From: Reinekea marina
GTDB taxonomy: Bacteria; Pseudomonadota; Gammaproteobacteria; Pseudomonadales; Natronospirillaceae
Length of the DNA stretch: 64,000 nt
Assembly (NCBI RefSeq): GCF_030409715.1
Contig: NZ_JAUFQI010000001.1
Location: forward strand, 558,001 to 622,000
Direction: 5' to 3'
In this document: one piece after another, positions 1 through 64,000 of the stretch
How the letters are laid out: every line of letters begins with the position of its first letter
How positions within the stretch are numbered: the stretch's first letter is position 1
The notes under the pieces: generated by a model
What the model was told of the DNA's origin: nothing
The model's input: only the letters and a program-made list of their open reading frames with translations
The model's database searches: none
Position numbers and translations under genes: made by a program

Positions 1-1
1 T

Positions 2-130
2 AGATCTTTTGTTCTAGAACATATGAATTTGGATCAGGTTCAAGACGAAACCCAGCGTAAATTTTGTCGCCGGCTGGAATCTATACCGCTCCCTGAGTTA
101 TTAGAGGAAATCGATGTATATACGGAGTAG
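2..130 (+). CDS. C-terminal end of an unidentified ORF, cut by the window edge
   Basis: An open frame runs from the first bases of the window to a TAG at 128-130, giving about 42 residues that end in LLEEIDVYTE. The frame is open at the left edge, so only the C-terminus is visible; an internal ATG lies at 23. The composition is charged and helix-like (NLDQVQDETQRKFCRRLE). I do not recognise the family. A 51-codon ORF in another frame (114-269) overlaps its end and has no convincing ribosome-binding site. The call as a real gene end rests only on the open frame. Confidence 0.35.
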   Translation, partial: RSFVLEHMNLDQVQDETQRKFCRRLESIPLPELLEEIDVYTE

Positions 131-269
131 CTTTGTCTTCTTTAGCAAGGCAATGGACCATGACAACTGGATAGCAATCTGGCAAAACAATATCGATGGT
201 TTTGAAGACTATTTTAAAGCAGACAGAGTTAAGTTTGGTGGAATCTCGGTTAAAGACATTTGTAAGTAA

Positions 270-590
270 AGTTGTGTGGGGCTAACTAAACCTTCCGCCA
301 AGTTAGCCGTTCTGGATAATTTTGTAATTTAAACACCCATTCTATCTAAATAGCCTTGTGGATTGACCTGGTCCTAGTAGCGCACTAAACCTAGTAGTAT
401 TGAGTTTGTATTCGACTAATTCGGCTTACAAGCTATAGTGCTATGAGCCTCGCTTTTGAATTACTACATTGCGTCCACCTTGAGCTCTTATCTGTTTGGG
501 GATTCACTGGGATCCTGTTTTTGCATAACGAGAAAACTTGGCTCTAACTTATTGGCTGCGATCATGGCCTGACAACGTAGGGATTTAAAA
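270..590. other. intergenic region with one inverted repeat
   Basis: No gene is evident here. A perfect 8-bp inverted repeat (GGCTAACT at 280-287, AGTTAGCC at 301-308) could form a hairpin, but no T-run follows, so it is not a clear terminator. The remainder holds scattered stop codons in all frames. Confidence 0.5.
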
Positions 591-1115
591 ATGAAATCGA
601 ATGTTTATGAGTCACAAAAGCCCTTAAAAGAAAGTTATCGTATAGATCCAAGCCTCGCCATGGTCATTGACCACGCCAAAACTACGGGAAAAAATGCCAG
701 TGATCCATTTCATTCGATCGTTGAGCCTATGGCTGGTTGTGGTGTTTCGGTACCTGTAGGAGTGCATGCCGCAGTTGGTGGTTTGCATGATGCACCTACA
801 CCAGGGGATCTTTTGTGTGCAGCGTTGGCGGCTTGCCAAGATTCAGCTATAAGAATGGTCGCTAACTTAATGGAAATTGAGCTAATTGAACTTGAAGTGA
901 GTGTTACGGCAACAGCTGATGTGCGAGGTGCGCTGATGATGGATAAGTTGGTTCCTGTTGGATTTCAACAAATGAAATGCGAAGTAAAGATGAAGGTCAG
1001 TGATGGCATTGAGTTGGAAAAAATAGAACGGCTTCATTGGGCCGCTCAACAATGTTGTGTAATACAACAAACGCTTAAGTCGCCCCCACGGGTAGATACG
1101 ATTTTTGTTATGTAA
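591..1115 (+). CDS. OsmC family protein
   Basis: The 174-residue product fits the OsmC/Ohr-like fold, whose members are usually cytoplasmic peroxide- or hydroperoxide-reducing enzymes or related proteins of unknown substrate. The typical central stretch PTPGDLLCAALAACQDSAIR is present, with Cys82 in the position of the first redox cysteine. A second cysteine pair, Cys155-Cys156 in AAQQCCVIQQTL, lies where the second redox cysteine is expected. The N-terminal 45 residues are longer and more divergent than in short OsmC proteins. The gene stands alone with only a modest AGGGA-type ribosome-binding site. The family call is firm; the substrate is unknown. Confidence 0.8.
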   Translation: MKSNVYESQKPLKESYRIDPSLAMVIDHAKTTGKNASDPFHSIVEPMAGCGVSVPVGVHAAVGGLHDAPTPGDLLCAALAACQDSAIRMVANLMEIELIELEVSVTATADVRGALMMDKLVPVGFQQMKCEVKMKVSDGIELEKIERLHWAAQQCCVIQQTLKSPPRVDTIFVM

Positions 1116-1353
1116 CGCAACGCACATGAGTTCAATTATTTAGGGCGTTTGCTAAAGTTTATCAACCTGCATTGCAATAGAATATACACGCAATGCACTG
1201 GTGCTTTAGGGTGTTTTGAAATAAAGTAACACTCGACTGAGGCTGTTCGATTGCGGTGATATCCGCACAGTAAGCCATAGAGAGGTGCGAGCTATAAGCC
1301 ATATCCTCTCAAGAGCAATCTCCAATTATAAATACCAATAAAGGAAGTTAATC

Positions 1354-3555
1354 ATGACTCGACCGCTACTGATAGCAGCGATTACTGCTATTTTAGCCCT
1401 CAGTGGATGCGCAACGAATACGGTAAAGCAAACTCCCATTAAAACTGAACTATCGTCTCTTGTTAGCGGACCGAGATTAAATAAAAAACTGCCCGACTCA
1501 GCCTACGGTTACGTCCGCATACCTAATACTTGGAGCTTTTTCAGCGCAAGTGACGATTCCTTTAACCTAGCGCAAGGCAACGAGGCCCACGTGTCTCAAT
1601 TGCAACAACTGCAAAAAGCCTTTGTAGCGGTGTTGGGCGAAGAGTTTCAGGCTGAAGGTAAGTTAGTAGCCAATCTATTCAGTGAAAAGCTAACATCGCC
1701 TTTAGAAGTAATGCTATACCCTGCCGATGGCACACCGTTGCCATACGCTCTAGCCTCCGCAACGCTTATCTATGATTCGGCAGAACAGTTAAACCCTGTA
1801 TTGGATGAAATTCAAAGCCTTGTTTCAGGCTTGCGTATTGCTAAATACTTTGGTGATAGCGGCTTCGCTACCCTTATCATGGGCTCGGTCAAAATAGTAA
1901 TGCAATACAACAACGAACAAGTACTGACCGTGTTTGCCGGAATGGTCGCCTCGGAAAAACTACTCACCGACCAACTAGTCGCATTAGAGCCTACAACCAA
2001 TACTGATTTCTTAACGATAGAAAAATCTATTGATACCGCCGGAAATGGCTCGCTGGTATGGGTAAATACGAAAGCGTTAATGCCTGTGGTTTATTTGTTT
2101 GCACCCGAGCAAGCTAAGCAATTAACAAAACTGGGTCTAGCAGACATTAGCAGCTTAGCCGCTGGAATGGGTGCCGCCAATGGCAAAGGTAGGCTTCGAA
2201 TTGCCATAAACACCTCTGCGCAAAGTAAACTGTTCTTACAAGCCCCATCACAAAATGCCCAACCCGATTTTAAAACTGTAGGTAAGCCAAGTTTTGTTTC
2301 TCAAATGCGGTTACCTAATGAAAACCAGATAAACGGCATCGTCAAACAACTGTCTAAAAGCAATGAAGAAATTGAATATATATACGATGAGCTGAATGCC
2401 GAAATCAACAGCGCTGGCTTTGATGCACTCGGCTATTTCAACAATTTCGGTCATGTTATTTTTTACAAGGATGACATAGGTACCTTCGCGGCACAGCATA
2501 TCCGTGATAAAGAAAACTTCTCCACCTACGTTAAAAACATTTTAACGTCATCGTCTGACTTAGTCGCCTCTGACGAATTTAAAACGCAGGCAAATGAAAA
2601 CGATAGCATGAATGCCTTTATAAAGGCCGTAAACAATATTACTCTTGAACGTCGAACCTATGCAGGCCAAGAAATTTTTCACTTAACGGTTCCAAACGTT
2701 TTAAACAACCTAATGTACCAAGATCTGGCCGGTGAAATACCGCTGGCCTTGCTAAAAACTATTGGTGGTGGTGACGAGCATTTGTATTGGACGATTGAAG
2801 ACGACTACATTGTTTACGCCAGTCTGCCGCAATTATTGATTGAACGCATTCGCAACAAAAAAACAACATCCATACAGCAATGGTTACTCTATAATGGGTT
2901 AGACCAGCAACACACCTTCCTGTCTGCCAGCGGCGTATTTGAAGGTGGCAAAGTAAAGCTTTATCACCATTATTTAACACTGCTGAAGCTCATGGCCGAT
3001 GGTCTAGAGTCTGAATTTGACATATTCGCATTCCCAACGGCATCTGAACTCGCACTAAGTGACCCAGGTTTAACGAGCGCACAGCTCGATTGGGCCCCAA
3101 CGGGCATTGCATTAGAGTTCACCTATGAAAAAACTCCGATAGACTTGTTACTCATGAGCGATAGTAGCTTAGCTGCCATAGCCACAGTGGGCGTATTGGC
3201 GTCTGTCGCGATACCGCAGTATCAAGAATACACAGTGCGTTCAAAAGTTTTAGAATCCTATAACGAAAGCAAAAAGCTGCAGAATGAACTAATAGAGTAT
3301 TACTTAGTTAACGAAAGCTTCCCAGATAGCGAGGCCGTGGAAGAACTGTATTTTGCCGACCTAAGTAGCGAGTTTATTTATTACACCGAGATAGAGGCGG
3401 GCACAGGTATTGTTACGATTTACTTAGACATAAATCCGACCCTTTCTGATGAAATCATATTGTTAACGCCCCATCAAGATGGCTACGGCAATGTTGTATT
3501 TTTGTGCGAATCAACCTTAGACTACAATTATCTACCTGCTCACTGCCAGCAGTAA
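1354..3555 (+). CDS. Large lipoprotein with C-terminal type IV pilin-like module
   Basis: This 733-residue protein begins with a lipoprotein signal ending in the lipobox LSGC (Cys19) after a good AAAGGAAG ribosome-binding site. Residues about 40-595 are a mixed alpha/beta region I cannot place firmly; its layout loosely recalls DUF3352-type surface proteins. From about residue 600 the sequence changes to a pilin-like pattern: a hydrophobic segment AAIATVGVLASVAIPQYQEY then TVRSKV, which is very close to the N-terminal helix of class III/IV pilins after the cleavage site. A helix and a C-terminal cysteine pair follow (Cys718 and Cys731, in CESTLDYNYLPAHC), like the pilin disulfide loop. The prepilin cleavage motif GFTLIEL is absent. 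A terminator follows directly. Confidence 0.7.
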   Translation: MTRPLLIAAITAILALSGCATNTVKQTPIKTELSSLVSGPRLNKKLPDSAYGYVRIPNTWSFFSASDDSFNLAQGNEAHVSQLQQLQKAFVAVLGEEFQAEGKLVANLFSEKLTSPLEVMLYPADGTPLPYALASATLIYDSAEQLNPVLDEIQSLVSGLRIAKYFGDSGFATLIMGSVKIVMQYNNEQVLTVFAGMVASEKLLTDQLVALEPTTNTDFLTIEKSIDTAGNGSLVWVNTKALMPVVYLFAPEQAKQLTKLGLADISSLAAGMGAANGKGRLRIAINTSAQSKLFLQAPSQNAQPDFKTVGKPSFVSQMRLPNENQINGIVKQLSKSNEEIEYIYDELNAEINSAGFDALGYFNNFGHVIFYKDDIGTFAAQHIRDKENFSTYVKNILTSSSDLVASDEFKTQANENDSMNAFIKAVNNITLERRTYAGQEIFHLTVPNVLNNLMYQDLAGEIPLALLKTIGGGDEHLYWTIEDDYIVYASLPQLLIERIRNKKTTSIQQWLLYNGLDQQHTFLSASGVFEGGKVKLYHHYLTLLKLMADGLESEFDIFAFPTASELALSDPGLTSAQLDWAPTGIALEFTYEKTPIDLLLMSDSSLAAIATVGVLASVAIPQYQEYTVRSKVLESYNESKKLQNELIEYYLVNESFPDSEAVEELYFADLSSEFIYYTEIEAGTGIVTIYLDINPTLSDEIILLTPHQDGYGNVVFLCESTLDYNYLPAHCQQ

Positions 3556-3580
3556 AGCAGCGGTATTTAACAAAGAAGAA

Positions 3581-3605
3581 GGCACCTAAGAGGTGCCTTT
3601 ATTTT
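3581..3605 (+). terminator. rho-independent terminator of the lipoprotein gene
   Basis: Stem GGCACCT/AGGTGCC with a 3-nt loop, followed by TTTATTTT. It lies 26 bp after the stop codon at 3555. Confidence 0.85.
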
Positions 3606-3920
3606 GGTAGCAAACACAGAAGGAGCGCGCGTTGTGATTAACAATGATGAAGCCAGATTATAGGTAACGAAAGTGTTTAAGCTTATAGAGGCGGCAGAGT
3701 TTGCAAACTTGGCTTAAAGCCCAGTAATGTCGTTAAAAAGTCGGTACCGACAGCACAATAATAGAAACAACAAAGTTTCCAAGGGATAAATGTTTAAACA
3801 TTCATGGCATGATGTAAGTTGATTAATCGGGTGTTACGGAAGTCGGCCCAGTTTGCCAATGCAATAATGGCAATGTTCAAAACAGTTGCGTTAAATGAGT
3901 CGTTTCTAACTACAGTCTAA
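3606..3920. other. intergenic region without recognised gene
   Basis: No ORF with coding character is seen. Two small inverted repeats are present: AATGTTTAAACATT near 3788 and TTGCCA...TGGCAA near 3852-3873. Their role is unknown. Confidence 0.4.
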
Positions 3921-5129
3921 TCACCTTTCCACTAACACATTCCGATTCATAAACATCAACACAGCGCCTAATGAAACCATCGTGGCTGTTAATAGCAAAG
4001 CAGCATTGTAAGAACCGAAGTAATCGGTTAAGGCTACCGAGTAAAGCGGACCGGCTACTTGGCCAATGCCGTAGGCGGTGGTAATTGCGCCCATTAGAAC
4101 AACAGGTTTGTCGCCGGCCAACTTGCCACCCAGTGTCATAAAGAGTGCAACGAGTGCGATAAACGTTCCGCCGAATAAAATACCTGCGAGTAGGTTGAAG
4201 TAAACGTTATTGGTGATTACAGGAATAAGCAAACCAACCACTTGCAAACCCATGGTGACAACAATAATGTTGATGCTGCCGTATTTGTGCGCCGCTCGCA
4301 TCCATAAAATACAGGATGGAATGCCCGCTACGCCCACTAAAGTCCACGCATAGCCGCCGAAACCTTGTAAGCCTTCTAACGAGTTAACGATATCGGGTAA
4401 GAAGGTGCCTTGTACCACCATGCCTAAGCCTTCCGTAAAATAGGCAAAAATTAGGATTAAAACGAAGCCGGTAAACATACGCATATCTATCGCAGTAGCG
4501 GTGCTCTTTTGGTTTTTTGAATCATCAAACGTTAAGATGTAAATCGAATAGCAAGTCATAAGCGCGACAACAATCGCAATGGCCAGCCAGGCTTGTGCCC
4601 AGGTACCACCAACCCAAAATACCAGTCTGCTTAGTAAGTCGGTGATTAATATAGAAAACCCAATGCCAGAAAAATGAATGCCCATGGCCTTGGTTTTATC
4701 GGTCATATTGAGCTTACTCATAACAATGGCCGAGCCAACGACTAAGGCCATGGCTGATCCAAACCCGGCGATGACCCTTGATACTAACCAAACTACTTCG
4801 TGAGTGGTGGTTGCCAAAATAAAGGTGGTTAACACACACAGCACCGTGCCAATGCGAAACAGCCTAACCTTGCTGTGATTGGTTTTAATGACTATTGAGA
4901 CTATAGAACCCGATAAGTAACCTAAATAGTTTACGCTGGCTAACACTCCCGAAAAGGTAAGCGTTAGCGTATCTGCCAGCATGGAAGGCAGTAAAGAAGT
5001 AAACGCGAACCGGGCTGCACCTACGCCCACAATTAATGCACAAATACCCGCCAGCAAAATTGCGGCATTGCTGTTGCGATCCAGTAAATTCATAAGAAAT
5101 AGTTTCTCTTTATTGTTAAAGCCATACAT
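3921..5129 (-). CDS. MFS transporter, YbfB/YjiJ-like
   Basis: This is an integral inner-membrane carrier of about 400 residues with 12 predicted hydrophobic segments. The first helix region (AGICALIVGVGAARFAFTSLLP) and the following LNYLGYLSGS-like stretch match the YbfB/YjiJ branch of the major facilitator superfamily, whose substrates are mostly unknown. The frame opens at 5129, but the Met at 5093 (MNLLDRNS) is an equally good or better start because the first 12 residues are not typical of the family. Neither start has a strong ribosome-binding site. The gene is alone on the minus strand with no transport or catabolic partner beside it. Confidence 0.75.
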   Translation of the reverse strand: MYGFNNKEKLFLMNLLDRNSNAAILLAGICALIVGVGAARFAFTSLLPSMLADTLTLTFSGVLASVNYLGYLSGSIVSIVIKTNHSKVRLFRIGTVLCVLTTFILATTTHEVVWLVSRVIAGFGSAMALVVGSAIVMSKLNMTDKTKAMGIHFSGIGFSILITDLLSRLVFWVGGTWAQAWLAIAIVVALMTCYSIYILTFDDSKNQKSTATAIDMRMFTGFVLILIFAYFTEGLGMVVQGTFLPDIVNSLEGLQGFGGYAWTLVGVAGIPSCILWMRAAHKYGSINIIVVTMGLQVVGLLIPVITNNVYFNLLAGILFGGTFIALVALFMTLGGKLAGDKPVVLMGAITTAYGIGQVAGPLYSVALTDYFGSYNAALLLTATMVSLGAVLMFMNRNVLVER

Positions 5130-5337
5130 TTAAGTACTTGTAATCGCGCGTTTTCGAATTCTATATGATGGGGTTCAATATTCAGGGAAATGGCGTTTTA
5201 GTCAATCAATCAAACGTCTTAGAATGGTGATAAGCATGAGTGGAGGGTTGGTGGTAACAATTGACAAGCTCGCACTGTTCTAGCACGATAACCCGTATGA
5301 AAAATTACCAAACGCACACCGTCTTGCACATTATCAT

Positions 5338-5409
5338 CATTCCTTAGGAATGGTGGGGTTGTTGATGCGCGTTTTTTAGATCAAACCCACCCTAACGAGG
5401 TGGGTTTTT
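5338..5409 (+). promoter_or_regulatory. possible transcription attenuator upstream of the P-loop kinase gene
   Basis: A clear intrinsic terminator (AACCCACC 5384-5391, loop CTAACGA, GGTGGGTT 5399-5406, then T-run) sits 42 bp before the ATG at 5451, although no plus-strand gene lies upstream. The segment GGTGGGGTT at 5352-5360 can pair with the same AACCCACC arm, which would give a mutually exclusive alternative fold. A small hairpin CATTCC-TTA-GGAATG precedes it. This is the layout of an attenuator or riboswitch expression platform. No ligand-binding family is recognised. Confidence 0.4.
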
Positions 5410-5450
5410 CAGTTCTGCCTCATGGGAATACAACAGAAACAGGAGGCCCT

Positions 5451-5969
5451 ATGAACAAAGTAGCCGTATTTGGTAAACCCGGCAGCGGAAAATCTACCCT
5501 GAGTAAAGCGCTGGCACAGGCCACTGGGTTACCGTTGCATCCGTTAGATTCCATCACCTATCAGCCTAATGGCGAACCGGTGAGCCGAGAAATGGTTGCG
5601 GCGGCTCATGAAGGTATTTTGTCTTCTGATCGCTGGATCATCGATGGTTTAGGGCCGCTTGGTTTATTTTACCAACGCTTAGAAGCCGCTGATACCTTGG
5701 TGTATATCGATTTACCCTATTCAACCAGTTATTGGTTTGTCACCAAGCGGCTTTTAAAAGGCTTGTTCGTTAAACCCGAAGGTTGGCCAAAAAGCAGCTC
5801 GGTCTTAAAAGGCACGTTAGCCAGTTATAAAGTGTTACGAATGTGTCCGCAATTTTGGAATGAAGCGTTTGATGCTAAGTTAACCGCGCTAGCAAGCAAT
5901 AAAACTCTTTACCGAATAAAGTCTGTTGCTGAACTGAAAAGGTTTGTAGGTGAAATGAAGGGTAAGTGA
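5451..5969 (+). CDS. P-loop nucleotide kinase (adenylate kinase / topology-modulation-like)
   Basis: The 172-residue protein starts with a beta strand and Walker A motif (VAVFGKPGSGKSTL), followed by the LD-containing strand typical of small nucleoside-kinase-like P-loop proteins annotated as adenylate kinase or DNA topology modulation protein. The lid and substrate site are too divergent to name the phosphate acceptor. The start at 5451 is chosen because AGGAGG lies at 5441-5446; an in-frame GTG at 5400 would fall inside the terminator hairpin. The gene is monocistronic and has the attenuator-like leader described separately. Confidence 0.7.
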   Translation: MNKVAVFGKPGSGKSTLSKALAQATGLPLHPLDSITYQPNGEPVSREMVAAAHEGILSSDRWIIDGLGPLGLFYQRLEAADTLVYIDLPYSTSYWFVTKRLLKGLFVKPEGWPKSSSVLKGTLASYKVLRMCPQFWNEAFDAKLTALASNKTLYRIKSVAELKRFVGEMKGK

Positions 5970-6219
5970 CTCTACCAACTGGGGCTAGAGTTGATAGGCC
6001 GACTTTGCTAAGCTGGCTAACAGGTTAAAAAAACGCCAACCTAAAGTCGCGCCTTGAGCGATAAGATTGGTAAAAATAATAACAATAAAGCATTTAGCCA
6101 CGTTATAGCTCAACCCAATCTATGGTCTATTCATTTAATATAGCTGTATCGTGTCGTTTGCTTAGAACTCGCCCGTGCAAGCCGAAGAGCATTGCATTGG
6201 CTGGCAAAAAGGAACGATC

Positions 6220-7020
6220 ATGAGTAAGAAAAACGATAGAGCCCTTCGATTTTATGACGAAGTGTTAGGTTTGGATAGATTGCATTATGGGCTTTGGTTG
6301 CCTGATGACGATCTTACCTTCGAAAAGCTGAAATTGGCACAAATCCGATATGAAGATTACCTTGTCGAAAAATTGCCTTCTACAGTAAAAAGCGTTCTAG
6401 ACGTAGGTTGCGGTACAGGAATACTGGTAAAAAAGCTGCTTGATCAATCATACCTTGCCGAGGGTTTATCCCCTGATATAAACCAGAAGAAAAGGTTCGA
6501 GGAAGCCTTAAATGCACCCTTTCATCATATGCCTTTTGAAGAGTTATCTATAGAAGATACGTTTGATTGCATCATTATGAGTGAATCCTGCCAATATATT
6601 AAGCTTGATAAATTATTTAAAAATGCAAAGCGCGCGCTTAAAGCGCATGGCTATTTGATGATTTGTGATTACTTTGTTTTGAATAATGCTGAAGGGGAAC
6701 TGAGCAAAAGCGGCCATCGCTACGATGAGTTCATGAATCGTATTGATCAAGAAGGCTTTAGCGTGGTGGTAGAAGAAGACCTTACCCAAGATGTGACCAA
6801 GACGCTCGACCTAGGAAAAGACTTCGTAGAAAAATCGATGAAAGCGCTCTCGATAGGCACCGAACGAATTAGAAGTAAGCACCCGCAGTTAAGTAAATTT
6901 GTTTTATGGCTATTTAAGAATAAAATAGCCAAAGCAACTAAGCAAACCGACTTACTCGATTCCGACAAGTTTAAGCAGTATAAGTCTTACCGGTTTATTT
7001 TGCTGCAAGCCAATAGTTAG
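6220..7020 (+). CDS. SAM-dependent class I methyltransferase
   Basis: The 266-residue protein carries the class I methyltransferase motif I (LDVGCGTGILVKKL) near residue 67 and a later acidic/aromatic strand (FDCIIMSESCQYI) corresponding to motif IV. The N-terminal part (RFYDEVLGLDRLHYGLW) resembles small-molecule methyltransferases of the UbiE/Coq5 or sterol/N-methyltransferase type; the acceptor cannot be deduced. The ATG at 6220 follows AAAAAGGAACGATC and is preferred to the in-frame GTG at 6175. There is no linked biosynthetic gene. Confidence 0.75.
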   Translation: MSKKNDRALRFYDEVLGLDRLHYGLWLPDDDLTFEKLKLAQIRYEDYLVEKLPSTVKSVLDVGCGTGILVKKLLDQSYLAEGLSPDINQKKRFEEALNAPFHHMPFEELSIEDTFDCIIMSESCQYIKLDKLFKNAKRALKAHGYLMICDYFVLNNAEGELSKSGHRYDEFMNRIDQEGFSVVVEEDLTQDVTKTLDLGKDFVEKSMKALSIGTERIRSKHPQLSKFVLWLFKNKIAKATKQTDLLDSDKFKQYKSYRFILLQANS

Positions 7021-7119
7021 CCAATGTAGCAATGGCTCTGTTGTTTCAGTTTTATGACAGGCCTAATACAGGTCTAGGTTACTATTATCTAACCACCTAG
7101 TCGTGAGTTAAAAAACCAA

Positions 7120-7156
7120 AGGAACCGACTGGAAGCATTAACTCCCAGTCGGTTCG
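7120..7156 (-). terminator. hairpin terminator reading on the minus strand
   Basis: A perfect 11-bp stem (GAACCGACTGG/CCAGTCGGTTC). On the minus strand it is followed by a T-rich stretch (CCTTTGGTTTTTT). It stands just downstream of the duplicated pullulanase 3' fragment and the CPBP gene. Confidence 0.7.
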
Positions 7157-7164
7157 CAGTCTGT

Positions 7165-7252
7165 ATTAAGGTTGGTACAAAACTTTTACCGCCGTTCCTT
7201 CAACTGTTAGAGAACCCGATACTTGTCTGTGATTGCCGCCATTCGGGGTGTC
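7165..7252 (-). repeat. duplicated fragment of the pullulanase 3' end
   Basis: About 88 bp match the last codons and stop of the pullulanase gene at about 8421-8508, with roughly seven mismatches when aligned by eye. The fragment ends exactly where the CPBP gene stop codon lies (7252-7254). It encodes only the last 28 or so residues of the enzyme and is not expressed as a gene by itself. Confidence 0.85.
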
Positions 7253-8082
7253 TAAGTTAAATATCTCGATCTAGCTATGTAATAAATGCTAATGAGCGGC
7301 ACAAAGACAAGAAGGTTGCCAATTAAATACCGAATAAAAGAGTCTTCTGTGTAGTCAATAGACATAATTTCCATCGATCTAACTAGAATCACATCTAGGT
7401 CGAAGCCTATGATTAATAAACCGAATATATTGAATAAAATATGAATAATTATGGCTGGGTAAAGTGATCGGCTTTTAAGTGTTATAACAGAAAGTATGAT
7501 AGAAAAAAGAGCAGAGCCTAAGACATCTGGATGGGGTAAGGCAAAGATAATTGCAACAATTACTGTACTGAATCTTAAACCAAAATATTTATAAAAAAAA
7601 TGTAGCAAATACCCCCTAAACAATAATTCCTCGAACAAGGGTGCTATAAGAACTTGTTCCATTATCAGCATCGATTTCACGAGGACGTTTAAATCATTCG
7701 AAAAAACGTTTATTGGTTCAGATCCAAAATTACTAGACAATAATTCTGATAAAAAAATTGTCCAAGAAATGGGTATAAAGTACAGCCCACCAAAGCTGGA
7801 TATGATCAGTAGCATAGATACAAGAGTAAAATAAGGGATGCTCGCCATTTTTGGAGGATTTATAAATAACGATAAATGATTAAAGTACTTAAACAAAATT
7901 AAACTTGCAGCACTAAAAAAAATAAGGCCGATTAGGGCATAAGCGAACAAAGGCTCTAACCCTGAAAAATTGCTAATACGGAAAGCTGTATCAGTCCCGA
8001 TTAATCCAAAAGATAAAGAAATTAGAAATATGTAGGGAATAATATGTTTTATATCTTTGAAACAGGTTTTTTTAAGTAACAT
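7252..8082 (-). CDS. CPBP family intramembrane glutamic endopeptidase
   Basis: This 276-residue polytopic membrane protein has the CPBP (Abi/CAAX-like) signature: the EELLFRGYLL motif with the catalytic glutamate pair and arginine, FALPHP with the motif-2 histidine, and a final histidine/asparagine motif IIIHILFN. Such proteins act in prenyl-protein processing, bacteriocin self-immunity or membrane protein turnover; nothing here fixes the role. The gene is visibly more A+T-rich than its neighbours, which suggests transfer. Its stop codon coincides with the junction to the pullulanase fragment, so its C-terminus may have been set by a recombination. Confidence 0.85.
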   Translation of the reverse strand: MLLKKTCFKDIKHIIPYIFLISLSFGLIGTDTAFRISNFSGLEPLFAYALIGLIFFSAASLILFKYFNHLSLFINPPKMASIPYFTLVSMLLIISSFGGLYFIPISWTIFLSELLSSNFGSEPINVFSNDLNVLVKSMLIMEQVLIAPLFEELLFRGYLLHFFYKYFGLRFSTVIVAIIFALPHPDVLGSALFSIILSVITLKSRSLYPAIIIHILFNIFGLLIIGFDLDVILVRSMEIMSIDYTEDSFIRYLIGNLLVFVPLISIYYIARSRYLT

Positions 8083-8297
8083 GAGAAAGTATTTTAAACT
8101 ATGATTGATTCTTAAATTTAGTTTAATTTAACGTGTAAAAATATTAGATAATAATGAATCAAATAATAGTGTCTGGCAATGTATAAGGTCATTAACACTT
8201 AAGTTTGTGATTAAGTTCGCAGTGAAGGCTGCGCCGTCATCCTTACATTAAAACACTGATCTAGCACCAAACTTTGCAGAAAACCATCAATGAAAAA

Positions 8298-8366
8298 TCC
8301 ATCAATCTAACTAAAATCACATCTAGATCGAAGAGAGTGATTAGAAATCCGAGTACATCACTTAGA
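8298..8366 (-). repeat. remnant copy of the CPBP gene 3' part
   Basis: The first 40 or so bases (from TCCATCAATCTAACTA) match positions 7370-7410 inside the CPBP gene with about three mismatches, and weaker similarity continues for another 30 bases. No full reading frame remains. With the pullulanase fragment at 7165 it brackets the intact CPBP gene. Confidence 0.7.
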
Positions 8367-8400
8367 ATGGCTCACGGAAAGATATTTACCCGTGAGCCAT
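8367..8400 (-). terminator. hairpin downstream of the pullulanase gene
   Basis: A perfect 11-bp inverted repeat (ATGGCTCACGG/CCGTGAGCCAT) 22 bp after the pullulanase stop. There is no T-run on the minus strand, so it may act as a 3' stabilising structure or a weak terminator. Confidence 0.5.
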
Positions 8401-8421
8401 AACAGTTAGTAACTTTTTACA

Positions 8422-10593
8422 TTAAGGCTGATATAAAACGGTTACCGCCGTTCCTTCAACGGTTAGAGAACCCGATACTTGTCTGTGGTTGCCGCCATTC
8501 GGGGTGTCTTTTTCTACGGCGACATACCAGTTACCACTGGGCAGGTTGTAATTAAAATTACCGCCCGAGGCATAGATCACTAAAATACGTTGCCAGCTGT
8601 CGCCATTGGCTGCGGCATTGATGTCGGTTACCAGTACATCATCGGCGTAACGAATGGTGGTGACGTTGTTGTTTATTTCATCCCACGTATTCATACGAAA
8701 GCCAGGGTGTGCTTTACGCAATTGAATTAAATCTTTGTGGTATTGATAGGTGTCCGCGTTGGTGATTTTCCAAGACCAATCAATTTTATTCACCGAATCG
8801 GGAGACCGGTACGAGTTGTGATCGCCATTTTTATCACGCAACATCTCTACACCGCCGTGTAGAAACGGAATACCTTGAGAGGTGAGCACTATACCATTCG
8901 CGAAGTTTTGAATGCGCTTTAAGTAACTGTTGTTTCGAGAAACGCCGTTTAAATCGGCCCACTCTAAAATTTTATCGCGTAGGCTTAGGTTATCGTGTGC
9001 AGAAGTGTAGTTGATGCTTTGCTCCGGATCAGTGGTAAACATTGGATCCCACAGATCAATCACTTGATTGGCATCGTTGTTATAACGGCTGCCCGCTCGG
9101 CTGCCAAAATCTAACTCCCAAATATTGCCTTGGTTAAACGCAAAGCCACCTCCGTAACCGCTGTCGTTGTCTCCTTTAATCGCTTCACGAAATTTTGGAT
9201 TAAACACACCCACATGCGCACTTTGCTGGCGCGCGATAGTGCCTAAACGAACTCGCTCTGGCTCGCGTGAATCGGTTGCGTAACCATTCCAAGGTTCGCC
9301 ATAGATTAATAGGTTGCGGTTAGGAAACGTAGTATTAAGGTGACGACCCCAGTCACCAAAATCTTGATGGTCAAAAATGCCCACTAAATCAAAACGGAAC
9401 CCGTCTAAGTTGTACTCGCGAGTCCAGTACTCTAACGAGTCTTGAATCATGCGCGCTACCATAGGCACGGTGGCATCAATTGAGTTACCTGTGCCGCTTA
9501 AATCGGTTGCGGTATAGTATGAAGTTGAAATATTTTCGAACATTTCATAATCGAAAGTATGGTTGTACACCACATCCATAATCACGCGAATTCCGGCTTT
9601 ATGAAATTCGTTTACCATGGTTTTTAGTTCACGAGCACGGTCTTCATAATCTAACGAAACCGAGTAACGTTCTTCAGGCACGTTAAAGTTTCTAGGGTCA
9701 TAACCCCAGTTATAACAGGCCGTGTCGTTAACATCGGGGCACGATGCAAAATCGTAAAATGGTAAAATCTGTACATGGGTCACGCCCAGCTCTTTTAAAT
9801 GATCTAAACCCGTAGTCACACCTTGATAACGTGTGCCTGATTCAACCATACCAAGAAACTTTCCGCGTTTTACACTGGCAACTCCAGAGCTTGGGTCAAT
9901 AGTGAAGTCACGCACATGCATTTCATAAATAATGGCATCTTCGCGCTCTATGAGTGCAGGTCTGGGTGCCCAGCCTTGCGCTAAGTCGGTGCGAGACATA
10001 TCCATCACTATGTTCACGTCGGCGTTAGGCACGGCCATTTTACCGTACGGGTCTCTAACCACCACGCCATTAACTTTGAAGTAATAGGGCTTTAGGTGAA
10101 GGTCGCCATTGATGCGTACGGCGTAAATATCGGTGTAGCCATTTTGATCCGATACTTTAGGTACGCTGTACTCTATGCCATCTACCACCAGTGAAACGTT
10201 AGAAGTATCGGGCGACCAAATAGCAAAGGTAGTTCCGTTGCTATCGTATTCTGCTCCGAGTGTATTGACCGGAGTCGAGGACAGCGGTATTTCATTGACC
10301 GAAATTTGTTTGTTTTGCGCGTTGATGCAAATTTCGTAGTGCGTGTTGGCATTAACGTAATAATCTGCAGCAGGGTAGCTCTCTGTCCAATCGCCATAGC
10401 GGTCTATTTTAAAGCGCGGACCGCCACTGGCATCACCTGAATTAAACTGTTGTTGCGAGCAATAATTGATGTTGTCTGTACTTGCCATTGCGGTTGAACC
10501 CCACTGATTAGGGGTGCCTCTAAATTGCCATTGCGCTGACGCGCTGGTGGCAACGACCGAACATAGTAATAGTATTTTAAACCCGTTTTTCAT
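8422..10593 (-). CDS. Type I pullulanase (GH13), exported
   Basis: A 723-residue starch-debranching enzyme hydrolysing alpha-1,6 links of pullulan and branched dextrins. It has a signal peptide (cleavage near SASA-Q), an N-terminal starch-binding-like domain (about 21-105, FRGTPNQW), a CBM48-like beta-sandwich (about 112-200), the GH13 barrel and a C-terminal beta domain. The type I signature YNWGYDPRNFNVPEERY is present. Catalytic residues are visible: nucleophile Asp402 (FRFDLVG), acid/base Glu433 (YGEPW) and Asp534 (SAHDN). It diverges from the beta-amylase gene across a region with MalT-like boxes, so the two enzymes probably work together outside the cytoplasm. It could be periplasmic or secreted; no lipobox is seen. 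Confidence 0.93.
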   Translation of the reverse strand: MKNGFKILLLCSVVATSASAQWQFRGTPNQWGSTAMASTDNINYCSQQQFNSGDASGGPRFKIDRYGDWTESYPAADYYVNANTHYEICINAQNKQISVNEIPLSSTPVNTLGAEYDSNGTTFAIWSPDTSNVSLVVDGIEYSVPKVSDQNGYTDIYAVRINGDLHLKPYYFKVNGVVVRDPYGKMAVPNADVNIVMDMSRTDLAQGWAPRPALIEREDAIIYEMHVRDFTIDPSSGVASVKRGKFLGMVESGTRYQGVTTGLDHLKELGVTHVQILPFYDFASCPDVNDTACYNWGYDPRNFNVPEERYSVSLDYEDRARELKTMVNEFHKAGIRVIMDVVYNHTFDYEMFENISTSYYTATDLSGTGNSIDATVPMVARMIQDSLEYWTREYNLDGFRFDLVGIFDHQDFGDWGRHLNTTFPNRNLLIYGEPWNGYATDSREPERVRLGTIARQQSAHVGVFNPKFREAIKGDNDSGYGGGFAFNQGNIWELDFGSRAGSRYNNDANQVIDLWDPMFTTDPEQSINYTSAHDNLSLRDKILEWADLNGVSRNNSYLKRIQNFANGIVLTSQGIPFLHGGVEMLRDKNGDHNSYRSPDSVNKIDWSWKITNADTYQYHKDLIQLRKAHPGFRMNTWDEINNNVTTIRYADDVLVTDINAAANGDSWQRILVIYASGGNFNYNLPSGNWYVAVEKDTPNGGNHRQVSGSLTVEGTAVTVLYQP

Positions 10594-10653
10594 GGTCTAG
10601 CCTCTTGTCATTGTTTTTATTAGGTCTGAGTAGTGTACAAGCTTATATAAAAC

Positions 10654-10797
10654 TGTATTCCTCCTATTCGGACGTAAATTTCTAATCAACCAAATCTGAA
10701 GGCCACACCTCGTGGCATAAAATGAGCGCTTGAACAGCGCGCTAAGGCGCGTGAATACAGTGCATCATTAATTTACGCCCCCTAGGGAGGAATACAT
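10654..10797. promoter_or_regulatory. mirror-image MalT-type boxes in the divergent starch promoter
   Basis: Two copies of an extended element face each other: core GGAGGAATACA on the plus strand at 10786-10796 and on the minus strand at 10654-10664, each preceded by AATTTACG(T/C)CC. GGAGGA fits the known MalT half-site GGAKGA of enterobacteria. Each copy lies 60-90 bp upstream of one start codon (pullulanase at 10593, beta-amylase at 10876), as expected for a symmetric activator control region. The linked MalT-like gene supports the reading. Confidence 0.75.
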
Positions 10798-10875
10798 TTC
10801 CGCCTGGTTTCAAGACACTATTGAGTGATGTAATAAACTTATTGAACAATAAAAACTAACAAAAGGTTTTTTAAC

Positions 10876-12831
10876 ATGAAAACGCACATGAAAAAGATTG
10901 CGTTGGCAATGACTCTCGCCGTAACGGCGACCGCCTGGGCCGACAACGCTACAAGCGCCGCCGTAATGGCACCATTAGAAGTTAACAACTGGAGCGAATT
11001 TGAAAACCAGCTAGCCTCGGTTAAGAGCATTGGCGTTACTGGAGTATCGGTCGATGTTTGGTGGGGCAAGGTAGAGGCCAATGGTGATCAACAATTTGAT
11101 TGGAGTTACTACGATACAATTTTCCAAAAAATCGAAAACGCGGGTTTGCATATTATTCCCATCATGTCGTTTCATCAGTGTGGCGGTAATGTGGGTGATG
11201 ATTGCAATATTCCCATTCCTAGCTGGATATGGAACAAGTACACCAACCAAGGTGTTAGTGCCAGCGATCTAAAATATAAGAGTGAATATGGGAATGAATC
11301 GGTAGAAACGGTTTCATTATGGCGAGACGATTATGTGCTGTCTGAATACAAAGAATTTATGGAAGCCTTCGAAGCTCACTATGCCAGTAAGGCTAATTTG
11401 ATCGATGAAGTGAACGTATCTATGGGGCCTGCCGGTGAGCTGCGCTACCCATCTTATAATGCACACGATGGTGGCTTAACCGGGTACCCGACCCGAGGAG
11501 GTTTCCAAGCTTACAGTGAACCTGCTAAGCAAGATTTCCGCAACTGGGCTATTGCCAAGTACGGCAGTGTATCGGGCGTAAGTAACAATTGGGGCGTTGC
11601 ACTAAACAGCGCAAATGACATCAACCCGCCTTCGAATGCTGGCAGTTTTATTAATAACGGTGATCAATACAACACCGCTTATGGACGCGATTTTATTCGT
11701 TGGTACCACGATGCATTAATGGATCACGGCTATCGCATGATGGATAACGCAATACTCGCCTTTGACGGTGCCTTTGCGAATGTTGAGTTGGGTTTTAAAA
11801 TTCCTGGCATTCATTGGAAAATGTCGGCCAGCGATAACACTAAGCGTAGTGCTGAAATGGCGGCGGGTCTTATCCCTAGTGATGTTGATTTAAACTCAGC
11901 CTCAACCGGTTATGGTTATGGCGATATAGTGGGTGTTGCAGCATCGTACAACAATCACCCAAGAGACGTAGTATTGCACTTTACCGCTCTTGAAATGAAC
12001 GATGATCCAAACGGCGGTGGTCAGTCTTTAGCGCAATCTTTGGTGTTTTGGGTTGCCAATGAAGCCGCGGCACAAGGTGTGAGCATTAAAGGTGAGAATG
12101 CGTTGTCGGGTGGTGTCACCTACGATGGCGGTTGGGACAACATAGTAAACGCCTTTACCTACGCATCGTACTCCGGCATGACCGTTTTGCGCATTAACCA
12201 AGTGGCCAGTGGAACCGGTAATTACCGCTACCAGCAGTTCATCAACCAATTTTTAGTGGAAGCACCCAACGGTGGTGATTGGCAGCGCACGGTTATCTTT
12301 ATGTTTGGTACCACCACCACAGGGCAAGACATGTTTATTCGTGGCGGTTTAGATCATAACTATGCCAACACTAATTTGGGTAAAAACTGTTCCACTTCTA
12401 ACTACGAATGCGCAATGCCGATTCGCCACAACAACCTTCGCAACAGCACCACAGCGGGCTGGAAAGGCGGTGACCAATATTTAGATTGGTACGGTATCGA
12501 AGCATCTCAAGGATCGGGCGCCGTTGGCACCGCATTAGATTGGACGACCAATAATGCCAGTAATAGCGCAACTGTTGCCGCCGATGGTTATGGGTATGAG
12601 CCACTCAATACTTATGGCGATCATTACTGGATGCTTGATGTTGAAATGGATTGTTCAGCCACCGTGAATGGCTGGTTCGAACTAAAATCGTATATTTCGA
12701 ATGGACCAGGCTGGGAAGCCGACGTTGCACAAGCTGGAACGCCTTATAATTCGGGCAACCACTTTGCGCAGTGCGGCAAAATCAACGTTTTTCAACGTAA
12801 CAGCAGCAGTGCCACTATCGGTACTTTTTAA
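10876..12831 (+). CDS. GH14 beta-amylase with C-terminal accessory domain, exported
   Basis: A 651-residue exo-acting alpha-1,4-glucanase expected to release beta-maltose from starch chain ends. It has a signal peptide (cleavage near AWA-D), then the GH14 barrel with the family landmarks [32 protein letters not shown] (acid Glu188) and GENAL (base Glu407), which correspond to the two catalytic glutamates of plant and bacillar beta-amylases. The C-terminal 190 residues (from about [10 protein letters not shown]) form a cysteine-containing beta domain resembling extensions on marine bacterial amylases; it is not a clear CBM20. GH14 enzymes are uncommon in Gram-negative bacteria. The gene is paired divergently with pullulanase. 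Confidence 0.92.
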
Positions 12832-12853
12832 GTAAGAAACTGCTATCTCCCTT

Positions 12854-12876
12854 GGGGCCTTCGTGGCCCCTTTTTT
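12854..12876 (+). terminator. terminator of the beta-amylase gene
   Basis: GGGGCC-TTCGT-GGCCCC followed by six T, 22 bp after the stop codon. Confidence 0.9.
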
Positions 12877-12897
12877 GGTTGGAGGTCAAAATGTTCT

Positions 12898-12993
12898 CCA
12901 CCGCCGTTTACTGAATATCCTCCGGTGGGCTTTTTGCGCCTGTCTTTTAGTTTCTGTTCACTTATAAAATGAACGTCACTTTTGAAATGTGAC
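12898..12993 (+). promoter_or_regulatory. malT leader with hairpin and two abutting palindromes
   Basis: CCACCG (12898-12903) and CGGTGG (12923-12928) form a stem followed by GGCTTTTTG, a second terminator-like element between the beta-amylase and malT genes. Further on, GTTCA-N9-TGAAC (12956-12974) and GTCAC-N9-GTGAC (12975-12993) lie back to back, ending 7 bp before the malT ATG where a ribosome-binding site would be expected. They may be operator sites or a structure that masks initiation. Confidence 0.45.
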
Positions 12994-13000
12994 GTAACCG

Positions 13001-15667
13001 ATGCCTCTGTCAAACAACAATAATCAGAGTCTCTGGGTACAGCCGTATAAACTCATTAGTCCTTCTATTAATCAAAAGCTGATTAAAAGAACGCGATTAT
13101 TTGAATTATTGTGCCAGAGCCAATACTTGCCCATTACCTGCCTAGTGTCGCCTGCGGGTTTTGGCAAAAGTACGCTGGTGGTCAGCTGGTTACAGCATGA
13201 ATCGCATTCTTTTGGTTGGTATTCGTTAGACATAAACGACAACGATGCCAGTGTTTTTGCGAACCATCTAATTTACGCCTTACACGAGGCCAGTGGCGGT
13301 GCCTGCCCACAAAGTTTGGCGTTAGTGCAGCAGCAAGAGTATGCCGATTTGCATGGGCTTATTTCGAAAGCCATGATGGAAATTGCTCAAGTGTCGCATC
13401 CGTTTTATTTGGTGTTGGATGATCTACAAGAGCTCACCAACCCCGAAATCATTTCGGTGGTTCGGCATTGGTTAAAATTGGTGCCAGCACAACTGCACAT
13501 TATTTTATGCTGTCAAAACGAACCGCCCGTGCCGTTAACTAATTTTCGGGTCCGGGGCCAGCTATTAGAAATTGGCGCGCTGCAATTAGCTTTTGATGCT
13601 GATGAAACCAAAAAGTTTTTGGCGAATAACCATGGCTTTGACCTAAATCCACAAACACATTTAACGTTGTTTGAACGCACTGGCGGTTGGCCAGCGGCAT
13701 TACAACTCGTGTCTCTCAATAAACAATCTGAAGAAGAATTGTTATATGCCGCTCAACGGCTCGGCCAGAGCGCTAACGATGTTGAAGAATATGTACTGAA
13801 TGAAGTTTTTGACCAACAGCCCGATAAATTAAAGCAATTTTTGTTCGACATTTGTATTTTTGAAAAATTTAACGCCGCTCTGTGCAATGAACTCATCGGT
13901 CACACAAAAAGCGAAGAATTAATTTCAGAAATTGAACACCGACAACTGTTTCTGACCCGTGTAGAAGGGGAGGTGCGTTGGTATCAGCTGCAAGATATTT
14001 TCCGTGGTGTTTTATTAACTCGGCTAAATCAAAGTGATGCACAAAGATTACAACAAAACCGTGTTAAAGCCGTAGAAGCTTATTTAAAAACAGGTATGGC
14101 AATAGAAGCCATCCAGTTGTCGTTACAACTGGCCGACGAGACACTCATTCTCTGTGTGCTTAAACAAGTAGGTTTTGGGTTATACAAAAATGGACAGTTT
14201 AATACATTAGCAAAATTGTTTTCGAGCGTGGGTGAAATAAATTTAGCCAGTGAGCCTAATCTAGCGTTGTTGAAGTCTTGGCTGTTACTCGCTACCTATC
14301 GCGAAGAGGAAGTAAAGTTTTTACTGCCCGATCAACACCTGCAAGCAGAAGCTCACCCATCTACAAGTGAGTTATGGGCTGAACAAGCCGTTGCTCAAGC
14401 GCAGGCATCGGTGAACGCCGAAGATTTTGATCGCGCGCATGCTCTAGCGGAGCAAGCCATTACTTTTCTAAAGCCAGAAAGCTATGTCTCTCGAACTGTC
14501 GCGTATTCGGTGTTAGGTCAAAGTGCTTTGTGTCGTGGTGAGTTAGATAAGGCGCAGAATCGATTAGAGGAAGCCGGCAAACTCGCGTTTGATCATCGTC
14601 TGTTTCAGCAGCGGTTGTGGTCTATGTGTCTGATTTCAGATGTTTTAACCGCCAAAGGAGAACTCACTCAAGCGTTGCAGACGCAAAAAAATACCATCGA
14701 CATGGCGCACGATGCGTGTGTAGATAACTTGTTGCACATGGAATTTCTATACCGTAATCGATCTCGCTTATTTATAGAGCAGGGTGATTTGAATCAATCG
14801 GAACGCTTGCTGTTGATGAGCGAAAAAATCATGGAGCCATTAGGCGGTTATGGGTTACTCAATGTACATATCTTGAGGGGCTTTATAGCCCTATGGCGGG
14901 GCCAAACCAGCACGGCCCGAGGACTGGCGTTCCAAGTAAATTACCTAATGCAGCAACACAGTTATCACACCGATTGGCAGGCACACGGGTACGAATTTCT
15001 ATTGGCTTGCGAACAATCCAAAATTTTAGACTTTAAACCCACCTACCGATGGCAACAAAAACTATTGTCGCTGCCCGCGTGTAATCACTTTTATCAGCAC
15101 TACCAGCGGGTGCACGCCATTTCGCTTTATTTGTCGGGCGAGGAACAGGAAGCAAAAAATAAAATTACAACGTTAGTTGAAGTAGCCAAAAAACACGGTT
15201 TAACTTTTCAGAGGTTCAAAGCAAAGCTGCTGTTAGCGCTTTGGCAAAACAATGCCGAAGGTGAGCAGCACTGGTTAGATATTTTAGAGAGCATGGGTAA
15301 GCTTAAGCCCATTCAATCTCTATGGTTAGGGCAGGTGTTTTGCTTAAGCCAAGATGAGCTTGCCGACCGGGCTTGGTTAGATTGGTATGTATGGTTTGGT
15401 GCCACACAGCAATCTGGTACGCGAGAGTCTACAAAAAATGAAGCTTTGATTCGTGCTTTAAATGATCAATACGCCGCCCCCGATGATTTAGTCACCGCCA
15501 AAGAGTTTCAAGTGTTACTGCTCATTGGCGAAGGCTTAAATAATGATGAAATTGCCGCCAGTATGCACATTGCTGTTTCAACGGTTAAAAGCCACATTCG
15601 GCGTTTGTATCGTAAGCTGAATATTAACCACCGTTCGCAAGCTATACAAATTTGTAAATATTTATAG
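13001..15667 (+). CDS. malT: MalT-like ATP-dependent LuxR-family transcriptional activator
   Basis: An 888-residue STAND-type regulator with the MalT architecture: an N-terminal nucleotide-binding domain with Walker A (PAGFGKSTLV) near residue 50 and Walker B (FYLVLDDLQEL), a winged-helix/TPR-rich middle, and a C-terminal LuxR helix-turn-helix (TAKEFQVLLLIGEGLNNDEIA...STVKSHIRRLYRKL). Enterobacterial MalT needs ATP and maltotriose and activates maltodextrin genes. Here it directly follows the pullulanase/beta-amylase pair and the GGAGGA boxes, so it very likely controls them. No maltose transporter or amylomaltase is in the window. The start has no clear Shine-Dalgarno sequence. Confidence 0.88.
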   Translation: MPLSNNNNQSLWVQPYKLISPSINQKLIKRTRLFELLCQSQYLPITCLVSPAGFGKSTLVVSWLQHESHSFGWYSLDINDNDASVFANHLIYALHEASGGACPQSLALVQQQEYADLHGLISKAMMEIAQVSHPFYLVLDDLQELTNPEIISVVRHWLKLVPAQLHIILCCQNEPPVPLTNFRVRGQLLEIGALQLAFDADETKKFLANNHGFDLNPQTHLTLFERTGGWPAALQLVSLNKQSEEELLYAAQRLGQSANDVEEYVLNEVFDQQPDKLKQFLFDICIFEKFNAALCNELIGHTKSEELISEIEHRQLFLTRVEGEVRWYQLQDIFRGVLLTRLNQSDAQRLQQNRVKAVEAYLKTGMAIEAIQLSLQLADETLILCVLKQVGFGLYKNGQFNTLAKLFSSVGEINLASEPNLALLKSWLLLATYREEEVKFLLPDQHLQAEAHPSTSELWAEQAVAQAQASVNAEDFDRAHALAEQAITFLKPESYVSRTVAYSVLGQSALCRGELDKAQNRLEEAGKLAFDHRLFQQRLWSMCLISDVLTAKGELTQALQTQKNTIDMAHDACVDNLLHMEFLYRNRSRLFIEQGDLNQSERLLLMSEKIMEPLGGYGLLNVHILRGFIALWRGQTSTARGLAFQVNYLMQQHSYHTDWQAHGYEFLLACEQSKILDFKPTYRWQQKLLSLPACNHFYQHYQRVHAISLYLSGEEQEAKNKITTLVEVAKKHGLTFQRFKAKLLLALWQNNAEGEQHWLDILESMGKLKPIQSLWLGQVFCLSQDELADRAWLDWYVWFGATQQSGTRESTKNEALIRALNDQYAAPDDLVTAKEFQVLLLIGEGLNNDEIAASMHIAVSTVKSHIRRLYRKLNINHRSQAIQICKYL

Positions 15668-15891
15668 TTGCGCGGCGGCACAGTGTAGAAGTTTGCTATG
15701 CCAGAGCCATAGACTTCAATGTACACACCCCCGTCCGAGTAGCGTTAGGCTTATTTACTGACTGCATAAAAAATAGACAATTGCCTCGACTTTAGTCCAG
15801 CCTTTCTATATAGTTCGCGGCCTTTTTTTGACACATCTTTAATGTCGCTGTGGGTAAATTGCCCTTATTTATAAGCGACCGGGACGCTTTC

Positions 15892-17496
15892 TTGATTTCT
15901 ACCGCAAACATCACCATGCAGTTTGGTGCGACACCACTGTTCGAAAATATTTCTGCAAAATTTGGCCAAGGCCATCGTTATGGCCTTATCGGTGCGAACG
16001 GCTGTGGCAAGTCTACCTTCATGAAAATTCTCAGTGGAGAACTCACGCCAACGTCGGGTAATGTCTCCATTACGCCTGGGCAAACTATTGGTACCTTGAG
16101 TCAGGATCAATATGCCTTTGAACAGTTTTCGGTTGTCGACGCGGTAATCATGGGTGATAAGCGCTTGTGGAAAATTAAACAAGAACGCGATGCGATTTAT
16201 AGCAACCCAGAAATGACCGAAGAAGACGGCATGCGCGTTGCTGAATTAGAAACCGATTTTGCCGAACTCGATGGTTACACCGCCGAAGCGCGTGCCGAAG
16301 AGCTCTTAAACGAAGCGGGCATCGAGCCTAGCTTTCATTATGGTTTAATGTCGGCCTTAGCGCCGGGTTGGAAGCTACGCGTATTGTTGGTGCAATCTTT
16401 GTTTGCCAACCCCGATATTCTGTTGCTCGATGAGCCGACCAACAACTTGGATATTCACACCATTACGTGGTTAGAAGGTGTGTTGAACCAGCGTAAGTGC
16501 ACCATGATTATTATTTCGCACGATCGCCACTTTTTAAATTCTGTTTGTACACACATGGCCGATATCGATTACGGTGAGTTGCGAATTTACCCAGGTAACT
16601 ACGAAGCATTCATGGCCGCTTCTTCGCTTATTCAAGAGCAGTTGTTGTCTGAGAACGCCAAGAAGAGCGCTGAAATTGATGAACTTCAAGCCTTTGTTAA
16701 CCGCTTTGGTGCCAATGCTTCTAAAGCTAAGCAAGCCAGCTCGCGCGCGAAGAAGATGGAAAAAATTACGTTAGATGAAGTTAAATCGTCGAGCCGTCAA
16801 ACGCCGTCTATTACCTTAAAGCAGCACAAAAAATTACATCGCCAAGCGCTTATTATTGAAGAGCTTTCACATGGTTTCGATGGTGAAATTTTGTTTGAAA
16901 ACGGCAACCTTATTTTAGAAGCCGGTGCGCGTTTAGCCGTTATTGGTGAGAACGGCGCGGGTAAAACCACCTTTCTGCGTTGCTTGATGGATCAGTACGA
17001 AGTGACTGCCGGCACCATTAAATGGTCCGAAAACGCTTCTATTGGCTATTGCCCTCAAGACAGCAGTAATGACTTCGATAACGACTTAACGCTATTTGAT
17101 TGGATGGCGCAATGGCGTTTACCTAAGCACGATGATTTGATGATTCGTGGCATGTTAGGCCGATTATTATTCACCGCCGATGATTTTAATAAAAAAGCGC
17201 GAGTCTGCTCGGGTGGTGAAAAGAACCGCCTATTGTTTGGTAAGTTAATGATGCAAGAAATTAACGTGCTAGTAATGGACGAGCCAACCAACCACATGGA
17301 CATGGAAGCCATTGAAGCGCTGAACAATGCACTACTCGATTTCGACGGTACCTTGATTTTTGTCAGCCACGATAGAGAGTTTGTATCGTCGCTTGCGAAT
17401 CACATTATCGATGTGAAAGACCAACAATTGGTGAGCTTTAAAGGCAGTTATGAAGAGTATGTGGCAGAACGTGGCCGTTTGGCGCTGACCGCCTAA
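15892..17496 (+). CDS. ybiT: ABC-F family ATPase YbiT
   Basis: A soluble protein with two ABC domains and no membrane segments, matching YbiT over its whole length; ABC-F proteins act on the ribosome, probably at the E site. Both Walker A motifs ([20 protein letters not shown]), Walker B/EPTN motifs ([22 protein letters not shown]) and the linker between the domains are present. The first ABC signature is unusual (LAPGWKLR), which is also typical of YbiT. Family alignment starts at [11 protein letters not shown], so the TTG at 15892 is preferred; a GTG in frame at 15850 would add 14 unmatched residues. The 3' end is duplicated at 32.0-33.5 kb. Confidence 0.9.
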
Positions 17497-17497
17497 G

Positions 17498-18496
17498 TTA
17501 GCCTTTTAGTGATTGAACAGACCCGCGGACCACTAAGTTTGGTTTAAACTCCATACCGTGGGGCTGAAGTTTATTATAGAGCTCATCAACGGCCATTCGT
17601 GCGCAGGTACGTGCCATTTGATAAGCGGGGAAGTTCATGGTTGTTAATCTTGGCCGGATATAACTGGCCAAATTTACATCATCAAAGCCAATCACTGAAA
17701 TGTCTTCAGGAACCGACAAACCCTGGTTTGAAGCCCACTCGTAGACACCGATGGCCATTTCATCAGAGCCGGCAACCACCGCCGTAAATGGGATGCCTTG
17801 TTGATGAATCATTTCAATGCCTTTCTGGCCGCCTTCTACCTCAAACAAAGTGCGCGAAATTGCGCCATCAGGAATGGCTAAGTTCGCGTCGGTCATTGCA
17901 GCCACAAAGCCTTCAACTCTCTCATTCGCGTCTTGTTTGTGTGTTTGGCCTCCCACATAAACAATTTTCTGATGGCCTTTATCAATAAGATACCGAGTAG
18001 CGGTATAGGTGCCGCCCTTATTGTCCAGCCACATGTTACGTTTTTCCAACCCATCGATGTGCTGGTTAATCAAATAAATGGGGATTTTATTATTTAAATC
18101 GAATAAATATTCTGCATTCAAGCATTCGGTTAGTAATATAAGCCCGTCAACCTGGCGATTAGAAAGATATTGGATGGCTTCTTTTTCGCCTTCTTCAGTA
18201 CCGTGTCCGCTAGCGATAATGACGTGTTTGTTAAATAGCCGCAGCTCTTCTTCTATACCAGACATCATCGGGCCATAAAATGGACCATCTAGCGAAGCTA
18301 CCACCATTCCTAACGTATTTGATCTACTTGATGCTAGCGATTGAGCCGCGGAATTAGGCTGATAACCAAGCGTTGTCATAGCCGATTTAACTTTCTGGCG
18401 AGTTTGATCCGAAACACGGTCACTGCCATTCATAACACGAGAAACGGTGGCTTGAGATACGCCAGCAAGTTCGGCGACTTCTTTAATGGTTACCAT
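17498..18496 (-). CDS. LacI-family repressor of the beta-glucan locus
   Basis: A 332-residue regulator with an N-terminal LacI helix-turn-helix (TIKEVAELAGVSQATVSRVMNG) and hinge, followed by a periplasmic-binding-protein-like sensor domain from about residue 60. It lies 46 bp downstream of the GH30 gene on the same strand and is probably co-transcribed with it. Three AAGCGCTT-type sites in the GH30/ABC divergent promoter are the obvious operators. The inducer is probably a laminarin oligosaccharide or a breakdown product, by context only. Its stop codon lies 2 bp from the end of ybiT, tail to tail. Confidence 0.88.
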   Translation of the reverse strand: MVTIKEVAELAGVSQATVSRVMNGSDRVSDQTRQKVKSAMTTLGYQPNSAAQSLASSRSNTLGMVVASLDGPFYGPMMSGIEEELRLFNKHVIIASGHGTEEGEKEAIQYLSNRQVDGLILLTECLNAEYLFDLNNKIPIYLINQHIDGLEKRNMWLDNKGGTYTATRYLIDKGHQKIVYVGGQTHKQDANERVEGFVAAMTDANLAIPDGAISRTLFEVEGGQKGIEMIHQQGIPFTAVVAGSDEMAIGVYEWASNQGLSVPEDISVIGFDDVNLASYIRPRLTTMNFPAYQMARTCARMAVDELYNKLQPHGMEFKPNLVVRGSVQSLKG

Positions 18497-18542
18497 AAAG
18501 TACGTTCACTGTTTTAAAATGCAAAAGGCTGCATAGTTTCGA

Positions 18543-19859
18543 TTAAAATACATAAGTTTGAATAGCACGAGCTGCAATTTGTGTTGGTAAATATTGATTA
18601 TTTAGGTTTATTTGGAAATCAACGGGCGTATCGCCAATATTCATTACTATCAAAGAAATCTTAAGGTCTGGTCGTTTAAAAGCAACTACTTTTAATGCAT
18701 CGCGTGGGGATGCAGAAAGAATGCGCTGACTCAACTCGGGGATAAATCGTGGCGATAAATGATTTAAGTAAAGCTGAGAAGGCTGTATATCTATGTCATC
18801 TCCAGAAGCATTGCACAGCACGGGTGCACTGCACAAGTTACCAACATGGTTAGGCCCTCCTTTGCTGTCTAGGAGTAAATTCCAGTCTAACCAGCCGCAA
18901 GTCCACTTATTAAAATCGGATATAATTGAAATACCGTAACGCTCAGCCACCTCCCATTCCCCGGTGTGTGGGCCACCTTCTTGGCAGCCCTCGGTAAACA
19001 GTAAACCTTTGTCTGGGTAGGCATCATGAACAGCTTGTACGTTATCAAATGCGTCATCGACATACCAATGAAAGCCGGCTCCCCAAACGTATTTCGACGC
19101 TTCTGCATCACTATAAATCACACGCGCACGTTGGTATAAATTATCGCGATTGTGATCCCAGCAAATCACCTTAATGTCTTTTAAATTATTGTTGAATAAA
19201 GCGGGTCCTAAGTAGTCACGAATAAAGTCTCGCTCTTCTTCGGCTGAAAAAAGGCAGCTGTCCCAAATTTGTTTAGCTTCGGGTTCGTTCTGAATGGTAA
19301 GCCCCCAAATTTCAAACCCGTTTTCCTGTAGTGCTTTAATGAATTGTACGTAATAGTTAGCCCATTGTGCCCTAAATTCAGGCTTAAGTTGTCCGCCATT
19401 ATTCATTTCACCGTTAGTTTTCATCCATGAAGGAGGGCTCCATGGACTTACGACTAACTTGATTTTTTGTCCGAGAGCGTCTTCAGCATCTCGTATCATG
19501 GGTAAAATAGCTTGTTCATAATGGTCGATAGAAAATTCGCTATCAGGCTTAGATTGGCAATCCCAGTTGCCCAGTGAAAAGTCACAACTGTTCATGTGGA
19601 TGCGACCAATGTTATACCCACTTCCTTTCATCGGATCAAAATAGTTACTTATCAGCTTAGTTTTAGATGCTTTGCTTAAACCTTGATAATTAACCGCTGC
19701 GGATTCTGTAAACGCGCCGCCTAGCCCCAAATGCGTTTGGTAACCTACGTCCGGGTTTATCGATACTTCACATAAATCCATGCGATCAGAGCGCCAATTA
19801 AGTAAAGGTAAGGTTTTTTGTTCTACGCCAGTCTCTTTGCTGGTTTGTACGCATATCAT
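18543..19859 (-). CDS. GH30 beta-glucosidase / beta-1,6-glucanase
   Basis: The 438-residue protein fits GH30 (glucosylceramidase-like clan A). Acid/base Glu192 sits in LTIQNEPEAKQIWDSC and nucleophile Glu290 in LLFTEGCQEGG; the segment VVSPWSPPSWMK is also characteristic. No signal peptide is present, so it should act in the cytoplasm. In laminarin-degrading bacteria GH30_1 enzymes remove beta-1,6 side chains or cleave short beta-glucosides, which fits the neighbouring importer and GH16 and GH149 genes. A ribosome-binding site (TGAGGATT) precedes the ATG. The exact subfamily and linkage are not provable from sequence alone. Confidence 0.85.
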   Translation of the reverse strand: MICVQTSKETGVEQKTLPLLNWRSDRMDLCEVSINPDVGYQTHLGLGGAFTESAAVNYQGLSKASKTKLISNYFDPMKGSGYNIGRIHMNSCDFSLGNWDCQSKPDSEFSIDHYEQAILPMIRDAEDALGQKIKLVVSPWSPPSWMKTNGEMNNGGQLKPEFRAQWANYYVQFIKALQENGFEIWGLTIQNEPEAKQIWDSCLFSAEEERDFIRDYLGPALFNNNLKDIKVICWDHNRDNLYQRARVIYSDAEASKYVWGAGFHWYVDDAFDNVQAVHDAYPDKGLLFTEGCQEGGPHTGEWEVAERYGISIISDFNKWTCGWLDWNLLLDSKGGPNHVGNLCSAPVLCNASGDDIDIQPSQLYLNHLSPRFIPELSQRILSASPRDALKVVAFKRPDLKISLIVMNIGDTPVDFQINLNNQYLPTQIAARAIQTYVF

Positions 19860-19928
19860 ACATTAATCCTCAAAATGGCAGGTTAAAAACTAGTTGACCA
19901 AACGAATTTCAAACACTATTGTGGCCAA

Positions 19929-19997
19929 TGTAAGCGCTTTCATTGATTTGGTCAAATGAATAGCGCTTTTAAATTGAAGCAAGTGTAAGCGCTTTCA
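19929..19997. promoter_or_regulatory. three LacI-type operators in the divergent laminarin promoter
   Basis: TGTAAGCGCTTTCA occurs identically at 19929-19942 and 19984-19997, and a shorter AGCGCT-centred relative (ATAGCGCTTTTA) lies at 19960-19971. Centres are 29 and 26 bp apart. The palindrome is the classical LacI/GalR-family site. The cluster lies between GH30 (minus) and the binding-protein gene (plus), so one repressor could shut both operons. Confidence 0.85.
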
Positions 19998-20076
19998 TTT
20001 TGGTTGAACAAGCCTATGAGCCGTTGTTGGAAGCCTTGATAAAACCTATTGAAAACAAGAATAAATGAGGTAAGAC

Positions 20077-21729
20077 ATGAAAAAATTAACTTCTGTCATT
20101 GCTATTACTGCAGTTGCTGCAGGTATTTCAATGAATGTCCAGGCCGCTCAGCATAAGCAAGGCGGTACACTGACGGTCCCTTTAATCGCCACAACCTTTA
20201 TTGAAGATTTTAATCCATTAAACGGGGTACAAGCCGACATGGTATCGGGCACGATGTACGAGCCGTTATGGATTTACAATACAATTAAAGGCGACATTGA
20301 CTATCGTCTGGCAGAAAGCTTTGAATACGCCGACGATAAAAAATCAATCACCATTAAGCTGCGAGATAATCTTACCTGGTCTGATGGCCAGGTATTGGAT
20401 GCCGATGACCTAGCGTTCTCGTTAAACTTAGGCAAAGAAGACCCTAAATTAGATCTCGCTGGCCAATGGGCCAACGGTGTGATCAAAAACGTTGAAAAGA
20501 TCAACAACACCAGTGTTAGAGTAAACTTTAACGATGTAAACACCACCGTAGATTGGTATTTGCCTGCGATGTGGGTTGTGCCTCAGCATGTTTTCTCAAG
20601 CGTTAAGGATAAGATTCTATTCACCAACCCGAACCCGGTTGGTTCTGGACCGATTACAGAAGTTAAATCAGTAAAAACCAACCAAGTAGAAATATGCCGC
20701 AATCCAAATTATTACAAGGCCGATCAAGGCTTGCCTTATCTCGATTGCATTAAGTTCCGTCAGTATTCTGATAACTCGCAAATACTGCCTGCGCTTATGA
20801 ATGATGAAATTGATTGGGGTTCTAACTTTGTAGCCGATATTGATAAAACTTACGTGAAATCAAACCCTGATACACACGGTTATTGGTACCCTGCCAACGA
20901 TCTTTGGAACATGTATCTAAACACTCGAAAGGCGCCGTTTAGCGACATTAACTTTCGCAAAGCTTTCTCCATGGCGATTGACCGACCAACCATTGTTGAT
21001 TTAGCCGCTTATGGGTACCCAACGGCAGAAGAAACGGTTGTTGGGTTAGGGCAGTTACATGCTGCCTCTATGGATAAAAAGATTAATAAAAAGTACGCAA
21101 AACTAGCCACTTATGATCCAAAAGAGTCAACCAAGCTACTTAAGAAAGCCGGCTATAAAGATGTTGATGGTGATGGATACCTAGAAAATCCTGATGGTTC
21201 AAAAATTGATTTTGAAATTATGATTCCAGCCGGTTGGACCGATGTTGTACAGATGGTGCAGATCACTACCGAATATTTAGACGAGATTGGCATAAAAGCC
21301 AGCACAAAGCTTGTGGATTGGTCAGCCTATGATTCAGCCGCCAAAGATGGAACTTATGATGTAATTTTCAATTGGTCAGCGACAAATCAGGTAGCCGCGA
21401 TTAATGCCTATAGAGAATATTATCACCCAGCACGAGTTGGTCAGATTTGGCATGCCGGGCATGGCATGGCGTCTGATGAGCTTGGTGCATTGGTCGATGA
21501 ATATGGTGTGATCGATGATCCTAAGCGACGTCAAGAGATTCTAAATGAATTGATGATCTTTACCGCAGAAAACTTACCGTTCATTCCTGTTATGTCGAAT
21601 GCAACCTGGTTCCAATACAACACGACTCGTGTTGAAGGCTTTCCAACGGAAGAAAATCCTTATGTTCGCCCAGTATTCTATGATGGCGGCACTAAGCTGA
21701 TTGTCTTTGAAAACCTATACGCGAAATAG
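20077..21729 (+). CDS. ABC transporter family-5 solute-binding protein (oligosaccharide)
   Basis: The 550-residue periplasmic protein has a signal peptide (cleavage near VQA-A) and the SBP_bac_5 fold of peptide/nickel-type binding proteins (early GGTLTV strand, LSWSDG-like LTWSDGQVLDADD, LNTRKAPFSDINFRKAFSMAIDR). Members of this family in glycan loci bind beta-gluco-oligosaccharides rather than peptides. Here the operon with two permeases, two ATPases and laminarin enzymes makes a beta-1,3-gluco-oligosaccharide ligand likely. A perfect hairpin follows the gene, which usually favours higher binding-protein level. Confidence 0.88.
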   Translation: MKKLTSVIAITAVAAGISMNVQAAQHKQGGTLTVPLIATTFIEDFNPLNGVQADMVSGTMYEPLWIYNTIKGDIDYRLAESFEYADDKKSITIKLRDNLTWSDGQVLDADDLAFSLNLGKEDPKLDLAGQWANGVIKNVEKINNTSVRVNFNDVNTTVDWYLPAMWVVPQHVFSSVKDKILFTNPNPVGSGPITEVKSVKTNQVEICRNPNYYKADQGLPYLDCIKFRQYSDNSQILPALMNDEIDWGSNFVADIDKTYVKSNPDTHGYWYPANDLWNMYLNTRKAPFSDINFRKAFSMAIDRPTIVDLAAYGYPTAEETVVGLGQLHAASMDKKINKKYAKLATYDPKESTKLLKKAGYKDVDGDGYLENPDGSKIDFEIMIPAGWTDVVQMVQITTEYLDEIGIKASTKLVDWSAYDSAAKDGTYDVIFNWSATNQVAAINAYREYYHPARVGQIWHAGHGMASDELGALVDEYGVIDDPKRRQEILNELMIFTAENLPFIPVMSNATWFQYNTTRVEGFPTEENPYVRPVFYDGGTKLIVFENLYAK

Positions 21730-21741
21730 TTAGTTGATCAA

Positions 21742-21771
21742 AGTGGATTAAAAATATTTTTTTAATCCACT
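21742..21771 (+). promoter_or_regulatory. intercistronic hairpin after the binding-protein gene
   Basis: A perfect 13-bp inverted repeat (AGTGGATTAAAAA/TTTTTAATCCACT) with a 4-nt loop stands between the binding-protein and first permease genes. It can act as a partial terminator or an mRNA 3' stabiliser, giving more binding protein than permease. Confidence 0.65.
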
Positions 21772-21878
21772 CTCTAGACCGTGGTCTGCAGTGACTGGCG
21801 ATAGCCAATGGCAGACCCTTTGTAACGATCTTACGAACTCTAATCATACCTGGAAGTTCTGTATAAGAGGAATGCGTA

Positions 21879-22853
21879 ATGGGTTTTATCCTAAGACGAT
21901 TAGGCTTTTATTTGGTGGCTATATTTGTAGCGATTACTTTCAATTTTGTGCTGCCCCGATTGATGCCTGGTGATCCTGTTGATGCCCTGTTCATTGCCGC
22001 AGGCGGGAAAATGTCTATTGAGCAGCTTTCTGCGTTTAAAGAGATGCTCGGTTTTGTCGACGGTCCACTATGGGTGCAGTACCTTCAGTATTTAAAGAGT
22101 GTACTTACGCTGGATCTTGGTCCCACCATCATGCTGTTTCCTACAGAGGTAAAGCTGGTTCTCAATAATACGCTGCCTTGGACTTTATTCTTGGTGGGCC
22201 TTGCATCCATTACGTCTATCGTTGCTGGGTGCATGATTGGACTGTATGCCTCATACAACAGGGGCGGCCTATTTGATCGCTTCATGCCAGTTTCATTACA
22301 ATTTTTAGCTTCTATTCCGCAAGCCGTCACGGCGTTGTTTATTTTCTTTATATTTGCCGTAACGTTGAAGTGGTTCCCGTTAGGCTTTGCTTCAAATCCA
22401 GATTTAGATGTTGGTTGGAATTGGCCGTTCATTAAAAGTGTGGGGCACCACGCTGTTCTTCCTTTAGTGACGCTTGTTGGATCAATGTTAGCCACCTGGG
22501 TGTTTACCATGCGCAATGCCATGGTCAATATTTTAGGTGAAGATTACATTACGATGGCAAAAGCAAAAGGGCTTAGTGATCGACGCATCATGACACACTA
22601 TGCCGCCCGAAATGCAATATTGCCAGTTGTTACGGCCATTTCTATGGCACTGGGGTTAGCGGTAGCAGGGCAAGTCATTGTTGAACAAGTTTTTAACTAC
22701 CCAGGCATTGGGCAGCTCATTATTAAATCTGTCTCCGCACGAGATTACCCGCTAATGCAAGCTACCTTTTTATTGATCGTATTGTGTGTGTTGATTGCAA
22801 ATTTCATTGCGGACTTATTGTATTTGATCCTAGACCCTCGTCTTCGAAAATAA
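21879..22853 (+). CDS. ABC transporter permease, DppB/OppB type
   Basis: The 324-residue inner-membrane permease has six predicted helices and the BPD_transp_1 EAA loop (EDYITMAKAKGLSDRRIMTHYAARNAILP). The start MGFILRRLGFYLV and an N-terminal region ending in PGDPVD are typical of the DppB branch. It is the first of two permeases of the putative laminarin-oligosaccharide importer and follows the binding protein after a 149-bp gap containing a hairpin. Confidence 0.9.
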   Translation: MGFILRRLGFYLVAIFVAITFNFVLPRLMPGDPVDALFIAAGGKMSIEQLSAFKEMLGFVDGPLWVQYLQYLKSVLTLDLGPTIMLFPTEVKLVLNNTLPWTLFLVGLASITSIVAGCMIGLYASYNRGGLFDRFMPVSLQFLASIPQAVTALFIFFIFAVTLKWFPLGFASNPDLDVGWNWPFIKSVGHHAVLPLVTLVGSMLATWVFTMRNAMVNILGEDYITMAKAKGLSDRRIMTHYAARNAILPVVTAISMALGLAVAGQVIVEQVFNYPGIGQLIIKSVSARDYPLMQATFLLIVLCVLIANFIADLLYLILDPRLRK

Positions 22854-22918
22854 ATATTCGTTTTTATCTTTTAAAAGTAAACGAGTCATTAAGTGAATCT
22901 AAATGAGAATTTAGCGTT

Positions 22919-23845
22919 ATGAAACTAATTAAAAACTTTAAGGTATCTGCTGGCCGATTTTTCAAAGGCAACCCGGCGGGTATCATTGGCGCGTCGATAG
23001 TGTCACTGATCATTATTGCTTGCTTAGCAGCGCCTATTTTAACCGATAAAGATCCAAATCGCCGAGTAGCACGGGGTCACCAACCTCCTTCTTCAGAGTT
23101 ATGGTTTGGCTCAACTCGAGCGGGCAAAGATGTCTTTAGCCAAGTTTTATATGGCGGCCGAGTGTCATTAACGGTCGCGTTTTCGGCCGCCCTTACCACA
23201 ACTATTTTAGCGTTGCTCATCGGTGTTACCAGCGGTTATGTCGGCGGGAAAATAGATGAAATTATGATGGCCATTACCAATGTGTTTCTTGTGCTACCTC
23301 AACTGCCATTACTGATTATTCTCGCAGCGTTTTTAGGCGAGGTTGGCCCCTTAATTATTTCGTTGATCATTGGCTTCACTTCTTGGCCCTGGGGCGCACG
23401 CGTCATGCGTTCACAAACATTAGTGATTCGACAAAAAGAATTTATTACTTCTGCCGAGGTGATGGGGGAAAGTAAGTGGCGGATCATTCTGATTGAGATC
23501 ATACCCAACCTTATCTCTTTGGTTGCCGGTATGTTTATCGGAACTGCCTTATACGCTATTGGCATGCAAGTCACCTTAGAATTCTTAGGGCTAGGCGATG
23601 CCTCCGTAGTGTCGTGGGGAACGATGCTGTATTGGGCACAAGCTACGGCGGCCCTTTATGTCGGAGCCTGGTGGGATTTTGTCATTCCAGGATTATTTGT
23701 CGCTTTCGTCGGTGGTGGTTTAGCGCTCTTAAATATCTCAATTGATCAAGTATCAAACCCCAAACTGCGAACCGGCACCTATATAAAAATTTGGAAGCGA
23801 ATGAAAGCTGAAATTGATGCTAAGCGAAAAGGAGTTCAGTCATGA
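22919..23845 (+). CDS. ABC transporter permease, DppC/OppC type
   Basis: The 308-residue partner permease has an N-terminal OppC-type helix (GNPAGIIGASIVSLIIIACL) and an EAA-like loop (VMRSQTLVIRQKEFITSAEVMGESKW). Its stop overlaps the next ATPase start by four bases (ATGA), indicating translational coupling within the operon. Confidence 0.9.
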   Translation: MKLIKNFKVSAGRFFKGNPAGIIGASIVSLIIIACLAAPILTDKDPNRRVARGHQPPSSELWFGSTRAGKDVFSQVLYGGRVSLTVAFSAALTTTILALLIGVTSGYVGGKIDEIMMAITNVFLVLPQLPLLIILAAFLGEVGPLIISLIIGFTSWPWGARVMRSQTLVIRQKEFITSAEVMGESKWRIILIEIIPNLISLVAGMFIGTALYAIGMQVTLEFLGLGDASVVSWGTMLYWAQATAALYVGAWWDFVIPGLFVAFVGGGLALLNISIDQVSNPKLRTGTYIKIWKRMKAEIDAKRKGVQS

Positions 23846-24834
23846 CAGAACTACAGCGCCCTTTGCTGCAAATTAAAAACGTTTGCGTTGACTACGTGAC
23901 TAACCAAGGAAATGCACGCGCTTGTGATCATGTTTCGTTTAACATTTATCCTGGTGAAACGGTGGGGCTTGCGGGTGAATCTGGCTGTGGTAAGAGCACT
24001 CTGGCGTTTGCTATTTCCAATTTGCACAGTGCGCCCGCATTAATTACAGATGGCGAAATATTATTTGAAGACCGCGATGTATTGAAAATGAACCAAGAGG
24101 AATTGCGCCGCTTTCGTTGGAATGAAACGGCCATGGTTTTTCAAAGCGCAATGAATTCATTGAACCCTGTTATTACCATTGGCGAACAGCTAGTAGATGT
24201 TGTACTGGCTCATAAAAATGTGTCTAAAGCAGAGGCCATCGCTAAAGGTGAAACATTGTTGGAAACCGTGGGTTTGCACCCTTCTCGAATGAACTCCTAT
24301 CCTCATCAATTGAGTGGTGGCATGCGCCAACGAGTGGTGATTGCCATCGCCCTTATATTACGACCAAAGCTGATCATCATGGACGAACCTACAACGGCCT
24401 TAGATGTTGTTGTAGAGCGCGACATTATGGACGAACTTTTCGAACTTAAAGACAAGTTTGGTTTTGCAATTTTATTTATTAGCCATGACCTTGGGCTCAT
24501 GGGAGAAATTGCGGATCGCATTGGCATTATGTATGCCGGAAAGTTAGTTGAATTGGGCTCGGCAAAAGACGTATTAGAATCGGCTGAGCATCCCTATACC
24601 AAAGGTTTGGTTGGGTCTTTCCCTACCATCCACGGTCCGAAAGTTAGGCTTGAAGGCATTCCAGGAAGCCCTCTGAATTTATTGGAAACACCACAAGGCT
24701 GCTACTTCCAAGCACGCTGCAAATCCTGCATTGAGAGTTGCAAATCAATAGAGCCTGAATTAACCGGGTTAACCCAGAACGCAAATCGACTTGTCGCGTG
24801 TCACGTCGTTCACGATAGAGGAGCTTCCGTATGA
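23842..24834 (+). CDS. ABC transporter ATPase, DppD/OppD type
   Basis: A 330-residue cytoplasmic ATPase with Walker A (GESGCGKST), signature (LSGGMRQR), Walker B (LIIMDEPTTALD) and the OppD C-terminal extension with clustered cysteines (CYFQARCKSCIESCKS), commonly an iron-sulfur site in this family. It overlaps both neighbours by four bases. Confidence 0.92.
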   Translation: MTELQRPLLQIKNVCVDYVTNQGNARACDHVSFNIYPGETVGLAGESGCGKSTLAFAISNLHSAPALITDGEILFEDRDVLKMNQEELRRFRWNETAMVFQSAMNSLNPVITIGEQLVDVVLAHKNVSKAEAIAKGETLLETVGLHPSRMNSYPHQLSGGMRQRVVIAIALILRPKLIIMDEPTTALDVVVERDIMDELFELKDKFGFAILFISHDLGLMGEIADRIGIMYAGKLVELGSAKDVLESAEHPYTKGLVGSFPTIHGPKVRLEGIPGSPLNLLETPQGCYFQARCKSCIESCKSIEPELTGLTQNANRLVACHVVHDRGASV

Positions 24835-25826
24835 ACGCGGCTAAGAAAGCATTTATGAGTGAAAAGCCAAGTATCTATGTTGAAGATCTCGTCATTGATT
24901 TTGCCTTAGATAATGCAATTTTTAATAAGCAATATATGAGGGCGGTTAACAAGGTAAGTTTTATTTTGAAAGCGGGTGAGGCGTTAGCGATCGTCGGCGA
25001 GTCAGGCAGTGGAAAAAGTACCTGTGCCCGAGCCTTATGCCGATTATACCAACCGACCAGTGGCAATATTTGGCTGCAAGATATCAATGTAAATGAAAAA
25101 AAGAACCAGATGAATCAGCGCGATTATGCCAAAGAAGTTCAAATGATCTTCCAAGATCCATTTGGTTCTCTTAACGCAGTACATACGATTCATCACCATC
25201 TCGCAAGACCATTAAAAATTCACCACCCGAGTTTATCGGTTGATGAAATCGAGAAACGAGTAATAGAGCTTTTGGAGCGGGTAGGGTTAACGCCGGCTAA
25301 GCAAACGGCGAATAAATACCCTCACGAGCTATCGGGCGGCCAACGGCAGCGAGTTTCAATTGCAAGAGCATTGGCCGTTGGAGCCAATTTTATTTTAGCC
25401 GACGAGCCGATATCGATGCTCGATGTCTCAATTCGATTGGGCATTCTCAATTTGATGGAAGACATGAAGCAAGATGGCATTGGTTTTATGTACATCACTC
25501 ACGATATTGCCACTGCTCGCTATTTTGCAGAGCGCACGGCCGTGATGTATGTAGGGCATATGGTTGAGTGGGGTAATAGCGATTCTGTTACTCAAAACCC
25601 CCAGCACCCTTATACCCAATTACTCATTTCTGCTGTCCCAGAGCCAGGCATTCGAAAAGAGCGCACAGAGATGGCGAAGAAAGCAGAGATACCTTTGTGG
25701 AAACCAGAAAGTAAAGGCTGTCCTTTTGCAAACCGATGTTTAAAGGCGGTCGAAGAATGCCGAGAAAGTATGCCGCCGGTGACACAGCTGGCCGAAGATC
25801 ACTTTGTTCGTTGTTACCTTTACTGA
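24831..25826 (+). CDS. ABC transporter ATPase, DppF/OppF type
   Basis: The 331-residue second ATPase has Walker A (GESGSGKST), signature (LSGGQRQR), Walker B (FILADEPISMLD) and a C-terminal oligopeptide/dipeptide-type extension with cysteines (GCPFANRCLKAVEEC). The ATG overlaps the preceding stop (ATGA). It completes a two-permease, two-ATPase importer. Confidence 0.92.
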   Translation: MNAAKKAFMSEKPSIYVEDLVIDFALDNAIFNKQYMRAVNKVSFILKAGEALAIVGESGSGKSTCARALCRLYQPTSGNIWLQDINVNEKKNQMNQRDYAKEVQMIFQDPFGSLNAVHTIHHHLARPLKIHHPSLSVDEIEKRVIELLERVGLTPAKQTANKYPHELSGGQRQRVSIARALAVGANFILADEPISMLDVSIRLGILNLMEDMKQDGIGFMYITHDIATARYFAERTAVMYVGHMVEWGNSDSVTQNPQHPYTQLLISAVPEPGIRKERTEMAKKAEIPLWKPESKGCPFANRCLKAVEECRESMPPVTQLAEDHFVRCYLY

Positions 25827-25872
25827 GTTTTATGTTTAGTAAAGCAACCACGCAAAACTAAGAGGAAAACAG

Positions 25873-28473
25873 ATGAAAAATATAAAAACAAAATCAACAT
25901 CGTTGTTGGCTATGTCAGTCGTAGCTTTAACCTTCATAAGTTGCAAGCCATTCGAAAAGCCGTTTGATCCGGATAAAAAAGGCTGGACGCTCGTATTTTC
26001 AGATGAATTTGACGGCCAGTACATTGATGACAATAAATGGGCTTTCGAGGTCAATTGTTGGGGCGGTGGTAACAACGAAGCGCAATGTTACACCGATCGC
26101 CCAGAGAACGCTTACGTAGAAGATGGCGTGTTAACCATTAAAGCGATTCGAGAAGCGTATACTGGGCCCGTGTATAACCCTGATGACCCGCGCTACGATC
26201 CTAGTAACATGAATACCAAATCATTCACGTCTGCGCGCTTACGTTCAGTTAGTCCTGTTGAGTACATCGATGGTCAACCTGCGCAATTTAATTTTGAAAA
26301 TGACTGGAAATATGGACGCTTTGAAATTAGAGCTAAGCTGCCATCGGGGCAAGGTACTTGGCCTGCCATTTGGATGCTACCAACCGATTGGGAATTCGGT
26401 GGTTGGGCGATGTCTGGGGAAATAGACATCATGGAAGCCGTTAATTTGAAATCAACTTATGTTGATGAAGAAACCGGTGAAACAAAAGTCGAAAACCGTG
26501 TCCATGGAACATTGCATTATGGTCGCGCCTGGCCAGGAAACGTATATTCAGGTGTTGAATATGACTTTGGCGATGAACGCATTAACCCTTCGGATGACTT
26601 TCATATTTATTCAATTGAATGGGAAGAGGGTGCCATTCGTTGGTTTGTGGACAATCATCACTATGCCACTCAAACGCAAGAAGGTTGGTATACCCATTAT
26701 AAAGATGAAAACGGTGTATGGCGCAGCAGTGAGATGACACCTGCACCGTTTAATCAAAACTTTCACTTAATTATGAATTTAGCTATGGGTGGAAACTGGG
26801 CTGCGAATGTTAATGAAGGCGGAATCGACCCGGCCATTAACGAAGCTGAATTGCTAATTGATTACGTACGTGTGTATCAGTGCGAAAAAGATGAAACCGG
26901 TGTCGCGTGTGGTAGCAAAGGCAAAGAAGGATCTTACACGTTAGAAAGTGGTGTGGTAGAGCCTGAATTGCCGATCGCGGCAGATTTTAACGCCGATCCG
27001 CTCGTTATCTTTGACGGCCAGCTAGCCGCCAATTGGCAAATGGCAAAGTGGGATGATGCCGACGGCGGTGATGAATACGCCATTAGAGATGGATTAATTG
27101 ATTTAAAATTTGATCAAACGGGCGTGATGTATTTATACGGCGATCAAGGCAATACATTTGATGCAACTCCCTATGGTGGCGGAGAATACCGATTTAAAAT
27201 TCGATGGGTCGATGGCGATGCGACGGGTTTGAAAGTTGGGTTCAGTAACACCGCGGGAAGTTTCGCTCATGTCGTGCTGGATCAACAATATTTTGGAATG
27301 AAAGGCGCTGAAGGTTGGACAGATGTTGTGATTCCTGTTTCAGATATGCTTCTAAATGCCCCCGGATTCGACTTAACCAGCGTTGATATTTCAGGAAAAT
27401 TCGAACAAGTTGGCGGGTCACAGCTGAACATTCAAATTAAAGATTTACAAATGAGTAAAGGAGAATACGTTCCAATTGAAACCGATGCCTACGGTTATGA
27501 GCTGGAACTCCTTACAGAAACAATAGGCTCTGGATTTGATGCCTATTTATACCATGGCTATGGTGAAGCCAGTACCGACTCTTTAACAATTATCGAGGGT
27601 GTCATGTCTGGCCAACACAATGGCGGAGGCAATATTTCAATTGGCTCTACTTCTGGCCATATTGATTTATCCGCGTTCGCTCAAGGTCAACTTAATTTTG
27701 AATTACGTATCGCCAGCTTTGGCAGTGCCGCGGATGTCTTAGTTAAAATGGACGGTGGTTGGCCAAACGTTGGTGACGTTGCTTTAAGTGAGACACCAAC
27801 GGGCATGCCTACTAACAACGAGTGGCACTCCTACTCGGTCAACGTTGCAGATTTTGTTGCCAATAATAACCGATTAGATGGCAGCGGGAATTTTGAATTG
27901 AGTCACGTTATTAACCCGTTTGTTATTGAAGCTTTCGGTGGTGGAGATCTACATGTAGACGTACGCAACGTAACGCTCACTCGCCCATTACACTTATTAA
28001 GCACTGAATTCGCAGCAGGCTTTGATGGCTTTTTATACCACGGCTATAACGAGCCTTGGACCGATACGCTTACAATTTCGAATGGTGTCATGAATGGCAC
28101 CCACTCAGGCGGTGGAAACATTTCTATAGGAAGCTCTGGCGCAGCAGTAGATCTAAGCAGCTTAGCAAACGCCGATATCGCGTTCGATTTGAGGATTGTC
28201 AATCAAGGCAGCGCGAGCGATGTGCTCATTAAAATTGATAGCGGTTGGCCTAACCTAGGTGATGTTGCTTTAAGTGAAACAAGCCAGAGTATGCCGATTG
28301 ATTCAAACTGGGTTTCTTATGCGATACCGGTGAGTCAATTTGTTGCAAACAATAACCGCTTAGATGGCAGTGGTGTATTGAACTTAAGTTCGGTCATAAA
28401 CGCTTTTGTAGTTGAAGCATTTGGTGGGGGCGATCTTGAAGTAGAAGTTCGCAATGTTCGTTATCAGTTCTAA
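25873..28473 (+). CDS. Lipoprotein GH16 endo-beta-1,3-glucanase (laminarinase)
   Basis: The 866-residue protein has a signal with a lipobox-like FISC (Cys25), so it is probably lipid-anchored at the cell surface or in the periplasm. The GH16_3-type domain spans about residues 36-345, with the catalytic motif GEIDIMEA (Glu183, Asp185, Glu188) and the GTWPAIWMLP strand. A beta-sandwich of the galactose-binding-like type follows (about 375-530), then two tandem copies of another module (about 545-700 and 708-866), each with GF-D-x-LYHGY, GGGNISIGS and a shared NNNRLDGSG segment. These are probably glucan-binding modules. Laminarin is the likely substrate; the binding specificity of the tails is unknown. 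Confidence 0.88.
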   Translation: MKNIKTKSTSLLAMSVVALTFISCKPFEKPFDPDKKGWTLVFSDEFDGQYIDDNKWAFEVNCWGGGNNEAQCYTDRPENAYVEDGVLTIKAIREAYTGPVYNPDDPRYDPSNMNTKSFTSARLRSVSPVEYIDGQPAQFNFENDWKYGRFEIRAKLPSGQGTWPAIWMLPTDWEFGGWAMSGEIDIMEAVNLKSTYVDEETGETKVENRVHGTLHYGRAWPGNVYSGVEYDFGDERINPSDDFHIYSIEWEEGAIRWFVDNHHYATQTQEGWYTHYKDENGVWRSSEMTPAPFNQNFHLIMNLAMGGNWAANVNEGGIDPAINEAELLIDYVRVYQCEKDETGVACGSKGKEGSYTLESGVVEPELPIAADFNADPLVIFDGQLAANWQMAKWDDADGGDEYAIRDGLIDLKFDQTGVMYLYGDQGNTFDATPYGGGEYRFKIRWVDGDATGLKVGFSNTAGSFAHVVLDQQYFGMKGAEGWTDVVIPVSDMLLNAPGFDLTSVDISGKFEQVGGSQLNIQIKDLQMSKGEYVPIETDAYGYELELLTETIGSGFDAYLYHGYGEASTDSLTIIEGVMSGQHNGGGNISIGSTSGHIDLSAFAQGQLNFELRIASFGSAADVLVKMDGGWPNVGDVALSETPTGMPTNNEWHSYSVNVADFVANNNRLDGSGNFELSHVINPFVIEAFGGGDLHVDVRNVTLTRPLHLLSTEFAAGFDGFLYHGYNEPWTDTLTISNGVMNGTHSGGGNISIGSSGAAVDLSSLANADIAFDLRIVNQGSASDVLIKIDSGWPNLGDVALSETSQSMPIDSNWVSYAIPVSQFVANNNRLDGSGVLNLSSVINAFVVEAFGGGDLEVEVRNVRYQF

Positions 28474-28488
28474 CTGAATCGTAAAATA

Positions 28489-28524
28489 TTACTTCGCGCC
28501 GATAATCATAACGGTGCGAAGTAA
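28489..28524 (+). promoter_or_regulatory. intercistronic hairpin between GH16 and phosphorylase genes
   Basis: TTACTTCGC (28489-28497) and GCGAAGTAA (28516-28524) form a perfect 9-bp stem, extendable by CCG/CGG. There is no T-run, so it is more likely a processing or stability element than a full terminator. Confidence 0.55.
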
Positions 28525-28594
28525 CGTCGTCTTTGGTTCATTCAATAATCATTTTGTCGGTCAACGTTGATCTTTCATCATTTTAGGATACCCC

Positions 28595-31500
28595 ATGGTA
28601 ATGCTTTTAAAAGACAGTGATGCTGCGGTAAAGTCACGATCCAACTTAGACGTTCACGGAGCGTTTTGTACTTATCGTGGTCAACGATTTTACCAAATCA
28701 CCAATTACCACAGAATGAGCAACTTCTTTATGTCCGTGGTAAGCGCCTATGACCACTGGTTATTTATTTCCAGCAACGGTGGGTTAACCGCTGGCCGGCA
28801 ACATTCAGATCGAGCGCTGTTCCCTTATTACACAGAAGATAAAATAACGGATATGGCGCATTGCACGGGTCCTATGACCTTAATAAAAGAAAACGGTCAA
28901 TTGTGGCAGCCATTTCAGACTAATGCGTTAGTGGAAGATTTTGACAACAGATCACTCTATAAAAGCACGTTGGGTGATCAACTGTTTTTCAGTGAATCAA
29001 GAAACGGTCTGACCTTTGAGTACGGCTGGTCATTCAGCAATCTGCATGGCATTGTGCGTTCAGTGACACTGCGTAATGAAAGTGAATTGCCGCGTGACAT
29101 ATCATTTTTAGATGGACTGCAGAATATTATTCCAGCAAACATCACAGCAGAATTACAAAATGACAACAGTGTGTTGCTTGATGCCTATAAATCGGCTGAC
29201 TGCTATCAAAATAACCTAGCCGCTTTCTATATGAGTTCTAGGCTGACTGATTTAGCCGAACCTTCCGAGAGTTTGCTGGCGAATAGCGTTTGGCACTGCA
29301 TCGAGGAAAATCGTTTCAGTGCAAAGGTTAGCTTAAGTGAAAATGCACCAAAACAATTTGCCGCAAATACAAACGTAGACACAAATGTCCAGCAAAGAGG
29401 TAAGCGAGGTAGCTATTTTATAACAGCAGACATCACTTTAGCGCCGGGAGAGCAAATACAATGGATGCAAGTCTGTGAAGTCACGCAAGATGGTCCAAGT
29501 ATTCAACAATTAATTAAACAAGTGTCTGCAGATGGGTTGTTTTCTCAAGTAAGCGAAGACGTTCGTAGCGGGTCACATAGCTTAGAGCAGTACTTGGCAA
29601 AAGCCGACGGTATACAAACTTCTGACGACGAACTAGCAACCGTTCATCATCAAGCCAATACGCTATTTAATATAATGCGCGGGGGCTTATTTACACAAGG
29701 CTACTCGATAATGCGCCGTGATCTGTTGGCCTTTGTAAGTCAACGTCAAAAAAGATTGGCGGAACATGATTGGTGGGCGACTGTGCCAGAATCTGTATCT
29801 ATATCAGAGCTACGTGACCTATTAAATACATGCCATTCAACTGATTTAAAGCGTATTGCTAACGAATATCTGCCGATCAGTTTTAGCCGTCGTCACGGTG
29901 ACCCTAGCCGACCTTGGAATAAGTTTTCGATCAATCTAAGAGACACCGATGGCGTGCCGATCAAGGACTATCAGGGTAATTGGCGCGATATATTTCAAAA
30001 CTGGGAGCCACTGGCGCTTTCTTATCCAAAATATTTGCCCTCTATGATCAGTGCGTTTTTGAATGCAACCACGACGGATGGTTACAATCCTTATCGGGTA
30101 ACCCGCAATGGGATTGAATGGGAAACCCCTGAGCCAGATAATGATTGGGCGAATATTGGGTATTGGAGTGACCACCAAATAATTTATCTTTCTAAACTCA
30201 TAGAGCTTCAAGTTTCCATGAATCCAAAATGGATTACCGAAAACCACCATCAAGCCCAGTTTAGCTATGCAAATGTTCCTTATAGAATTAAATCGTTCAC
30301 ACAACTAAAAGATAACCCGTACGACAGTATTAAGTTTGACGATGCTCTCAACGATTTAATCAACTCAACAGTTGAAAAAATGGGCAGCGACGGCAAGCTG
30401 CTACTGGATTCAGAACAAAAGGTTATACACGGCAATTTAATTGAGAAACTGCTGACACTGTGGTTGGCTAAGCTGAGCAACTTTGTGCCCGATGGTGGTA
30501 TTTGGATGAACACGCAACGCCCTGAATGGAACGACGCGAATAATGCATTAGCGGGCTGGGGCTTGTCTGTTGTGACCGTTGCCTATTTACATCGACATTT
30601 GCTCTTTATGCGTAAAGCCTTAAGAGAGGTTAAGGGGACTATTGAGATTAGTGAATCTGTTTTTAATTGGTTTGAGCAGATCCGCTCGCAGTATTTACAT
30701 ATTCCTAACCAGTTGGATTCAAAAAAGCGCTTTGGATTTTTAGAAGCAAGCTCGAATGCCGCTGATGTCTATAGAGCGGAAGTCTATGCAAATGGATTAT
30801 CCAACGTCAAAGCTTCGCTCGCGCTATCCGGAATCGTTGAATTTTTAGATCAAGTGCTGCCCGTTCTTGCCGCTACATTACACAATAACCGCCGTAAAGA
30901 TGGCCTGTACCATGGGTATAATATTTTACATCTAAGTGACTTAGCTGCCGAGGTGACACATTTACCGCTCATGCTTGAGGGTCAAGTCGCCATGTTATCT
31001 GCTAATGTGTTGAACCCAAGTGAAAGTCTTCAATTGCTCAACTCATTGCGAAGCAGTGATTTATATCGTGAAGACCAACACACCTACCTCCTATATCCTA
31101 ATAAAAGCCTGACGCAATTTATTGATAAAAACTGCATAGAATCGAAAGATCTTAGCGCATTAAATCAAAGCAAATCAGAACTGTTAAAACATCGAATTCT
31201 GACGGAAAGTGAAGCGGGACTCTTTCACTTTAATGCCAATTTTCGCAATGCTAAAGATTTAGCGCAGCGTTTGTCAGACGTAAATATACAAGAGCCAGAT
31301 AAACTACGCTTATTCGAATTATTTGAAAAAACATTTAATCATAAGTCCTTTACTGGACGCTCGGGGTCGTTTTTCGGCTACGAGGGATTAGGCAGCACCT
31401 ATTGGCATATGGTGTCTAAATTGTTGCTAGCCGCGCAGGAAAATTGGTTTGTTGCTCACACAGAACATAGCGAAACTGCAATTGAACTCAAAAAAGCCTT

Positions 31501-32002
31501 TTACGATATTCGCGCTGGAATTGGCTTTAATAAAACACCTGAGCAATATGGCGCGTTTCCGACCGATCCTTATAGCCACACGCCGGAATCCGGCATAGCT
31601 CGGCAACCGGGAATGACAGGGCAAGTTAAAGAAGAGCTCATCACTCGCTTAGGAGAGTTTGGTATCAGGTGGCAAGATGGCCATATTGAAATTGTTCATG
31701 GACTGTTAGCAGAGCACGAATTCTTAACAGAACCAAATACCTTTAACTACTTGGATGTGCATGATCAGTGGCAAAGCATGCCTCTAGAAACAGGGTCGCT
31801 CGCGTTCACCTTGGCACAAGTGCCTTTTGTGTATCGGGCTGTTTCGGGTGAGCAATTGAAAATTCAAGTAATCACGGCCGATGAGACAACTTTTGAAATG
31901 GCAAACAACAAGTTGACACCTTTTGTTGTGAAAAGGCTTATCGAGCGCGATGGCATTCTTAAAGCAATTTTTGTGAATTACCCATGTTCTCACAATGGCT
32001 AA
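28595..32002 (+). CDS. GH149-like beta-1,3-glucan phosphorylase
   Basis: A 1135-residue cytoplasmic protein without signal peptide. The architecture is that of inverting beta-glucan phosphorylases related to GH94: a long N-terminal beta-sandwich, then an (alpha/alpha)6 barrel with the conserved EWNDANN segment, whose Asp647 matches the GH94 catalytic acid. A length above 1100 residues and the context of a laminarin operon favour GH149 (known beta-1,3-oligoglucan phosphorylases) over GH94 or GH161. The reaction would be phosphorolysis of beta-1,3-gluco-oligosaccharides to glucose-1-phosphate, saving ATP. Family assignment is from memory and size, so GH161 or a new relative is not excluded. The stop is about 8 bp before the ybiT remnant. 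Confidence 0.75.
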   Translation: MVMLLKDSDAAVKSRSNLDVHGAFCTYRGQRFYQITNYHRMSNFFMSVVSAYDHWLFISSNGGLTAGRQHSDRALFPYYTEDKITDMAHCTGPMTLIKENGQLWQPFQTNALVEDFDNRSLYKSTLGDQLFFSESRNGLTFEYGWSFSNLHGIVRSVTLRNESELPRDISFLDGLQNIIPANITAELQNDNSVLLDAYKSADCYQNNLAAFYMSSRLTDLAEPSESLLANSVWHCIEENRFSAKVSLSENAPKQFAANTNVDTNVQQRGKRGSYFITADITLAPGEQIQWMQVCEVTQDGPSIQQLIKQVSADGLFSQVSEDVRSGSHSLEQYLAKADGIQTSDDELATVHHQANTLFNIMRGGLFTQGYSIMRRDLLAFVSQRQKRLAEHDWWATVPESVSISELRDLLNTCHSTDLKRIANEYLPISFSRRHGDPSRPWNKFSINLRDTDGVPIKDYQGNWRDIFQNWEPLALSYPKYLPSMISAFLNATTTDGYNPYRVTRNGIEWETPEPDNDWANIGYWSDHQIIYLSKLIELQVSMNPKWITENHHQAQFSYANVPYRIKSFTQLKDNPYDSIKFDDALNDLINSTVEKMGSDGKLLLDSEQKVIHGNLIEKLLTLWLAKLSNFVPDGGIWMNTQRPEWNDANNALAGWGLSVVTVAYLHRHLLFMRKALREVKGTIEISESVFNWFEQIRSQYLHIPNQLDSKKRFGFLEASSNAADVYRAEVYANGLSNVKASLALSGIVEFLDQVLPVLAATLHNNRRKDGLYHGYNILHLSDLAAEVTHLPLMLEGQVAMLSANVLNPSESLQLLNSLRSSDLYREDQHTYLLYPNKSLTQFIDKNCIESKDLSALNQSKSELLKHRILTESEAGLFHFNANFRNAKDLAQRLSDVNIQEPDKLRLFELFEKTFNHKSFTGRSGSFFGYEGLGSTYWHMVSKLLLAAQENWFVAHTEHSETAIELKKAFYDIRAGIGFNKTPEQYGAFPTDPYSHTPESGIARQPGMTGQVKEELITRLGEFGIRWQDGHIEIVHGLLAEHEFLTEPNTFNYLDVHDQWQSMPLETGSLAFTLAQVPFVYRAVSGEQLKIQVITADETTFEMANNKLTPFVVKRLIERDGILKAIFVNYPCSHNG

Positions 32003-32101
32003 CTCTCTTGAAAACGTACTGGTCGTGGATGAGCCAACTAACCACAGGTTCATGGAAGCCCTTGAAGTGATCTTCCCCCGATAAAATGGACACCTCGGGA
32101 T

Positions 32102-32989
32102 TCACGCTGCCATTTGTTCATAATTAATTGGTGACATATACCCAATACCTGAGTGTAACCTCACCGTATTGTAAAATTTATTTATATACCTGCTAAGCTC
32201 AGATCGCAACTCTTCTATTCCTTTAAAATAGGTTTGCCGGATTAACTCACCTTTTAAGGAATGGTAAAACGATTCCATGAACGCATTGTCTGTACAATGT
32301 CCTGGTCGATTGACACTGTGATGCATACCATATTTTACCAATTCAGATTGAAAGACCGAGCCCGTAAATTCAACACCTCTATCGGTGTGAAAAATAACAT
32401 TTTTTGGGTTTCGCCCTTTTTTAATGACATACCTTAAAGCGGTTGTCGTTAACTCCGTTGTTCTAGAATAGGATAATGACCAACCCAATATCCGGCGCGA
32501 GTATTGATCCATGATCGTTGCTAAATACGTCCACTTTCCTTGTAATTTAATATAGGTTACATCGGCGACCCAAACTTGATCCGGTGCCGTTGCAGCGTCG
32601 CGCGCTAATAATCGATTTTCACCTTTCGCTATGAAGCGTTTAAGTCCTGGCATTCGCCGCGTTACTTTGGTGACCCTGGCTTTGAGCCCTGCTTCACGCA
32701 TTAGCCGCTCGACACGCTTCTTAGCGATGCGGTAACCGCTCTGACGCAGGGATTCATAGACTCTAGGACTGCCATATCGTCCGTGACTGTCGTCAAATAT
32801 CTTCGTGATCTGTTTTAACAATTGCTGATCGGACAATGCCCGATCTGTTGTCCCTCGCTGACGCCATGCATAGTAGCCGCTGGGCGATACCTGCATCCAA
32901 CGACAAAGGTTACGTACCCCTATTTCTTTTCCGTATCTGTGGATGAACCCAAATCGTTCTGATGTTGATCCGCCAGATACTGTTGCCAC
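32102..32989 (-). CDS. IS3-family transposase OrfB (DDE integrase domain)
   Basis: The 295-residue frame holds the HTH_21-like region and the rve DDE catalytic core: Asp in VWVADVTYI, Asp in IFHTDRGVEFT and Glu in DNAFMESFYHSLKGE. It begins with an internal GTG at 32989, immediately after the slippery heptamer AAAAAAG (32989-32995, minus strand), so it is probably made mainly as an OrfAB fusion by -1 frameshifting. All catalytic residues are present, so the element may be active. Confidence 0.93.
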   Translation of the reverse strand: MATVSGGSTSERFGFIHRYGKEIGVRNLCRWMQVSPSGYYAWRQRGTTDRALSDQQLLKQITKIFDDSHGRYGSPRVYESLRQSGYRIAKKRVERLMREAGLKARVTKVTRRMPGLKRFIAKGENRLLARDAATAPDQVWVADVTYIKLQGKWTYLATIMDQYSRRILGWSLSYSRTTELTTTALRYVIKKGRNPKNVIFHTDRGVEFTGSVFQSELVKYGMHHSVNRPGHCTDNAFMESFYHSLKGELIRQTYFKGIEELRSELSRYINKFYNTVRLHSGIGYMSPINYEQMAA

Positions 32990-33294
32990 TTTTTTAGAAG
33001 GTCATTTTCCCTCTTTAATCTATCGATTTCTTTTTTTAACTGAGCGTTCTCAGTTATTTGCTTCGCCGATTTCACTTTGCGTTTCTTTGACAAACCTACT
33101 CGCCTTTTTCCATCACCTTGAAGATGGCCTTCTCGATACTCTTTGCGCCAACGGGACAACATAAATGGATGAATACCCAAGCCTTCCGCAACCTGAGAAC
33201 TTTTAATATCAGGTTGATAGCTCATTTTAACAGCTCGAACTTTAAACTCTGTTGAATACTGCCACGTTTTACGTGGATTATTATACTTTGGCAA
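32920..33294 (-). CDS. IS3-family transposase OrfA
   Basis: A 124-residue protein with an N-terminal helix-turn-helix (YSTEFKVRAVKMSYQ...QVAEGLGIHPFMLSRWRKEYREG) followed by a leucine-rich coiled coil (QLKKEIDRLKRENDLLKK), as in other IS3 OrfA proteins. It overlaps OrfB by 70 bp, with an A6G slip site near its 3' part (LLKKW). Confidence 0.93.
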   Translation of the reverse strand: MPKYNNPRKTWQYSTEFKVRAVKMSYQPDIKSSQVAEGLGIHPFMLSRWRKEYREGHLQGDGKRRVGLSKKRKVKSAKQITENAQLKKEIDRLKRENDLLKKWQQYLADQHQNDLGSSTDTEKK

Positions 33295-33537
33295 AATTAC
33301 CTCCAGATGCGTTATCTAGAGGTGTCCACTAAAACGGGGGAAGTTCAAAGCGCTCAATAACGCCTTGTTAAATTTTGACGGTACGTTGATTTTTGACAGC
33401 CACGATAGAGAGTTCGCATCTTCATTAGCCAATCACATTATTGATGTGAAAGGCCAGCAATTGGTGAGTTTTAAAGGCAGTTATGAAGAGTATGTGGCGG
33501 AGCGTTCAAAGCAAGCTCAGGTGGCCTAAATTGGCGC

Positions 33538-33571
33538 AAGGATGCGAACTGGCTATTGTTGCGCATCCTTT
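33538..33571. terminator. terminator-like hairpin between ybiT remnant and lipoprotein gene
   Basis: AAGGATGCG (33538-33546) pairs with CGCATCCTT (33563-33571). It stands 8 bp after the ybiT remnant stop and just before the convergent lipoprotein stop, as an end-of-gene structure for either direction. The T-run is short. Confidence 0.55.
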
Positions 33572-33580
33572 AATCAATTG

Positions 33581-34378
33581 TTACCAGCTTCGAATGATAT
33601 GTCCATCCGTACCTGTTTTGAAATAATCCAGCTCACCTGTTGTGCTGCCATTGGAGTAAGTCCAGCTAGCATCAAACGTTACAATTGATCCATCTTTATT
33701 TGTTGTTTCTAAATCTATTGACCCTGAACAGCTTTGTGTTTCAGTTGCTATCCAATGATTGTCGTCTGTTATATATTCAACTTTTTCAGTACCAGATGAA
33801 GTACGGCTTGAGATACGTGTTAATATGAGCTGATCATCTTCAAACATACGAATGGTTAAGTTGCCAATATCAGTTTGGTCACCATCAATGATCATCGTAG
33901 TCTGTTCATTTGAGCCATTGCTATCGGATTCTTTGATTTCAGCCTTATAGGTTTTGTCCTCAAAAACGGTCGTAGAGACCGTCGTTGTAGAGTCTTCACC
34001 GGCAATGCTCCAGTTGCATTGGTTTAGAGCGTATGTCACTTCGCTGCACGTATAGACTGCAAGCGCACCAGTAAAAATATCCGCCATGCTTGGGCTTAAA
34101 AATGTAATACCGATGAAGCCGCCTTCAAAGTCATCATCAGGCAAAGAATCAGAAAAATCTTTTGCAGCAGTGGTCATCCCTTCAATCATTAACCAATCTA
34201 TAGATGAGTCGATATCAACGTTTTGCTTCAGTAATTTTGAATCGTCGGGGTTTGAACCACACACTTGGTTATCATAGTTTTTATTTGATGTTTGATCGTT
34301 TTTTGGTGTATCGGACCCCTCTGGTCCACATGAGGCCAACAAAGCGACTAAACCAAAGCTTGTAACATACTTATGCAT
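33581..34378 (-). CDS. Hypothetical lipoprotein
   Basis: This 265-residue protein has a lipoprotein signal with lipobox LLASC (Cys17), then an acidic, Ser/Thr/Asp-rich, beta-strand-rich body with four further cysteines (near CGSNP, YTCSE, NQCNW, QSCSG). I do not recognise a family. It reads away from glnS, and its promoter region contains a good CRP-like site, suggesting carbon-responsive expression. Confidence 0.6.
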   Translation of the reverse strand: MHKYVTSFGLVALLASCGPEGSDTPKNDQTSNKNYDNQVCGSNPDDSKLLKQNVDIDSSIDWLMIEGMTTAAKDFSDSLPDDDFEGGFIGITFLSPSMADIFTGALAVYTCSEVTYALNQCNWSIAGEDSTTTVSTTVFEDKTYKAEIKESDSNGSNEQTTMIIDGDQTDIGNLTIRMFEDDQLILTRISSRTSSGTEKVEYITDDNHWIATETQSCSGSIDLETTNKDGSIVTFDASWTYSNGSTTGELDYFKTGTDGHIIRSW

Positions 34379-34444
34379 TTACATTCTTCCTTGATTCTAA
34401 GGTTCATAAAAACCTCCAATTATCCCTGTTTTAAGGTTTTTTTT

Positions 34445-34460
34445 TGTGATCTTTTTCACA
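34445..34460. promoter_or_regulatory. CRP-like binding site
   Basis: TGTGATCTTTTTCACA contains both perfect half-sites of the CRP consensus (TGTGA-N6-TCACA). It lies 67 bp upstream of the lipoprotein start and about 160 bp upstream of glnS, so the lipoprotein gene is the likelier target. Confidence 0.65.
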
Positions 34461-34621
34461 CTGTTCAATTCTTAAAAAAAGGCCATTTTTTGTGTTGGTG
34501 CAGGAACGTCATTCTGTAAACAGTGAATACTCATCCGATAAGTCGACAAACCCCTATGCTTAGCGGCGTTTATCGTTATAATCAGCCGTTCCTATGCCTT
34601 GGAATTTTTTGGAAATAAGAC

Positions 34622-36295
34622 ATGTCTGAAACAACCGCTTCAAATTTTTTGCGTACGATCCTAGAGAAGGATCTTAAAGAAGGTAAGCACGATGCTATCG
34701 TGACGCGCTTTCCCCCTGAACCGAATGGTTATTTGCACATTGGCCACGCTAAGGCTATTTGCATTAACTTTGGCTTAGCGCAAGATTTCCAAGGCCAGAC
34801 AAACTTGCGTTTTGACGATACAAACCCTGAAAAGGAAGAACAAGCCTACATTGATGCCATAAAAGAAGACATCGAATGGATGGGCTTTGAGTGGGCGGGT
34901 AAGGTGAAGTTCACTTCCGATTATTTTGATACCTTGTATGACTGGGCTGTGCACCTGATTAAAAACGGTGATGCTTACGTCTGTGATCTCTCGGCCGAGC
35001 AAATTCGTGAATACCGTGGCTCATTAACCGAGCCAGGTAAAAATAGCCCCTATCGTGATCGCAGCGTTGACGAAAACTTGGCCTTATTTGAAAAAATGAA
35101 GGCAGGCGAGTTCGACGAAGGGGCTTGTTCTTTACGTGCCAAGATCGACATGGCTTCGCCTAACGTGAACATGCGTGACCCTATTATTTATCGTATTCGT
35201 AAAGTGACGCATCACCAAACCGGCGATAAGTGGAAAATTTACCCAGCCTATGACTTTGCTCATGGCCAAGGCGATGCGCTAGAAGGCGTGACACACTCTT
35301 TATGCTCGTTAGAGTTTGAAGACCACCGTCCGCTTTATGAGTGGTATTTAGCACACTTACCAGTGCCTTCAAAGCCGCGGCAAATTGAGTTTGCACGAAT
35401 GAACGTGAACTACACCGTCACCAGTAAACGTAAATTGAAAAAACTGGTCGATGAAGGTGTTGTAGCAGGTTGGGATGACCCGCGTATGCCAACGATTAGC
35501 GGTATGCGTCGTCGTGGTTTTACGCCGGCGTCTATTGTTTCGTTTGTGAATGCTACTGGTATTAGCCGTGCAGTAGGCACAACAGTAGATTTGGGTATGC
35601 TCGATGCGGCAGTTCGTGATGATTTAAACGAACACGCTCCCAGAGCCATGGCAGTGCTTAAACCTTTAAAGGTAGTGCTGACCAACTTACCTGAAGATTT
35701 TGAGCAAGTAGTCACACAGCCTGCACACCCACAAAAGCCAGACATGGGTGAACGAAAAATACCGCTCACGCGTGAAATCTATATTGATCAAGGTGACTTC
35801 AATGAAGACAGCACTTTGTCGAAGAAGAAATTTAAACGCTTAGTGCCGGGCGATTATGTGCGTTTACGTGGCGGCTTTATTATTAAAGCAGATGATTATG
35901 TGAAAGATGAAGCGGGCAATGTAATCGAAATTAAAGCCACGGCCGTTGAAGGTTCTATTGGTAATAACGTTGAAGGTGTTAAGCCGCGCGGTGTTATTCA
36001 GTGGGTGTCTGTAAAGCACGGTGTAAAAGCGACAGTTCGCAGTTACGATCGGTTGTTTAGCCACCCAACCCCCGATAAGGGCGACAGTGAATTTATGGAC
36101 CATATCAATCCAACATCATTAGAAGTGATAGAAGGTTGTATCGTAGAGCCTAGCTTGGCCAACGTTGCACCAGAATCGGTGTTTCAGTTTGAACGAGAAG
36201 GCTACTTTGTGGCTGATCGTTACGATTCAAAACCGGGTGCATTGGTCTTTAATAAAACCATTGGCTTAAGAGATACATGGGAACGTTCGGTGTAA
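34622..36295 (+). CDS. glnS: Glutaminyl-tRNA synthetase
   Basis: The 557-residue class I synthetase charges tRNA-Gln with glutamine. The HIGH motif lies in PPEPNGYLHIGHAKAI and the KMSKS-equivalent in VTSKRKLKKLV near residue 263; the C-terminal anticodon-binding beta barrels end in the usual FNKTIGLRDTW. Length equals the gammaproteobacterial norm. TATAAT at 34577-34582 is a likely -10 box, although the -35 is weak. A strong terminator follows. Confidence 0.98.
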   Translation: MSETTASNFLRTILEKDLKEGKHDAIVTRFPPEPNGYLHIGHAKAICINFGLAQDFQGQTNLRFDDTNPEKEEQAYIDAIKEDIEWMGFEWAGKVKFTSDYFDTLYDWAVHLIKNGDAYVCDLSAEQIREYRGSLTEPGKNSPYRDRSVDENLALFEKMKAGEFDEGACSLRAKIDMASPNVNMRDPIIYRIRKVTHHQTGDKWKIYPAYDFAHGQGDALEGVTHSLCSLEFEDHRPLYEWYLAHLPVPSKPRQIEFARMNVNYTVTSKRKLKKLVDEGVVAGWDDPRMPTISGMRRRGFTPASIVSFVNATGISRAVGTTVDLGMLDAAVRDDLNEHAPRAMAVLKPLKVVLTNLPEDFEQVVTQPAHPQKPDMGERKIPLTREIYIDQGDFNEDSTLSKKKFKRLVPGDYVRLRGGFIIKADDYVKDEAGNVIEIKATAVEGSIGNNVEGVKPRGVIQWVSVKHGVKATVRSYDRLFSHPTPDKGDSEFMDHINPTSLEVIEGCIVEPSLANVAPESVFQFEREGYFVADRYDSKPGALVFNKTIGLRDTWERSV

Positions 36296-36310
36296 TTTCT
36301 TTCGAGTATA

Positions 36311-36338
36311 AAAAAAGGTCACCTAGGTGACCTTTTTT
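36311..36338. terminator. bidirectional terminator between glnS and the DsbA-like gene
   Basis: AAAAAAGGTCACC-TAGGTGACCTTTTTT is a self-complementary hairpin with A and T runs on both sides, placed between convergent genes. Confidence 0.92.
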
Positions 36339-36360
36339 GTGCCTGTGTGATTTTCGCTAC

Positions 36361-37095
36361 TTACAGTTGCGCGTCGATCACCTTTTGGATTTCGCTTTCA
36401 GGCAACGCACCACGGATAATCTCAGTGCCTACTACAAAGCCAGGCGTGCCAGTTAAGCCTAATGCTCTTGCTTGAGCCATCGTATTTGCCAAATGTTGAT
36501 TTACGGCTTCATCATTGAGCTTCGCTTCAATGGCTTTGCGGTCTAAATTAAGTTTGTTTACGACCGCCCAAACAGCGTTGTCTGTACGCAAGCTGGTGGC
36601 GTTCATTAACGCGAAGTGCAGCTCTTCATATCGCTCAGGGAATACTAAATTTACCGCTAAAGCAACACGCGCAGCCGTTTCTGAACTCGGTGATAATATA
36701 GGCCACTCTTTATATACAACGCGTAAATTAGGGTTGTTTTTCTTAAGGGATGTCAACGTATTAGCGGCACGTTTACAATAGCCGCAGTTGTAATCAAAGA
36801 ACTCAACTAACGTTATTTCTCCATCTACGTTGCCACCAACTGGGTCTAAGTCACTGTTAGTTAGACCGCTTTGCATGCTGTCCATTGCATTTTTAGCGGC
36901 GTCGGCTTTCGCTTGTTCTTCTCGTTCTTGCAAAATAACAAGCGCTTCCATGATCACTTCTGGGTTTTCTAAAAGGTACTCGCGCACCAATTCTTTAACT
37001 TCTTCGTCTGAGCGAACGTCTGCATTGGCACCGCAGCCCCAAAGTAAGCCAATAAATAGTAAACCGATAAATTTAGTTGTAACGCGAGAAAGCAT
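36361..37095 (-). CDS. DsbA-family thiol oxidoreductase (ScsC/Com1-like)
   Basis: The 244-residue envelope protein has an N-terminal signal with possible lipobox LLWGC (Cys21). A charged helical stalk follows (VKELVREYLLENPEVIMEAL...), as in ScsC and other DsbA proteins that oligomerise. The thioredoxin-fold active site CGYC is at 104-107 and the cis-Pro loop is TGTPGF. It could be an oxidase or isomerase of periplasmic disulfides. No DsbD-like partner is adjacent, but a dsbB gene lies at 58.5 kb. Confidence 0.85.
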   Translation of the reverse strand: MLSRVTTKFIGLLFIGLLWGCGANADVRSDEEVKELVREYLLENPEVIMEALVILQEREEQAKADAAKNAMDSMQSGLTNSDLDPVGGNVDGEITLVEFFDYNCGYCKRAANTLTSLKKNNPNLRVVYKEWPILSPSSETAARVALAVNLVFPERYEELHFALMNATSLRTDNAVWAVVNKLNLDRKAIEAKLNDEAVNQHLANTMAQARALGLTGTPGFVVGTEIIRGALPESEIQKVIDAQL

Positions 37096-37199
37096 GACTG
37101 CTCCGAAAATGAATTAATAATTAAAAGTTAGAGCGCGAAGAGCTGGAAAAGTTCCCCTAGGGCGCTCGATGTCACCAGCGCCCATGAATCAAACCATTA

Positions 37200-39101
37200 T
37201 TACTCGCTAGGTGTGGCCTGCTCGGCTTCGTCTGAGAGTGTTTTGGGCGCAAATATCTGACCAACGATGTAAGTCCAATAAATCGTTAAGAAAGAAAGCC
37301 AATAAGGATACAGGTTTTGAATTTCCTGTGCAGAAACATTAGCAATATCTTTACTAGGAGCCGTCAGCGCTAGCTGTTCTACTAGCTTTTTGTGTTCGCT
37401 GTTTAATAGCGGAAAGGCGGGTAAAGGCGCGATCTGCTCTAACCACTTCTGATGTAACTGAGTGAGTTTGTGATCTTTTGCGTTTTGTTGGTTCGCGTCG
37501 AGTAATTTGTTGTCGATATCCCAAATCTCTAGCTGCTGGGTTGCCTGCAGGGCTAAGTACAAAGCTTTAGCCATGGGAAATAGCTTATGCTGCTGAAAAT
37601 CCTCTGGCCAAAAGTTTGCACTGGTGGCACGCCACTTCGCGATCAGCTTGGCGACGTCTTTCTCTTTTTTCGGTTTGGCATGCATTTTCAACGCGTTTTC
37701 AATTTTAACGCGCTGTGCATTAAGAACGTCTTGAGCCTGCTTGTTTAAAATGAGGCTATTGAGGGCATTTTTCTTTTTTGGTGCTTCTAAAGGTGGCACT
37801 AAGGTGACGGGTTTAATCAATTTGCTGTCGAAACGTTCTTGATGCGGGTAATAGCGTTGAAATTGCTGCCAAAGCCGCACGCCAGGAAGTGTAAAGAGTG
37901 GCTTGTTTTCACTGCGGTTAAACGATTTTTGGTAGCCCGACGTCGTTGAAAGTGCCCAAATAGATGGGGCTTCCATTCGAAACAGCGCTTGGATTTCGTC
38001 ATCTTGCTTTGCGCTGGTGGCTTCTTTGGCTACCAATTGGTGCCAGTCTGAACCACGCACTCTTAAGGTTTTGCAAAACTCGACGAATTCTGGCCAATCG
38101 CGGTTCATTTGAGTGAATTTTTTATCTATACGACTTAAACGCAGTGATTCTTCATGCCCTACAACGTCTCTCGCAATTGCAAGCCCACGGTTGTATTGAT
38201 GCTCATGCATTGGTAGAACCCAGTTATCGAGCAATACGGCCCAAGGTTTATATTGTCCTCGTAATGCTTGGTACCACTGTATAAATAGCCCCCAGGTTCG
38301 GTTATAAAAAGTGCTCGCACAGGGTGTCATTCTCATAGCGGTTAAACCCACAAACTGTTGCAAGTTTAAAGCTTCTAAAACGGGTAACCCTAGCTCTAAA
38401 GTGGCTTGTTTTTTCAGCCATTGCAGAGGCGACTGATGCACTCTAAGGACGGGGTTTTCGACCAATACAATTCTATTAAATATAGGGGCACCTAAAAAAT
38501 GCGCCATTTCATTGCACAGTGACACCATTAATTCTTCGGTTTCATGGTCTAAATCGATGCCTTCTACTGTTTCGGGGCGAGGTCTAAGCCAAATGAGCGG
38601 AATAAAGAAAATAGAAGCGATCAGCAATTGAATAAGTGCCGCGCCTAATTGGCTCGTCCAAATGCTGAACGACAACAAAGGCATCAATAACAATAAGCCA
38701 ATAAAGGGTAGCAATAAGTAGCAAACAACAGGAAAAGCGGCCAACACGAGTAAACTGATTTGAGTATCCAGTTCGTCATCGGCGTGCTTATATTTACTGG
38801 CAAAGTATTGCTCAATGCCACCATCCATCAAGTGTTTTCGTAAATCTTCTTGGTTGTTCTTTTGGTTCACGGCCAGCGCATGTGCTTTGATAATTAAACC
38901 AGATTGCGTCAACGACTTACCTAACTTAAGGGCTTCTTCTTTGGATAAATTGTCTTTTAATACGGTTCGTCGTTCGGCCATTAAGTCGGCCAGTTGAGCG
39001 TCGGTGAGCGCGAGATCGGTTTTTAATGTGTAACCCAGAGCCGTTTTATTGGTGTCGGGCTTGAAGCCCTCGAAAATCAGATGGTAGCGCGCCTGATCCA
39101 T
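37200..39101 (-). CDS. Membrane protein resembling a degenerate M48 peptidase
   Basis: The 633-residue protein begins with a short alpha/beta domain (about 1-75, RYHLIFEGFKPD...) of the kind found at the N-terminus of several envelope proteins. Two membrane segments follow (about 115-140 and 152-172). Residues about 190-310 recall M48 metallopeptidases (ATLELGLPVLEALNLQQFVGL, later HEHQYNRGLAIARDVVGHEESL), but the zinc motif expected after LQQFVGL reads TAMRMTP, with no HExxH, and the downstream glutamate ligand is also missing. A third membrane segment lies near 600-617. It is probably non-catalytic. I know of no assigned function. Confidence 0.5.
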   Translation of the reverse strand: MDQARYHLIFEGFKPDTNKTALGYTLKTDLALTDAQLADLMAERRTVLKDNLSKEEALKLGKSLTQSGLIIKAHALAVNQKNNQEDLRKHLMDGGIEQYFASKYKHADDELDTQISLLVLAAFPVVCYLLLPFIGLLLLMPLLSFSIWTSQLGAALIQLLIASIFFIPLIWLRPRPETVEGIDLDHETEELMVSLCNEMAHFLGAPIFNRIVLVENPVLRVHQSPLQWLKKQATLELGLPVLEALNLQQFVGLTAMRMTPCASTFYNRTWGLFIQWYQALRGQYKPWAVLLDNWVLPMHEHQYNRGLAIARDVVGHEESLRLSRIDKKFTQMNRDWPEFVEFCKTLRVRGSDWHQLVAKEATSAKQDDEIQALFRMEAPSIWALSTTSGYQKSFNRSENKPLFTLPGVRLWQQFQRYYPHQERFDSKLIKPVTLVPPLEAPKKKNALNSLILNKQAQDVLNAQRVKIENALKMHAKPKKEKDVAKLIAKWRATSANFWPEDFQQHKLFPMAKALYLALQATQQLEIWDIDNKLLDANQQNAKDHKLTQLHQKWLEQIAPLPAFPLLNSEHKKLVEQLALTAPSKDIANVSAQEIQNLYPYWLSFLTIYWTYIVGQIFAPKTLSDEAEQATPSE

Positions 39102-39250
39102 TGTGTTTTTTCCTCGATGCGATGTCGTCTGTGCGACTTATTTTTTTATGGCATCTAAATTACGCTAATTGACTGTCGAATCAAGCTTTTGCCGGTCAGG
39201 ATGTGGGGCAGTTCATAAATCGAATGGGGATTGGAGCCATAACGAAAAAA

Positions 39251-39280
39251 GGCGAACCGAGAGAGGGTTTCGCCTTTTCT
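39251..39280. terminator. terminator after the malate-synthase-like domain gene
   Basis: GGCGAACC...GGGTTTCGCC forms a hairpin with flanking A and T runs (AAAAAA before, CTTTTCT after), 19 bp beyond the stop of the minus-strand gene. Confidence 0.75.
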
Positions 39281-39292
39281 ATAGAATCTAAA

Positions 39293-39847
39293 TCAGTTGA
39301 TGCGGTATTCGTTACCGTTTTTGTCGGTAAACTCTTTCGGACCCGTGCGGTAGTTGCAACGCGTTTGACCACGCTTGTCGGTCACCACTTGAGTATCGCT
39401 GCGCATTAGGCTAAACCATTGGCTTTGCTCATCGTTCGCCGCGGTAATATCGCGCTGAGACGTTTGTACCTGAATATCGTCGATACCCGCTTTGTCTTTT
39501 GAGCCAATAGTGCCTTTAGCATTGAATGTGATTTCAACGTGTGCACCTTCATCTTGTAAAACAATCGACTCCGGCTCGTCTTTATGTCCACTCATGGCCA
39601 CAAACTGTGCTGGCTTGAGTAAGCCGGTTGTTGTGCCGTCTTCAAAGAAGGCGAGAACATGTTTAAAGTAAACAACATAGCTGCAAACATCGCTGTGAGA
39701 ACCCTTCGCTAATGGGAAGCGGTTATCTAAGAAGCGCTTTGAGTATTCGGTCAATTGCGCGGTGCGTTGTTGGTTGAGCTCACCAATTAAAGATACTTCT
39801 TCGTCAATGAACGTATCGAAGCTATTGTTTTTAAGTGCTGTTGTCAT
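39293..39847 (-). CDS. Stand-alone malate synthase-type accessory domain protein
   Basis: The 184-residue protein aligns by eye with the region of malate synthase G/A-type enzymes that begins FLDxxFPLxxGSHxDV and runs through the beta-domain: GTTTGLLKPAQFVAMSGHK, GAHVEITFNAKGTIG and DKAGIDDIQVQ. It ends at KNGNEYRIN, just before the point where full enzymes continue into the GRSLxFVRNVGH barrel segment. The conserved EDSVAAVD stretch is degraded, and no catalytic barrel residues are present, so it cannot itself be an enzyme of the glyoxylate shunt. The ATG at 39847 has AGAGAGAAC upstream; an in-frame start at 39994 is less likely. It diverges from the regulator at 40053. Confidence 0.6.
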   Translation of the reverse strand: MTTALKNNSFDTFIDEEVSLIGELNQQRTAQLTEYSKRFLDNRFPLAKGSHSDVCSYVVYFKHVLAFFEDGTTTGLLKPAQFVAMSGHKDEPESIVLQDEGAHVEITFNAKGTIGSKDKAGIDDIQVQTSQRDITAANDEQSQWFSLMRSDTQVVTDKRGQTRCNYRTGPKEFTDKNGNEYRIN

Positions 39848-39938
39848 TTTATGTTCTCTCTCTCGTTGTTTTTGCGTTAGACCAAGACAATGGCTTGTTC
39901 CTTGATCCGATAACTGGCAGTCTAGTGAAGTTAAGATT

Positions 39939-39974
39939 AAAATTTCACAAAAGAAATTACACATTGTGAATTTT
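39939..39974. promoter_or_regulatory. candidate operator in the divergent regulator promoter
   Basis: AAAATTTCACAA (39939-39950) and TTGTGAATTTT (39964-39974) form an inverted repeat with a 13-bp spacer, and further AATTTCAC and AAATTGCGAAAA relatives follow. It lies between the malate-synthase-like gene and the XRE regulator, so it is a plausible site for that regulator. Confidence 0.5.
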
Positions 39975-40052
39975 ACAATTTCACTTTTTGACAAATTGCG
40001 AAAAAAGCGTGAAAACGCTCTGATATCGCGGGGTTGTTAATTTGGAGGCACT

Positions 40053-41579
40053 GTGAAGAAAAATCTCATTCGACAATCGCACTTTTTAGGCACCAAAATA
40101 CGCAACCTTAGAAAGCGAAATAATTTGACCATGGAAGACTTATCCGCGCGCTGTATCCGCCATGAGCCTGATTCAGCACCCTCGGTTTCTTATTTGTCGA
40201 TGATCGAACGCGGAAAGAGAGTCCCAAGTATAGAAATGCTTGAAACCATTGCGCTGGTGTTTCAAAAACCGGTGGAGTGGTTTTTAGATGATTCGCCCGT
40301 TGAAAATGAAATCACCCCCAACAAAGGCAGTCGGGGAGGTATCAGTGGTATGGCGTTGGAGCCAGGCTTTTTGTTTTCTAACGACATTTTACAAATTGCT
40401 ATCCCAGAAATGCTGTCGCAGACGGGTGTGTCGGGCCGACAGTTTGCACACTTATTGATTCGCGCGTACCAAGAACATCATCAAAACCATTTCCCCGATC
40501 TAGAACGTGCTGCAGAAGAGATTGGTCAAAAGCAAATGCCAATCAGTGCCGAAGAGCTCATGCGCTTAGCGAAAAAACAAGGGCTGAAGATTCGCTGGTT
40601 TGATAAACCGCCTATGGGCGCTATAGATGAGTTGGGCGTTTATTCAAAAAATATTGTCTCTTCCTATATAGAAGCTCCGAACACTCTTTATTTGAATGAA
40701 TTGTTAAAGCTGTACCCAACTCGATTAAAGTACGAACTGGCCACACATATCGGACACAGTGTGCTGCACAATCAAGACAGCTTAAAAAGCGTGATGACGA
40801 TTGGCGGGAACCACGGAGCCAACTTCAACAAAGAAGGGGTTGTAAAAAGGCAAAGTGCGAATGTTGAAGCGCAAGACATTCTGCAAGCCTGGCGAGATTT
40901 CGAATCGAGCTTCTTTGCGGGTGCATTGTTATGCCCAAAAGTTCCTTTTAGACAATTGCTCGATCGAACCGGCTATGAAATTGAAAGCCATTTGCAAGTT
41001 GGGGTGTCGGCTTCTGTCGCTATGCGCCGTATGACGGCCGTGTCACCTTATTCGCATTGGCATTATTTTGATGCATATTCTCCGGGTAAGTTAAAGGCTG
41101 TGTATCGTGGCAACGGCATCCCTTTACCCTGGGGGAACATGCGAGAAGTTGAAGACCCTTGTCAGCATTGGGCGGTGTTCCGCAAAATTAATGAAGAAAG
41201 TGACGCACCTTCTGCGCAGCTCTCTATTTTAGAAACCAATGGTGAGCCTAGAATTTATGTATGCGAATCGGTTCGAGTTGCCGACATGGCTGGGAATAAA
41301 CATGTTTTGTGCGCAGGGATCGATTTAAACCCAGCCATCAGTGCTCAAGGCGGTGACGCGGTGGCCATGGCCGAGGAGTTGCGTGATAAGTGCAGCACCA
41401 ACAATGGTTTGTCGGGTGTGCCGAGAAAAATGAAGAAAGATTTAGCCAGTGTGGCGAAAATATTGAATATTAATTGGGTCGACCGAGCTATAAATACCGA
41501 TGCTAAGCTTATTTGCCCAAGAGGCAACACCTGCCCGCGCAACCCAAGTTGCTACGGACGATGCAGTGAAAAGGGGTAA
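40053..41579 (+). CDS. XRE-family regulator with DUF3612/ImmA-like region
   Basis: The 508-residue protein has an N-terminal Cro/C1 helix-turn-helix (LGTKIRNLRKRNNLTMEDLSARC...SYLSMIERGKRVPS), then a long middle and C-terminal region of the DUF3612 / short-chain-fatty-acid-regulator (RamB/ScfR-like) type. The C-terminus carries four cysteines in CPRGNTCPRNPSCYGRC, a probable metal or iron-sulfur site. Relatives in vibrios are, as I recall, found beside glyoxylate-shunt genes, which fits the divergent malate-synthase-like gene here. A GGAGG ribosome-binding site precedes the start codon. Confidence 0.75.
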   Translation: MKKNLIRQSHFLGTKIRNLRKRNNLTMEDLSARCIRHEPDSAPSVSYLSMIERGKRVPSIEMLETIALVFQKPVEWFLDDSPVENEITPNKGSRGGISGMALEPGFLFSNDILQIAIPEMLSQTGVSGRQFAHLLIRAYQEHHQNHFPDLERAAEEIGQKQMPISAEELMRLAKKQGLKIRWFDKPPMGAIDELGVYSKNIVSSYIEAPNTLYLNELLKLYPTRLKYELATHIGHSVLHNQDSLKSVMTIGGNHGANFNKEGVVKRQSANVEAQDILQAWRDFESSFFAGALLCPKVPFRQLLDRTGYEIESHLQVGVSASVAMRRMTAVSPYSHWHYFDAYSPGKLKAVYRGNGIPLPWGNMREVEDPCQHWAVFRKINEESDAPSAQLSILETNGEPRIYVCESVRVADMAGNKHVLCAGIDLNPAISAQGGDAVAMAEELRDKCSTNNGLSGVPRKMKKDLASVAKILNINWVDRAINTDAKLICPRGNTCPRNPSCYGRCSEKG

Positions 41580-41581
41580 GG

Positions 41582-42217
41582 TTATTTAGACAGCATTTGG
41601 ATGATGCGCGCTTTGACCATTTCGATGACGACGCGGTTTTTACCGCCACGCGGAACGATGATGTCGGCGTATTGTTTCGAGGGTTGCACAAATTCCATAA
41701 ACATAGGTCTTACCGTGCGTTTGTATTGCTCGATCACTGAATCGACGGTTCGGCCTCGTTCTTCGATGTCTCGTTTTAAGCGACGTAATAGGCAAATATC
41801 TAAATCGGTATCCATAAATACCTTTGCATCAAGGCGTTTTCGGATTGCTTTGTCATTTAGCAACAAAATACCCTCAACAATGACCACTCGTGCAGGGGCC
41901 AACGTGGTGGTTTTATCGGACCGATTGTGCACGGTATAGTCGTAAACAGGCACTTCGATGGTTTGTTGCTTGGCTAATGCATCGAGGTGGCTAATTAATA
42001 AGTCATGGTCAAAGGCGTTTGGGTGATCGTAGTTTATTTGCTCGCGCTCTTTAAACGTTAAGTCACTTCGTTCTTTATAATAGCTGTCTTCTTTGATGAT
42101 GGTCACGGCCTCTGTGCCCATTTCGGCGGCTAGCTCGCTGTGAATTGTTTGAGCTAATAAGCTTTTACCTGAAGCAGATGCGCCTGCAATACCAATGAAA
42201 ATAGATGACTCGTTCAT
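41582..42217 (-). CDS. udk: Uridine kinase
   Basis: The 211-residue cytoplasmic enzyme phosphorylates uridine and cytidine in pyrimidine salvage. The P-loop [11 protein letters not shown], the EDSYY segment and the [13 protein letters not shown] region are all typical of Udk. Its stop lies 2 bp from the end of the convergent regulator gene. Length is standard for the family. Confidence 0.95.
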
Positions 42218-42658
42218 AGAGGCCTTTTAAAAGTGTGTCTTTGGGCTATGGTTATCAGTTTATAGGCCATACAGAGCAAATAAACTGAGATTATTGGGTT
42301 GCTACTAGAAAAGATATATTCGAAAATTTCCGCAATTTACCGTTAATTACTTGGCCTTTAAGTCAGCTTTCGAGGCATTTTGGAGCAAATATAACCATTA
42401 CGGATGTTAGGTTTAGCTCGGCAATTATTTTTTAAATGTTTCATGGTAAAAAATATGAGCCGCTAAAACCGTTACATTTCTAGTAGATAGCCTAATTTTA
42501 GAAGGTTTTCGCGCGTTTGTCGCTGAAATTCATCAGAAAGGTTTGCGGTTTACTGTCAACATTTTTGTAAGAAAACTACATTTCGGGTGATAAATGGTCA
42601 GGTTCTCGCTACAATGTCCGCCGTTTCTGATTCTAATTATGACAAAAAGGTAAAACCC
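42218..42658. other. intergenic region upstream of pgk
   Basis: This is the divergent control region of udk and pgk. No further gene is seen. The sequence is A+T-rich; I could not define a convincing promoter pair. An upstream in-frame GTG at 42587 is not the pgk start. Confidence 0.4.
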
Positions 42659-43822
42659 ATGTCTGTTATAAAGATGTCCGATTTGGATCTTGCTGGTAAG
42701 CGAGTACTTATTCGCCAAGATCTCAATGTTCCGCTAAACGACGCCGGTGAAGTTACTTCCGATAAGCGCATTACGGCTTCATTACCAACCATTAAAATGG
42801 CGTTGGAGAAAGGCGCGAAGGTAATGATTATGTCGCACCTAGGTCGACCTACCGAAGGCGAATATGAAGAAAAGTACTCGTTAGCGCCAGTTGCGAAGTA
42901 CATGGGTAATTTATTAGGGCAAGACATCCCGTTAGTAAAAGATTGGTTGAACGGTGTCGATAGTGATGCCGATGTGGTTATTCTTGAAAACGTCCGTTTT
43001 AACAAAGGCGAGAAAAAGAACGATGATGCCTTAGCAAAACAAATGGCTGAGCTATGCGATGTGTATGTGATGGATGCATTTGGTACCGCACACAGAGCCC
43101 AAGCCTCAACACACGGCGTTGCTAAATTTGCCCCCGTTGCATGCGCTGGGCCTTTACTAGCAGGCGAGCTCGAAGCATTGGCCAAGGCCATGGATAAACC
43201 CGCACGCCCAATGGTGGCGATTGTTGGTGGCTCAAAGGTTTCAACCAAACTGACGGTTTTAGAGAGCTTATCTAAAGTTTGTGATCAGCTCATCGTTGGT
43301 GGAGGAATTTCTAATACCTTCGTGGCGGCTCGCGGCTACAATGTGGGCAAGTCTTTGTGTGAGACAGATTTAATTCCACAAGCTCAAAAATTGATGTCTG
43401 AGCTGGATATTCCAGAAGCAATCGATGTAAGAACGGCGCAAGAATTTTCAGAAAAAGCTGTAGCGACCATTAAGCGTGTTGACCAGGTAACCGATGATGA
43501 GGAAATTCTCGATTTGGGCCCTGAAACAGAAGCGCGTTATGCCGAAGTGATTAAAAACGCCAAAACCATTTTGTGGAATGGTCCAGCGGGTGTATTTGAG
43601 TTTGATAACTTTGACAAAGGCACTAGAGCTATTGCCGAAGCGATTGCAGCCAGCGATGCGTTTTCGGTTGTCGGTGGCGGAGATTGTATTGCGGCCATTC
43701 AGAAATTTGATATGGAAGACCAATTCTCTTACATCTCAACAGGCGGTGGAGCATTTTTAGAGTTTGTTGAAGGTAAGAAACTACCCGCAGTAGAAATACT
43801 TGAGCAGCGCGCTGCGCAATAA
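42659..43822 (+). CDS. pgk: Phosphoglycerate kinase
   Basis: The 387-residue glycolytic enzyme interconverts 1,3-bisphosphoglycerate and 3-phosphoglycerate. Typical segments are present: [33 protein letters not shown] [22 protein letters not shown] and GGGDCIAA. The ATG at 42659 follows AAAAAGG and gives the length of the E. coli enzyme. It is followed 62 bp later by fbaA; an inverted repeat (GAAGGTGA...TCACCTTC, about 43835-43857) without a T-run lies between them, so the two genes are probably one operon with processing. Confidence 0.97.
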
Positions 43823-43884
43823 AATTCTTAAATGAAGGTGAGATTCGATCACCTTCAAAACCCAGAAAATAAAAAGGGCATATT

Positions 43885-44961
43885 ATGACAAAGATTCTAG
43901 ACGTAGTTAAACCAGGAGTTGTTTCTGGCGATGACTTACAAAAAATATTCGAAATCGCTAAGAAAGAAAAATTTGCACTGCCAGCGGTAAACGTTGTGAA
44001 TTCTGATTCTGTGAACGCGGTAATCGAAGCTGCAGCTAAAGTTAACTCGCCTGTTATCGTTCAGTTCTCTAACGGCGGTGCTGGTTTTTATGCTGGTAAA
44101 GGGCTTAAGTTAAGCGGTCAAGAAGCGCAGATTAAAGGTGCTGTAGCCGGTGCGAAATATGTTCATGCTGCGGCAGAAATGTATGGCATTCCGGTTATTT
44201 TACATACAGACCACGCGGCTAAGAAATTATTGCCTTGGATCGATGGGTTGTTAGATGCGGGTGAGCAACACTTTGCTGAAACCGGTAAACCATTATTCTC
44301 TTCTCATATGTTAGATCTTTCTGAAGAGCCAATCGAAGAAAACCTAGAAATCTGTGCAGAGTACTTAAAGCGCATGGATAAAATGGGTATGACCATTGAG
44401 ATTGAATTGGGCATCACCGGCGGCGAAGAAGATGGTGTAGATAACAGCGATGTTGATACCGCTGACCTATACACCAAGCCAGAAGAAGTGGCCTATGCTT
44501 ACGAACAGCTCATTGCCGTTTCGCCTCGTTTCACCATAGCGGCCTCCTTCGGTAACGTACACGGTGTTTATAAGCCAGGCAATGTTAAATTAACGCCTTC
44601 TATCTTGGATGAGTCGCAAAAATACTGCTCTGCTAAATTTGGTTTGCCAGACAATGCATTGAACTTTGTATTCCACGGCGGTTCTGGTTCTACAGCTGAA
44701 GAAATTAAAGAGTCTATTAGCTACGGTGTTATCAAGATGAACATCGATACCGATACTCAGTGGGCAACTTGGAATGGCGTGCGTGAGTACGAAGCCAAGA
44801 ACCACGATTACCTACAAGGGCAGATCGGCAACCCTGAAGGTGAAGACTCTCCAAACAAGAAATACTATGATCCACGTGTTTGGTTGCGCGCAGGTCAGGT
44901 AGGTATGGTAGAGCGCCTAGAGCAAGCGTTTAGAGAGCTAAATGCTATAGACCGAAACTAG
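43885..44961 (+). CDS. fbaA: Fructose-bisphosphate aldolase, class II
   Basis: The 358-residue zinc-dependent aldolase splits fructose-1,6-bisphosphate. The zinc/active-site region LHTDHAAKKLLPW, the GITGGEEDGVDNS loop and the VFHGGSGST phosphate-binding segment mark the FbaA (type A) group. Pairing with pgk is common in Gammaproteobacteria. A strong terminator follows. Confidence 0.97.
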   Translation: MTKILDVVKPGVVSGDDLQKIFEIAKKEKFALPAVNVVNSDSVNAVIEAAAKVNSPVIVQFSNGGAGFYAGKGLKLSGQEAQIKGAVAGAKYVHAAAEMYGIPVILHTDHAAKKLLPWIDGLLDAGEQHFAETGKPLFSSHMLDLSEEPIEENLEICAEYLKRMDKMGMTIEIELGITGGEEDGVDNSDVDTADLYTKPEEVAYAYEQLIAVSPRFTIAASFGNVHGVYKPGNVKLTPSILDESQKYCSAKFGLPDNALNFVFHGGSGSTAEEIKESISYGVIKMNIDTDTQWATWNGVREYEAKNHDYLQGQIGNPEGEDSPNKKYYDPRVWLRAGQVGMVERLEQAFRELNAIDRN

Positions 44962-44973
44962 TCTGTACCGTTA

Positions 44974-45003
44974 AAAAAAACCGAGCTATGCTCGGTTTTT
45001 TTA
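44974..45003 (+). terminator. terminator of the pgk-fbaA operon
   Basis: CCGAGCTATGCTCGG hairpin followed by eight T, with an A-run before it. Confidence 0.92.
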
Positions 45004-45160
45004 TGCCCGAAATACAGAGCGGTTTTACTGAATTAAATCTGAGTAAACGGCTCTAAATGGATGGATTGGTTCAGTTTCATCATTAAAAGCTTTCTCTAGT
45101 ATTAAAGCCTGCAAACAAAATGATAAAGTGGCTTATATAAAAATAAAAAGGTCTGTAAGA

Positions 45161-46516
45161 ATGAAAAAGTGGTTTGTTAGATTATCAGTCAGTATCTCGC
45201 TTTTAATAGCGATACTATTAGCCGTTGCATACTGGGGGTTAGGCTATTCGCCGGTGTATTTAGTGAATGCGCCTTCCGTTGCCACGGGCATCGGCGCTAA
45301 ACTCGCGTGCTCGGCAAAATACGTCTCAGGGTTTGACGAGAAAAAAATCGCCGCCGACATCAAAGTGTACTCGCCAATTTTATCGCTACTGAATTACGAA
45401 TATAACCAAGACAATAGGCTTGTAGTGGCCGCCTTAGGGCCGTTTGCGCGCAGCGCTTCTTATCATGAGGGTGTTGGTTGTTATTTAGATTACAACAAAC
45501 ATGATCCTAGAAAATCGATCGCATTTGATCCTATCATTGCTCCGCAAGCAGCATGGCCAAAAGGCAATGTGGTTTTTACGATTGATCCAGACATTCAATC
45601 AAAGCTCGACAGATTACTCGAAAAAGACAATCAAGCTGAGCACGATACGCGTGCATTACTGGTCGTAAAAGATGGAAAAGTCATTGCTGAATCTTATGCG
45701 GCGGGTATCGACGAAAATACGCCTCTGTTGGGTTGGTCGATGACCAAAAGCATTAATGCATTGTTGATCGGACAGCTCGAAATGAATGGGATGTTGAACG
45801 TTGAAGATAACCAGTTGTTTCCAAGTTGGACCGATGAGCGCAAAGACATTCAGTTAAAGCACCTATTAACGATGACCGATGGCTTAGCCTATGAAGAGGA
45901 ATACGACCCGGGTCAAATAGCTACCAAAATGTTATTCCAATCGGAAGATACCGCAGGCTTTTTGGAACAAGTAAAAACAAGACATAAGCCTGGAACGCAT
46001 TACCAATATTCTTCTGGCTCTGCGAACTTACTTTCAGCGCTGGTGCATGAAAAATTGCCAGGTAATAATGCTCAAGATTTTAATACGTTAGTCGATCAAT
46101 TTTTTAGACCACTGCGAATGTCGTCAGTCACCTTTGAAACCGATGCACAAGGGTTGGTAATGGGCAGCTCTTACCTATTCGCCAGTGCCCGCGATTGGGC
46201 AAAAGTAGGTTTGCTGATGCTGAATAAAGGCAAGTTAAACGGGCAACGCCTTGTCACCGAGCAATGGGTTGCGCAATCGTTATTACCTAACTCTTCAGCC
46301 AATAAAGCCTCTTATGGATACCAGTGGTGGCTGAATAAAGGCGATGCCACTAAACGTTGGCCAAGCCTTGCCGAAAACGTTTACGCCGCAATGGGAAACC
46401 GCGAACAAAGGGTGATGGTGATTCCAGATGAGAACCTTGTCATTGTGCGTTTAGGCTGGTCGAAAAGTGACTACACCGATGATGAGAACTTCTCTGAAAT
46501 TGTGAGTTGGTTTTAG
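45161..46516 (+). CDS. Serine hydrolase of the beta-lactamase (class C-like) family
   Basis: The 451-residue protein has an N-terminal membrane anchor or uncleaved signal (about 7-28), a 100-residue linker domain, and a beta-lactamase-type fold with the nucleophile motif SMTK (Ser193, Lys196) and a tyrosine motif in HYQYSSGSANLL. The closest type is the 6-aminohexanoate-dimer-hydrolase/EstB-like group of serine hydrolases, with unknown substrate. The ATG at 45161 after AAAAGGTCTGTAAGA is preferred over a GTG at 45128. Confidence 0.8.
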   Translation: MKKWFVRLSVSISLLIAILLAVAYWGLGYSPVYLVNAPSVATGIGAKLACSAKYVSGFDEKKIAADIKVYSPILSLLNYEYNQDNRLVVAALGPFARSASYHEGVGCYLDYNKHDPRKSIAFDPIIAPQAAWPKGNVVFTIDPDIQSKLDRLLEKDNQAEHDTRALLVVKDGKVIAESYAAGIDENTPLLGWSMTKSINALLIGQLEMNGMLNVEDNQLFPSWTDERKDIQLKHLLTMTDGLAYEEEYDPGQIATKMLFQSEDTAGFLEQVKTRHKPGTHYQYSSGSANLLSALVHEKLPGNNAQDFNTLVDQFFRPLRMSSVTFETDAQGLVMGSSYLFASARDWAKVGLLMLNKGKLNGQRLVTEQWVAQSLLPNSSANKASYGYQWWLNKGDATKRWPSLAENVYAAMGNREQRVMVIPDENLVIVRLGWSKSDYTDDENFSEIVSWF

Positions 46517-46519
46517 CGT

Positions 46520-46578
46520 TGTCGAATAACCTTACATAAAAGTTTGAGTTGCGTAAGAGTGTGTCGAATATCTTTACA
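46520..46578 (+). promoter_or_regulatory. paired upstream activator sites of the PEP-CTERM gene
   Basis: TGTCGAATAACCTTACA at 46520-46536 is repeated as TGTCGAATATCTTTACA at 46562-46578, with two mismatches and centres 42 bp (four helical turns) apart. They sit about 60-110 bp upstream of a sigma-54-like promoter, the usual place for an NtrC-type activator. PrsR is the activator known for PEP-CTERM genes in other bacteria. Confidence 0.6.
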
Positions 46579-46600
46579 CTGATAGCTTTACTTTGTGACA

Positions 46601-46625
46601 ACCCCCACACTTTACGGGGGTTTTG
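46601..46625 (+). terminator. terminator of the serine hydrolase gene
   Basis: CCCCC-ACACTTTAC-GGGGG followed by TTTTG, 85 bp after the stop codon. Confidence 0.7.
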
Positions 46626-46628
46626 AGG

Positions 46629-46647
46629 TTGGCATGATTATTGATAT
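46629..46647 (+). promoter_or_regulatory. sigma-54-like promoter of the PEP-CTERM gene
   Basis: TTGGCATGATTATTGATAT matches the -24 element (TTGGCATG) and, less well, the -12 element (TTGAT for TTGCA) at correct spacing. It ends 44 bp before the ATG at 46691. RpoN dependence is described for PEP-CTERM genes in other taxa. Confidence 0.55.
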
Positions 46648-46690
46648 AGAAACCTATGCAAAACTCACTGAACATTATTAAGGTTTAAAG

Positions 46691-47488
46691 ATGAACAGCA
46701 AATGGATTAAAGGATTAGTTGCGGCCAGCACGCTAGGATTAGCGTTACAAGCAAACGCCGGCATGTTTGGAACGGATGTAACCATTAGTGATAAGAACCA
46801 TTCTGGAACTAATTGGTGGAGTGATCGAGAAGACCAGGAAGTTGAGCCTGGCATGGTTGCTAATCAAGTTTGGGATTTAGAGGGTACCTTTGTAGATGGT
46901 AACGTTTTAACTTTAGTTGGCGGTTACGATTTCGTTAACGGCGAAGGTGAAGGCAATGGCCATTTCGATTCTGGTGATTTGTTTTTGTCTACTGGTACAC
47001 CATTGTACGGCGATATTCACCGCGGTGGTTCTAACGGTAACCTTTCAGAGAAAAACAAATACGGCTATAACTACGTACTAGACTTGGATTTCACAACAGG
47101 CTCTTTCGATATTCTTGCTATCGATGAAGATACTGATGTTTTGGGTGCTTGGTACCAGCAAAACGAAGGCTCTAGCCCTTGGCGATATGAAGATGGCGGC
47201 AAGAAAGTAGGTTCAGGCTCTTTGTCTGTGCAGTCGGGCTTGACTGACCGTGAAACTGGCTTCGCAGGTGGTGATCACTACGCTATGAGCCTAGATTTAA
47301 CCGAACTTTATGCGCAATTAGGTGAATCGACTACTTTCTACAGCCATTTCACTATGGGTTGTGGTAACGATAACCTAATGGGTAATTGGACAGTAGTACC
47401 AGAGCCAGCAACCTTTGCTTTATTCGGCATGGGCGTTTTCGGCTTGTTAATCGCTCGTCGTAAAGGTGGCTCTGCTGCCGTCGCTTAA
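46691..47488 (+). CDS. PEP-CTERM domain protein, exported
   Basis: The 265-residue protein has a signal peptide (cleavage near ANA-G), a beta-rich body of about 205 residues containing GNGHFDSGDLFLSTG, and a C-terminal sorting signal: VPEPATFALFGMGVFGLLIARRK, i.e. the PEP motif, a hydrophobic helix and a basic end. Such proteins are processed by exosortase (EpsH) and delivered to the surface or exopolysaccharide matrix. No exosortase gene is in this window, so it must be elsewhere. The body domain belongs to no family I can name, although XDD-type exosortase substrates look alike. Confidence 0.88.
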   Translation: MNSKWIKGLVAASTLGLALQANAGMFGTDVTISDKNHSGTNWWSDREDQEVEPGMVANQVWDLEGTFVDGNVLTLVGGYDFVNGEGEGNGHFDSGDLFLSTGTPLYGDIHRGGSNGNLSEKNKYGYNYVLDLDFTTGSFDILAIDEDTDVLGAWYQQNEGSSPWRYEDGGKKVGSGSLSVQSGLTDRETGFAGGDHYAMSLDLTELYAQLGESTTFYSHFTMGCGNDNLMGNWTVVPEPATFALFGMGVFGLLIARRKGGSAAVA

Positions 47489-47512
47489 ATCTTCTCAAGA
47501 AGGTTCGCGTAT

Positions 47513-47540
47513 AAAAAAACCGGCTTAGGCCGGTTTTTTT
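47513..47540. terminator. bidirectional terminator between convergent genes
   Basis: AACCGGC-TTAG-GCCGGTT with an A-run before and a T-run after, serving both the PEP-CTERM gene and the facing outer-membrane protein gene. Confidence 0.9.
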
Positions 47541-47556
47541 ATGGTTAAACTATTTA

Positions 47557-48153
47557 CTAAAGAGATCCAAACTGAAAGCTGATATGAACACCAGGCTTCG
47601 ACAGATCGGCTGCAGATAAGCCAGTGATATCTGGGTCTGTGGTTAAACGGTAGCTAGCTCCTATACCCACTTCCATAAAGTCTGTTACGTTAATCTCTAT
47701 TTGAGAGGTCAGTTCAGTGACTAAAAAGCTGCCTAGCTCTTCTGGATTATTTGCATTACGTGAATCGATGACCGAAGCACCACCCGCACCGAGCATTAAA
47801 AACGTATCCACATGAATTAACGCTTCAGGGTTATAGGTGTAACCAACCATCAAGCCGCCATAGCCCATCTCTAGCTGAGTATTTACACCCCAGCTGATTT
47901 CATTGACTAAGCCGTAACCGCCGCCGCCAATCATTATAGAGTGCTTTCCAGTGGTAAAGGTTGCTCCACCCATGCCCCCTAACTCGAATGTTTCAGTGTT
48001 TTTGATTTGACTGGCCTTAAAAACTGGCCCGCCGAAACCACCGATTCGAGCGTTTTCAACATCTATTAGCGTATCCTTTGCCATTGCGGCACCACTGAGG
48101 GCAACAGTGAGTGTTAACACACTTAGCCCTAGTGATTTATTAATAAAAGTCAT
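47557..48153 (-). CDS. Predicted outer-membrane / secreted beta-barrel-like protein
   Basis: The 198-residue protein has a signal peptide (cleavage near AMA-K) and alternating, glycine-rich strands (GGFGGPVF, GGMGGATF, MIGGGGYGL) ending in a final aromatic strand VHISFQF, which is compatible with a small outer-membrane barrel. I do not recognise a named family. The ATG at 48153 follows AAGGAGCTCAGCC and is preferred to a start at 48222. Confidence 0.65.
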   Translation of the reverse strand: MTFINKSLGLSVLTLTVALSGAAMAKDTLIDVENARIGGFGGPVFKASQIKNTETFELGGMGGATFTTGKHSIMIGGGGYGLVNEISWGVNTQLEMGYGGLMVGYTYNPEALIHVDTFLMLGAGGASVIDSRNANNPEELGSFLVTELTSQIEINVTDFMEVGIGASYRLTTDPDITGLSAADLSKPGVHISFQFGSL

Positions 48154-48319
48154 GGCTGAGCTCCTTAGCATGAGTAAACGTAGCGCATTGTATTCCGTTC
48201 TAAATGAATGAAGGCTGAACATTGAACCTTGATTTGTTCTTTAGCTTAACGGATAACGCTTATCTTTATAGTGTCAGAGGTCATTTCGCTTTTAAATGGC
48301 AGCCGTGATTGTATGAATA

Positions 48320-48559
48320 TTATGAGTTTTCTAAATCATTTAATTGTTGTTGCAATTGATCAAGTTGTGCACGCGTATTTTCTAGAATGCGTTGCTGCAC
48401 TTCGAACTCTTCGCGGCTTACAACATCGAGCTTGGTCACCTGCTGTTGGATCAAGGCTTTAATATTTTCCTGGATGTCCTGTTTTACCTGCTTACCTTGG
48501 CTTAATGCTTCATTGATTTGCTGGACCAGTTGTTCAATTGCGTCGTTCGGTAATTTCAT
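48320..48559 (-). CDS. ubiK: Ubiquinone biosynthesis accessory factor UbiK
   Basis: The 79-residue helical protein matches the BMFP/UbiK family: N-terminal NDAIEQLVQQINEAL, central VTKLDVVSREEFEVQQRIL and a C-terminal coiled coil (TRAQLDQLQQQLNDLE). UbiK binds UbiJ and helps the Ubi complex for aerobic ubiquinone synthesis. The ATG at 48559 is chosen by family alignment; an in-frame ATG at 48571 is also possible. Confidence 0.9.
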   Translation of the reverse strand: MKLPNDAIEQLVQQINEALSQGKQVKQDIQENIKALIQQQVTKLDVVSREEFEVQQRILENTRAQLDQLQQQLNDLENS

Positions 48560-48643
48560 GGAATGCCCCATTTATTGTGTCTAAAAAGTGAATGCGCCAA
48601 AACAGGTCATGCTAATTAATCACCCTGTATTACGACGTGTTTT

Positions 48644-48738
48644 TGCATTGTTTTGGTGCGCACTAGTTTACCTTATATTTCAAATCGGCTGTAAGTTATT
48701 GATATTAAAGGCTTGTGTGAGTTGGCATGCTGTTCGCT
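48644..48738 (+). promoter_or_regulatory. NtrC-like site and sigma-54-like promoter of glnK
   Basis: TGCATTGTTTTGGTGCG at 48644-48660 resembles the NtrC palindrome (TGCAC-N7-GTGCA type). TTGGCATGCTGTTCGCT at 48722-48738 has GG-N10-GC spacing as in sigma-54 promoters. Together with the glnK-amtB genes downstream this suggests nitrogen-limitation control. A TGCAA...TTGCA repeat at 48770-48786 may be another site. Confidence 0.6.
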
Positions 48739-48806
48739 ATAGAGACAGTATGCAAACCTTCGCAGTGTTCTGCAATCGTGCTTTGCAATGTAACCAGTAT
48801 ATTCCT

Positions 48807-48844
48807 GGAGCGACTAGGTGAACAAGGTCTCCCCTAGTCGCTCC
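48807..48844 (+). promoter_or_regulatory. large perfect hairpin in the glnK leader
   Basis: GGAGCGACTAGG (48807-48818) and CCTAGTCGCTCC (48833-48844) form a perfect 12-bp stem with a 14-nt loop, 49 bp before the glnK ATG. There is no T-run, so it is not a normal terminator. Confidence 0.6.
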
Positions 48845-48854
48845 GATAAAATAA

Positions 48855-49232
<378 letters not shown>

Positions 49233-49262
49233 GAAATCAAATAAGAATCCTGGAGAGTCATT

Positions 49263-50477
49263 ATGAATGAAGTTTTTGAATTACAGTATGCATTGGACAC
49301 TTTTTACTTTTTAGTGTGTGGTGCACTGGTTATGTGGATGGCAGCGGGCTTCTCTATGTTAGAAGCTGGCTTGGTAAGATCAAAAAATACCACGGAAATT
49401 TTGACGAAAAACGTCGCACTTTTCGCAATCTCATGTTTTATGTATTTAGTATGCGGTTACGCAATTATGTATCCGGAGCTCGGAAATACATTCTTGTCGG
49501 GCATTACCGGTAATGGCGTAGAAGGCGGTGATACCTATGCTCCTTCGGCTGATTTCTTTTTCCAAGTAGTGTTCGTTGCAACCGCAATGTCAATTGTATC
49601 GGGTGCTGTAGCCGAGCGAATGAAGCTCTGGGCGTTCTTGGCCTTTGCCGTAGTGATGACTGGCTTCATTTACCCAATGGAAGGTAACTGGACTTGGGGT
49701 GGTGAAGCTGTCTTTGGGCTTTATGAACTAAACTTCACCGACTTTGCAGGGTCAGGCATTGTGCACATGGCGGGTGCCGCAGCCGCGCTTGCAGGCGTTC
49801 TTTTATTAGGGCCTCGTAAGGGCAAATATGGCGCTAATGGTGAAGTGAATGCTATACCAGGTGCCAACTTACCCATGGCTACTTTAGGTACATTTATTCT
49901 TTGGATGGGTTGGTTTGGCTTTAACGGCGGATCTGTGTTGCAAACCTCTACGGTTGATACCGCAAACTCTGTAGCTGTTGTGTTCTTAAACACCAATGCT
50001 GCTGCAGCCGGTGGTGCGATTGCCGCATTGATTTTAGCTCGAGTCTTGTTTAAGAAAGCGGATTTAACCATGGTGTTAAACGGTGCATTAGCGGGTTTAG
50101 TGACCATAACGGCAAGTCCTGATTCTCCAACACCTATATTAGCGACTTTATTTGGTGCGATGGGTGGTGTGCTTGTAGTGTTCAGCATTCTGACTTTAGA
50201 CAAATTTAAGATTGATGACCCAGTTGGTGCCATTTCAGTACACGGTGTATGTGGCCTGCTGGGGTTAATGTTAGTACCACTGACTACCGACGCGACTTTC
50301 CTTGGTCAATTAGGTGGCGCGTTAACTATTTTCGTATGGGTCTTCACGGCGTCGCTCATTGTGTGGGCTATTTTGAAAGCTACCATGGGTATTCGAGTTA
50401 CCGAAGAAGAAGAATACGAAGGGGTCGATATAGCTGAGTGTGGTATGGAAGCATACCCTGAATTTAACAAAAGTTAA
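49263..50477 (+). CDS. amtB: Ammonium transporter AmtB
   Basis: The 404-residue inner-membrane protein has 11 predicted helices. The twin pore histidines are visible in SGIVHMAGAAAAL (about residue 168) and SVHGVCGLLGL (about 320); the FNGGSVLQ and VFVATAMSIVSG regions are also family marks. The mature N-terminus is short, as in GlnK-coupled Amt proteins lacking a long leader. It ends just before a strong terminator. Confidence 0.96.
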   Translation: MNEVFELQYALDTFYFLVCGALVMWMAAGFSMLEAGLVRSKNTTEILTKNVALFAISCFMYLVCGYAIMYPELGNTFLSGITGNGVEGGDTYAPSADFFFQVVFVATAMSIVSGAVAERMKLWAFLAFAVVMTGFIYPMEGNWTWGGEAVFGLYELNFTDFAGSGIVHMAGAAAALAGVLLLGPRKGKYGANGEVNAIPGANLPMATLGTFILWMGWFGFNGGSVLQTSTVDTANSVAVVFLNTNAAAAGGAIAALILARVLFKKADLTMVLNGALAGLVTITASPDSPTPILATLFGAMGGVLVVFSILTLDKFKIDDPVGAISVHGVCGLLGLMLVPLTTDATFLGQLGGALTIFVWVFTASLIVWAILKATMGIRVTEEEEYEGVDIAECGMEAYPEFNKS

Positions 50478-50510
50478 TTTCAAAACTTATAACTATAAAA
50501 GCACAACCCC

Positions 50511-50536
50511 TGGGTGCCATTCGGCACCCTTTTTTG
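50511..50536 (+). terminator. terminator of glnK-amtB
   Basis: GGGTGCC-ATTC-GGCACCC followed by six T. Confidence 0.92.
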
Positions 50537-50689
50537 TGTTCGTATGTTTAACATCCCCTTCAATTGAGCGGCTAAAATAGACTAAAGTGAAGGGATTGAT
50601 AAACGGTTGCTGAACATAAAAAGGTCCATCCATTGACGAGCAGAAGATTGCCTGACACTCTAATTGCGTTATCGAATAGGATCGTAAAG

Positions 50690-51526
50690 ATGAAACATGT
50701 ACTTACCCTAATTATGGGCGTTCTTTTATCGAGCTGCGCAAACTTGAGTTTAAACGATGTGTATCGTGCGCCAACGTTTGAATATCAACAGACTCAAATT
50801 ACGTCATTAGATTGGTCTTCGCTCAAGGGCACTACGGTGATTAAAATTCGCAATTCAAACCCGTACAGCCTTCCAGTTACCGACATTGACATAGAAATAT
50901 GGCTTGAGGGACAACCTTGGTTAACGTTAGACCATAAGTCCTTACAAACAATTCCTGCTTCTAGTTCGATAGATTTAGCGTTAGATTGGGGTTTTGTTTA
51001 TCAAGAAATACTGTCTCAAGCCAACAGTGCTTATACCCGAGGCGAGGCGGATTTTAGTGTGCGCATAAAGCCTACTCTGAATGTGCCGCTGCTGGGCCCG
51101 CAGTCGCTCAGTTGGCAAGAAAGCTTCACCCTGCCGGTGCCGAAGCTTCCAAAAGTGTCCTTAAACCGTTGGCAAATTGATAGTTTCTCATTCACAAGCA
51201 TTGACATGTCTTTTGGGTTTAAAATTGAAAACCCTAATGTTTTTTCGTTATCAGGCGATGACTTAGGCTTAACTTTATTAAGAGAAGGGCGCGCATTAAC
51301 GAATATTGGTGCTCCTAGCCTGAACTTAAATGCAAAAGAAGATACCAACTTTACCAGCACCGTTTCGCTTTCTCTGTTAGATGTTGGTAAAACCGTGTTT
51401 GATGGATTAAAAGAAAAGCGTTGGCCTGATGGGCTCGACATAGAATGGCGTGGAAAACTATTTAGTAAAGACTTGGGAATGGACCTACCAAGCATTCAAT
51501 CGCTAAACGTAGGTGGGTTAGATTAA
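50690..51526 (+). CDS. LEA14-like (type 2 LEA / WHy) lipoprotein
   Basis: The 278-residue protein has a lipoprotein signal with LSSC (Cys15-16) and two tandem immunoglobulin-like WHy/LEA_2-type domains (about 20-155 and 160-275), recognised by NPYSLPVTDIDIEIWLEG and FKIENPNVFSLSGDDLGL. Such domains occur in dehydration- and cold-related proteins and in envelope lipoproteins of unknown role. The ATG at 50690 after AATAGGATCGTAAAG is preferred to the in-frame start at 50633. Its TAA overlaps the ATG of the next gene (TAATG), so the two are translationally coupled. Confidence 0.75.
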   Translation: MKHVLTLIMGVLLSSCANLSLNDVYRAPTFEYQQTQITSLDWSSLKGTTVIKIRNSNPYSLPVTDIDIEIWLEGQPWLTLDHKSLQTIPASSSIDLALDWGFVYQEILSQANSAYTRGEADFSVRIKPTLNVPLLGPQSLSWQESFTLPVPKLPKVSLNRWQIDSFSFTSIDMSFGFKIENPNVFSLSGDDLGLTLLREGRALTNIGAPSLNLNAKEDTNFTSTVSLSLLDVGKTVFDGLKEKRWPDGLDIEWRGKLFSKDLGMDLPSIQSLNVGGLD

Positions 51527-52554
51527 TGAAAAAAACAATAAAGACGACTGTGAAAACGCTGCTCTCAAGCGGCTTTTTGATTGCGTTAGCAAGTCTGACG
51601 GCTGCGTCAACACTCAACGATGTTCGCAAGGCGGGACACATCAAATGTGGGGTTTCGACGGGCATTCCGGGTTTTTCGAACCCAGATCGCTTGGGTAACT
51701 GGACGGGCCTCGATGTCGATGTTTGCCGTGCGTTAGCCGCGGCTGTATTGGGAGATGCGGATCGTGTTCGCTATATTCCTTTAACGCCGGGAGATCGCTT
51801 TAACGCACTGCAATCCGAGGAGATCGATGTACTGTCTCGGGTAACCACTTGGACGCACAGTCGAGATACCACCTTAGATATAATATTTGCGGGTGTATCG
51901 TTCTATGATGGCCAAGGTTTTATGGTTCAGGCAGCCTCGGGTGTTACATCGATTTCAGAATTAAAAGGCGCGGCTATTTGTGTACAATCAGGTACGACCT
52001 CGGCTCAAAATCTTGCAGATTACTTCCGCGAAGTGTCATTAAGTTACCAACCCGTTACGTTCTCGTCTTCTGATCAAGCATTTAATGCCTTCAAAGCAGG
52101 AGGCTGTAATGCCGTGACTGCGGATTTATCTCAGTTATATGCGCAGCGCACTAAACTGGAAGACCCAAGCAGTGCCTCTATTATCAAAGAGGTGATCTCT
52201 AAAGAGCCGCTGGGCCCTGCGGTTCGTCAAGATGACATGCAATGGTACAACATTGTTAAGTGGACATTATTCGCATTAGTCAATGCGGAAGAGCTAGGCG
52301 TAAACAGCAATAATGTTGATGAAATGAAAAAGTCGAAAAAGCCTGTGATTCAACGAATGCTAGGCGTTAATTCCGATACCGGTGCACCAATGGGTTTGGA
52401 ATCAGATTGGGCGTACCGAGTGATCAAGCAAGTGGGTAATTACCAAGAAATTTTTGATCGGAACGTAGGTAAAGACTCGCCTCTTAAAATAGAGCGAGGG
52501 TTAAACTCGCTGTGGAATAACGGTGGTATTTTGTTTGCACCGCCTTTGATTTAG
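51526..52554 (+). CDS. Amino-acid ABC transporter binding protein (AapJ/BztA-like), orphan
   Basis: The 342-residue periplasmic protein has a signal peptide (cleavage near TAA-S) and a SBP_bac_3 fold. Segments DVRKAGHIKCGVSTGIPGFS, DVDVCRALAAAVLGD and QGFMV match the general L-amino-acid binding proteins AapJ and BztA. There is no permease or ATPase gene nearby, so it either feeds a transporter encoded elsewhere or has a sensing role. Translational coupling with a LEA-like lipoprotein is unusual. Confidence 0.88.
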   Translation: MKKTIKTTVKTLLSSGFLIALASLTAASTLNDVRKAGHIKCGVSTGIPGFSNPDRLGNWTGLDVDVCRALAAAVLGDADRVRYIPLTPGDRFNALQSEEIDVLSRVTTWTHSRDTTLDIIFAGVSFYDGQGFMVQAASGVTSISELKGAAICVQSGTTSAQNLADYFREVSLSYQPVTFSSSDQAFNAFKAGGCNAVTADLSQLYAQRTKLEDPSSASIIKEVISKEPLGPAVRQDDMQWYNIVKWTLFALVNAEELGVNSNNVDEMKKSKKPVIQRMLGVNSDTGAPMGLESDWAYRVIKQVGNYQEIFDRNVGKDSPLKIERGLNSLWNNGGILFAPPLI

Positions 52555-52558
52555 TGGG

Positions 52559-53023
52559 TTAATTTATACGTCGAGCTTGGATGTATCGATTCGCCCAGTA
52601 GTCATTTGCTAAGCTCGATTCTATAACGCCTTTAGACGTGGATGCATGAATAAAGGCGTTTTGACCTACATAAATACCGGCATGTAACTGCTTTGCACCG
52701 GTTTTAAAAAAGACAAGATCACCTTCGCGCAATTGATCTCTGCGCACCACCTGACCTGATTTAATGAGCTGCTCTGTCGTTCTTGGAAGAGATTGATTGC
52801 GTGCTTCTAAAAATGCGACGTTGATAAACCCAGAGCAATCAAAACCACCTTTTCCGGTGCCACCATAACGATAAGGTGTGCCTTGGTATTTTTCATAAAC
52901 GGAATCAAACGTCCCTTGAGCCATGACTGGTTGAGATGCCTTGGGGGAGTTTTCGAGCGCTTGGAAATTTGCGCAAGCGGTCAGTGACACCGCAATGGAA
53001 AGTAGCAAAAAAAAGTTACGCAT
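52559..53023 (-). CDS. NlpC/P60 family lipoprotein endopeptidase
   Basis: A 154-residue MepS/Spr-like protein: lipobox LTAC (Cys17), then the NlpC/P60 domain with the catalytic triad Cys63 (GGFDCSGF), His114 (LHAGIYV) and His126 (FIHAST). It should cleave peptidoglycan cross-links or stem peptides in the envelope. It is convergent with the binding-protein gene, 4 bp apart. Confidence 0.92.
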   Translation of the reverse strand: MRNFFLLLSIAVSLTACANFQALENSPKASQPVMAQGTFDSVYEKYQGTPYRYGGTGKGGFDCSGFINVAFLEARNQSLPRTTEQLIKSGQVVRRDQLREGDLVFFKTGAKQLHAGIYVGQNAFIHASTSKGVIESSLANDYWANRYIQARRIN

Positions 53024-53335
53024 GACATGGCTCGCAAATGGATACTGTTGTTAGTTGTAGCAAAATTTTGATCAGGTTGCTAAGTTAACCACTGTTTTAA
53101 TGTTTAATAACACGACTCGAACACATTTTTGTGCTGTTTTTGCCTTTACCTGTCAATCGTTGACTAGGTGATTTATTGCATATGAAACTGGGAATGAAGA
53201 TATCGACCTTTAAGCCAAATAAGGCGGACTAAAATATTAAAAAATAAACTAAGGTCGAATGGTTTAAATTGAAAATCTGCGCAAAATAACCTGACTTGTT
53301 TTAAACACCCACACAAAAATAATCTAGGGGGTAAA
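53024..53335. other. intergenic region upstream of acs
   Basis: No gene is visible. The region serves the divergent NlpC/P60 and acs genes and is A+T-rich. GGGGG just before the acs ATG (AATCTAGGGGGTAAAATG) is its ribosome-binding site. I did not find a convincing CRP or sigma-54 signal. Confidence 0.45.
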
Positions 53336-55279
53336 ATGTCTGAATCACTCTATCTTGTACCAGAAAGTGCAAAGGCTCGCACGAGCATGACCAACGATCG
53401 TTATTTAGAAATGTATCAACAATCCATTGAAGATAATGAAGGGTTTTGGAATGAACACGGCAAGCGACTCACTTGGTCAAAGCCTTACACGCAAGTAAAG
53501 GACGTCAGTTATGATCAAGCCGATCATCGAATTCGATGGTATGCCGATGGCGAACTTAATGTTTCTTACAACTGCATTGATCGCCACTTAGAAACTAAAG
53601 CCGATCACACGGCGATAATATTTGAAGGCGATGATCCTAACGAATCAAAGCATATCAGTTATCAAGAGCTACACACTCAGGTGTGTAAAATGGCAAACGT
53701 CTTGAAATCATTAGGTGCGAAAAAAGGCGATCGTATTACCTTATATATGCCAATGATTCCAGAAGCTGCCTACGCCATGTTAGCTTGTACTCGTATTGGC
53801 GCGGTTCACTCTATTGTATTCGGGGGCTTTTCGCCTGAAGCCTTGGCAGGTCGAATCATTGATTGCGACTCCAATATTGTTATTACCGCAGATGAGGGTG
53901 TGCGCGGGCAAAAAAGTATTCCGCTGAAAGCCAATGTAGATAAAGCATTGGCCATAGATGGTACTCATTGTGTCGAGTCGGTGTTAGTCGTCAAAAGAAC
54001 CGGCGGCGATATAGCATGGCATGAGCCGAGAGATGTTTGGTATCACGACCGATTTGAAAGCGTTGATACTCTGTGTGCGCCAGAACCGATGAACGCAGAA
54101 GACCCTCTATTCATTTTGTATACCTCTGGTTCAACCGGTACACCTAAAGGAGTGTTGCATACCACAGGGGGTTACCTTGTTTATGCCTCGATGACTCATG
54201 AATATGTGTTCGATTACCAAGATGGCGATATTTACTGGTGTACGGCCGATGTTGGCTGGGTAACAGGTCACAGTTATATTGTTTATGGACCGCTCGCCAA
54301 TGGTGCAACGACATTGATGTTCGAAGGCGTTCCAAACTACCCTGGCCCAAATCGCTTTGCGCAAATTGTAGATAAGCACCAGGTAAATGTGCTCTACACC
54401 GCGCCTACTGCAATTCGAGCGCTGATGGCGACCGGTGGTAAGGCGACCGAAGGAGCAAACCTATCCTCTTTACGATTATTAGGGTCGGTCGGTGAACCCA
54501 TTAACCCGGAAGCTTGGGAGTGGTATTACAAGGAATTTGGTCGCAGTGAATGCCCGATTGTTGATACTTGGTGGCAAACTGAAACAGGCGGAATACTCAT
54601 TACGCCGTTGCCCGGCGCTACGGATTTAAAACCAGGGTCAGCAACTCGGCCATTTTTTGGTGTGAAGCCAGCGCTGGTCGATAGTGTAGGCCGTGAGCTT
54701 GAAGGCGCGGTTGAAGGCAACTTGGTTTTGCTGGATAGCTGGCCTGGACAGATGCGAACGGTATATGGCGATCACGATCGCTTTATTCAAACGTATTTCA
54801 GCACCTATCCTGGAACCTATTTTTCTGGTGACGGAGCTCGCCGTGATGAAGATGGGTATTACTGGATTACGGGTCGAGTGGACGATGTGTTAAATGTTTC
54901 AGGCCACCGATTAGGCACCGCCGAGATAGAAAGTGCGCTGGTGGCTCATCCGGCCGTTTCAGAGGCCGCCGTTGTTGGTTACCCTCATGATATAAAAGGC
55001 CAAGGCATTTACGTCTATGTGAGTCCAATGGCCGGCGTAATGCCGACAGACGAGCTAACCAAAGAGCTTAAAGATTGGTTACGCCAAGAAATAGGACCCA
55101 TAGCCACGCCAGATCTGATTCAGTGGGCAGAAGGCTTGCCTAAAACACGCTCTGGTAAAATTATGCGTCGAATTCTGCGTAAAATTGCCGCCAATGAGTT
55201 TGAATCGTTGGGTGACACCTCAACCCTAGCAGACCCATCGGTAGTGGATATACTGATCGAAGAGCGCGAAAACCGTTAG
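53336..55279 (+). CDS. acs: Acetyl-coenzyme A synthetase
   Basis: The 647-residue enzyme activates acetate to acetyl-CoA via acetyl-AMP. AMP-binding motifs are clear: [31 protein letters not shown] and [20 protein letters not shown], with the C-terminal [15 protein letters not shown] carrying the regulatory acetylation lysine. Length is standard for the bacterial enzyme. It is not linked to actP. Downstream lies the 225-bp repeat array. Confidence 0.97.
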
Positions 55280-55320
55280 AGGTACTTCATAGAATTATCG
55301 CGCCTCCACTTCAACCCACA

Positions 55321-55860
55321 AGCTCCTACTTTAATTCTCAGGTAGGAGCTTTCGAAGCAACGCGAAGACGCGATTGTTCTACTGTTGTGACTTACCCGCA
55401 GCCCGTAGCTCGCAGCCCAGAACCGACCTTACCCGCCTTGGCGGCGTGTTTCGCTTTCATGGGTCGCTATTCGCGCATCCTGCGCCGCTTAACTTCGCCA
55501 TCCATGGCTCAGATACCCATTCCAGCGAAACTCACCGCCAAAGCTAATCATCAGCGCCAAGACAAAGTAGGAGCTTTCGAAGCAACGCGAAGACGCGATT
55601 GTTCTAGTGTTTTGACCTTACCCGCAGCCCAAAACCGACCTTACCCGCCTTGGCGGCGTGTTTCGCTTCCATGGGTCGCTGTTCGCGCATCCTGCGCCGC
55701 TTAACTTCGCCATCCATGGCTCAGATACCCACTCCAGCGAAATCCACCACCAAAACCAACCTTAAAGTGGAAAGCGCGAAGCAACGATTGTTTAAGTGTT
55801 TTGACTTAACCCGCAGCACGCGGCCCGTAGCTCGCAGCCCAGAACCGACCCAAAACCGAA
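55321..55860. repeat. noncoding tandem array of a 225-bp repeat, two and a half copies
   Basis: A unit beginning GTAGGAGCTTTCGAAGCAAC starts at 55342 and again at 55567. The copies share most of their length, including GGCGGCGTGTTTCGCTT and CCTGCGCCGCTTAACTTCGC; copy 2 lacks about 13 bp. A degenerate third copy (about 55763-55860) keeps GCGAAGCAACGATTGTTT and CCCGTAGCTCGCAGCCCAG. AGCTCCTAC (55321) and GTAGGAGCT (55342) make a hairpin at the front. The open frames across it follow the repeat and are not gene-like. Confidence 0.85.
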
Positions 55861-55886
55861 TTAATATCAAAAACCGAACGTTAATC

Positions 55887-55915
55887 CTTGTGCTGGCGGT
55901 CGATTTGCGTACAAT
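55887..55915 (+). promoter_or_regulatory. promoter of rpoZ-spoT
   Basis: CTTGTG (55887-55892), 17-bp spacer, TACAAT (55910-55915), with the rpoZ ATG 39 bp downstream. Confidence 0.6.
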
Positions 55916-55953
55916 TGCTCGGCTGTGAAACACGCCCAATTTAGGAGAACACC

Positions 55954-56163
55954 ATGGCTCGCGTTACAGTTGAAGATTGCCTAGACAAGGTTGATAACCG
56001 ATTCGAACTTATTATGGTCGCGAGTAAGCGTGCTCGTCAGATCGCGAACGAAGGTTTTGAAGCCCTAGTTGAGGAAGAGAACGATAAGCCAACGGTGATT
56101 GCGCTTCGTGAAATTGCAGAAGGCAAAATCAACGCCTCTTTGCTGGATGTTCAAGAAGACTAG
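55954..56163 (+). CDS. rpoZ: RNA polymerase omega subunit
   Basis: The 69-residue protein has the conserved omega core: [28 protein letters not shown] and [15 protein letters not shown]. It assists RNA polymerase beta-prime folding and binds ppGpp at the interface, which fits linkage with spoT. A good AGGAG site precedes the ATG. The usual upstream neighbour gmk is missing here. Confidence 0.97.
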
Positions 56164-56190
56164 TTTCTAGGTTGTTGCCACACTTCTTTT

Positions 56191-56219
56191 AAAAAGCCGA
56201 GTCGTACTCGGCTTTTTTT
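56191..56219 (+). terminator. terminator between rpoZ and spoT
   Basis: AAAAGCCGAGTCGTACTCGGCTTTTTTT: stem GCCGAGT/ACTCGGC with a T-run. It probably allows partial read-through, as spoT is 85 bp downstream. Confidence 0.85.
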
Positions 56220-56303
56220 ATTTTTACGCTTTACTATTGCCGTTTTCGTACTGAAGGTTACACTTTAGGTACGTTTACTAACATTGTATTGAGTTGATCT
56301 GCT

Positions 56304-58406
56304 TTGCCCACAGTCCATGATCTTGCTATTCGATTAGAGTCTTATTTGTCGCCTGAAAAAATCGCTCGGGTGAAACGTGCCTATTTTTACGCGGAGCAAG
56401 CGCATGAAGGGCAAATGCGCCGTAGCGGAGAACGCTACATTACTCATCCTTTGGCCGTGGCCAATATCCTTTCTGAAATGCACATGGATCATCACAGTTT
56501 GATGGCGGCTATGTTGCACGATGTGATCGAAGATACAGCGGTTTCAAAAGCGGCAATTGCAGAGCAATTTGGTGAAGGTGTTGCTGAGCTAGTCGATGGT
56601 GTTTCAAAACTGACCCATTTAGAGTTTGAGAGTAAATTAGAGGAACAGGCCGAAAACTTTCAGAAAATGGTTCTGGCGATGTCAAAAGACATCCGTGTGA
56701 TTCTCGTTAAACTGGCTGATCGCTTGCACAATATGCGTACTATGGGAGCAATGCCGCCTGAAAAGAAACGGCGCAAGTCTCGTGAAACACTTGAAATTTA
56801 TGCGCCTATTGCCCTGCGCTTGGGTATCAATGATTTAAGGGTTGAGCTCGAAAACCTTGCTTTTGACAACATGTACCCGTTGCGATCTCGTCGAATAAAA
56901 TCGGCGATGAAGAAGCAACTTGGCAGTCGCAAGGCCAGCATCGAAAATATTCAAGAGGCGTTGACCCAGCGCTTAACCGATGAAGGCATCGATGCACTTG
57001 TCACTGGCCGGCAAAAACACCTCTATTCTATTTATAATAAAATGCGGGAAAAACGGAAATCGCTGAATGAAATTTTAGATGTATATGCCTTTCGCATCAC
57101 AACCGATTCCGTCGACTCTTGCTACCGCATCTTAGGTGTCATACATAACTTTTATAAACCCATTCCCAACCGTTTCAAAGATTACATCGCTGTCCCCAAA
57201 ACCAATGGTTACCAAAGTTTGCACACAACGCTTATCGCGGCCAATGGTGTGCCGATTGAAATTCAGATCCGAACAAATGAAATGGAAGAAATGGCCAATT
57301 ATGGTATTGCGGCTCATTGGCTTTATAAAACCGACGAAACACAAAGTACGCAAACCCATGCACGAGCACGCCGGTGGGTTAAGAACCTGCTAGAGATGCA
57401 AGAGCGAGCGGGCGATTCGATGGAGTTTATTGAAAACGTCAAAATCGATTTGTTTCCTGATGAAATCTACGTGTTTACGCCGAAAGGTGAAATCATGGAA
57501 ATGGCAAAAGGCGCTACGCCGGTCGACTTTGCCTATGCCGTTCATACCGATGTGGGGAACACTTGTGTCGGTTGTTTGATTAATCGAAAGTTAGCTCCGT
57601 TAAGCCAACCTTTAAGCAGTGGCGATTCAATTAAAATCATCAGTGCACCGGGGGCTAAGCCAAATCCAGCTTGGTTGAACTTTGTAACTACGGCTAAAGC
57701 GCGCAGTAACATTCGTCATTTCTTAACAAATATTGAGCAAAAAGAAGCCTTAGCGTTAGGTAAGAAAATGCTCGATAACCAGCTACACAGTTTTGATAAA
57801 AGCTGGGGAGACTTCAGCGAACAACAAATTGATTCTGTTTTAGAAGGCTTTGGCCTTCAAACGCTCGAGCAGTTGTACGAAGATATTGGAACAGGGCATC
57901 GTGCTGTTTATATTGTTGCGCGTCGCTTAATGGAGTTGGTTGCAGATAAAGCCGTGGGCAATGACCATTCTTCGATGACGATTAAAGGCACAGAAGGGCT
58001 CTTAATCCAGTACGGTAAATGCTGTCGTCCTATTCCGGGTGACGCCATTGTCGGAGTTATGTCTAAGGGCCAGGGCATGGTTGTGCATATTGAATCGTGT
58101 CGGAACATCGCTGAAATAAGGTACAACACCGAAAGGTGCGTTCCCTTACATTGGGATAAATCAATGGAAGGCGAATTCATGGTCGACCTGCGTGTAGACT
58201 TACGAAACTCCCGTGGCGTACTGGCCAGTGTTGCGAATGCCGTTTCTTTGGCCGATGCAAACATTGAGAGCATTCAAATGATGGACATCGATGCTACGAC
58301 GTCGCGGTTAGATTTAACGGTATCCGTCACGAGCCGAGTTCACCTTGCCCGCGTCATACGTCGACTGCACGGATTATCGTCGGTCGCAAAAATTGAGCGC
58401 AAATAA
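56304..58406 (+). CDS. spoT: Bifunctional (p)ppGpp synthetase/hydrolase SpoT
   Basis: The 700-residue protein has an N-terminal HD hydrolase domain (His72-Asp73 in AMLHDVIEDT), a RelA/SpoT synthetase domain (FRITTDSVDSCYRILGV, NGYQSLHTTLIA), a TGS domain (FTPKGEIMEMAKGATPVDFAYAVHTD) and C-terminal zinc-finger and ACT regions (CCRPIPGD). It controls stringent-response alarmone level. The start is a TTG at 56304, as no ATG lies in frame near the domain start; it has no clear Shine-Dalgarno sequence. Length is usual for SpoT. Confidence 0.96.
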   Translation: MPTVHDLAIRLESYLSPEKIARVKRAYFYAEQAHEGQMRRSGERYITHPLAVANILSEMHMDHHSLMAAMLHDVIEDTAVSKAAIAEQFGEGVAELVDGVSKLTHLEFESKLEEQAENFQKMVLAMSKDIRVILVKLADRLHNMRTMGAMPPEKKRRKSRETLEIYAPIALRLGINDLRVELENLAFDNMYPLRSRRIKSAMKKQLGSRKASIENIQEALTQRLTDEGIDALVTGRQKHLYSIYNKMREKRKSLNEILDVYAFRITTDSVDSCYRILGVIHNFYKPIPNRFKDYIAVPKTNGYQSLHTTLIAANGVPIEIQIRTNEMEEMANYGIAAHWLYKTDETQSTQTHARARRWVKNLLEMQERAGDSMEFIENVKIDLFPDEIYVFTPKGEIMEMAKGATPVDFAYAVHTDVGNTCVGCLINRKLAPLSQPLSSGDSIKIISAPGAKPNPAWLNFVTTAKARSNIRHFLTNIEQKEALALGKKMLDNQLHSFDKSWGDFSEQQIDSVLEGFGLQTLEQLYEDIGTGHRAVYIVARRLMELVADKAVGNDHSSMTIKGTEGLLIQYGKCCRPIPGDAIVGVMSKGQGMVVHIESCRNIAEIRYNTERCVPLHWDKSMEGEFMVDLRVDLRNSRGVLASVANAVSLADANIESIQMMDIDATTSRLDLTVSVTSRVHLARVIRRLHGLSSVAKIERK

Positions 58407-58526
58407 CACCTCAAGATTTCGTAAACTCAATTAAAAGCCCGTTATTTACCTGATAACGTGCGTTGAGTCAGCGTGTATTCAGTTTTACCCTGCCAAACTA
58501 AACTAATTATTAAACGAGTGAGTAGA

Positions 58527-59033
58527 ATGAAAGTATTCAAGCATTTTGTACAATCACCTCTTTATTGGATCGCGGTTGTAGCGGTCGGCTTTGGTTTAGA
58601 AGGCGTCGCACTCTTTTATCAACATGTTCTTAATGAACCGCCCTGTGTGCTGTGCATTCAGGCGCGTGTATGGACGTTAGTGGGTATTATTGTGGCGGGT
58701 TTAGGCTTGACCGTTCGTAAATTCTTTTATGCTCGAATCTTGGCTCACCTAGCGCTAATCGGTGCGTTGATTGGCTTGTTAAATCGCAGTTGGATAGCAT
58801 TGTTAGTAGAGCGTGGTCAATACGACGGGCAGTGTGGCATGGACCCTGGTTTTCCAACTTGGTTGCCATTGGACTCTTGGTTCCCGAACGTTTTCGAAGT
58901 GTGGACAATGTGCGGCTATACACCCAACCTCATCGCTGGGCTCAGCATGGGAGAAGGGTTGGTTTACGGTGTGTCAGTACTTATTGTTATCGCCGTAGCC
59001 GCGTTGGTTGTCGATATTCTTAATCGCAAATAA
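58527..59033 (+). CDS. dsbB: Disulfide bond formation protein DsbB
   Basis: A 168-residue inner-membrane protein with four predicted helices. The first redox pair is CVLC (in EPPCVLCIQAR) and the second is formed by Cys in GQCGMDPG and MCGYTPN; the C-x2-C spacing and the neighbouring sequence equal E. coli DsbB. It passes electrons from DsbA-like proteins to quinones; the DsbA-like gene at 36.4 kb is a possible partner. The ATG at 58527 is preferred because the upstream in-frame region is not hydrophobic or conserved. Confidence 0.92.
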   Translation: MKVFKHFVQSPLYWIAVVAVGFGLEGVALFYQHVLNEPPCVLCIQARVWTLVGIIVAGLGLTVRKFFYARILAHLALIGALIGLLNRSWIALLVERGQYDGQCGMDPGFPTWLPLDSWFPNVFEVWTMCGYTPNLIAGLSMGEGLVYGVSVLIVIAVAALVVDILNRK

Positions 59034-59048
59034 TAAAAGGTAATCGCT

Positions 59049-60257
59049 ATGAATAAGGGGTTTATTGTCGGTACGCTGGCCTCAACAGTGTTGGCTACGG
59101 TTCAGGCTCAAACGCTCGAAGCCGATTGGCTTTATGCGTCACCTTCAGGCACATGGGTAGAGCGCTCAGTGACACTGAATTCAAATACTACGGCGCTTAG
59201 ATTCCCGGTAGAAAATATGAATCCGGCTCTTTTTTGGTGGCACTCAGACGATGCTTCAGCACAAGTCAGTTGGCAATCGAGCTACAACCGTAATTGGCCA
59301 AAGCAAGGTGATGTGGCGACCAGTGAAGATTTTCAAGGCGAATGGACAGTCGATCAAGTTTTGGCAAATACCATCGTGTTATCGCAAAGCGATGCACGCC
59401 GGTACTGGCCCATGACCCAGTTGCATCGTTTGCAATGGCCGGCCAGTTCTTCAGAGTCAAATTTCGAAATGACGATACGTCGCGAATCCAGTAAAACCAG
59501 TGATTTCTCATACGCTTGGCAAGATTACAACATTCGTGCCGCGGTTAACTACCGAATCGCTATGGACGAAGATCCTGTACTGCATCAGACGCTTATTTTA
59601 ACAAATGATAGCCCTTATGACATTGAATCGAATGGCTATAGCTTTTCTATGACCGAGCAACCAGTAGCCGTGATGCATGAAATGGTGAGCCGAATGGATG
59701 CTGCCGTTTCTGCCCCTGTGGCGTCGCAAAGCCAAGGCGTTGCCACTTTAGTGAGCGATCAAGTTGTGACTTTACAAGCTAACAGCAATGTTTGGTTGCC
59801 GGTAACCTCACTTGAATTGCAACCACTTGAAAAACGCTATTCATTGAATTGGGATACGCGCATGCAAGGGCTTCAACAAGCCAACAGTCAAGTTAAGTTG
59901 GTGGCAAAAAAAGGGTCACTGCCGACCATCGCCGGCCCAATTACCTTGGGCGTTTTTGACCAGCAACTGCCAGTTTTAAATTCACAGTATCAGCCAGGTT
60001 CTGCTCAAGAGGCGACTTTGTCGTTAGGCCAATCGTCTTTGGTGACGGTAGAATCGAAAATGGTCGGTGAGAATCAATGGCAACTCTCGGTTCACAATCG
60101 AACGGACGAAAACGCGACCTTAGATTTAATGATCACGCATTGGAATGGGAATCGCTCCGAAAAAATTCCAATGGAAATTGAGATAAAAGCCCAAAGTAAT
60201 AAGAAGGTTGAAGTAAATATGGGTGTAGGCGGTAAAATTAGAATCGATAAGAAATGA
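59049..60257 (+). CDS. DUF4139-like exported protein
   Basis: The 402-residue protein has a signal peptide (cleavage near VQA-Q) and an all-beta body. The last third, with a VFDQQLPVLNSQ strand, LSLGQSSLVTVESKMVGEN and HNRTDENATLDLMI, resembles the C-terminal half of DUF4139 proteins, whose function is unknown. It starts 16 bp after dsbB with an AAAAGG site, so the two are probably one operon. Family assignment is tentative. Confidence 0.6.
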   Translation: MNKGFIVGTLASTVLATVQAQTLEADWLYASPSGTWVERSVTLNSNTTALRFPVENMNPALFWWHSDDASAQVSWQSSYNRNWPKQGDVATSEDFQGEWTVDQVLANTIVLSQSDARRYWPMTQLHRLQWPASSSESNFEMTIRRESSKTSDFSYAWQDYNIRAAVNYRIAMDEDPVLHQTLILTNDSPYDIESNGYSFSMTEQPVAVMHEMVSRMDAAVSAPVASQSQGVATLVSDQVVTLQANSNVWLPVTSLELQPLEKRYSLNWDTRMQGLQQANSQVKLVAKKGSLPTIAGPITLGVFDQQLPVLNSQYQPGSAQEATLSLGQSSLVTVESKMVGENQWQLSVHNRTDENATLDLMITHWNGNRSEKIPMEIEIKAQSNKKVEVNMGVGGKIRIDKK

Positions 60258-60261
60258 TAAC

Positions 60262-60325
60262 AGGGCGCCGGGTGTCGTTGCCTACAAAGTGCATACGACA
60301 GCCAGCCCGCGCGCCCTTTTTGGGG
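60262..60325 (+). terminator. terminator after the dsbB-DUF4139 operon
   Basis: GGGCGC...GCGCGCCC with additional pairing (CGGG/CCCG) followed by TTTTT; the arms are far apart and include a branched loop. Confidence 0.65.
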
Positions 60326-60619
60326 AAGTCCCCATCACAGGTGTCCCACTTACATTCTCATTGGAGACACTGATGAAGATAGTCGTAAAACCTTAAAAAT
60401 ACAGTCATCGTTACAAAATGCCACACGATTAAATTCGACCACTGCTATGAACACAGTTCATGGTCAAATTCGATATAATTTTGACACCTATTTATATTTT
60501 TCAATACCATCTTGTGAAAAACGCGATACCTATTTGTGATTAAACAATTGTTATTGTGTTTAAAAACCTTAAACTTCTGTCGGTTTATCATTGGCAACGT
60601 TCAAAAAGGAACAGACTAA
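60326..60619 (+). promoter_or_regulatory. upstream region of the aspartokinase gene
   Basis: No gene is seen. An imperfect inverted repeat (GACCACTGCTATGAAC...GTTCATGGTC, 60440-60468) is flanked by two TTCGA-containing repeats (AAATTCGACC, AAATTCGATA). It may be an operator. AAAAAGGAACAGACTAA precedes the ATG. Confidence 0.4.
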
Positions 60620-62068
60620 ATGGCGCTCCACACGGTAGAAAAAATCGGCGGTACTTCTATGAGTAATTATCCTGCAGTTCGGGATAATATTATCCAAATT
60701 AGCCGAAAACCTGCCGACATGTATCAGCGAATTTTTGTCGTTTCGGCTTATGGTGGATTAACGAATAAGTTGCTGGAGCATAAAAAAAATAGAGAACCGG
60801 GTGTTTACGGTTTATTCGCCAATAATGATTCTGATTGGCAATGGAGTGAAGCGTTAACCGACACGGCCAAAGCCATGCGTGAAATCAATGCTTCTTTGTT
60901 TTCTGCCCCTCACATGCTGAAACAAGCCGATCAGTTTATCACTGAACGCATGGAAGGGATTCGCTCGTGCTTGCTCGATTTACAGCGAGTTTGCTCTTAT
61001 GGGCACTTTCAAATAAACGAACATTTAGCGACTGTGCGTGAAATGTTAGCTGGTGTTGGCGAAGCGCATTCGGCATTTAACACCGCCTTATTATTGCAAG
61101 CAGAAGGCATCAATGCCCGCTTTGTTGATTTAACAGGTTGGCGGGAGCCCGATAACCTGAAGTTTGCCGATAAAATTGCTGCCGTGTTCGCACGTTACGA
61201 TTTAAGCTGCGAAATGCCGATTGTCACTGGCTATACCCAATGCAAAGAAGGTTTAATGCAAACATTTGATCGAGGTTATTCTGAAATTACCTTCAGTAAA
61301 ATCGCCGAAGTCACCGATGCAAGAGAAGCAGTCATTCATAAAGAATACCACTTATCGACGGCCGATCCTGTTGTTGTTGGCGAGCATAATGTAAACCCAA
61401 TTGGGCGCACCAATTATGATGTTGCAGACCAATTGTCATTGATTGGTATGGAAGCAATACACCCTAAAGCGGCTAAAGGGCTGAGAAAAAAGAATATCGC
61501 TTTACGAATTAAAAACACATTTGAACCTGAACACGATGGCACTTTGATCACAAATGATTATCGCAGTGAAACGCCGCGCGTTGAAATAATTGCCGGGATT
61601 CCAAACGTTTATGCTTTTAATGTTTTTGATCAAGACATGGTGGGTGAGCCGCAGCAACTGTTAGAAATTCAACGCTTAGTGCAAGAGTTTAATATTCCAT
61701 TACTGGCCAAGGAGCACAACGCCAATACGGTTACCTTTTATTTAGATACAGGCCTAAAAGTCATTAAACGAATTCAAGCCAGAATTGAGCGCCACTTTCC
61801 TAATGCGAAAATGAACAGTCGTAAGGTTGCTATGGTGTCTGTGATAGGCTCAGATTTAAACGTAACCGGCATTTTAGCTCGGCTTTCAACTAGCTTGGCC
61901 GAAAAGGACATAAACGTTATGGCCATTTACCAGAGCATTCGTCAGGTGGATGTGCGTATTGTTGTCGCAGAAGACCACTATGAAGGGGCGATCGCTGCAT
62001 TGCATCATGCGTTGATCGAACAACAAAACACCAATGCTAACCCTAACCCAGCCTTGGCGGCGAGTTAA
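60620..62068 (+). CDS. Aspartate kinase, ectoine-pathway type (Ask_Ect)
   Basis: The 482-residue enzyme phosphorylates aspartate. It starts with HTVEKIGGTSMS instead of the KFGGTS of ordinary aspartokinases and continues RIFVVSAYGGLTNKLLEHK and REMLAGVGEAHSAFNTALLL, as in the specialised Ask_Ect kinases of ectoine gene clusters. Two C-terminal ACT domains follow (about 335-400 and 400-470). No ectA, ectB or ectC is near, so this copy is detached from any ectoine operon visible here. It ends 4 bp into the facing diguanylate cyclase gene. Confidence 0.85.
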   Translation: MALHTVEKIGGTSMSNYPAVRDNIIQISRKPADMYQRIFVVSAYGGLTNKLLEHKKNREPGVYGLFANNDSDWQWSEALTDTAKAMREINASLFSAPHMLKQADQFITERMEGIRSCLLDLQRVCSYGHFQINEHLATVREMLAGVGEAHSAFNTALLLQAEGINARFVDLTGWREPDNLKFADKIAAVFARYDLSCEMPIVTGYTQCKEGLMQTFDRGYSEITFSKIAEVTDAREAVIHKEYHLSTADPVVVGEHNVNPIGRTNYDVADQLSLIGMEAIHPKAAKGLRKKNIALRIKNTFEPEHDGTLITNDYRSETPRVEIIAGIPNVYAFNVFDQDMVGEPQQLLEIQRLVQEFNIPLLAKEHNANTVTFYLDTGLKVIKRIQARIERHFPNAKMNSRKVAMVSVIGSDLNVTGILARLSTSLAEKDINVMAIYQSIRQVDVRIVVAEDHYEGAIAALHHALIEQQNTNANPNPALAAS

Positions 62069-62967
62069 ACTAAGTCACCGCACACCTGATTACGACCTGC
62101 GTTTTTCGCCATTGTTAAACGCTGGTCGGTTTCAAACAATAATTGCTCAATACTGCTATTGCGTTGCCAAGTATGAACGCCCGCACTGACCGTAATGGGG
62201 CTTGGACATTCTTCCCATTTCAATTCGGATACTTGTTGTCTCAAGCGATCCAAGGTCACCACCGCATCCATCATGGCCGTCTCCGGCATTAAGACTAAGA
62301 ATTCTTCACCACCGTAGCGAGAGCAAAAATCGGTTTCTCGGAGCGCGCCTTTTAGTGTTAAGGCAATGCGTGCTATGACCGTGTCCCCGAAGTTTTGGCC
62401 ATAGGTGTCGTTAATACGCTTAAAATTATCTATATCTATCAATGCAATGGTGAATTGACTGCCATAGCGTTTGCCGTGTTTATGCATGTCTTCCATTCGC
62501 TCAAGCGCATTGTGCCGGTTGCTGAGACCGGTAATAGGGTCGCGTAAACTGGCTTGGTTGGTTTGACGTTGCAATTGGGTAAAGCTAGAAGCCAGTTTAT
62601 TGATATTACAAAACACCAACATGTGCGCTGGACGCCCTTGCCAGTGAGTAGCATCGCATTGTGCACTCAGCCAAATAGATTGGTGTTGCGATTCAACTTT
62701 GATAGGGGTGGCATTCGCTTTAAATAAGTCTAACGCTGTTAAGGGTTGAGCATTTAAGTCTTTCAGGTGAATAGACTTTTCTGTTAGCCAAGTATCACTG
62801 AGTTCAACATTATGTAAGGAATCTACGCCTAACCATTGGCTGGCTAAGCTGTTCCACTGAATAATACGGTTACTTTCATCAACCAAAACAATCCCTAACT
62901 GCACATCGTCAATAGCGTTAAGCAAGGTGCTGGTTGAGCTCTGCGGTTGGTAGTTTTTGATCATCAT
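62065..62967 (-). CDS. Diguanylate cyclase with N-terminal PAS-like domain
   Basis: The 300-residue cytoplasmic protein has a PAS-like sensor (about 15-125, LGIVLVDESNRIIQWNSLASQWLG) and a GGDEF domain with active site GGEEF at 219-223 and an intact inhibitory I-site RETD at 210-213, five residues upstream. It should convert GTP to cyclic di-GMP with product inhibition. No membrane segment is present. A second Met one codon downstream is an equally good start. Confidence 0.93.
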   Translation of the reverse strand: MMIKNYQPQSSTSTLLNAIDDVQLGIVLVDESNRIIQWNSLASQWLGVDSLHNVELSDTWLTEKSIHLKDLNAQPLTALDLFKANATPIKVESQHQSIWLSAQCDATHWQGRPAHMLVFCNINKLASSFTQLQRQTNQASLRDPITGLSNRHNALERMEDMHKHGKRYGSQFTIALIDIDNFKRINDTYGQNFGDTVIARIALTLKGALRETDFCSRYGGEEFLVLMPETAMMDAVVTLDRLRQQVSELKWEECPSPITVSAGVHTWQRNSSIEQLLFETDQRLTMAKNAGRNQVCGDLV

Positions 62968-63068
62968 TAAATCCTTTTTGTCGACACCACTAGTATAGCT
63001 TATTTTGTGAGCTTCATCCGATTATGGGCTAAGCGCTGTGTTAACATTTATAAAAAAGGGGAGTCATT

Positions 63069-64000
63069 ATGAATAAAGTAACAGTAAGTATTTTAATGTT
63101 GGCGACAGCAGCTGGCGCGCACGCTAAAACATCAATTTATGGTGAAGCGAACGCTCGTTTGCAGTTTGAGAATATTGATGGCGGATCCTCGCTTAGTATT
63201 GATGGATCGTTAAGCGAATTTGGTTATAAAGGCGAACAGACGTTATCGGAGCAAGAGACCGCCTTTTTTGATATTGGTCTTGGAGTCAATGCGTTGGGTG
63301 ACAGTTTAGGTGTTTCAAATGGCATCATCTCTTATCCTGGATTGAAAGTTGGCCAAATCGGTTTAAGAGGGGACTTTGGCGAAATTAGTGCCTTTTACGA
63401 TCACAGTCCCGTTTCTAAGATAAATCACTATTTTAAGCTGATGAAAAATGACCCTGATTCTATCCGCTATCTGCTTAGCGATAACGGAGGGTTGTCACCA
63501 ACAGGAATATATAAAGTCGATGGGTTATCGTATCAGTCTCCTTTAATTGAAAACAATATCACTATAAATGCCGCCTTAGTTCCTGCTGAAGATCCAGACG
63601 GAACAACAGGTATCTCATTTGCTGGTCGCTACGATCAAGGCGATATTGATGTTTCTGTTGGCTTTGAGGTGAATGTTGAGCAAGACAGCTCTCAGCTATT
63701 TAAAGTGGCAGGTGAATACCAAACGGGTAAGCTTAAGCTGGGTGGGCAAGTGCAGATGTCGAGCAGTAGTGACACCGACTACTCGTCTCGAAACTTTGCC
63801 GGTTTTGTGAAACTGCCGCTAAAATTTTCTCAGTTAGAAACGAACAATCGAATCATGGCAGGGTTTACCACTTTAACGAACCCAGCTGATGATACGGTTG
63901 ATCAATTTTATATCAGTGGGTTGCAAGAAATCCCATGGACAAGCAAAGTGAGCACTTACAGTTTTGTAGAAGTGCTGATGTACAACGATTTAGAAGATAC
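63069..64000 (+). CDS. Gram-negative porin, partial at the right edge
   Basis: The open frame runs beyond the window. It has a signal peptide (cleavage near AHA-K) and the start of a porin_4-type 16-stranded barrel: TSIYGEANARLQFENIDG, SEFGYKGEQTLSEQETAFFDI and GLRGDFGEISAFYDHSP are typical early strands and the first loops. About 310 residues are visible. The ATG at 63069 follows AAAGGGGAGTCATT. The substrate is unknown. Confidence 0.85.
   Translation, partial: MNKVTVSILMLATAAGAHAKTSIYGEANARLQFENIDGGSSLSIDGSLSEFGYKGEQTLSEQETAFFDIGLGVNALGDSLGVSNGIISYPGLKVGQIGLRGDFGEISAFYDHSPVSKINHYFKLMKNDPDSIRYLLSDNGGLSPTGIYKVDGLSYQSPLIENNITINAALVPAEDPDGTTGISFAGRYDQGDIDVSVGFEVNVEQDSSQLFKVAGEYQTGKLKLGGQVQMSSSSDTDYSSRNFAGFVKLPLKFSQLETNNRIMAGFTTLTNPADDTVDQFYISGLQEIPWTSKVSTYSFVEVLMYNDLED

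Follow-up and report, generated by a model that had tools for sequence, protein, structure and literature searches.

A predicted laminarin-use gene island in Reinekea marina lies between an intact ybiT gene and a diverged second copy of its 3' end

E. coli recombinants obtained with a linearised plasmid that had one homologous end showed, by PCR, a partly duplicated target gene in 56 of 60 cases. The 14 duplications that were sequenced spanned 109 to 950 bp and were explained by trimming, recircularisation and a single crossover (PMC3240628). Homology-facilitated illegitimate recombination and single-crossover integration of trimmed circles are described for S. pneumoniae, A. baylyi, P. stutzeri and E. 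coli (PMC3240628). Here we describe a predicted laminarin-use gene block of ~14.5 kb, directly 3' of ybiT in Reinekea marina, that can be compared with these systems. As in PMC3240628, integration appears additive, through homology at one gene, and leaves a partial duplication, of ~89 to 250 bp in our three cases. Unlike there, the event is read from sequence alone, the insert is ~14.5 kb with edges that coincide almost exactly with gene ends, and there is a difference of ~20% between the two ybiT ends. The layout also resembles that of the icd prophages, in which the target gene remains whole by taking on a different 3' end, while its former one comes to lie on the far side of the island (PMC10111431); in contrast to them, our locus has no integrase and low identity between the ends, and different target genes are involved in one genome.

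The features of the locus, all within the window (the whole 64-kb stretch of DNA that was analysed), are given in Table 1. The ybiT product scored 943 bits against the NCBIfam family NF011646 ('ABC-F family ATPase', PRK15064), above the cut-off of 762, and the genome's second ybiT copy scored 1015 bits. We take this family to be YbiT, and refer to the copy beside the island as B type and to the second copy as A type. The ybiT stop codon (17494-17496) is separated by 1 bp from the stop of the convergent lacI gene, which begins at 17498. At the other edge, 10 bp lie between the GH149 stop (32000-32002) and the point, 32013, from which homology to ybiT begins again. An earlier sequence-only reading had placed the island 2 bp after intact ybiT and a second ybiT end of 75 codons about 8 bp after the last island gene; both placements were right in substance, with the distances corrected as above, and the second end is 78 codons long and not continuous, being split by a 1,280-bp IS3 element.

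Table 1. Coordinates of the features in the window
Feature	Position	Strand	Remarks
Displaced 3' end of amylase/pullulanase-like gene	7165..7253	-	Last 28 codons plus stop; hairpin flank common to G003
CPBP/Rce1-like protease gene	7252..8082	-	Cargo; missing at this site in G003
Intact amylase/pullulanase-like gene with attached 3' end	8422..10593	-	
Intact ybiT (ABC-F ATPase; "B type", label used here)	15892..17496	+	ORF opens at 15850 (GTG); NCBIfam NF011646
lacI-type regulator, convergent with ybiT	17498..18496	-	Pfam LacI
GH30 glucanase-like enzyme	18543..19859	-	Pfam PF02055
Oligopeptide/oligosaccharide-type ABC transporter, whole set	20077..25826	+	ORFs and domain matches
ABC transporter binding protein	20077-21729	+	
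ABC transporter permeases	21879-22853 and 22919-23845	+	
ABC transporter ATPases	23842-24834 and 24831-25826	+	
GH16 family glucanase	25873..28473	+	Pfam PF00722
GH149 1,3-beta-glucan phosphorylase, final island gene	28595..32002	+	NF058639, 1381 bits, cut-off 1150
ybiT remnant, first piece	32013..32067	+	Alignment; matches 17263-17317
IS3-family insertion sequence splitting the remnant	32068..33347 (1280 bp)	.	Inverted ends, target duplication, transposase
IS3 transposase ORFs	32102-32989 and 32920-33294	-	NF033516, 304 bits
ybiT remnant, second piece	33348..33529	+	Alignment; through stop codon 33527-33529
Hairpin 3' of remnant, candidate native terminator	33529..33582	+	Fold of 33520-33600: -26.6 kcal/mol, z -3.04
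Lipoprotein-like gene adjoining remnant	33581..34378	-	Named by eye; without Pfam or NCBIfam match
Presumed glnS	34622..36295	+	Name assumed from the sequence-only reading and recall

The enzyme families suggest that the island serves laminarin use. For the GH30 gene, the best NCBIfam match was endo-1,6-beta-glucanase, with a score under the cut-off of that family. The block resembles gammaproteobacterial laminarin clusters (GH16, GH30 and others; PMC8371827) in its GH30 and GH16 enzymes, plus a GH149 phosphorylase, and is set apart from them by its oligopeptide-type ABC transporter and by the place of lacI, to the left of GH30 here and right after GH149 in two congeners.

The insert is bracketed by a direct repeat of part of ybiT, of which one copy is intact and the other truncated. 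Five families of direct repeats reach 50 nt or more in the window, and this pair is the longest of them (158 nt reported), so the repeat is not due to chance. The truncated copy corresponds to the last 78 codons of the gene; 185 of its 234 bases are identical to the intact end (79%, close to the 80% previously judged by eye), with a longest exact match of 29 bp. The IS3 element that splits it is one of five copies in the genome that are ~100% identical; its inverted ends of 34 bp are 79% complementary, and AAG is found on both flanks (32065-32067 and 33348-33350, the latter being the target duplication).

Grouping the remnant by identity placed it with the adjacent ybiT (79.0%) and not with the A-type paralogue (55.7%), which rules out derivation from the latter. 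Identity to the B-type ybiT genes of three congeners was 63.9-66.5%, and to five A-type copies 55.7-58.0%; by these values, we assign the remnant to B-type ybiT. Its differences from the intact end are mostly silent (dS 1.13, dN 0.119). For comparison, dS is 0.16 and dN 0 between the intact ybiT ends of this strain and a sister strain, and we conclude that two old functional alleles have been brought together. The same mostly silent divergence rules out a recent or decayed tandem copy, upholding the earlier view that the two ends are too different for a recent tandem duplication. To look for a crossover tract, we tested runs of unchanged codons in the remnant; the longest, of nine codons, was not significant (p 0.21). 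Hairpins follow both this remnant (Table 1) and that of the sister strain (z -3.60), but not the intact ybiT stop (z -0.28). A scan for terminators with a T-run was negative behind the remnant and gave a single weak site, at 17484-17502, spanning the stop codon of intact ybiT.

The sister strain, a genome of the same species designated G003, served as the reference for comparison. Its island is collinear, 96.4% identical and made up of the same nine genes with the same edges, and divergence begins at window position 32011. A ybiT remnant lies in the same place in G003, and is shorter (~90 bp) with an in-frame stop. Of 91 bases, 73 match the remnant here and 63 to 64 match the intact ends. The two remnants are separated by 11.3 silent and 6.7 other changes, and on this comparison they are different alleles. 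The lipoprotein-like protein beside the G003 remnant is 48-49% identical to the one here. Close identity between the strains resumes at 34546; the diverged block is sharply bounded, from 32011 to 34546. The existence of two diverged pairs of ybiT end and lipoprotein gene suggests that ybiT formerly stood beside that gene. Within ybiT itself, four of 18 90-bp bins (16702-17061) were 81-91% identical between the strains and the other 14 were 94-100% identical; these low-identity bins indicate that diverged ybiT alleles do recombine here.

We think it probable that DNA from a related lineage, with its own ybiT end and the island, was added by homologous recombination with the resident ybiT gene. 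In the donor, a laminarin-use island would have followed a ybiT gene or at least the 3' end of one, and after this DNA had entered an ancestor of the species, it would have recombined within the 3' end of the copy already present there. The resident gene would have kept the promoter and the greater part of its sequence, and acquired the donor 3' end with the island behind it. The native end and its hairpin would have been pushed ~14.5 kb downstream, beside the lipoprotein-like gene and glnS. An integrase would not be required: a circularised donor molecule could have integrated by one crossover (Campbell type), or a molecule could have joined through one homologous and one illegitimate end. 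The displaced end would later have decayed, receiving the IS3 element in this strain and being reduced in G003 to a smaller piece that contains an in-frame stop, and in at least one strain the remnant-lipoprotein block would have been swapped for a diverged allele. That the host takes up DNA is a supposition; ComEC was below the family cut-off in all three genomes searched.

The sequence-only reading had proposed that a foreign segment entered within ybiT. Entry within ybiT agrees with the identity and divergence of the remnant, the hairpin beside the lipoprotein-like gene and glnS, and the island and remnant of G003. The word 'foreign' is better replaced by 'from a related lineage', because three congeners have binding proteins 66-78% identical to that of the island and no clear GC shift was seen across the island. 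In taking the remnant as native and the attached end as foreign, we infer the direction of displacement, as we do the donor and the route. The direction is not proven, because no island-free relative with the order ybiT-lipoprotein-glnS was found among the genomes compared (G003 and the congener stretches), and the 20-kb glnS stretches of five congeners contain no ybiT at all.

Two further genes, the amylase-like gene in the window and yicC, showed the same footprint around cargo missing from G003. The inserts were ~1.2 kb and ~0.7 kb, and the ORFs found in them were the protease gene and a helix-turn-helix gene, respectively. In the stretches of G003 seen, each gene has a single 3' end and the cargo is absent. 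The displaced and attached amylase ends both match G003 at 77 of 89 bases, and the yicC ends do so at 217 and 218 of 237, respectively; being equally distant, the ends do not reveal by identity which is native at either gene. At the amylase-like gene, the hairpin flank in G003 matches that of the displaced copy, and this flank is the only pointer to the native end. A strong hairpin (z -3.32) also follows the attached amylase end, and neither yicC hairpin is strong (displaced z -1.95, attached z -1.01). The sequence flanking the displaced yicC end has a 57-bp match in G003, 14.5 kb from yicC, with no piece of yicC beside it.

We also screened for duplicated gene ends more widely. A DNA screen of 860 kb of the strain's own genome (G000; 7.5 kb masked, plus orientation only) returned 27 direct pairs, including IS copies, non-ORF pairs, tandem repeats and a few that touch a 5' end (734210, 613361 and 544076). 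A protein screen in both orientations compared full proteins with DNA and sought partial second copies within 30 kb (25 aa or longer, 60% identity or higher, spanning no more than 60% of the query), leaving out genes of <120 aa and proteins with more than eight other such copies. It found five partial copies in 860 kb of G000 and the same five in 1.26 Mb (12.5 kb masked). All five were 3' ends in direct orientation, two of them (543926 and 545012) in one cargo-rich stretch and possibly not independent. A 55-bp repeat at G000 546456, which we take to be attC-like, had no clear match near an integron integrase. Elsewhere, the protein screen gave one 3' and one internal copy, both direct, in 0.8 Mb of a further genome, G002 (5 kb masked); one direct 3' copy in 80 named loci (1.54 Mb in all, no piece longer than 21.7 kb); one direct 3' and one direct 5' copy, the latter at a stretch edge, in 20 congener or family stretches (0.38 Mb); and the ybiT pair in 60 kb of G003. 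No inverted partial copy appeared in the screens of G000, G002, the 80 loci or the 20 stretches. The G000 rate predicts ~0.04 events per 20 kb, or ~3 in the 80 loci, from which the one observed does not clearly differ.

Among other explanations, an integrase-made island would look much alike: an attachment site in the ybiT 3' end would have received an island that brought a replacement end, as at E. coli icd, and the integrase would later have been lost. For att sites that lie inside a gene, identity blocks of up to ~250 bp, with a replacement sequence on attP, are reported (PMC10111431), and the remnant is 234 bp long. We nevertheless judge this origin improbable. ORF and domain searches found no integrase or recombinase gene among the nine island genes, which are the same nine in G003; the IS3 transposase lies outside the island, within the remnant; and the window holds no tRNA. 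The ends are only 79% identical, with no longer exact match than that given above, the footprint recurs at the amylase-like gene and yicC around the ~1.2-kb and ~0.7-kb inserts, and none of the 80 other ybiT loci shows it in the stretches covered. Slightly less credible is an old tandem duplication, in which an in-place duplication of ybiT was followed by divergence of the two copies, insertion of the island between them and truncation of the second. Such a history accounts for two B-type ends in one place without a donor, and the closer match of the G003 remnant to the remnant here than to the intact ends is what alleles of an old second copy could show; however, the low dN relative to dS needs a second copy that was functional for long, and in the 20 kb examined, each of the three B-type congeners lacks a second copy of this type. 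An equally poor prospect is that the remnant is the newcomer, brought in together with the lipoprotein allele when DNA of another species recombined on the glnS side, the intact ybiT end being native: the remnant-lipoprotein block is indeed the sharply bounded part that differs between the strains, but both strains have a remnant in the same place, so it was probably there before any swap, and any donor of such a block would also have to have ybiT next to the lipoprotein gene. Such an arrival may hold for one strain in addition to the recombination within the resident ybiT that we favour.

The suggestion that ybiT 3' ends are a general docking site was rejected: no second ybiT 3' end was found in any of 80 named genomes (up to 10 kb on each side of ybiT, less for some), and the islands of congeners sit elsewhere, with no ybiT in the stretches examined. 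One of these 80 loci (L106) has a GH149 relative (41%) ~5.8 kb upstream of its ybiT gene, the end of which is not duplicated. A broader idea, which we offer tentatively and with some doubt, is that across the genus the 3' ends of genes are a general, integrase-free entry point for the genes of relatives, the donor end completing the gene and the old end and its terminator being pushed outward. The bias toward 3' ends and direct orientation would then reflect selection against promoter breakage.

The type of event, recombination with a relative's DNA, looks to be one already known, with an unusually clear footprint. Recombination at ybiT suggests that a whole sugar-use pathway can be acquired without a mobile element, and the footprint is both readable and datable, as it holds two gene-end alleles that differ in their histories. 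Should the 3'-end pattern prove general, any genome could be screened in a simple way for gains of this kind, and if the pattern holds genus-wide, it would be a readable fossil of recombination-driven gene gain.

The duplicated ybiT 3′ end that the sequence-only reading had placed around the laminarin island is real. From the lacI-type gene, the nine-gene island runs through GH30, a five-gene ABC transporter, GH16, and GH149, all assigned by family profiles. Past it come 234 bp that repeat the ybiT 3′ end, then a lipoprotein-like gene and glnS. What that reading had overlooked is the insertion sequence that interrupts the remnant. This element has inverted ends with AAG flanking either side, encodes an IS3 transposase, and has four further near-identical copies across the genome.

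Coordinates of the features discussed (plain numbers, window; G000, this genome; G003, the same-species genome; C1, contig; L, fetched loci)
Feature	Position	Strand	Remark
ybiT, intact	15892-17496	+	
lacI-type gene	17498-18496		convergent with ybiT; stop begins one base past ybiT stop
GH149 gene	ends at 32002		
ybiT remnant, first piece	32013-32067		starts ten bases past GH149
IS3-family element	32068-33347		1,280 bp; splits ybiT remnant
ybiT remnant, second piece	up to stop codon 33527-33529		
Lipoprotein-like gene	33581-34378		
Diverged ybiT tract	16702-17061		
Indel relative to G003	5269-5931		about 0.66 kb; ORF 5400-5969
Amylase/pullulanase-like gene	8422-10593	−	
Its end copies	7165-7253 and 8421-8509		92% identical; whole case 7165-8509
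yicC	G000 C1:145872-146735		Pfam YicC
yicC 3′ end remnant	G000 C1:144946-145194		whole case L179:4946-6735 = G000 C1:144946-146735
Cargo-rich stretch	G000 C1:543926-558308		L199 plus window 1-308
Integron integrase	G000 C1:2194030-2194959		L284
Integron integrase	G003 C1:155499-156416		L283
Direct-repeat pairs	55342-55759		50 and 137 nt

Two full-length ybiT-like genes are present, both scoring above the family cut-off: the window gene (B type) and a second about 260 kb away (A type), with 62% protein identity between them. The remnant was 79.0% identical to the intact ybiT end, 63.9 to 66.5% identical to the B-type genes of three congeners, and 55.7 to 58.0% identical to five A-type genes. 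These identities show that it is of B type, and the possibility that it belonged with a paralogous ABC-F gene, which the earlier reading had left for checking, falls away. Remnant and intact end differ mainly at silent sites (28.7 of 49.2 changed, against 20.3 of 184.8 other sites; dS, 1.13; dN, 0.119), a pattern that does not fit a pseudogene copy decaying in place. Because the changes are mostly silent, they indicate that the bulk of the divergence arose in separate lineages, in both within working genes.

G003, which is listed as the same species, shares both the island and the flanking DNA at about 96% identity, with the left and right island edges at identical positions. Its match to the window stops at 32011, and close identity returns at 34546. 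Between them, G003 has about 90 bp of ybiT remnant, which contain an in-frame stop, and next a lipoprotein gene. Since G003 has the same edges and a remnant, the two strains probably separated after the insertion had taken place. Over 91 bases, the G003 remnant agrees with the remnant here at 73 positions and with the intact ends at 63 to 64; between the remnant here and the intact ends, 71 to 72 positions agree. The two remnants differ at 11.3 of 19.0 silent sites and 6.7 of 71.0 others; because these changes are mostly silent, they point to both remnants deriving from lineages that still had a complete ybiT. Each remnant keeps its own lipoprotein alongside, so, on this indirect evidence, the ancestral order was probably ybiT-lipoprotein-glnS, and in at least one of the two strains the remnant-lipoprotein block was probably exchanged later for a diverged allele. 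The lipoprotein-like gene is 48 to 49% identical between the two genomes, with near-identical DNA sharply bounding its glnS side; this suggests either allele swapping or strong diversification.

One tract of intact ybiT is 81 to 91% identical to G003, against 94 to 100% in the remaining ybiT bins. We read it as an introgressed diverged allele, which indicates that diverged ybiT alleles recombine in this species. A further indel relative to G003 has short matching ends. Folding gave a hairpin after the remnant both here (z, −3.04) and in G003 (z, −3.60) and none after intact ybiT (z, −0.28). In a consensus scan for T-run terminators, the hairpin behind the remnant did not score as one, and a single weak site was returned across the intact ybiT stop. 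The folds fit a remnant lying in its native 3′ context.

Recombination is the best explanation of the ybiT/island arrangement, and a probable one. Donor DNA carrying a ybiT end and the island would have paired with resident ybiT by homology, either as a circular molecule integrating via one crossover or as a linear one with one homologous end and the other joined illegitimately; either route could leave the gene intact, add the cargo, and displace a 3′ end. In a designed E. coli test, partial gene duplications predominated, with 56 of 60 clones positive by PCR and 14 sequenced, and were attributed to trimming, recircularization, and a single crossover (PMC3240628). A ComEC/Rec2-like gene occurs in this genome, in G003, and in the congener G002; each copy scores below the family cut-off, so competence for DNA uptake is possible at most. 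An integrase-made island bringing a replacement ybiT 3′ end, of the icd type, would look the same (PMC10111431), but the island encodes no integrase and its two ybiT ends are only 79% identical, so we consider it unlikely. An old tandem duplication of ybiT would accommodate the closeness of the two remnants, but the second gene must then have stayed functional for long, and no such duplication was observed in the 20-kb stretches from the three congeners with B-type ybiT; we find it rather improbable. Arrival of the remnant together with its lipoprotein allele, conceivable for one strain, is equally doubtful because the donor must still have had ybiT adjoining the lipoprotein.

None of 80 named genomes with ybiT had a second ybiT end within the stretch examined, so the suggestion that ybiT is a general docking site does not hold in this sample. 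Among seven genus genomes searched, five have a B-type ybiT (this genome, G003, and the congeners G005, G002, and G001), and its neighbors differ between species, G003 excepted. Homologs of the island binding protein (66 to 78% identity) occur in G001, G002, and G005, with no ybiT around them within the stretches fetched; the G005 cluster is in two pieces at contig ends. The lacI gene follows GH149 in G001 and G002; here it points the other way and sits to the left of GH30, having moved and turned between the congener clusters (L081-L084) and the window. In the marine gammaproteobacterium HTCC2143 (L106:779-4156), ybiT has a GH149 relative about 5.8 kb upstream, but its own end is not duplicated.

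Other repeats were seen in this genome. In a cargo-rich stretch running into the window, a 156-aa ORF has three copies of its 3′ end, and a 207-aa ORF, which looks lipoprotein-like by eye, has two. A repeat of about 55 bp at G000 546456, which we take to resemble an attC site, recurs among genomes of the genus. Far from the window, an integron integrase scores above its family cut-off (384 bits; cut-off, 265). Direct-repeat pairs of 93 to 96% identity lie in a GC-richer spot of the window.

Two further gene ends are duplicated around cargo. The last 28 codons and stop of the amylase/pullulanase-like gene are present twice and enclose a CPBP protease gene; G003 has a single gene end there without this cargo, and the hairpin flank of that end is similar to the one beside the displaced copy here. 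Likewise, two copies of the yicC 3′ end (225 of 237 bases) enclose a small helix-turn-helix gene that has no match in G003, which shows one yicC end within the 1.5 kb viewed. In G003, a 57-bp match to the flank of the displaced yicC end lies 14.5 kb away from that genome's yicC. Screening 1.26 Mb of this genome at the protein level turned up five partial copies of genes, each of them a directly oriented 3′ end, although the counts are small and four of the five events lie inside 48 kb, two of them perhaps one event. Controls gave few: G002 had two over 0.8 Mb (a 3′ and an internal copy), 80 other species had one over 1.54 Mb (3′), and congeners together with family members had two over 0.38 Mb (a 3′ copy and, at the edge of a stretch, a 5′ copy). 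These cases weakly suggest that the 3′ ends of genes in general may serve as docking sites.
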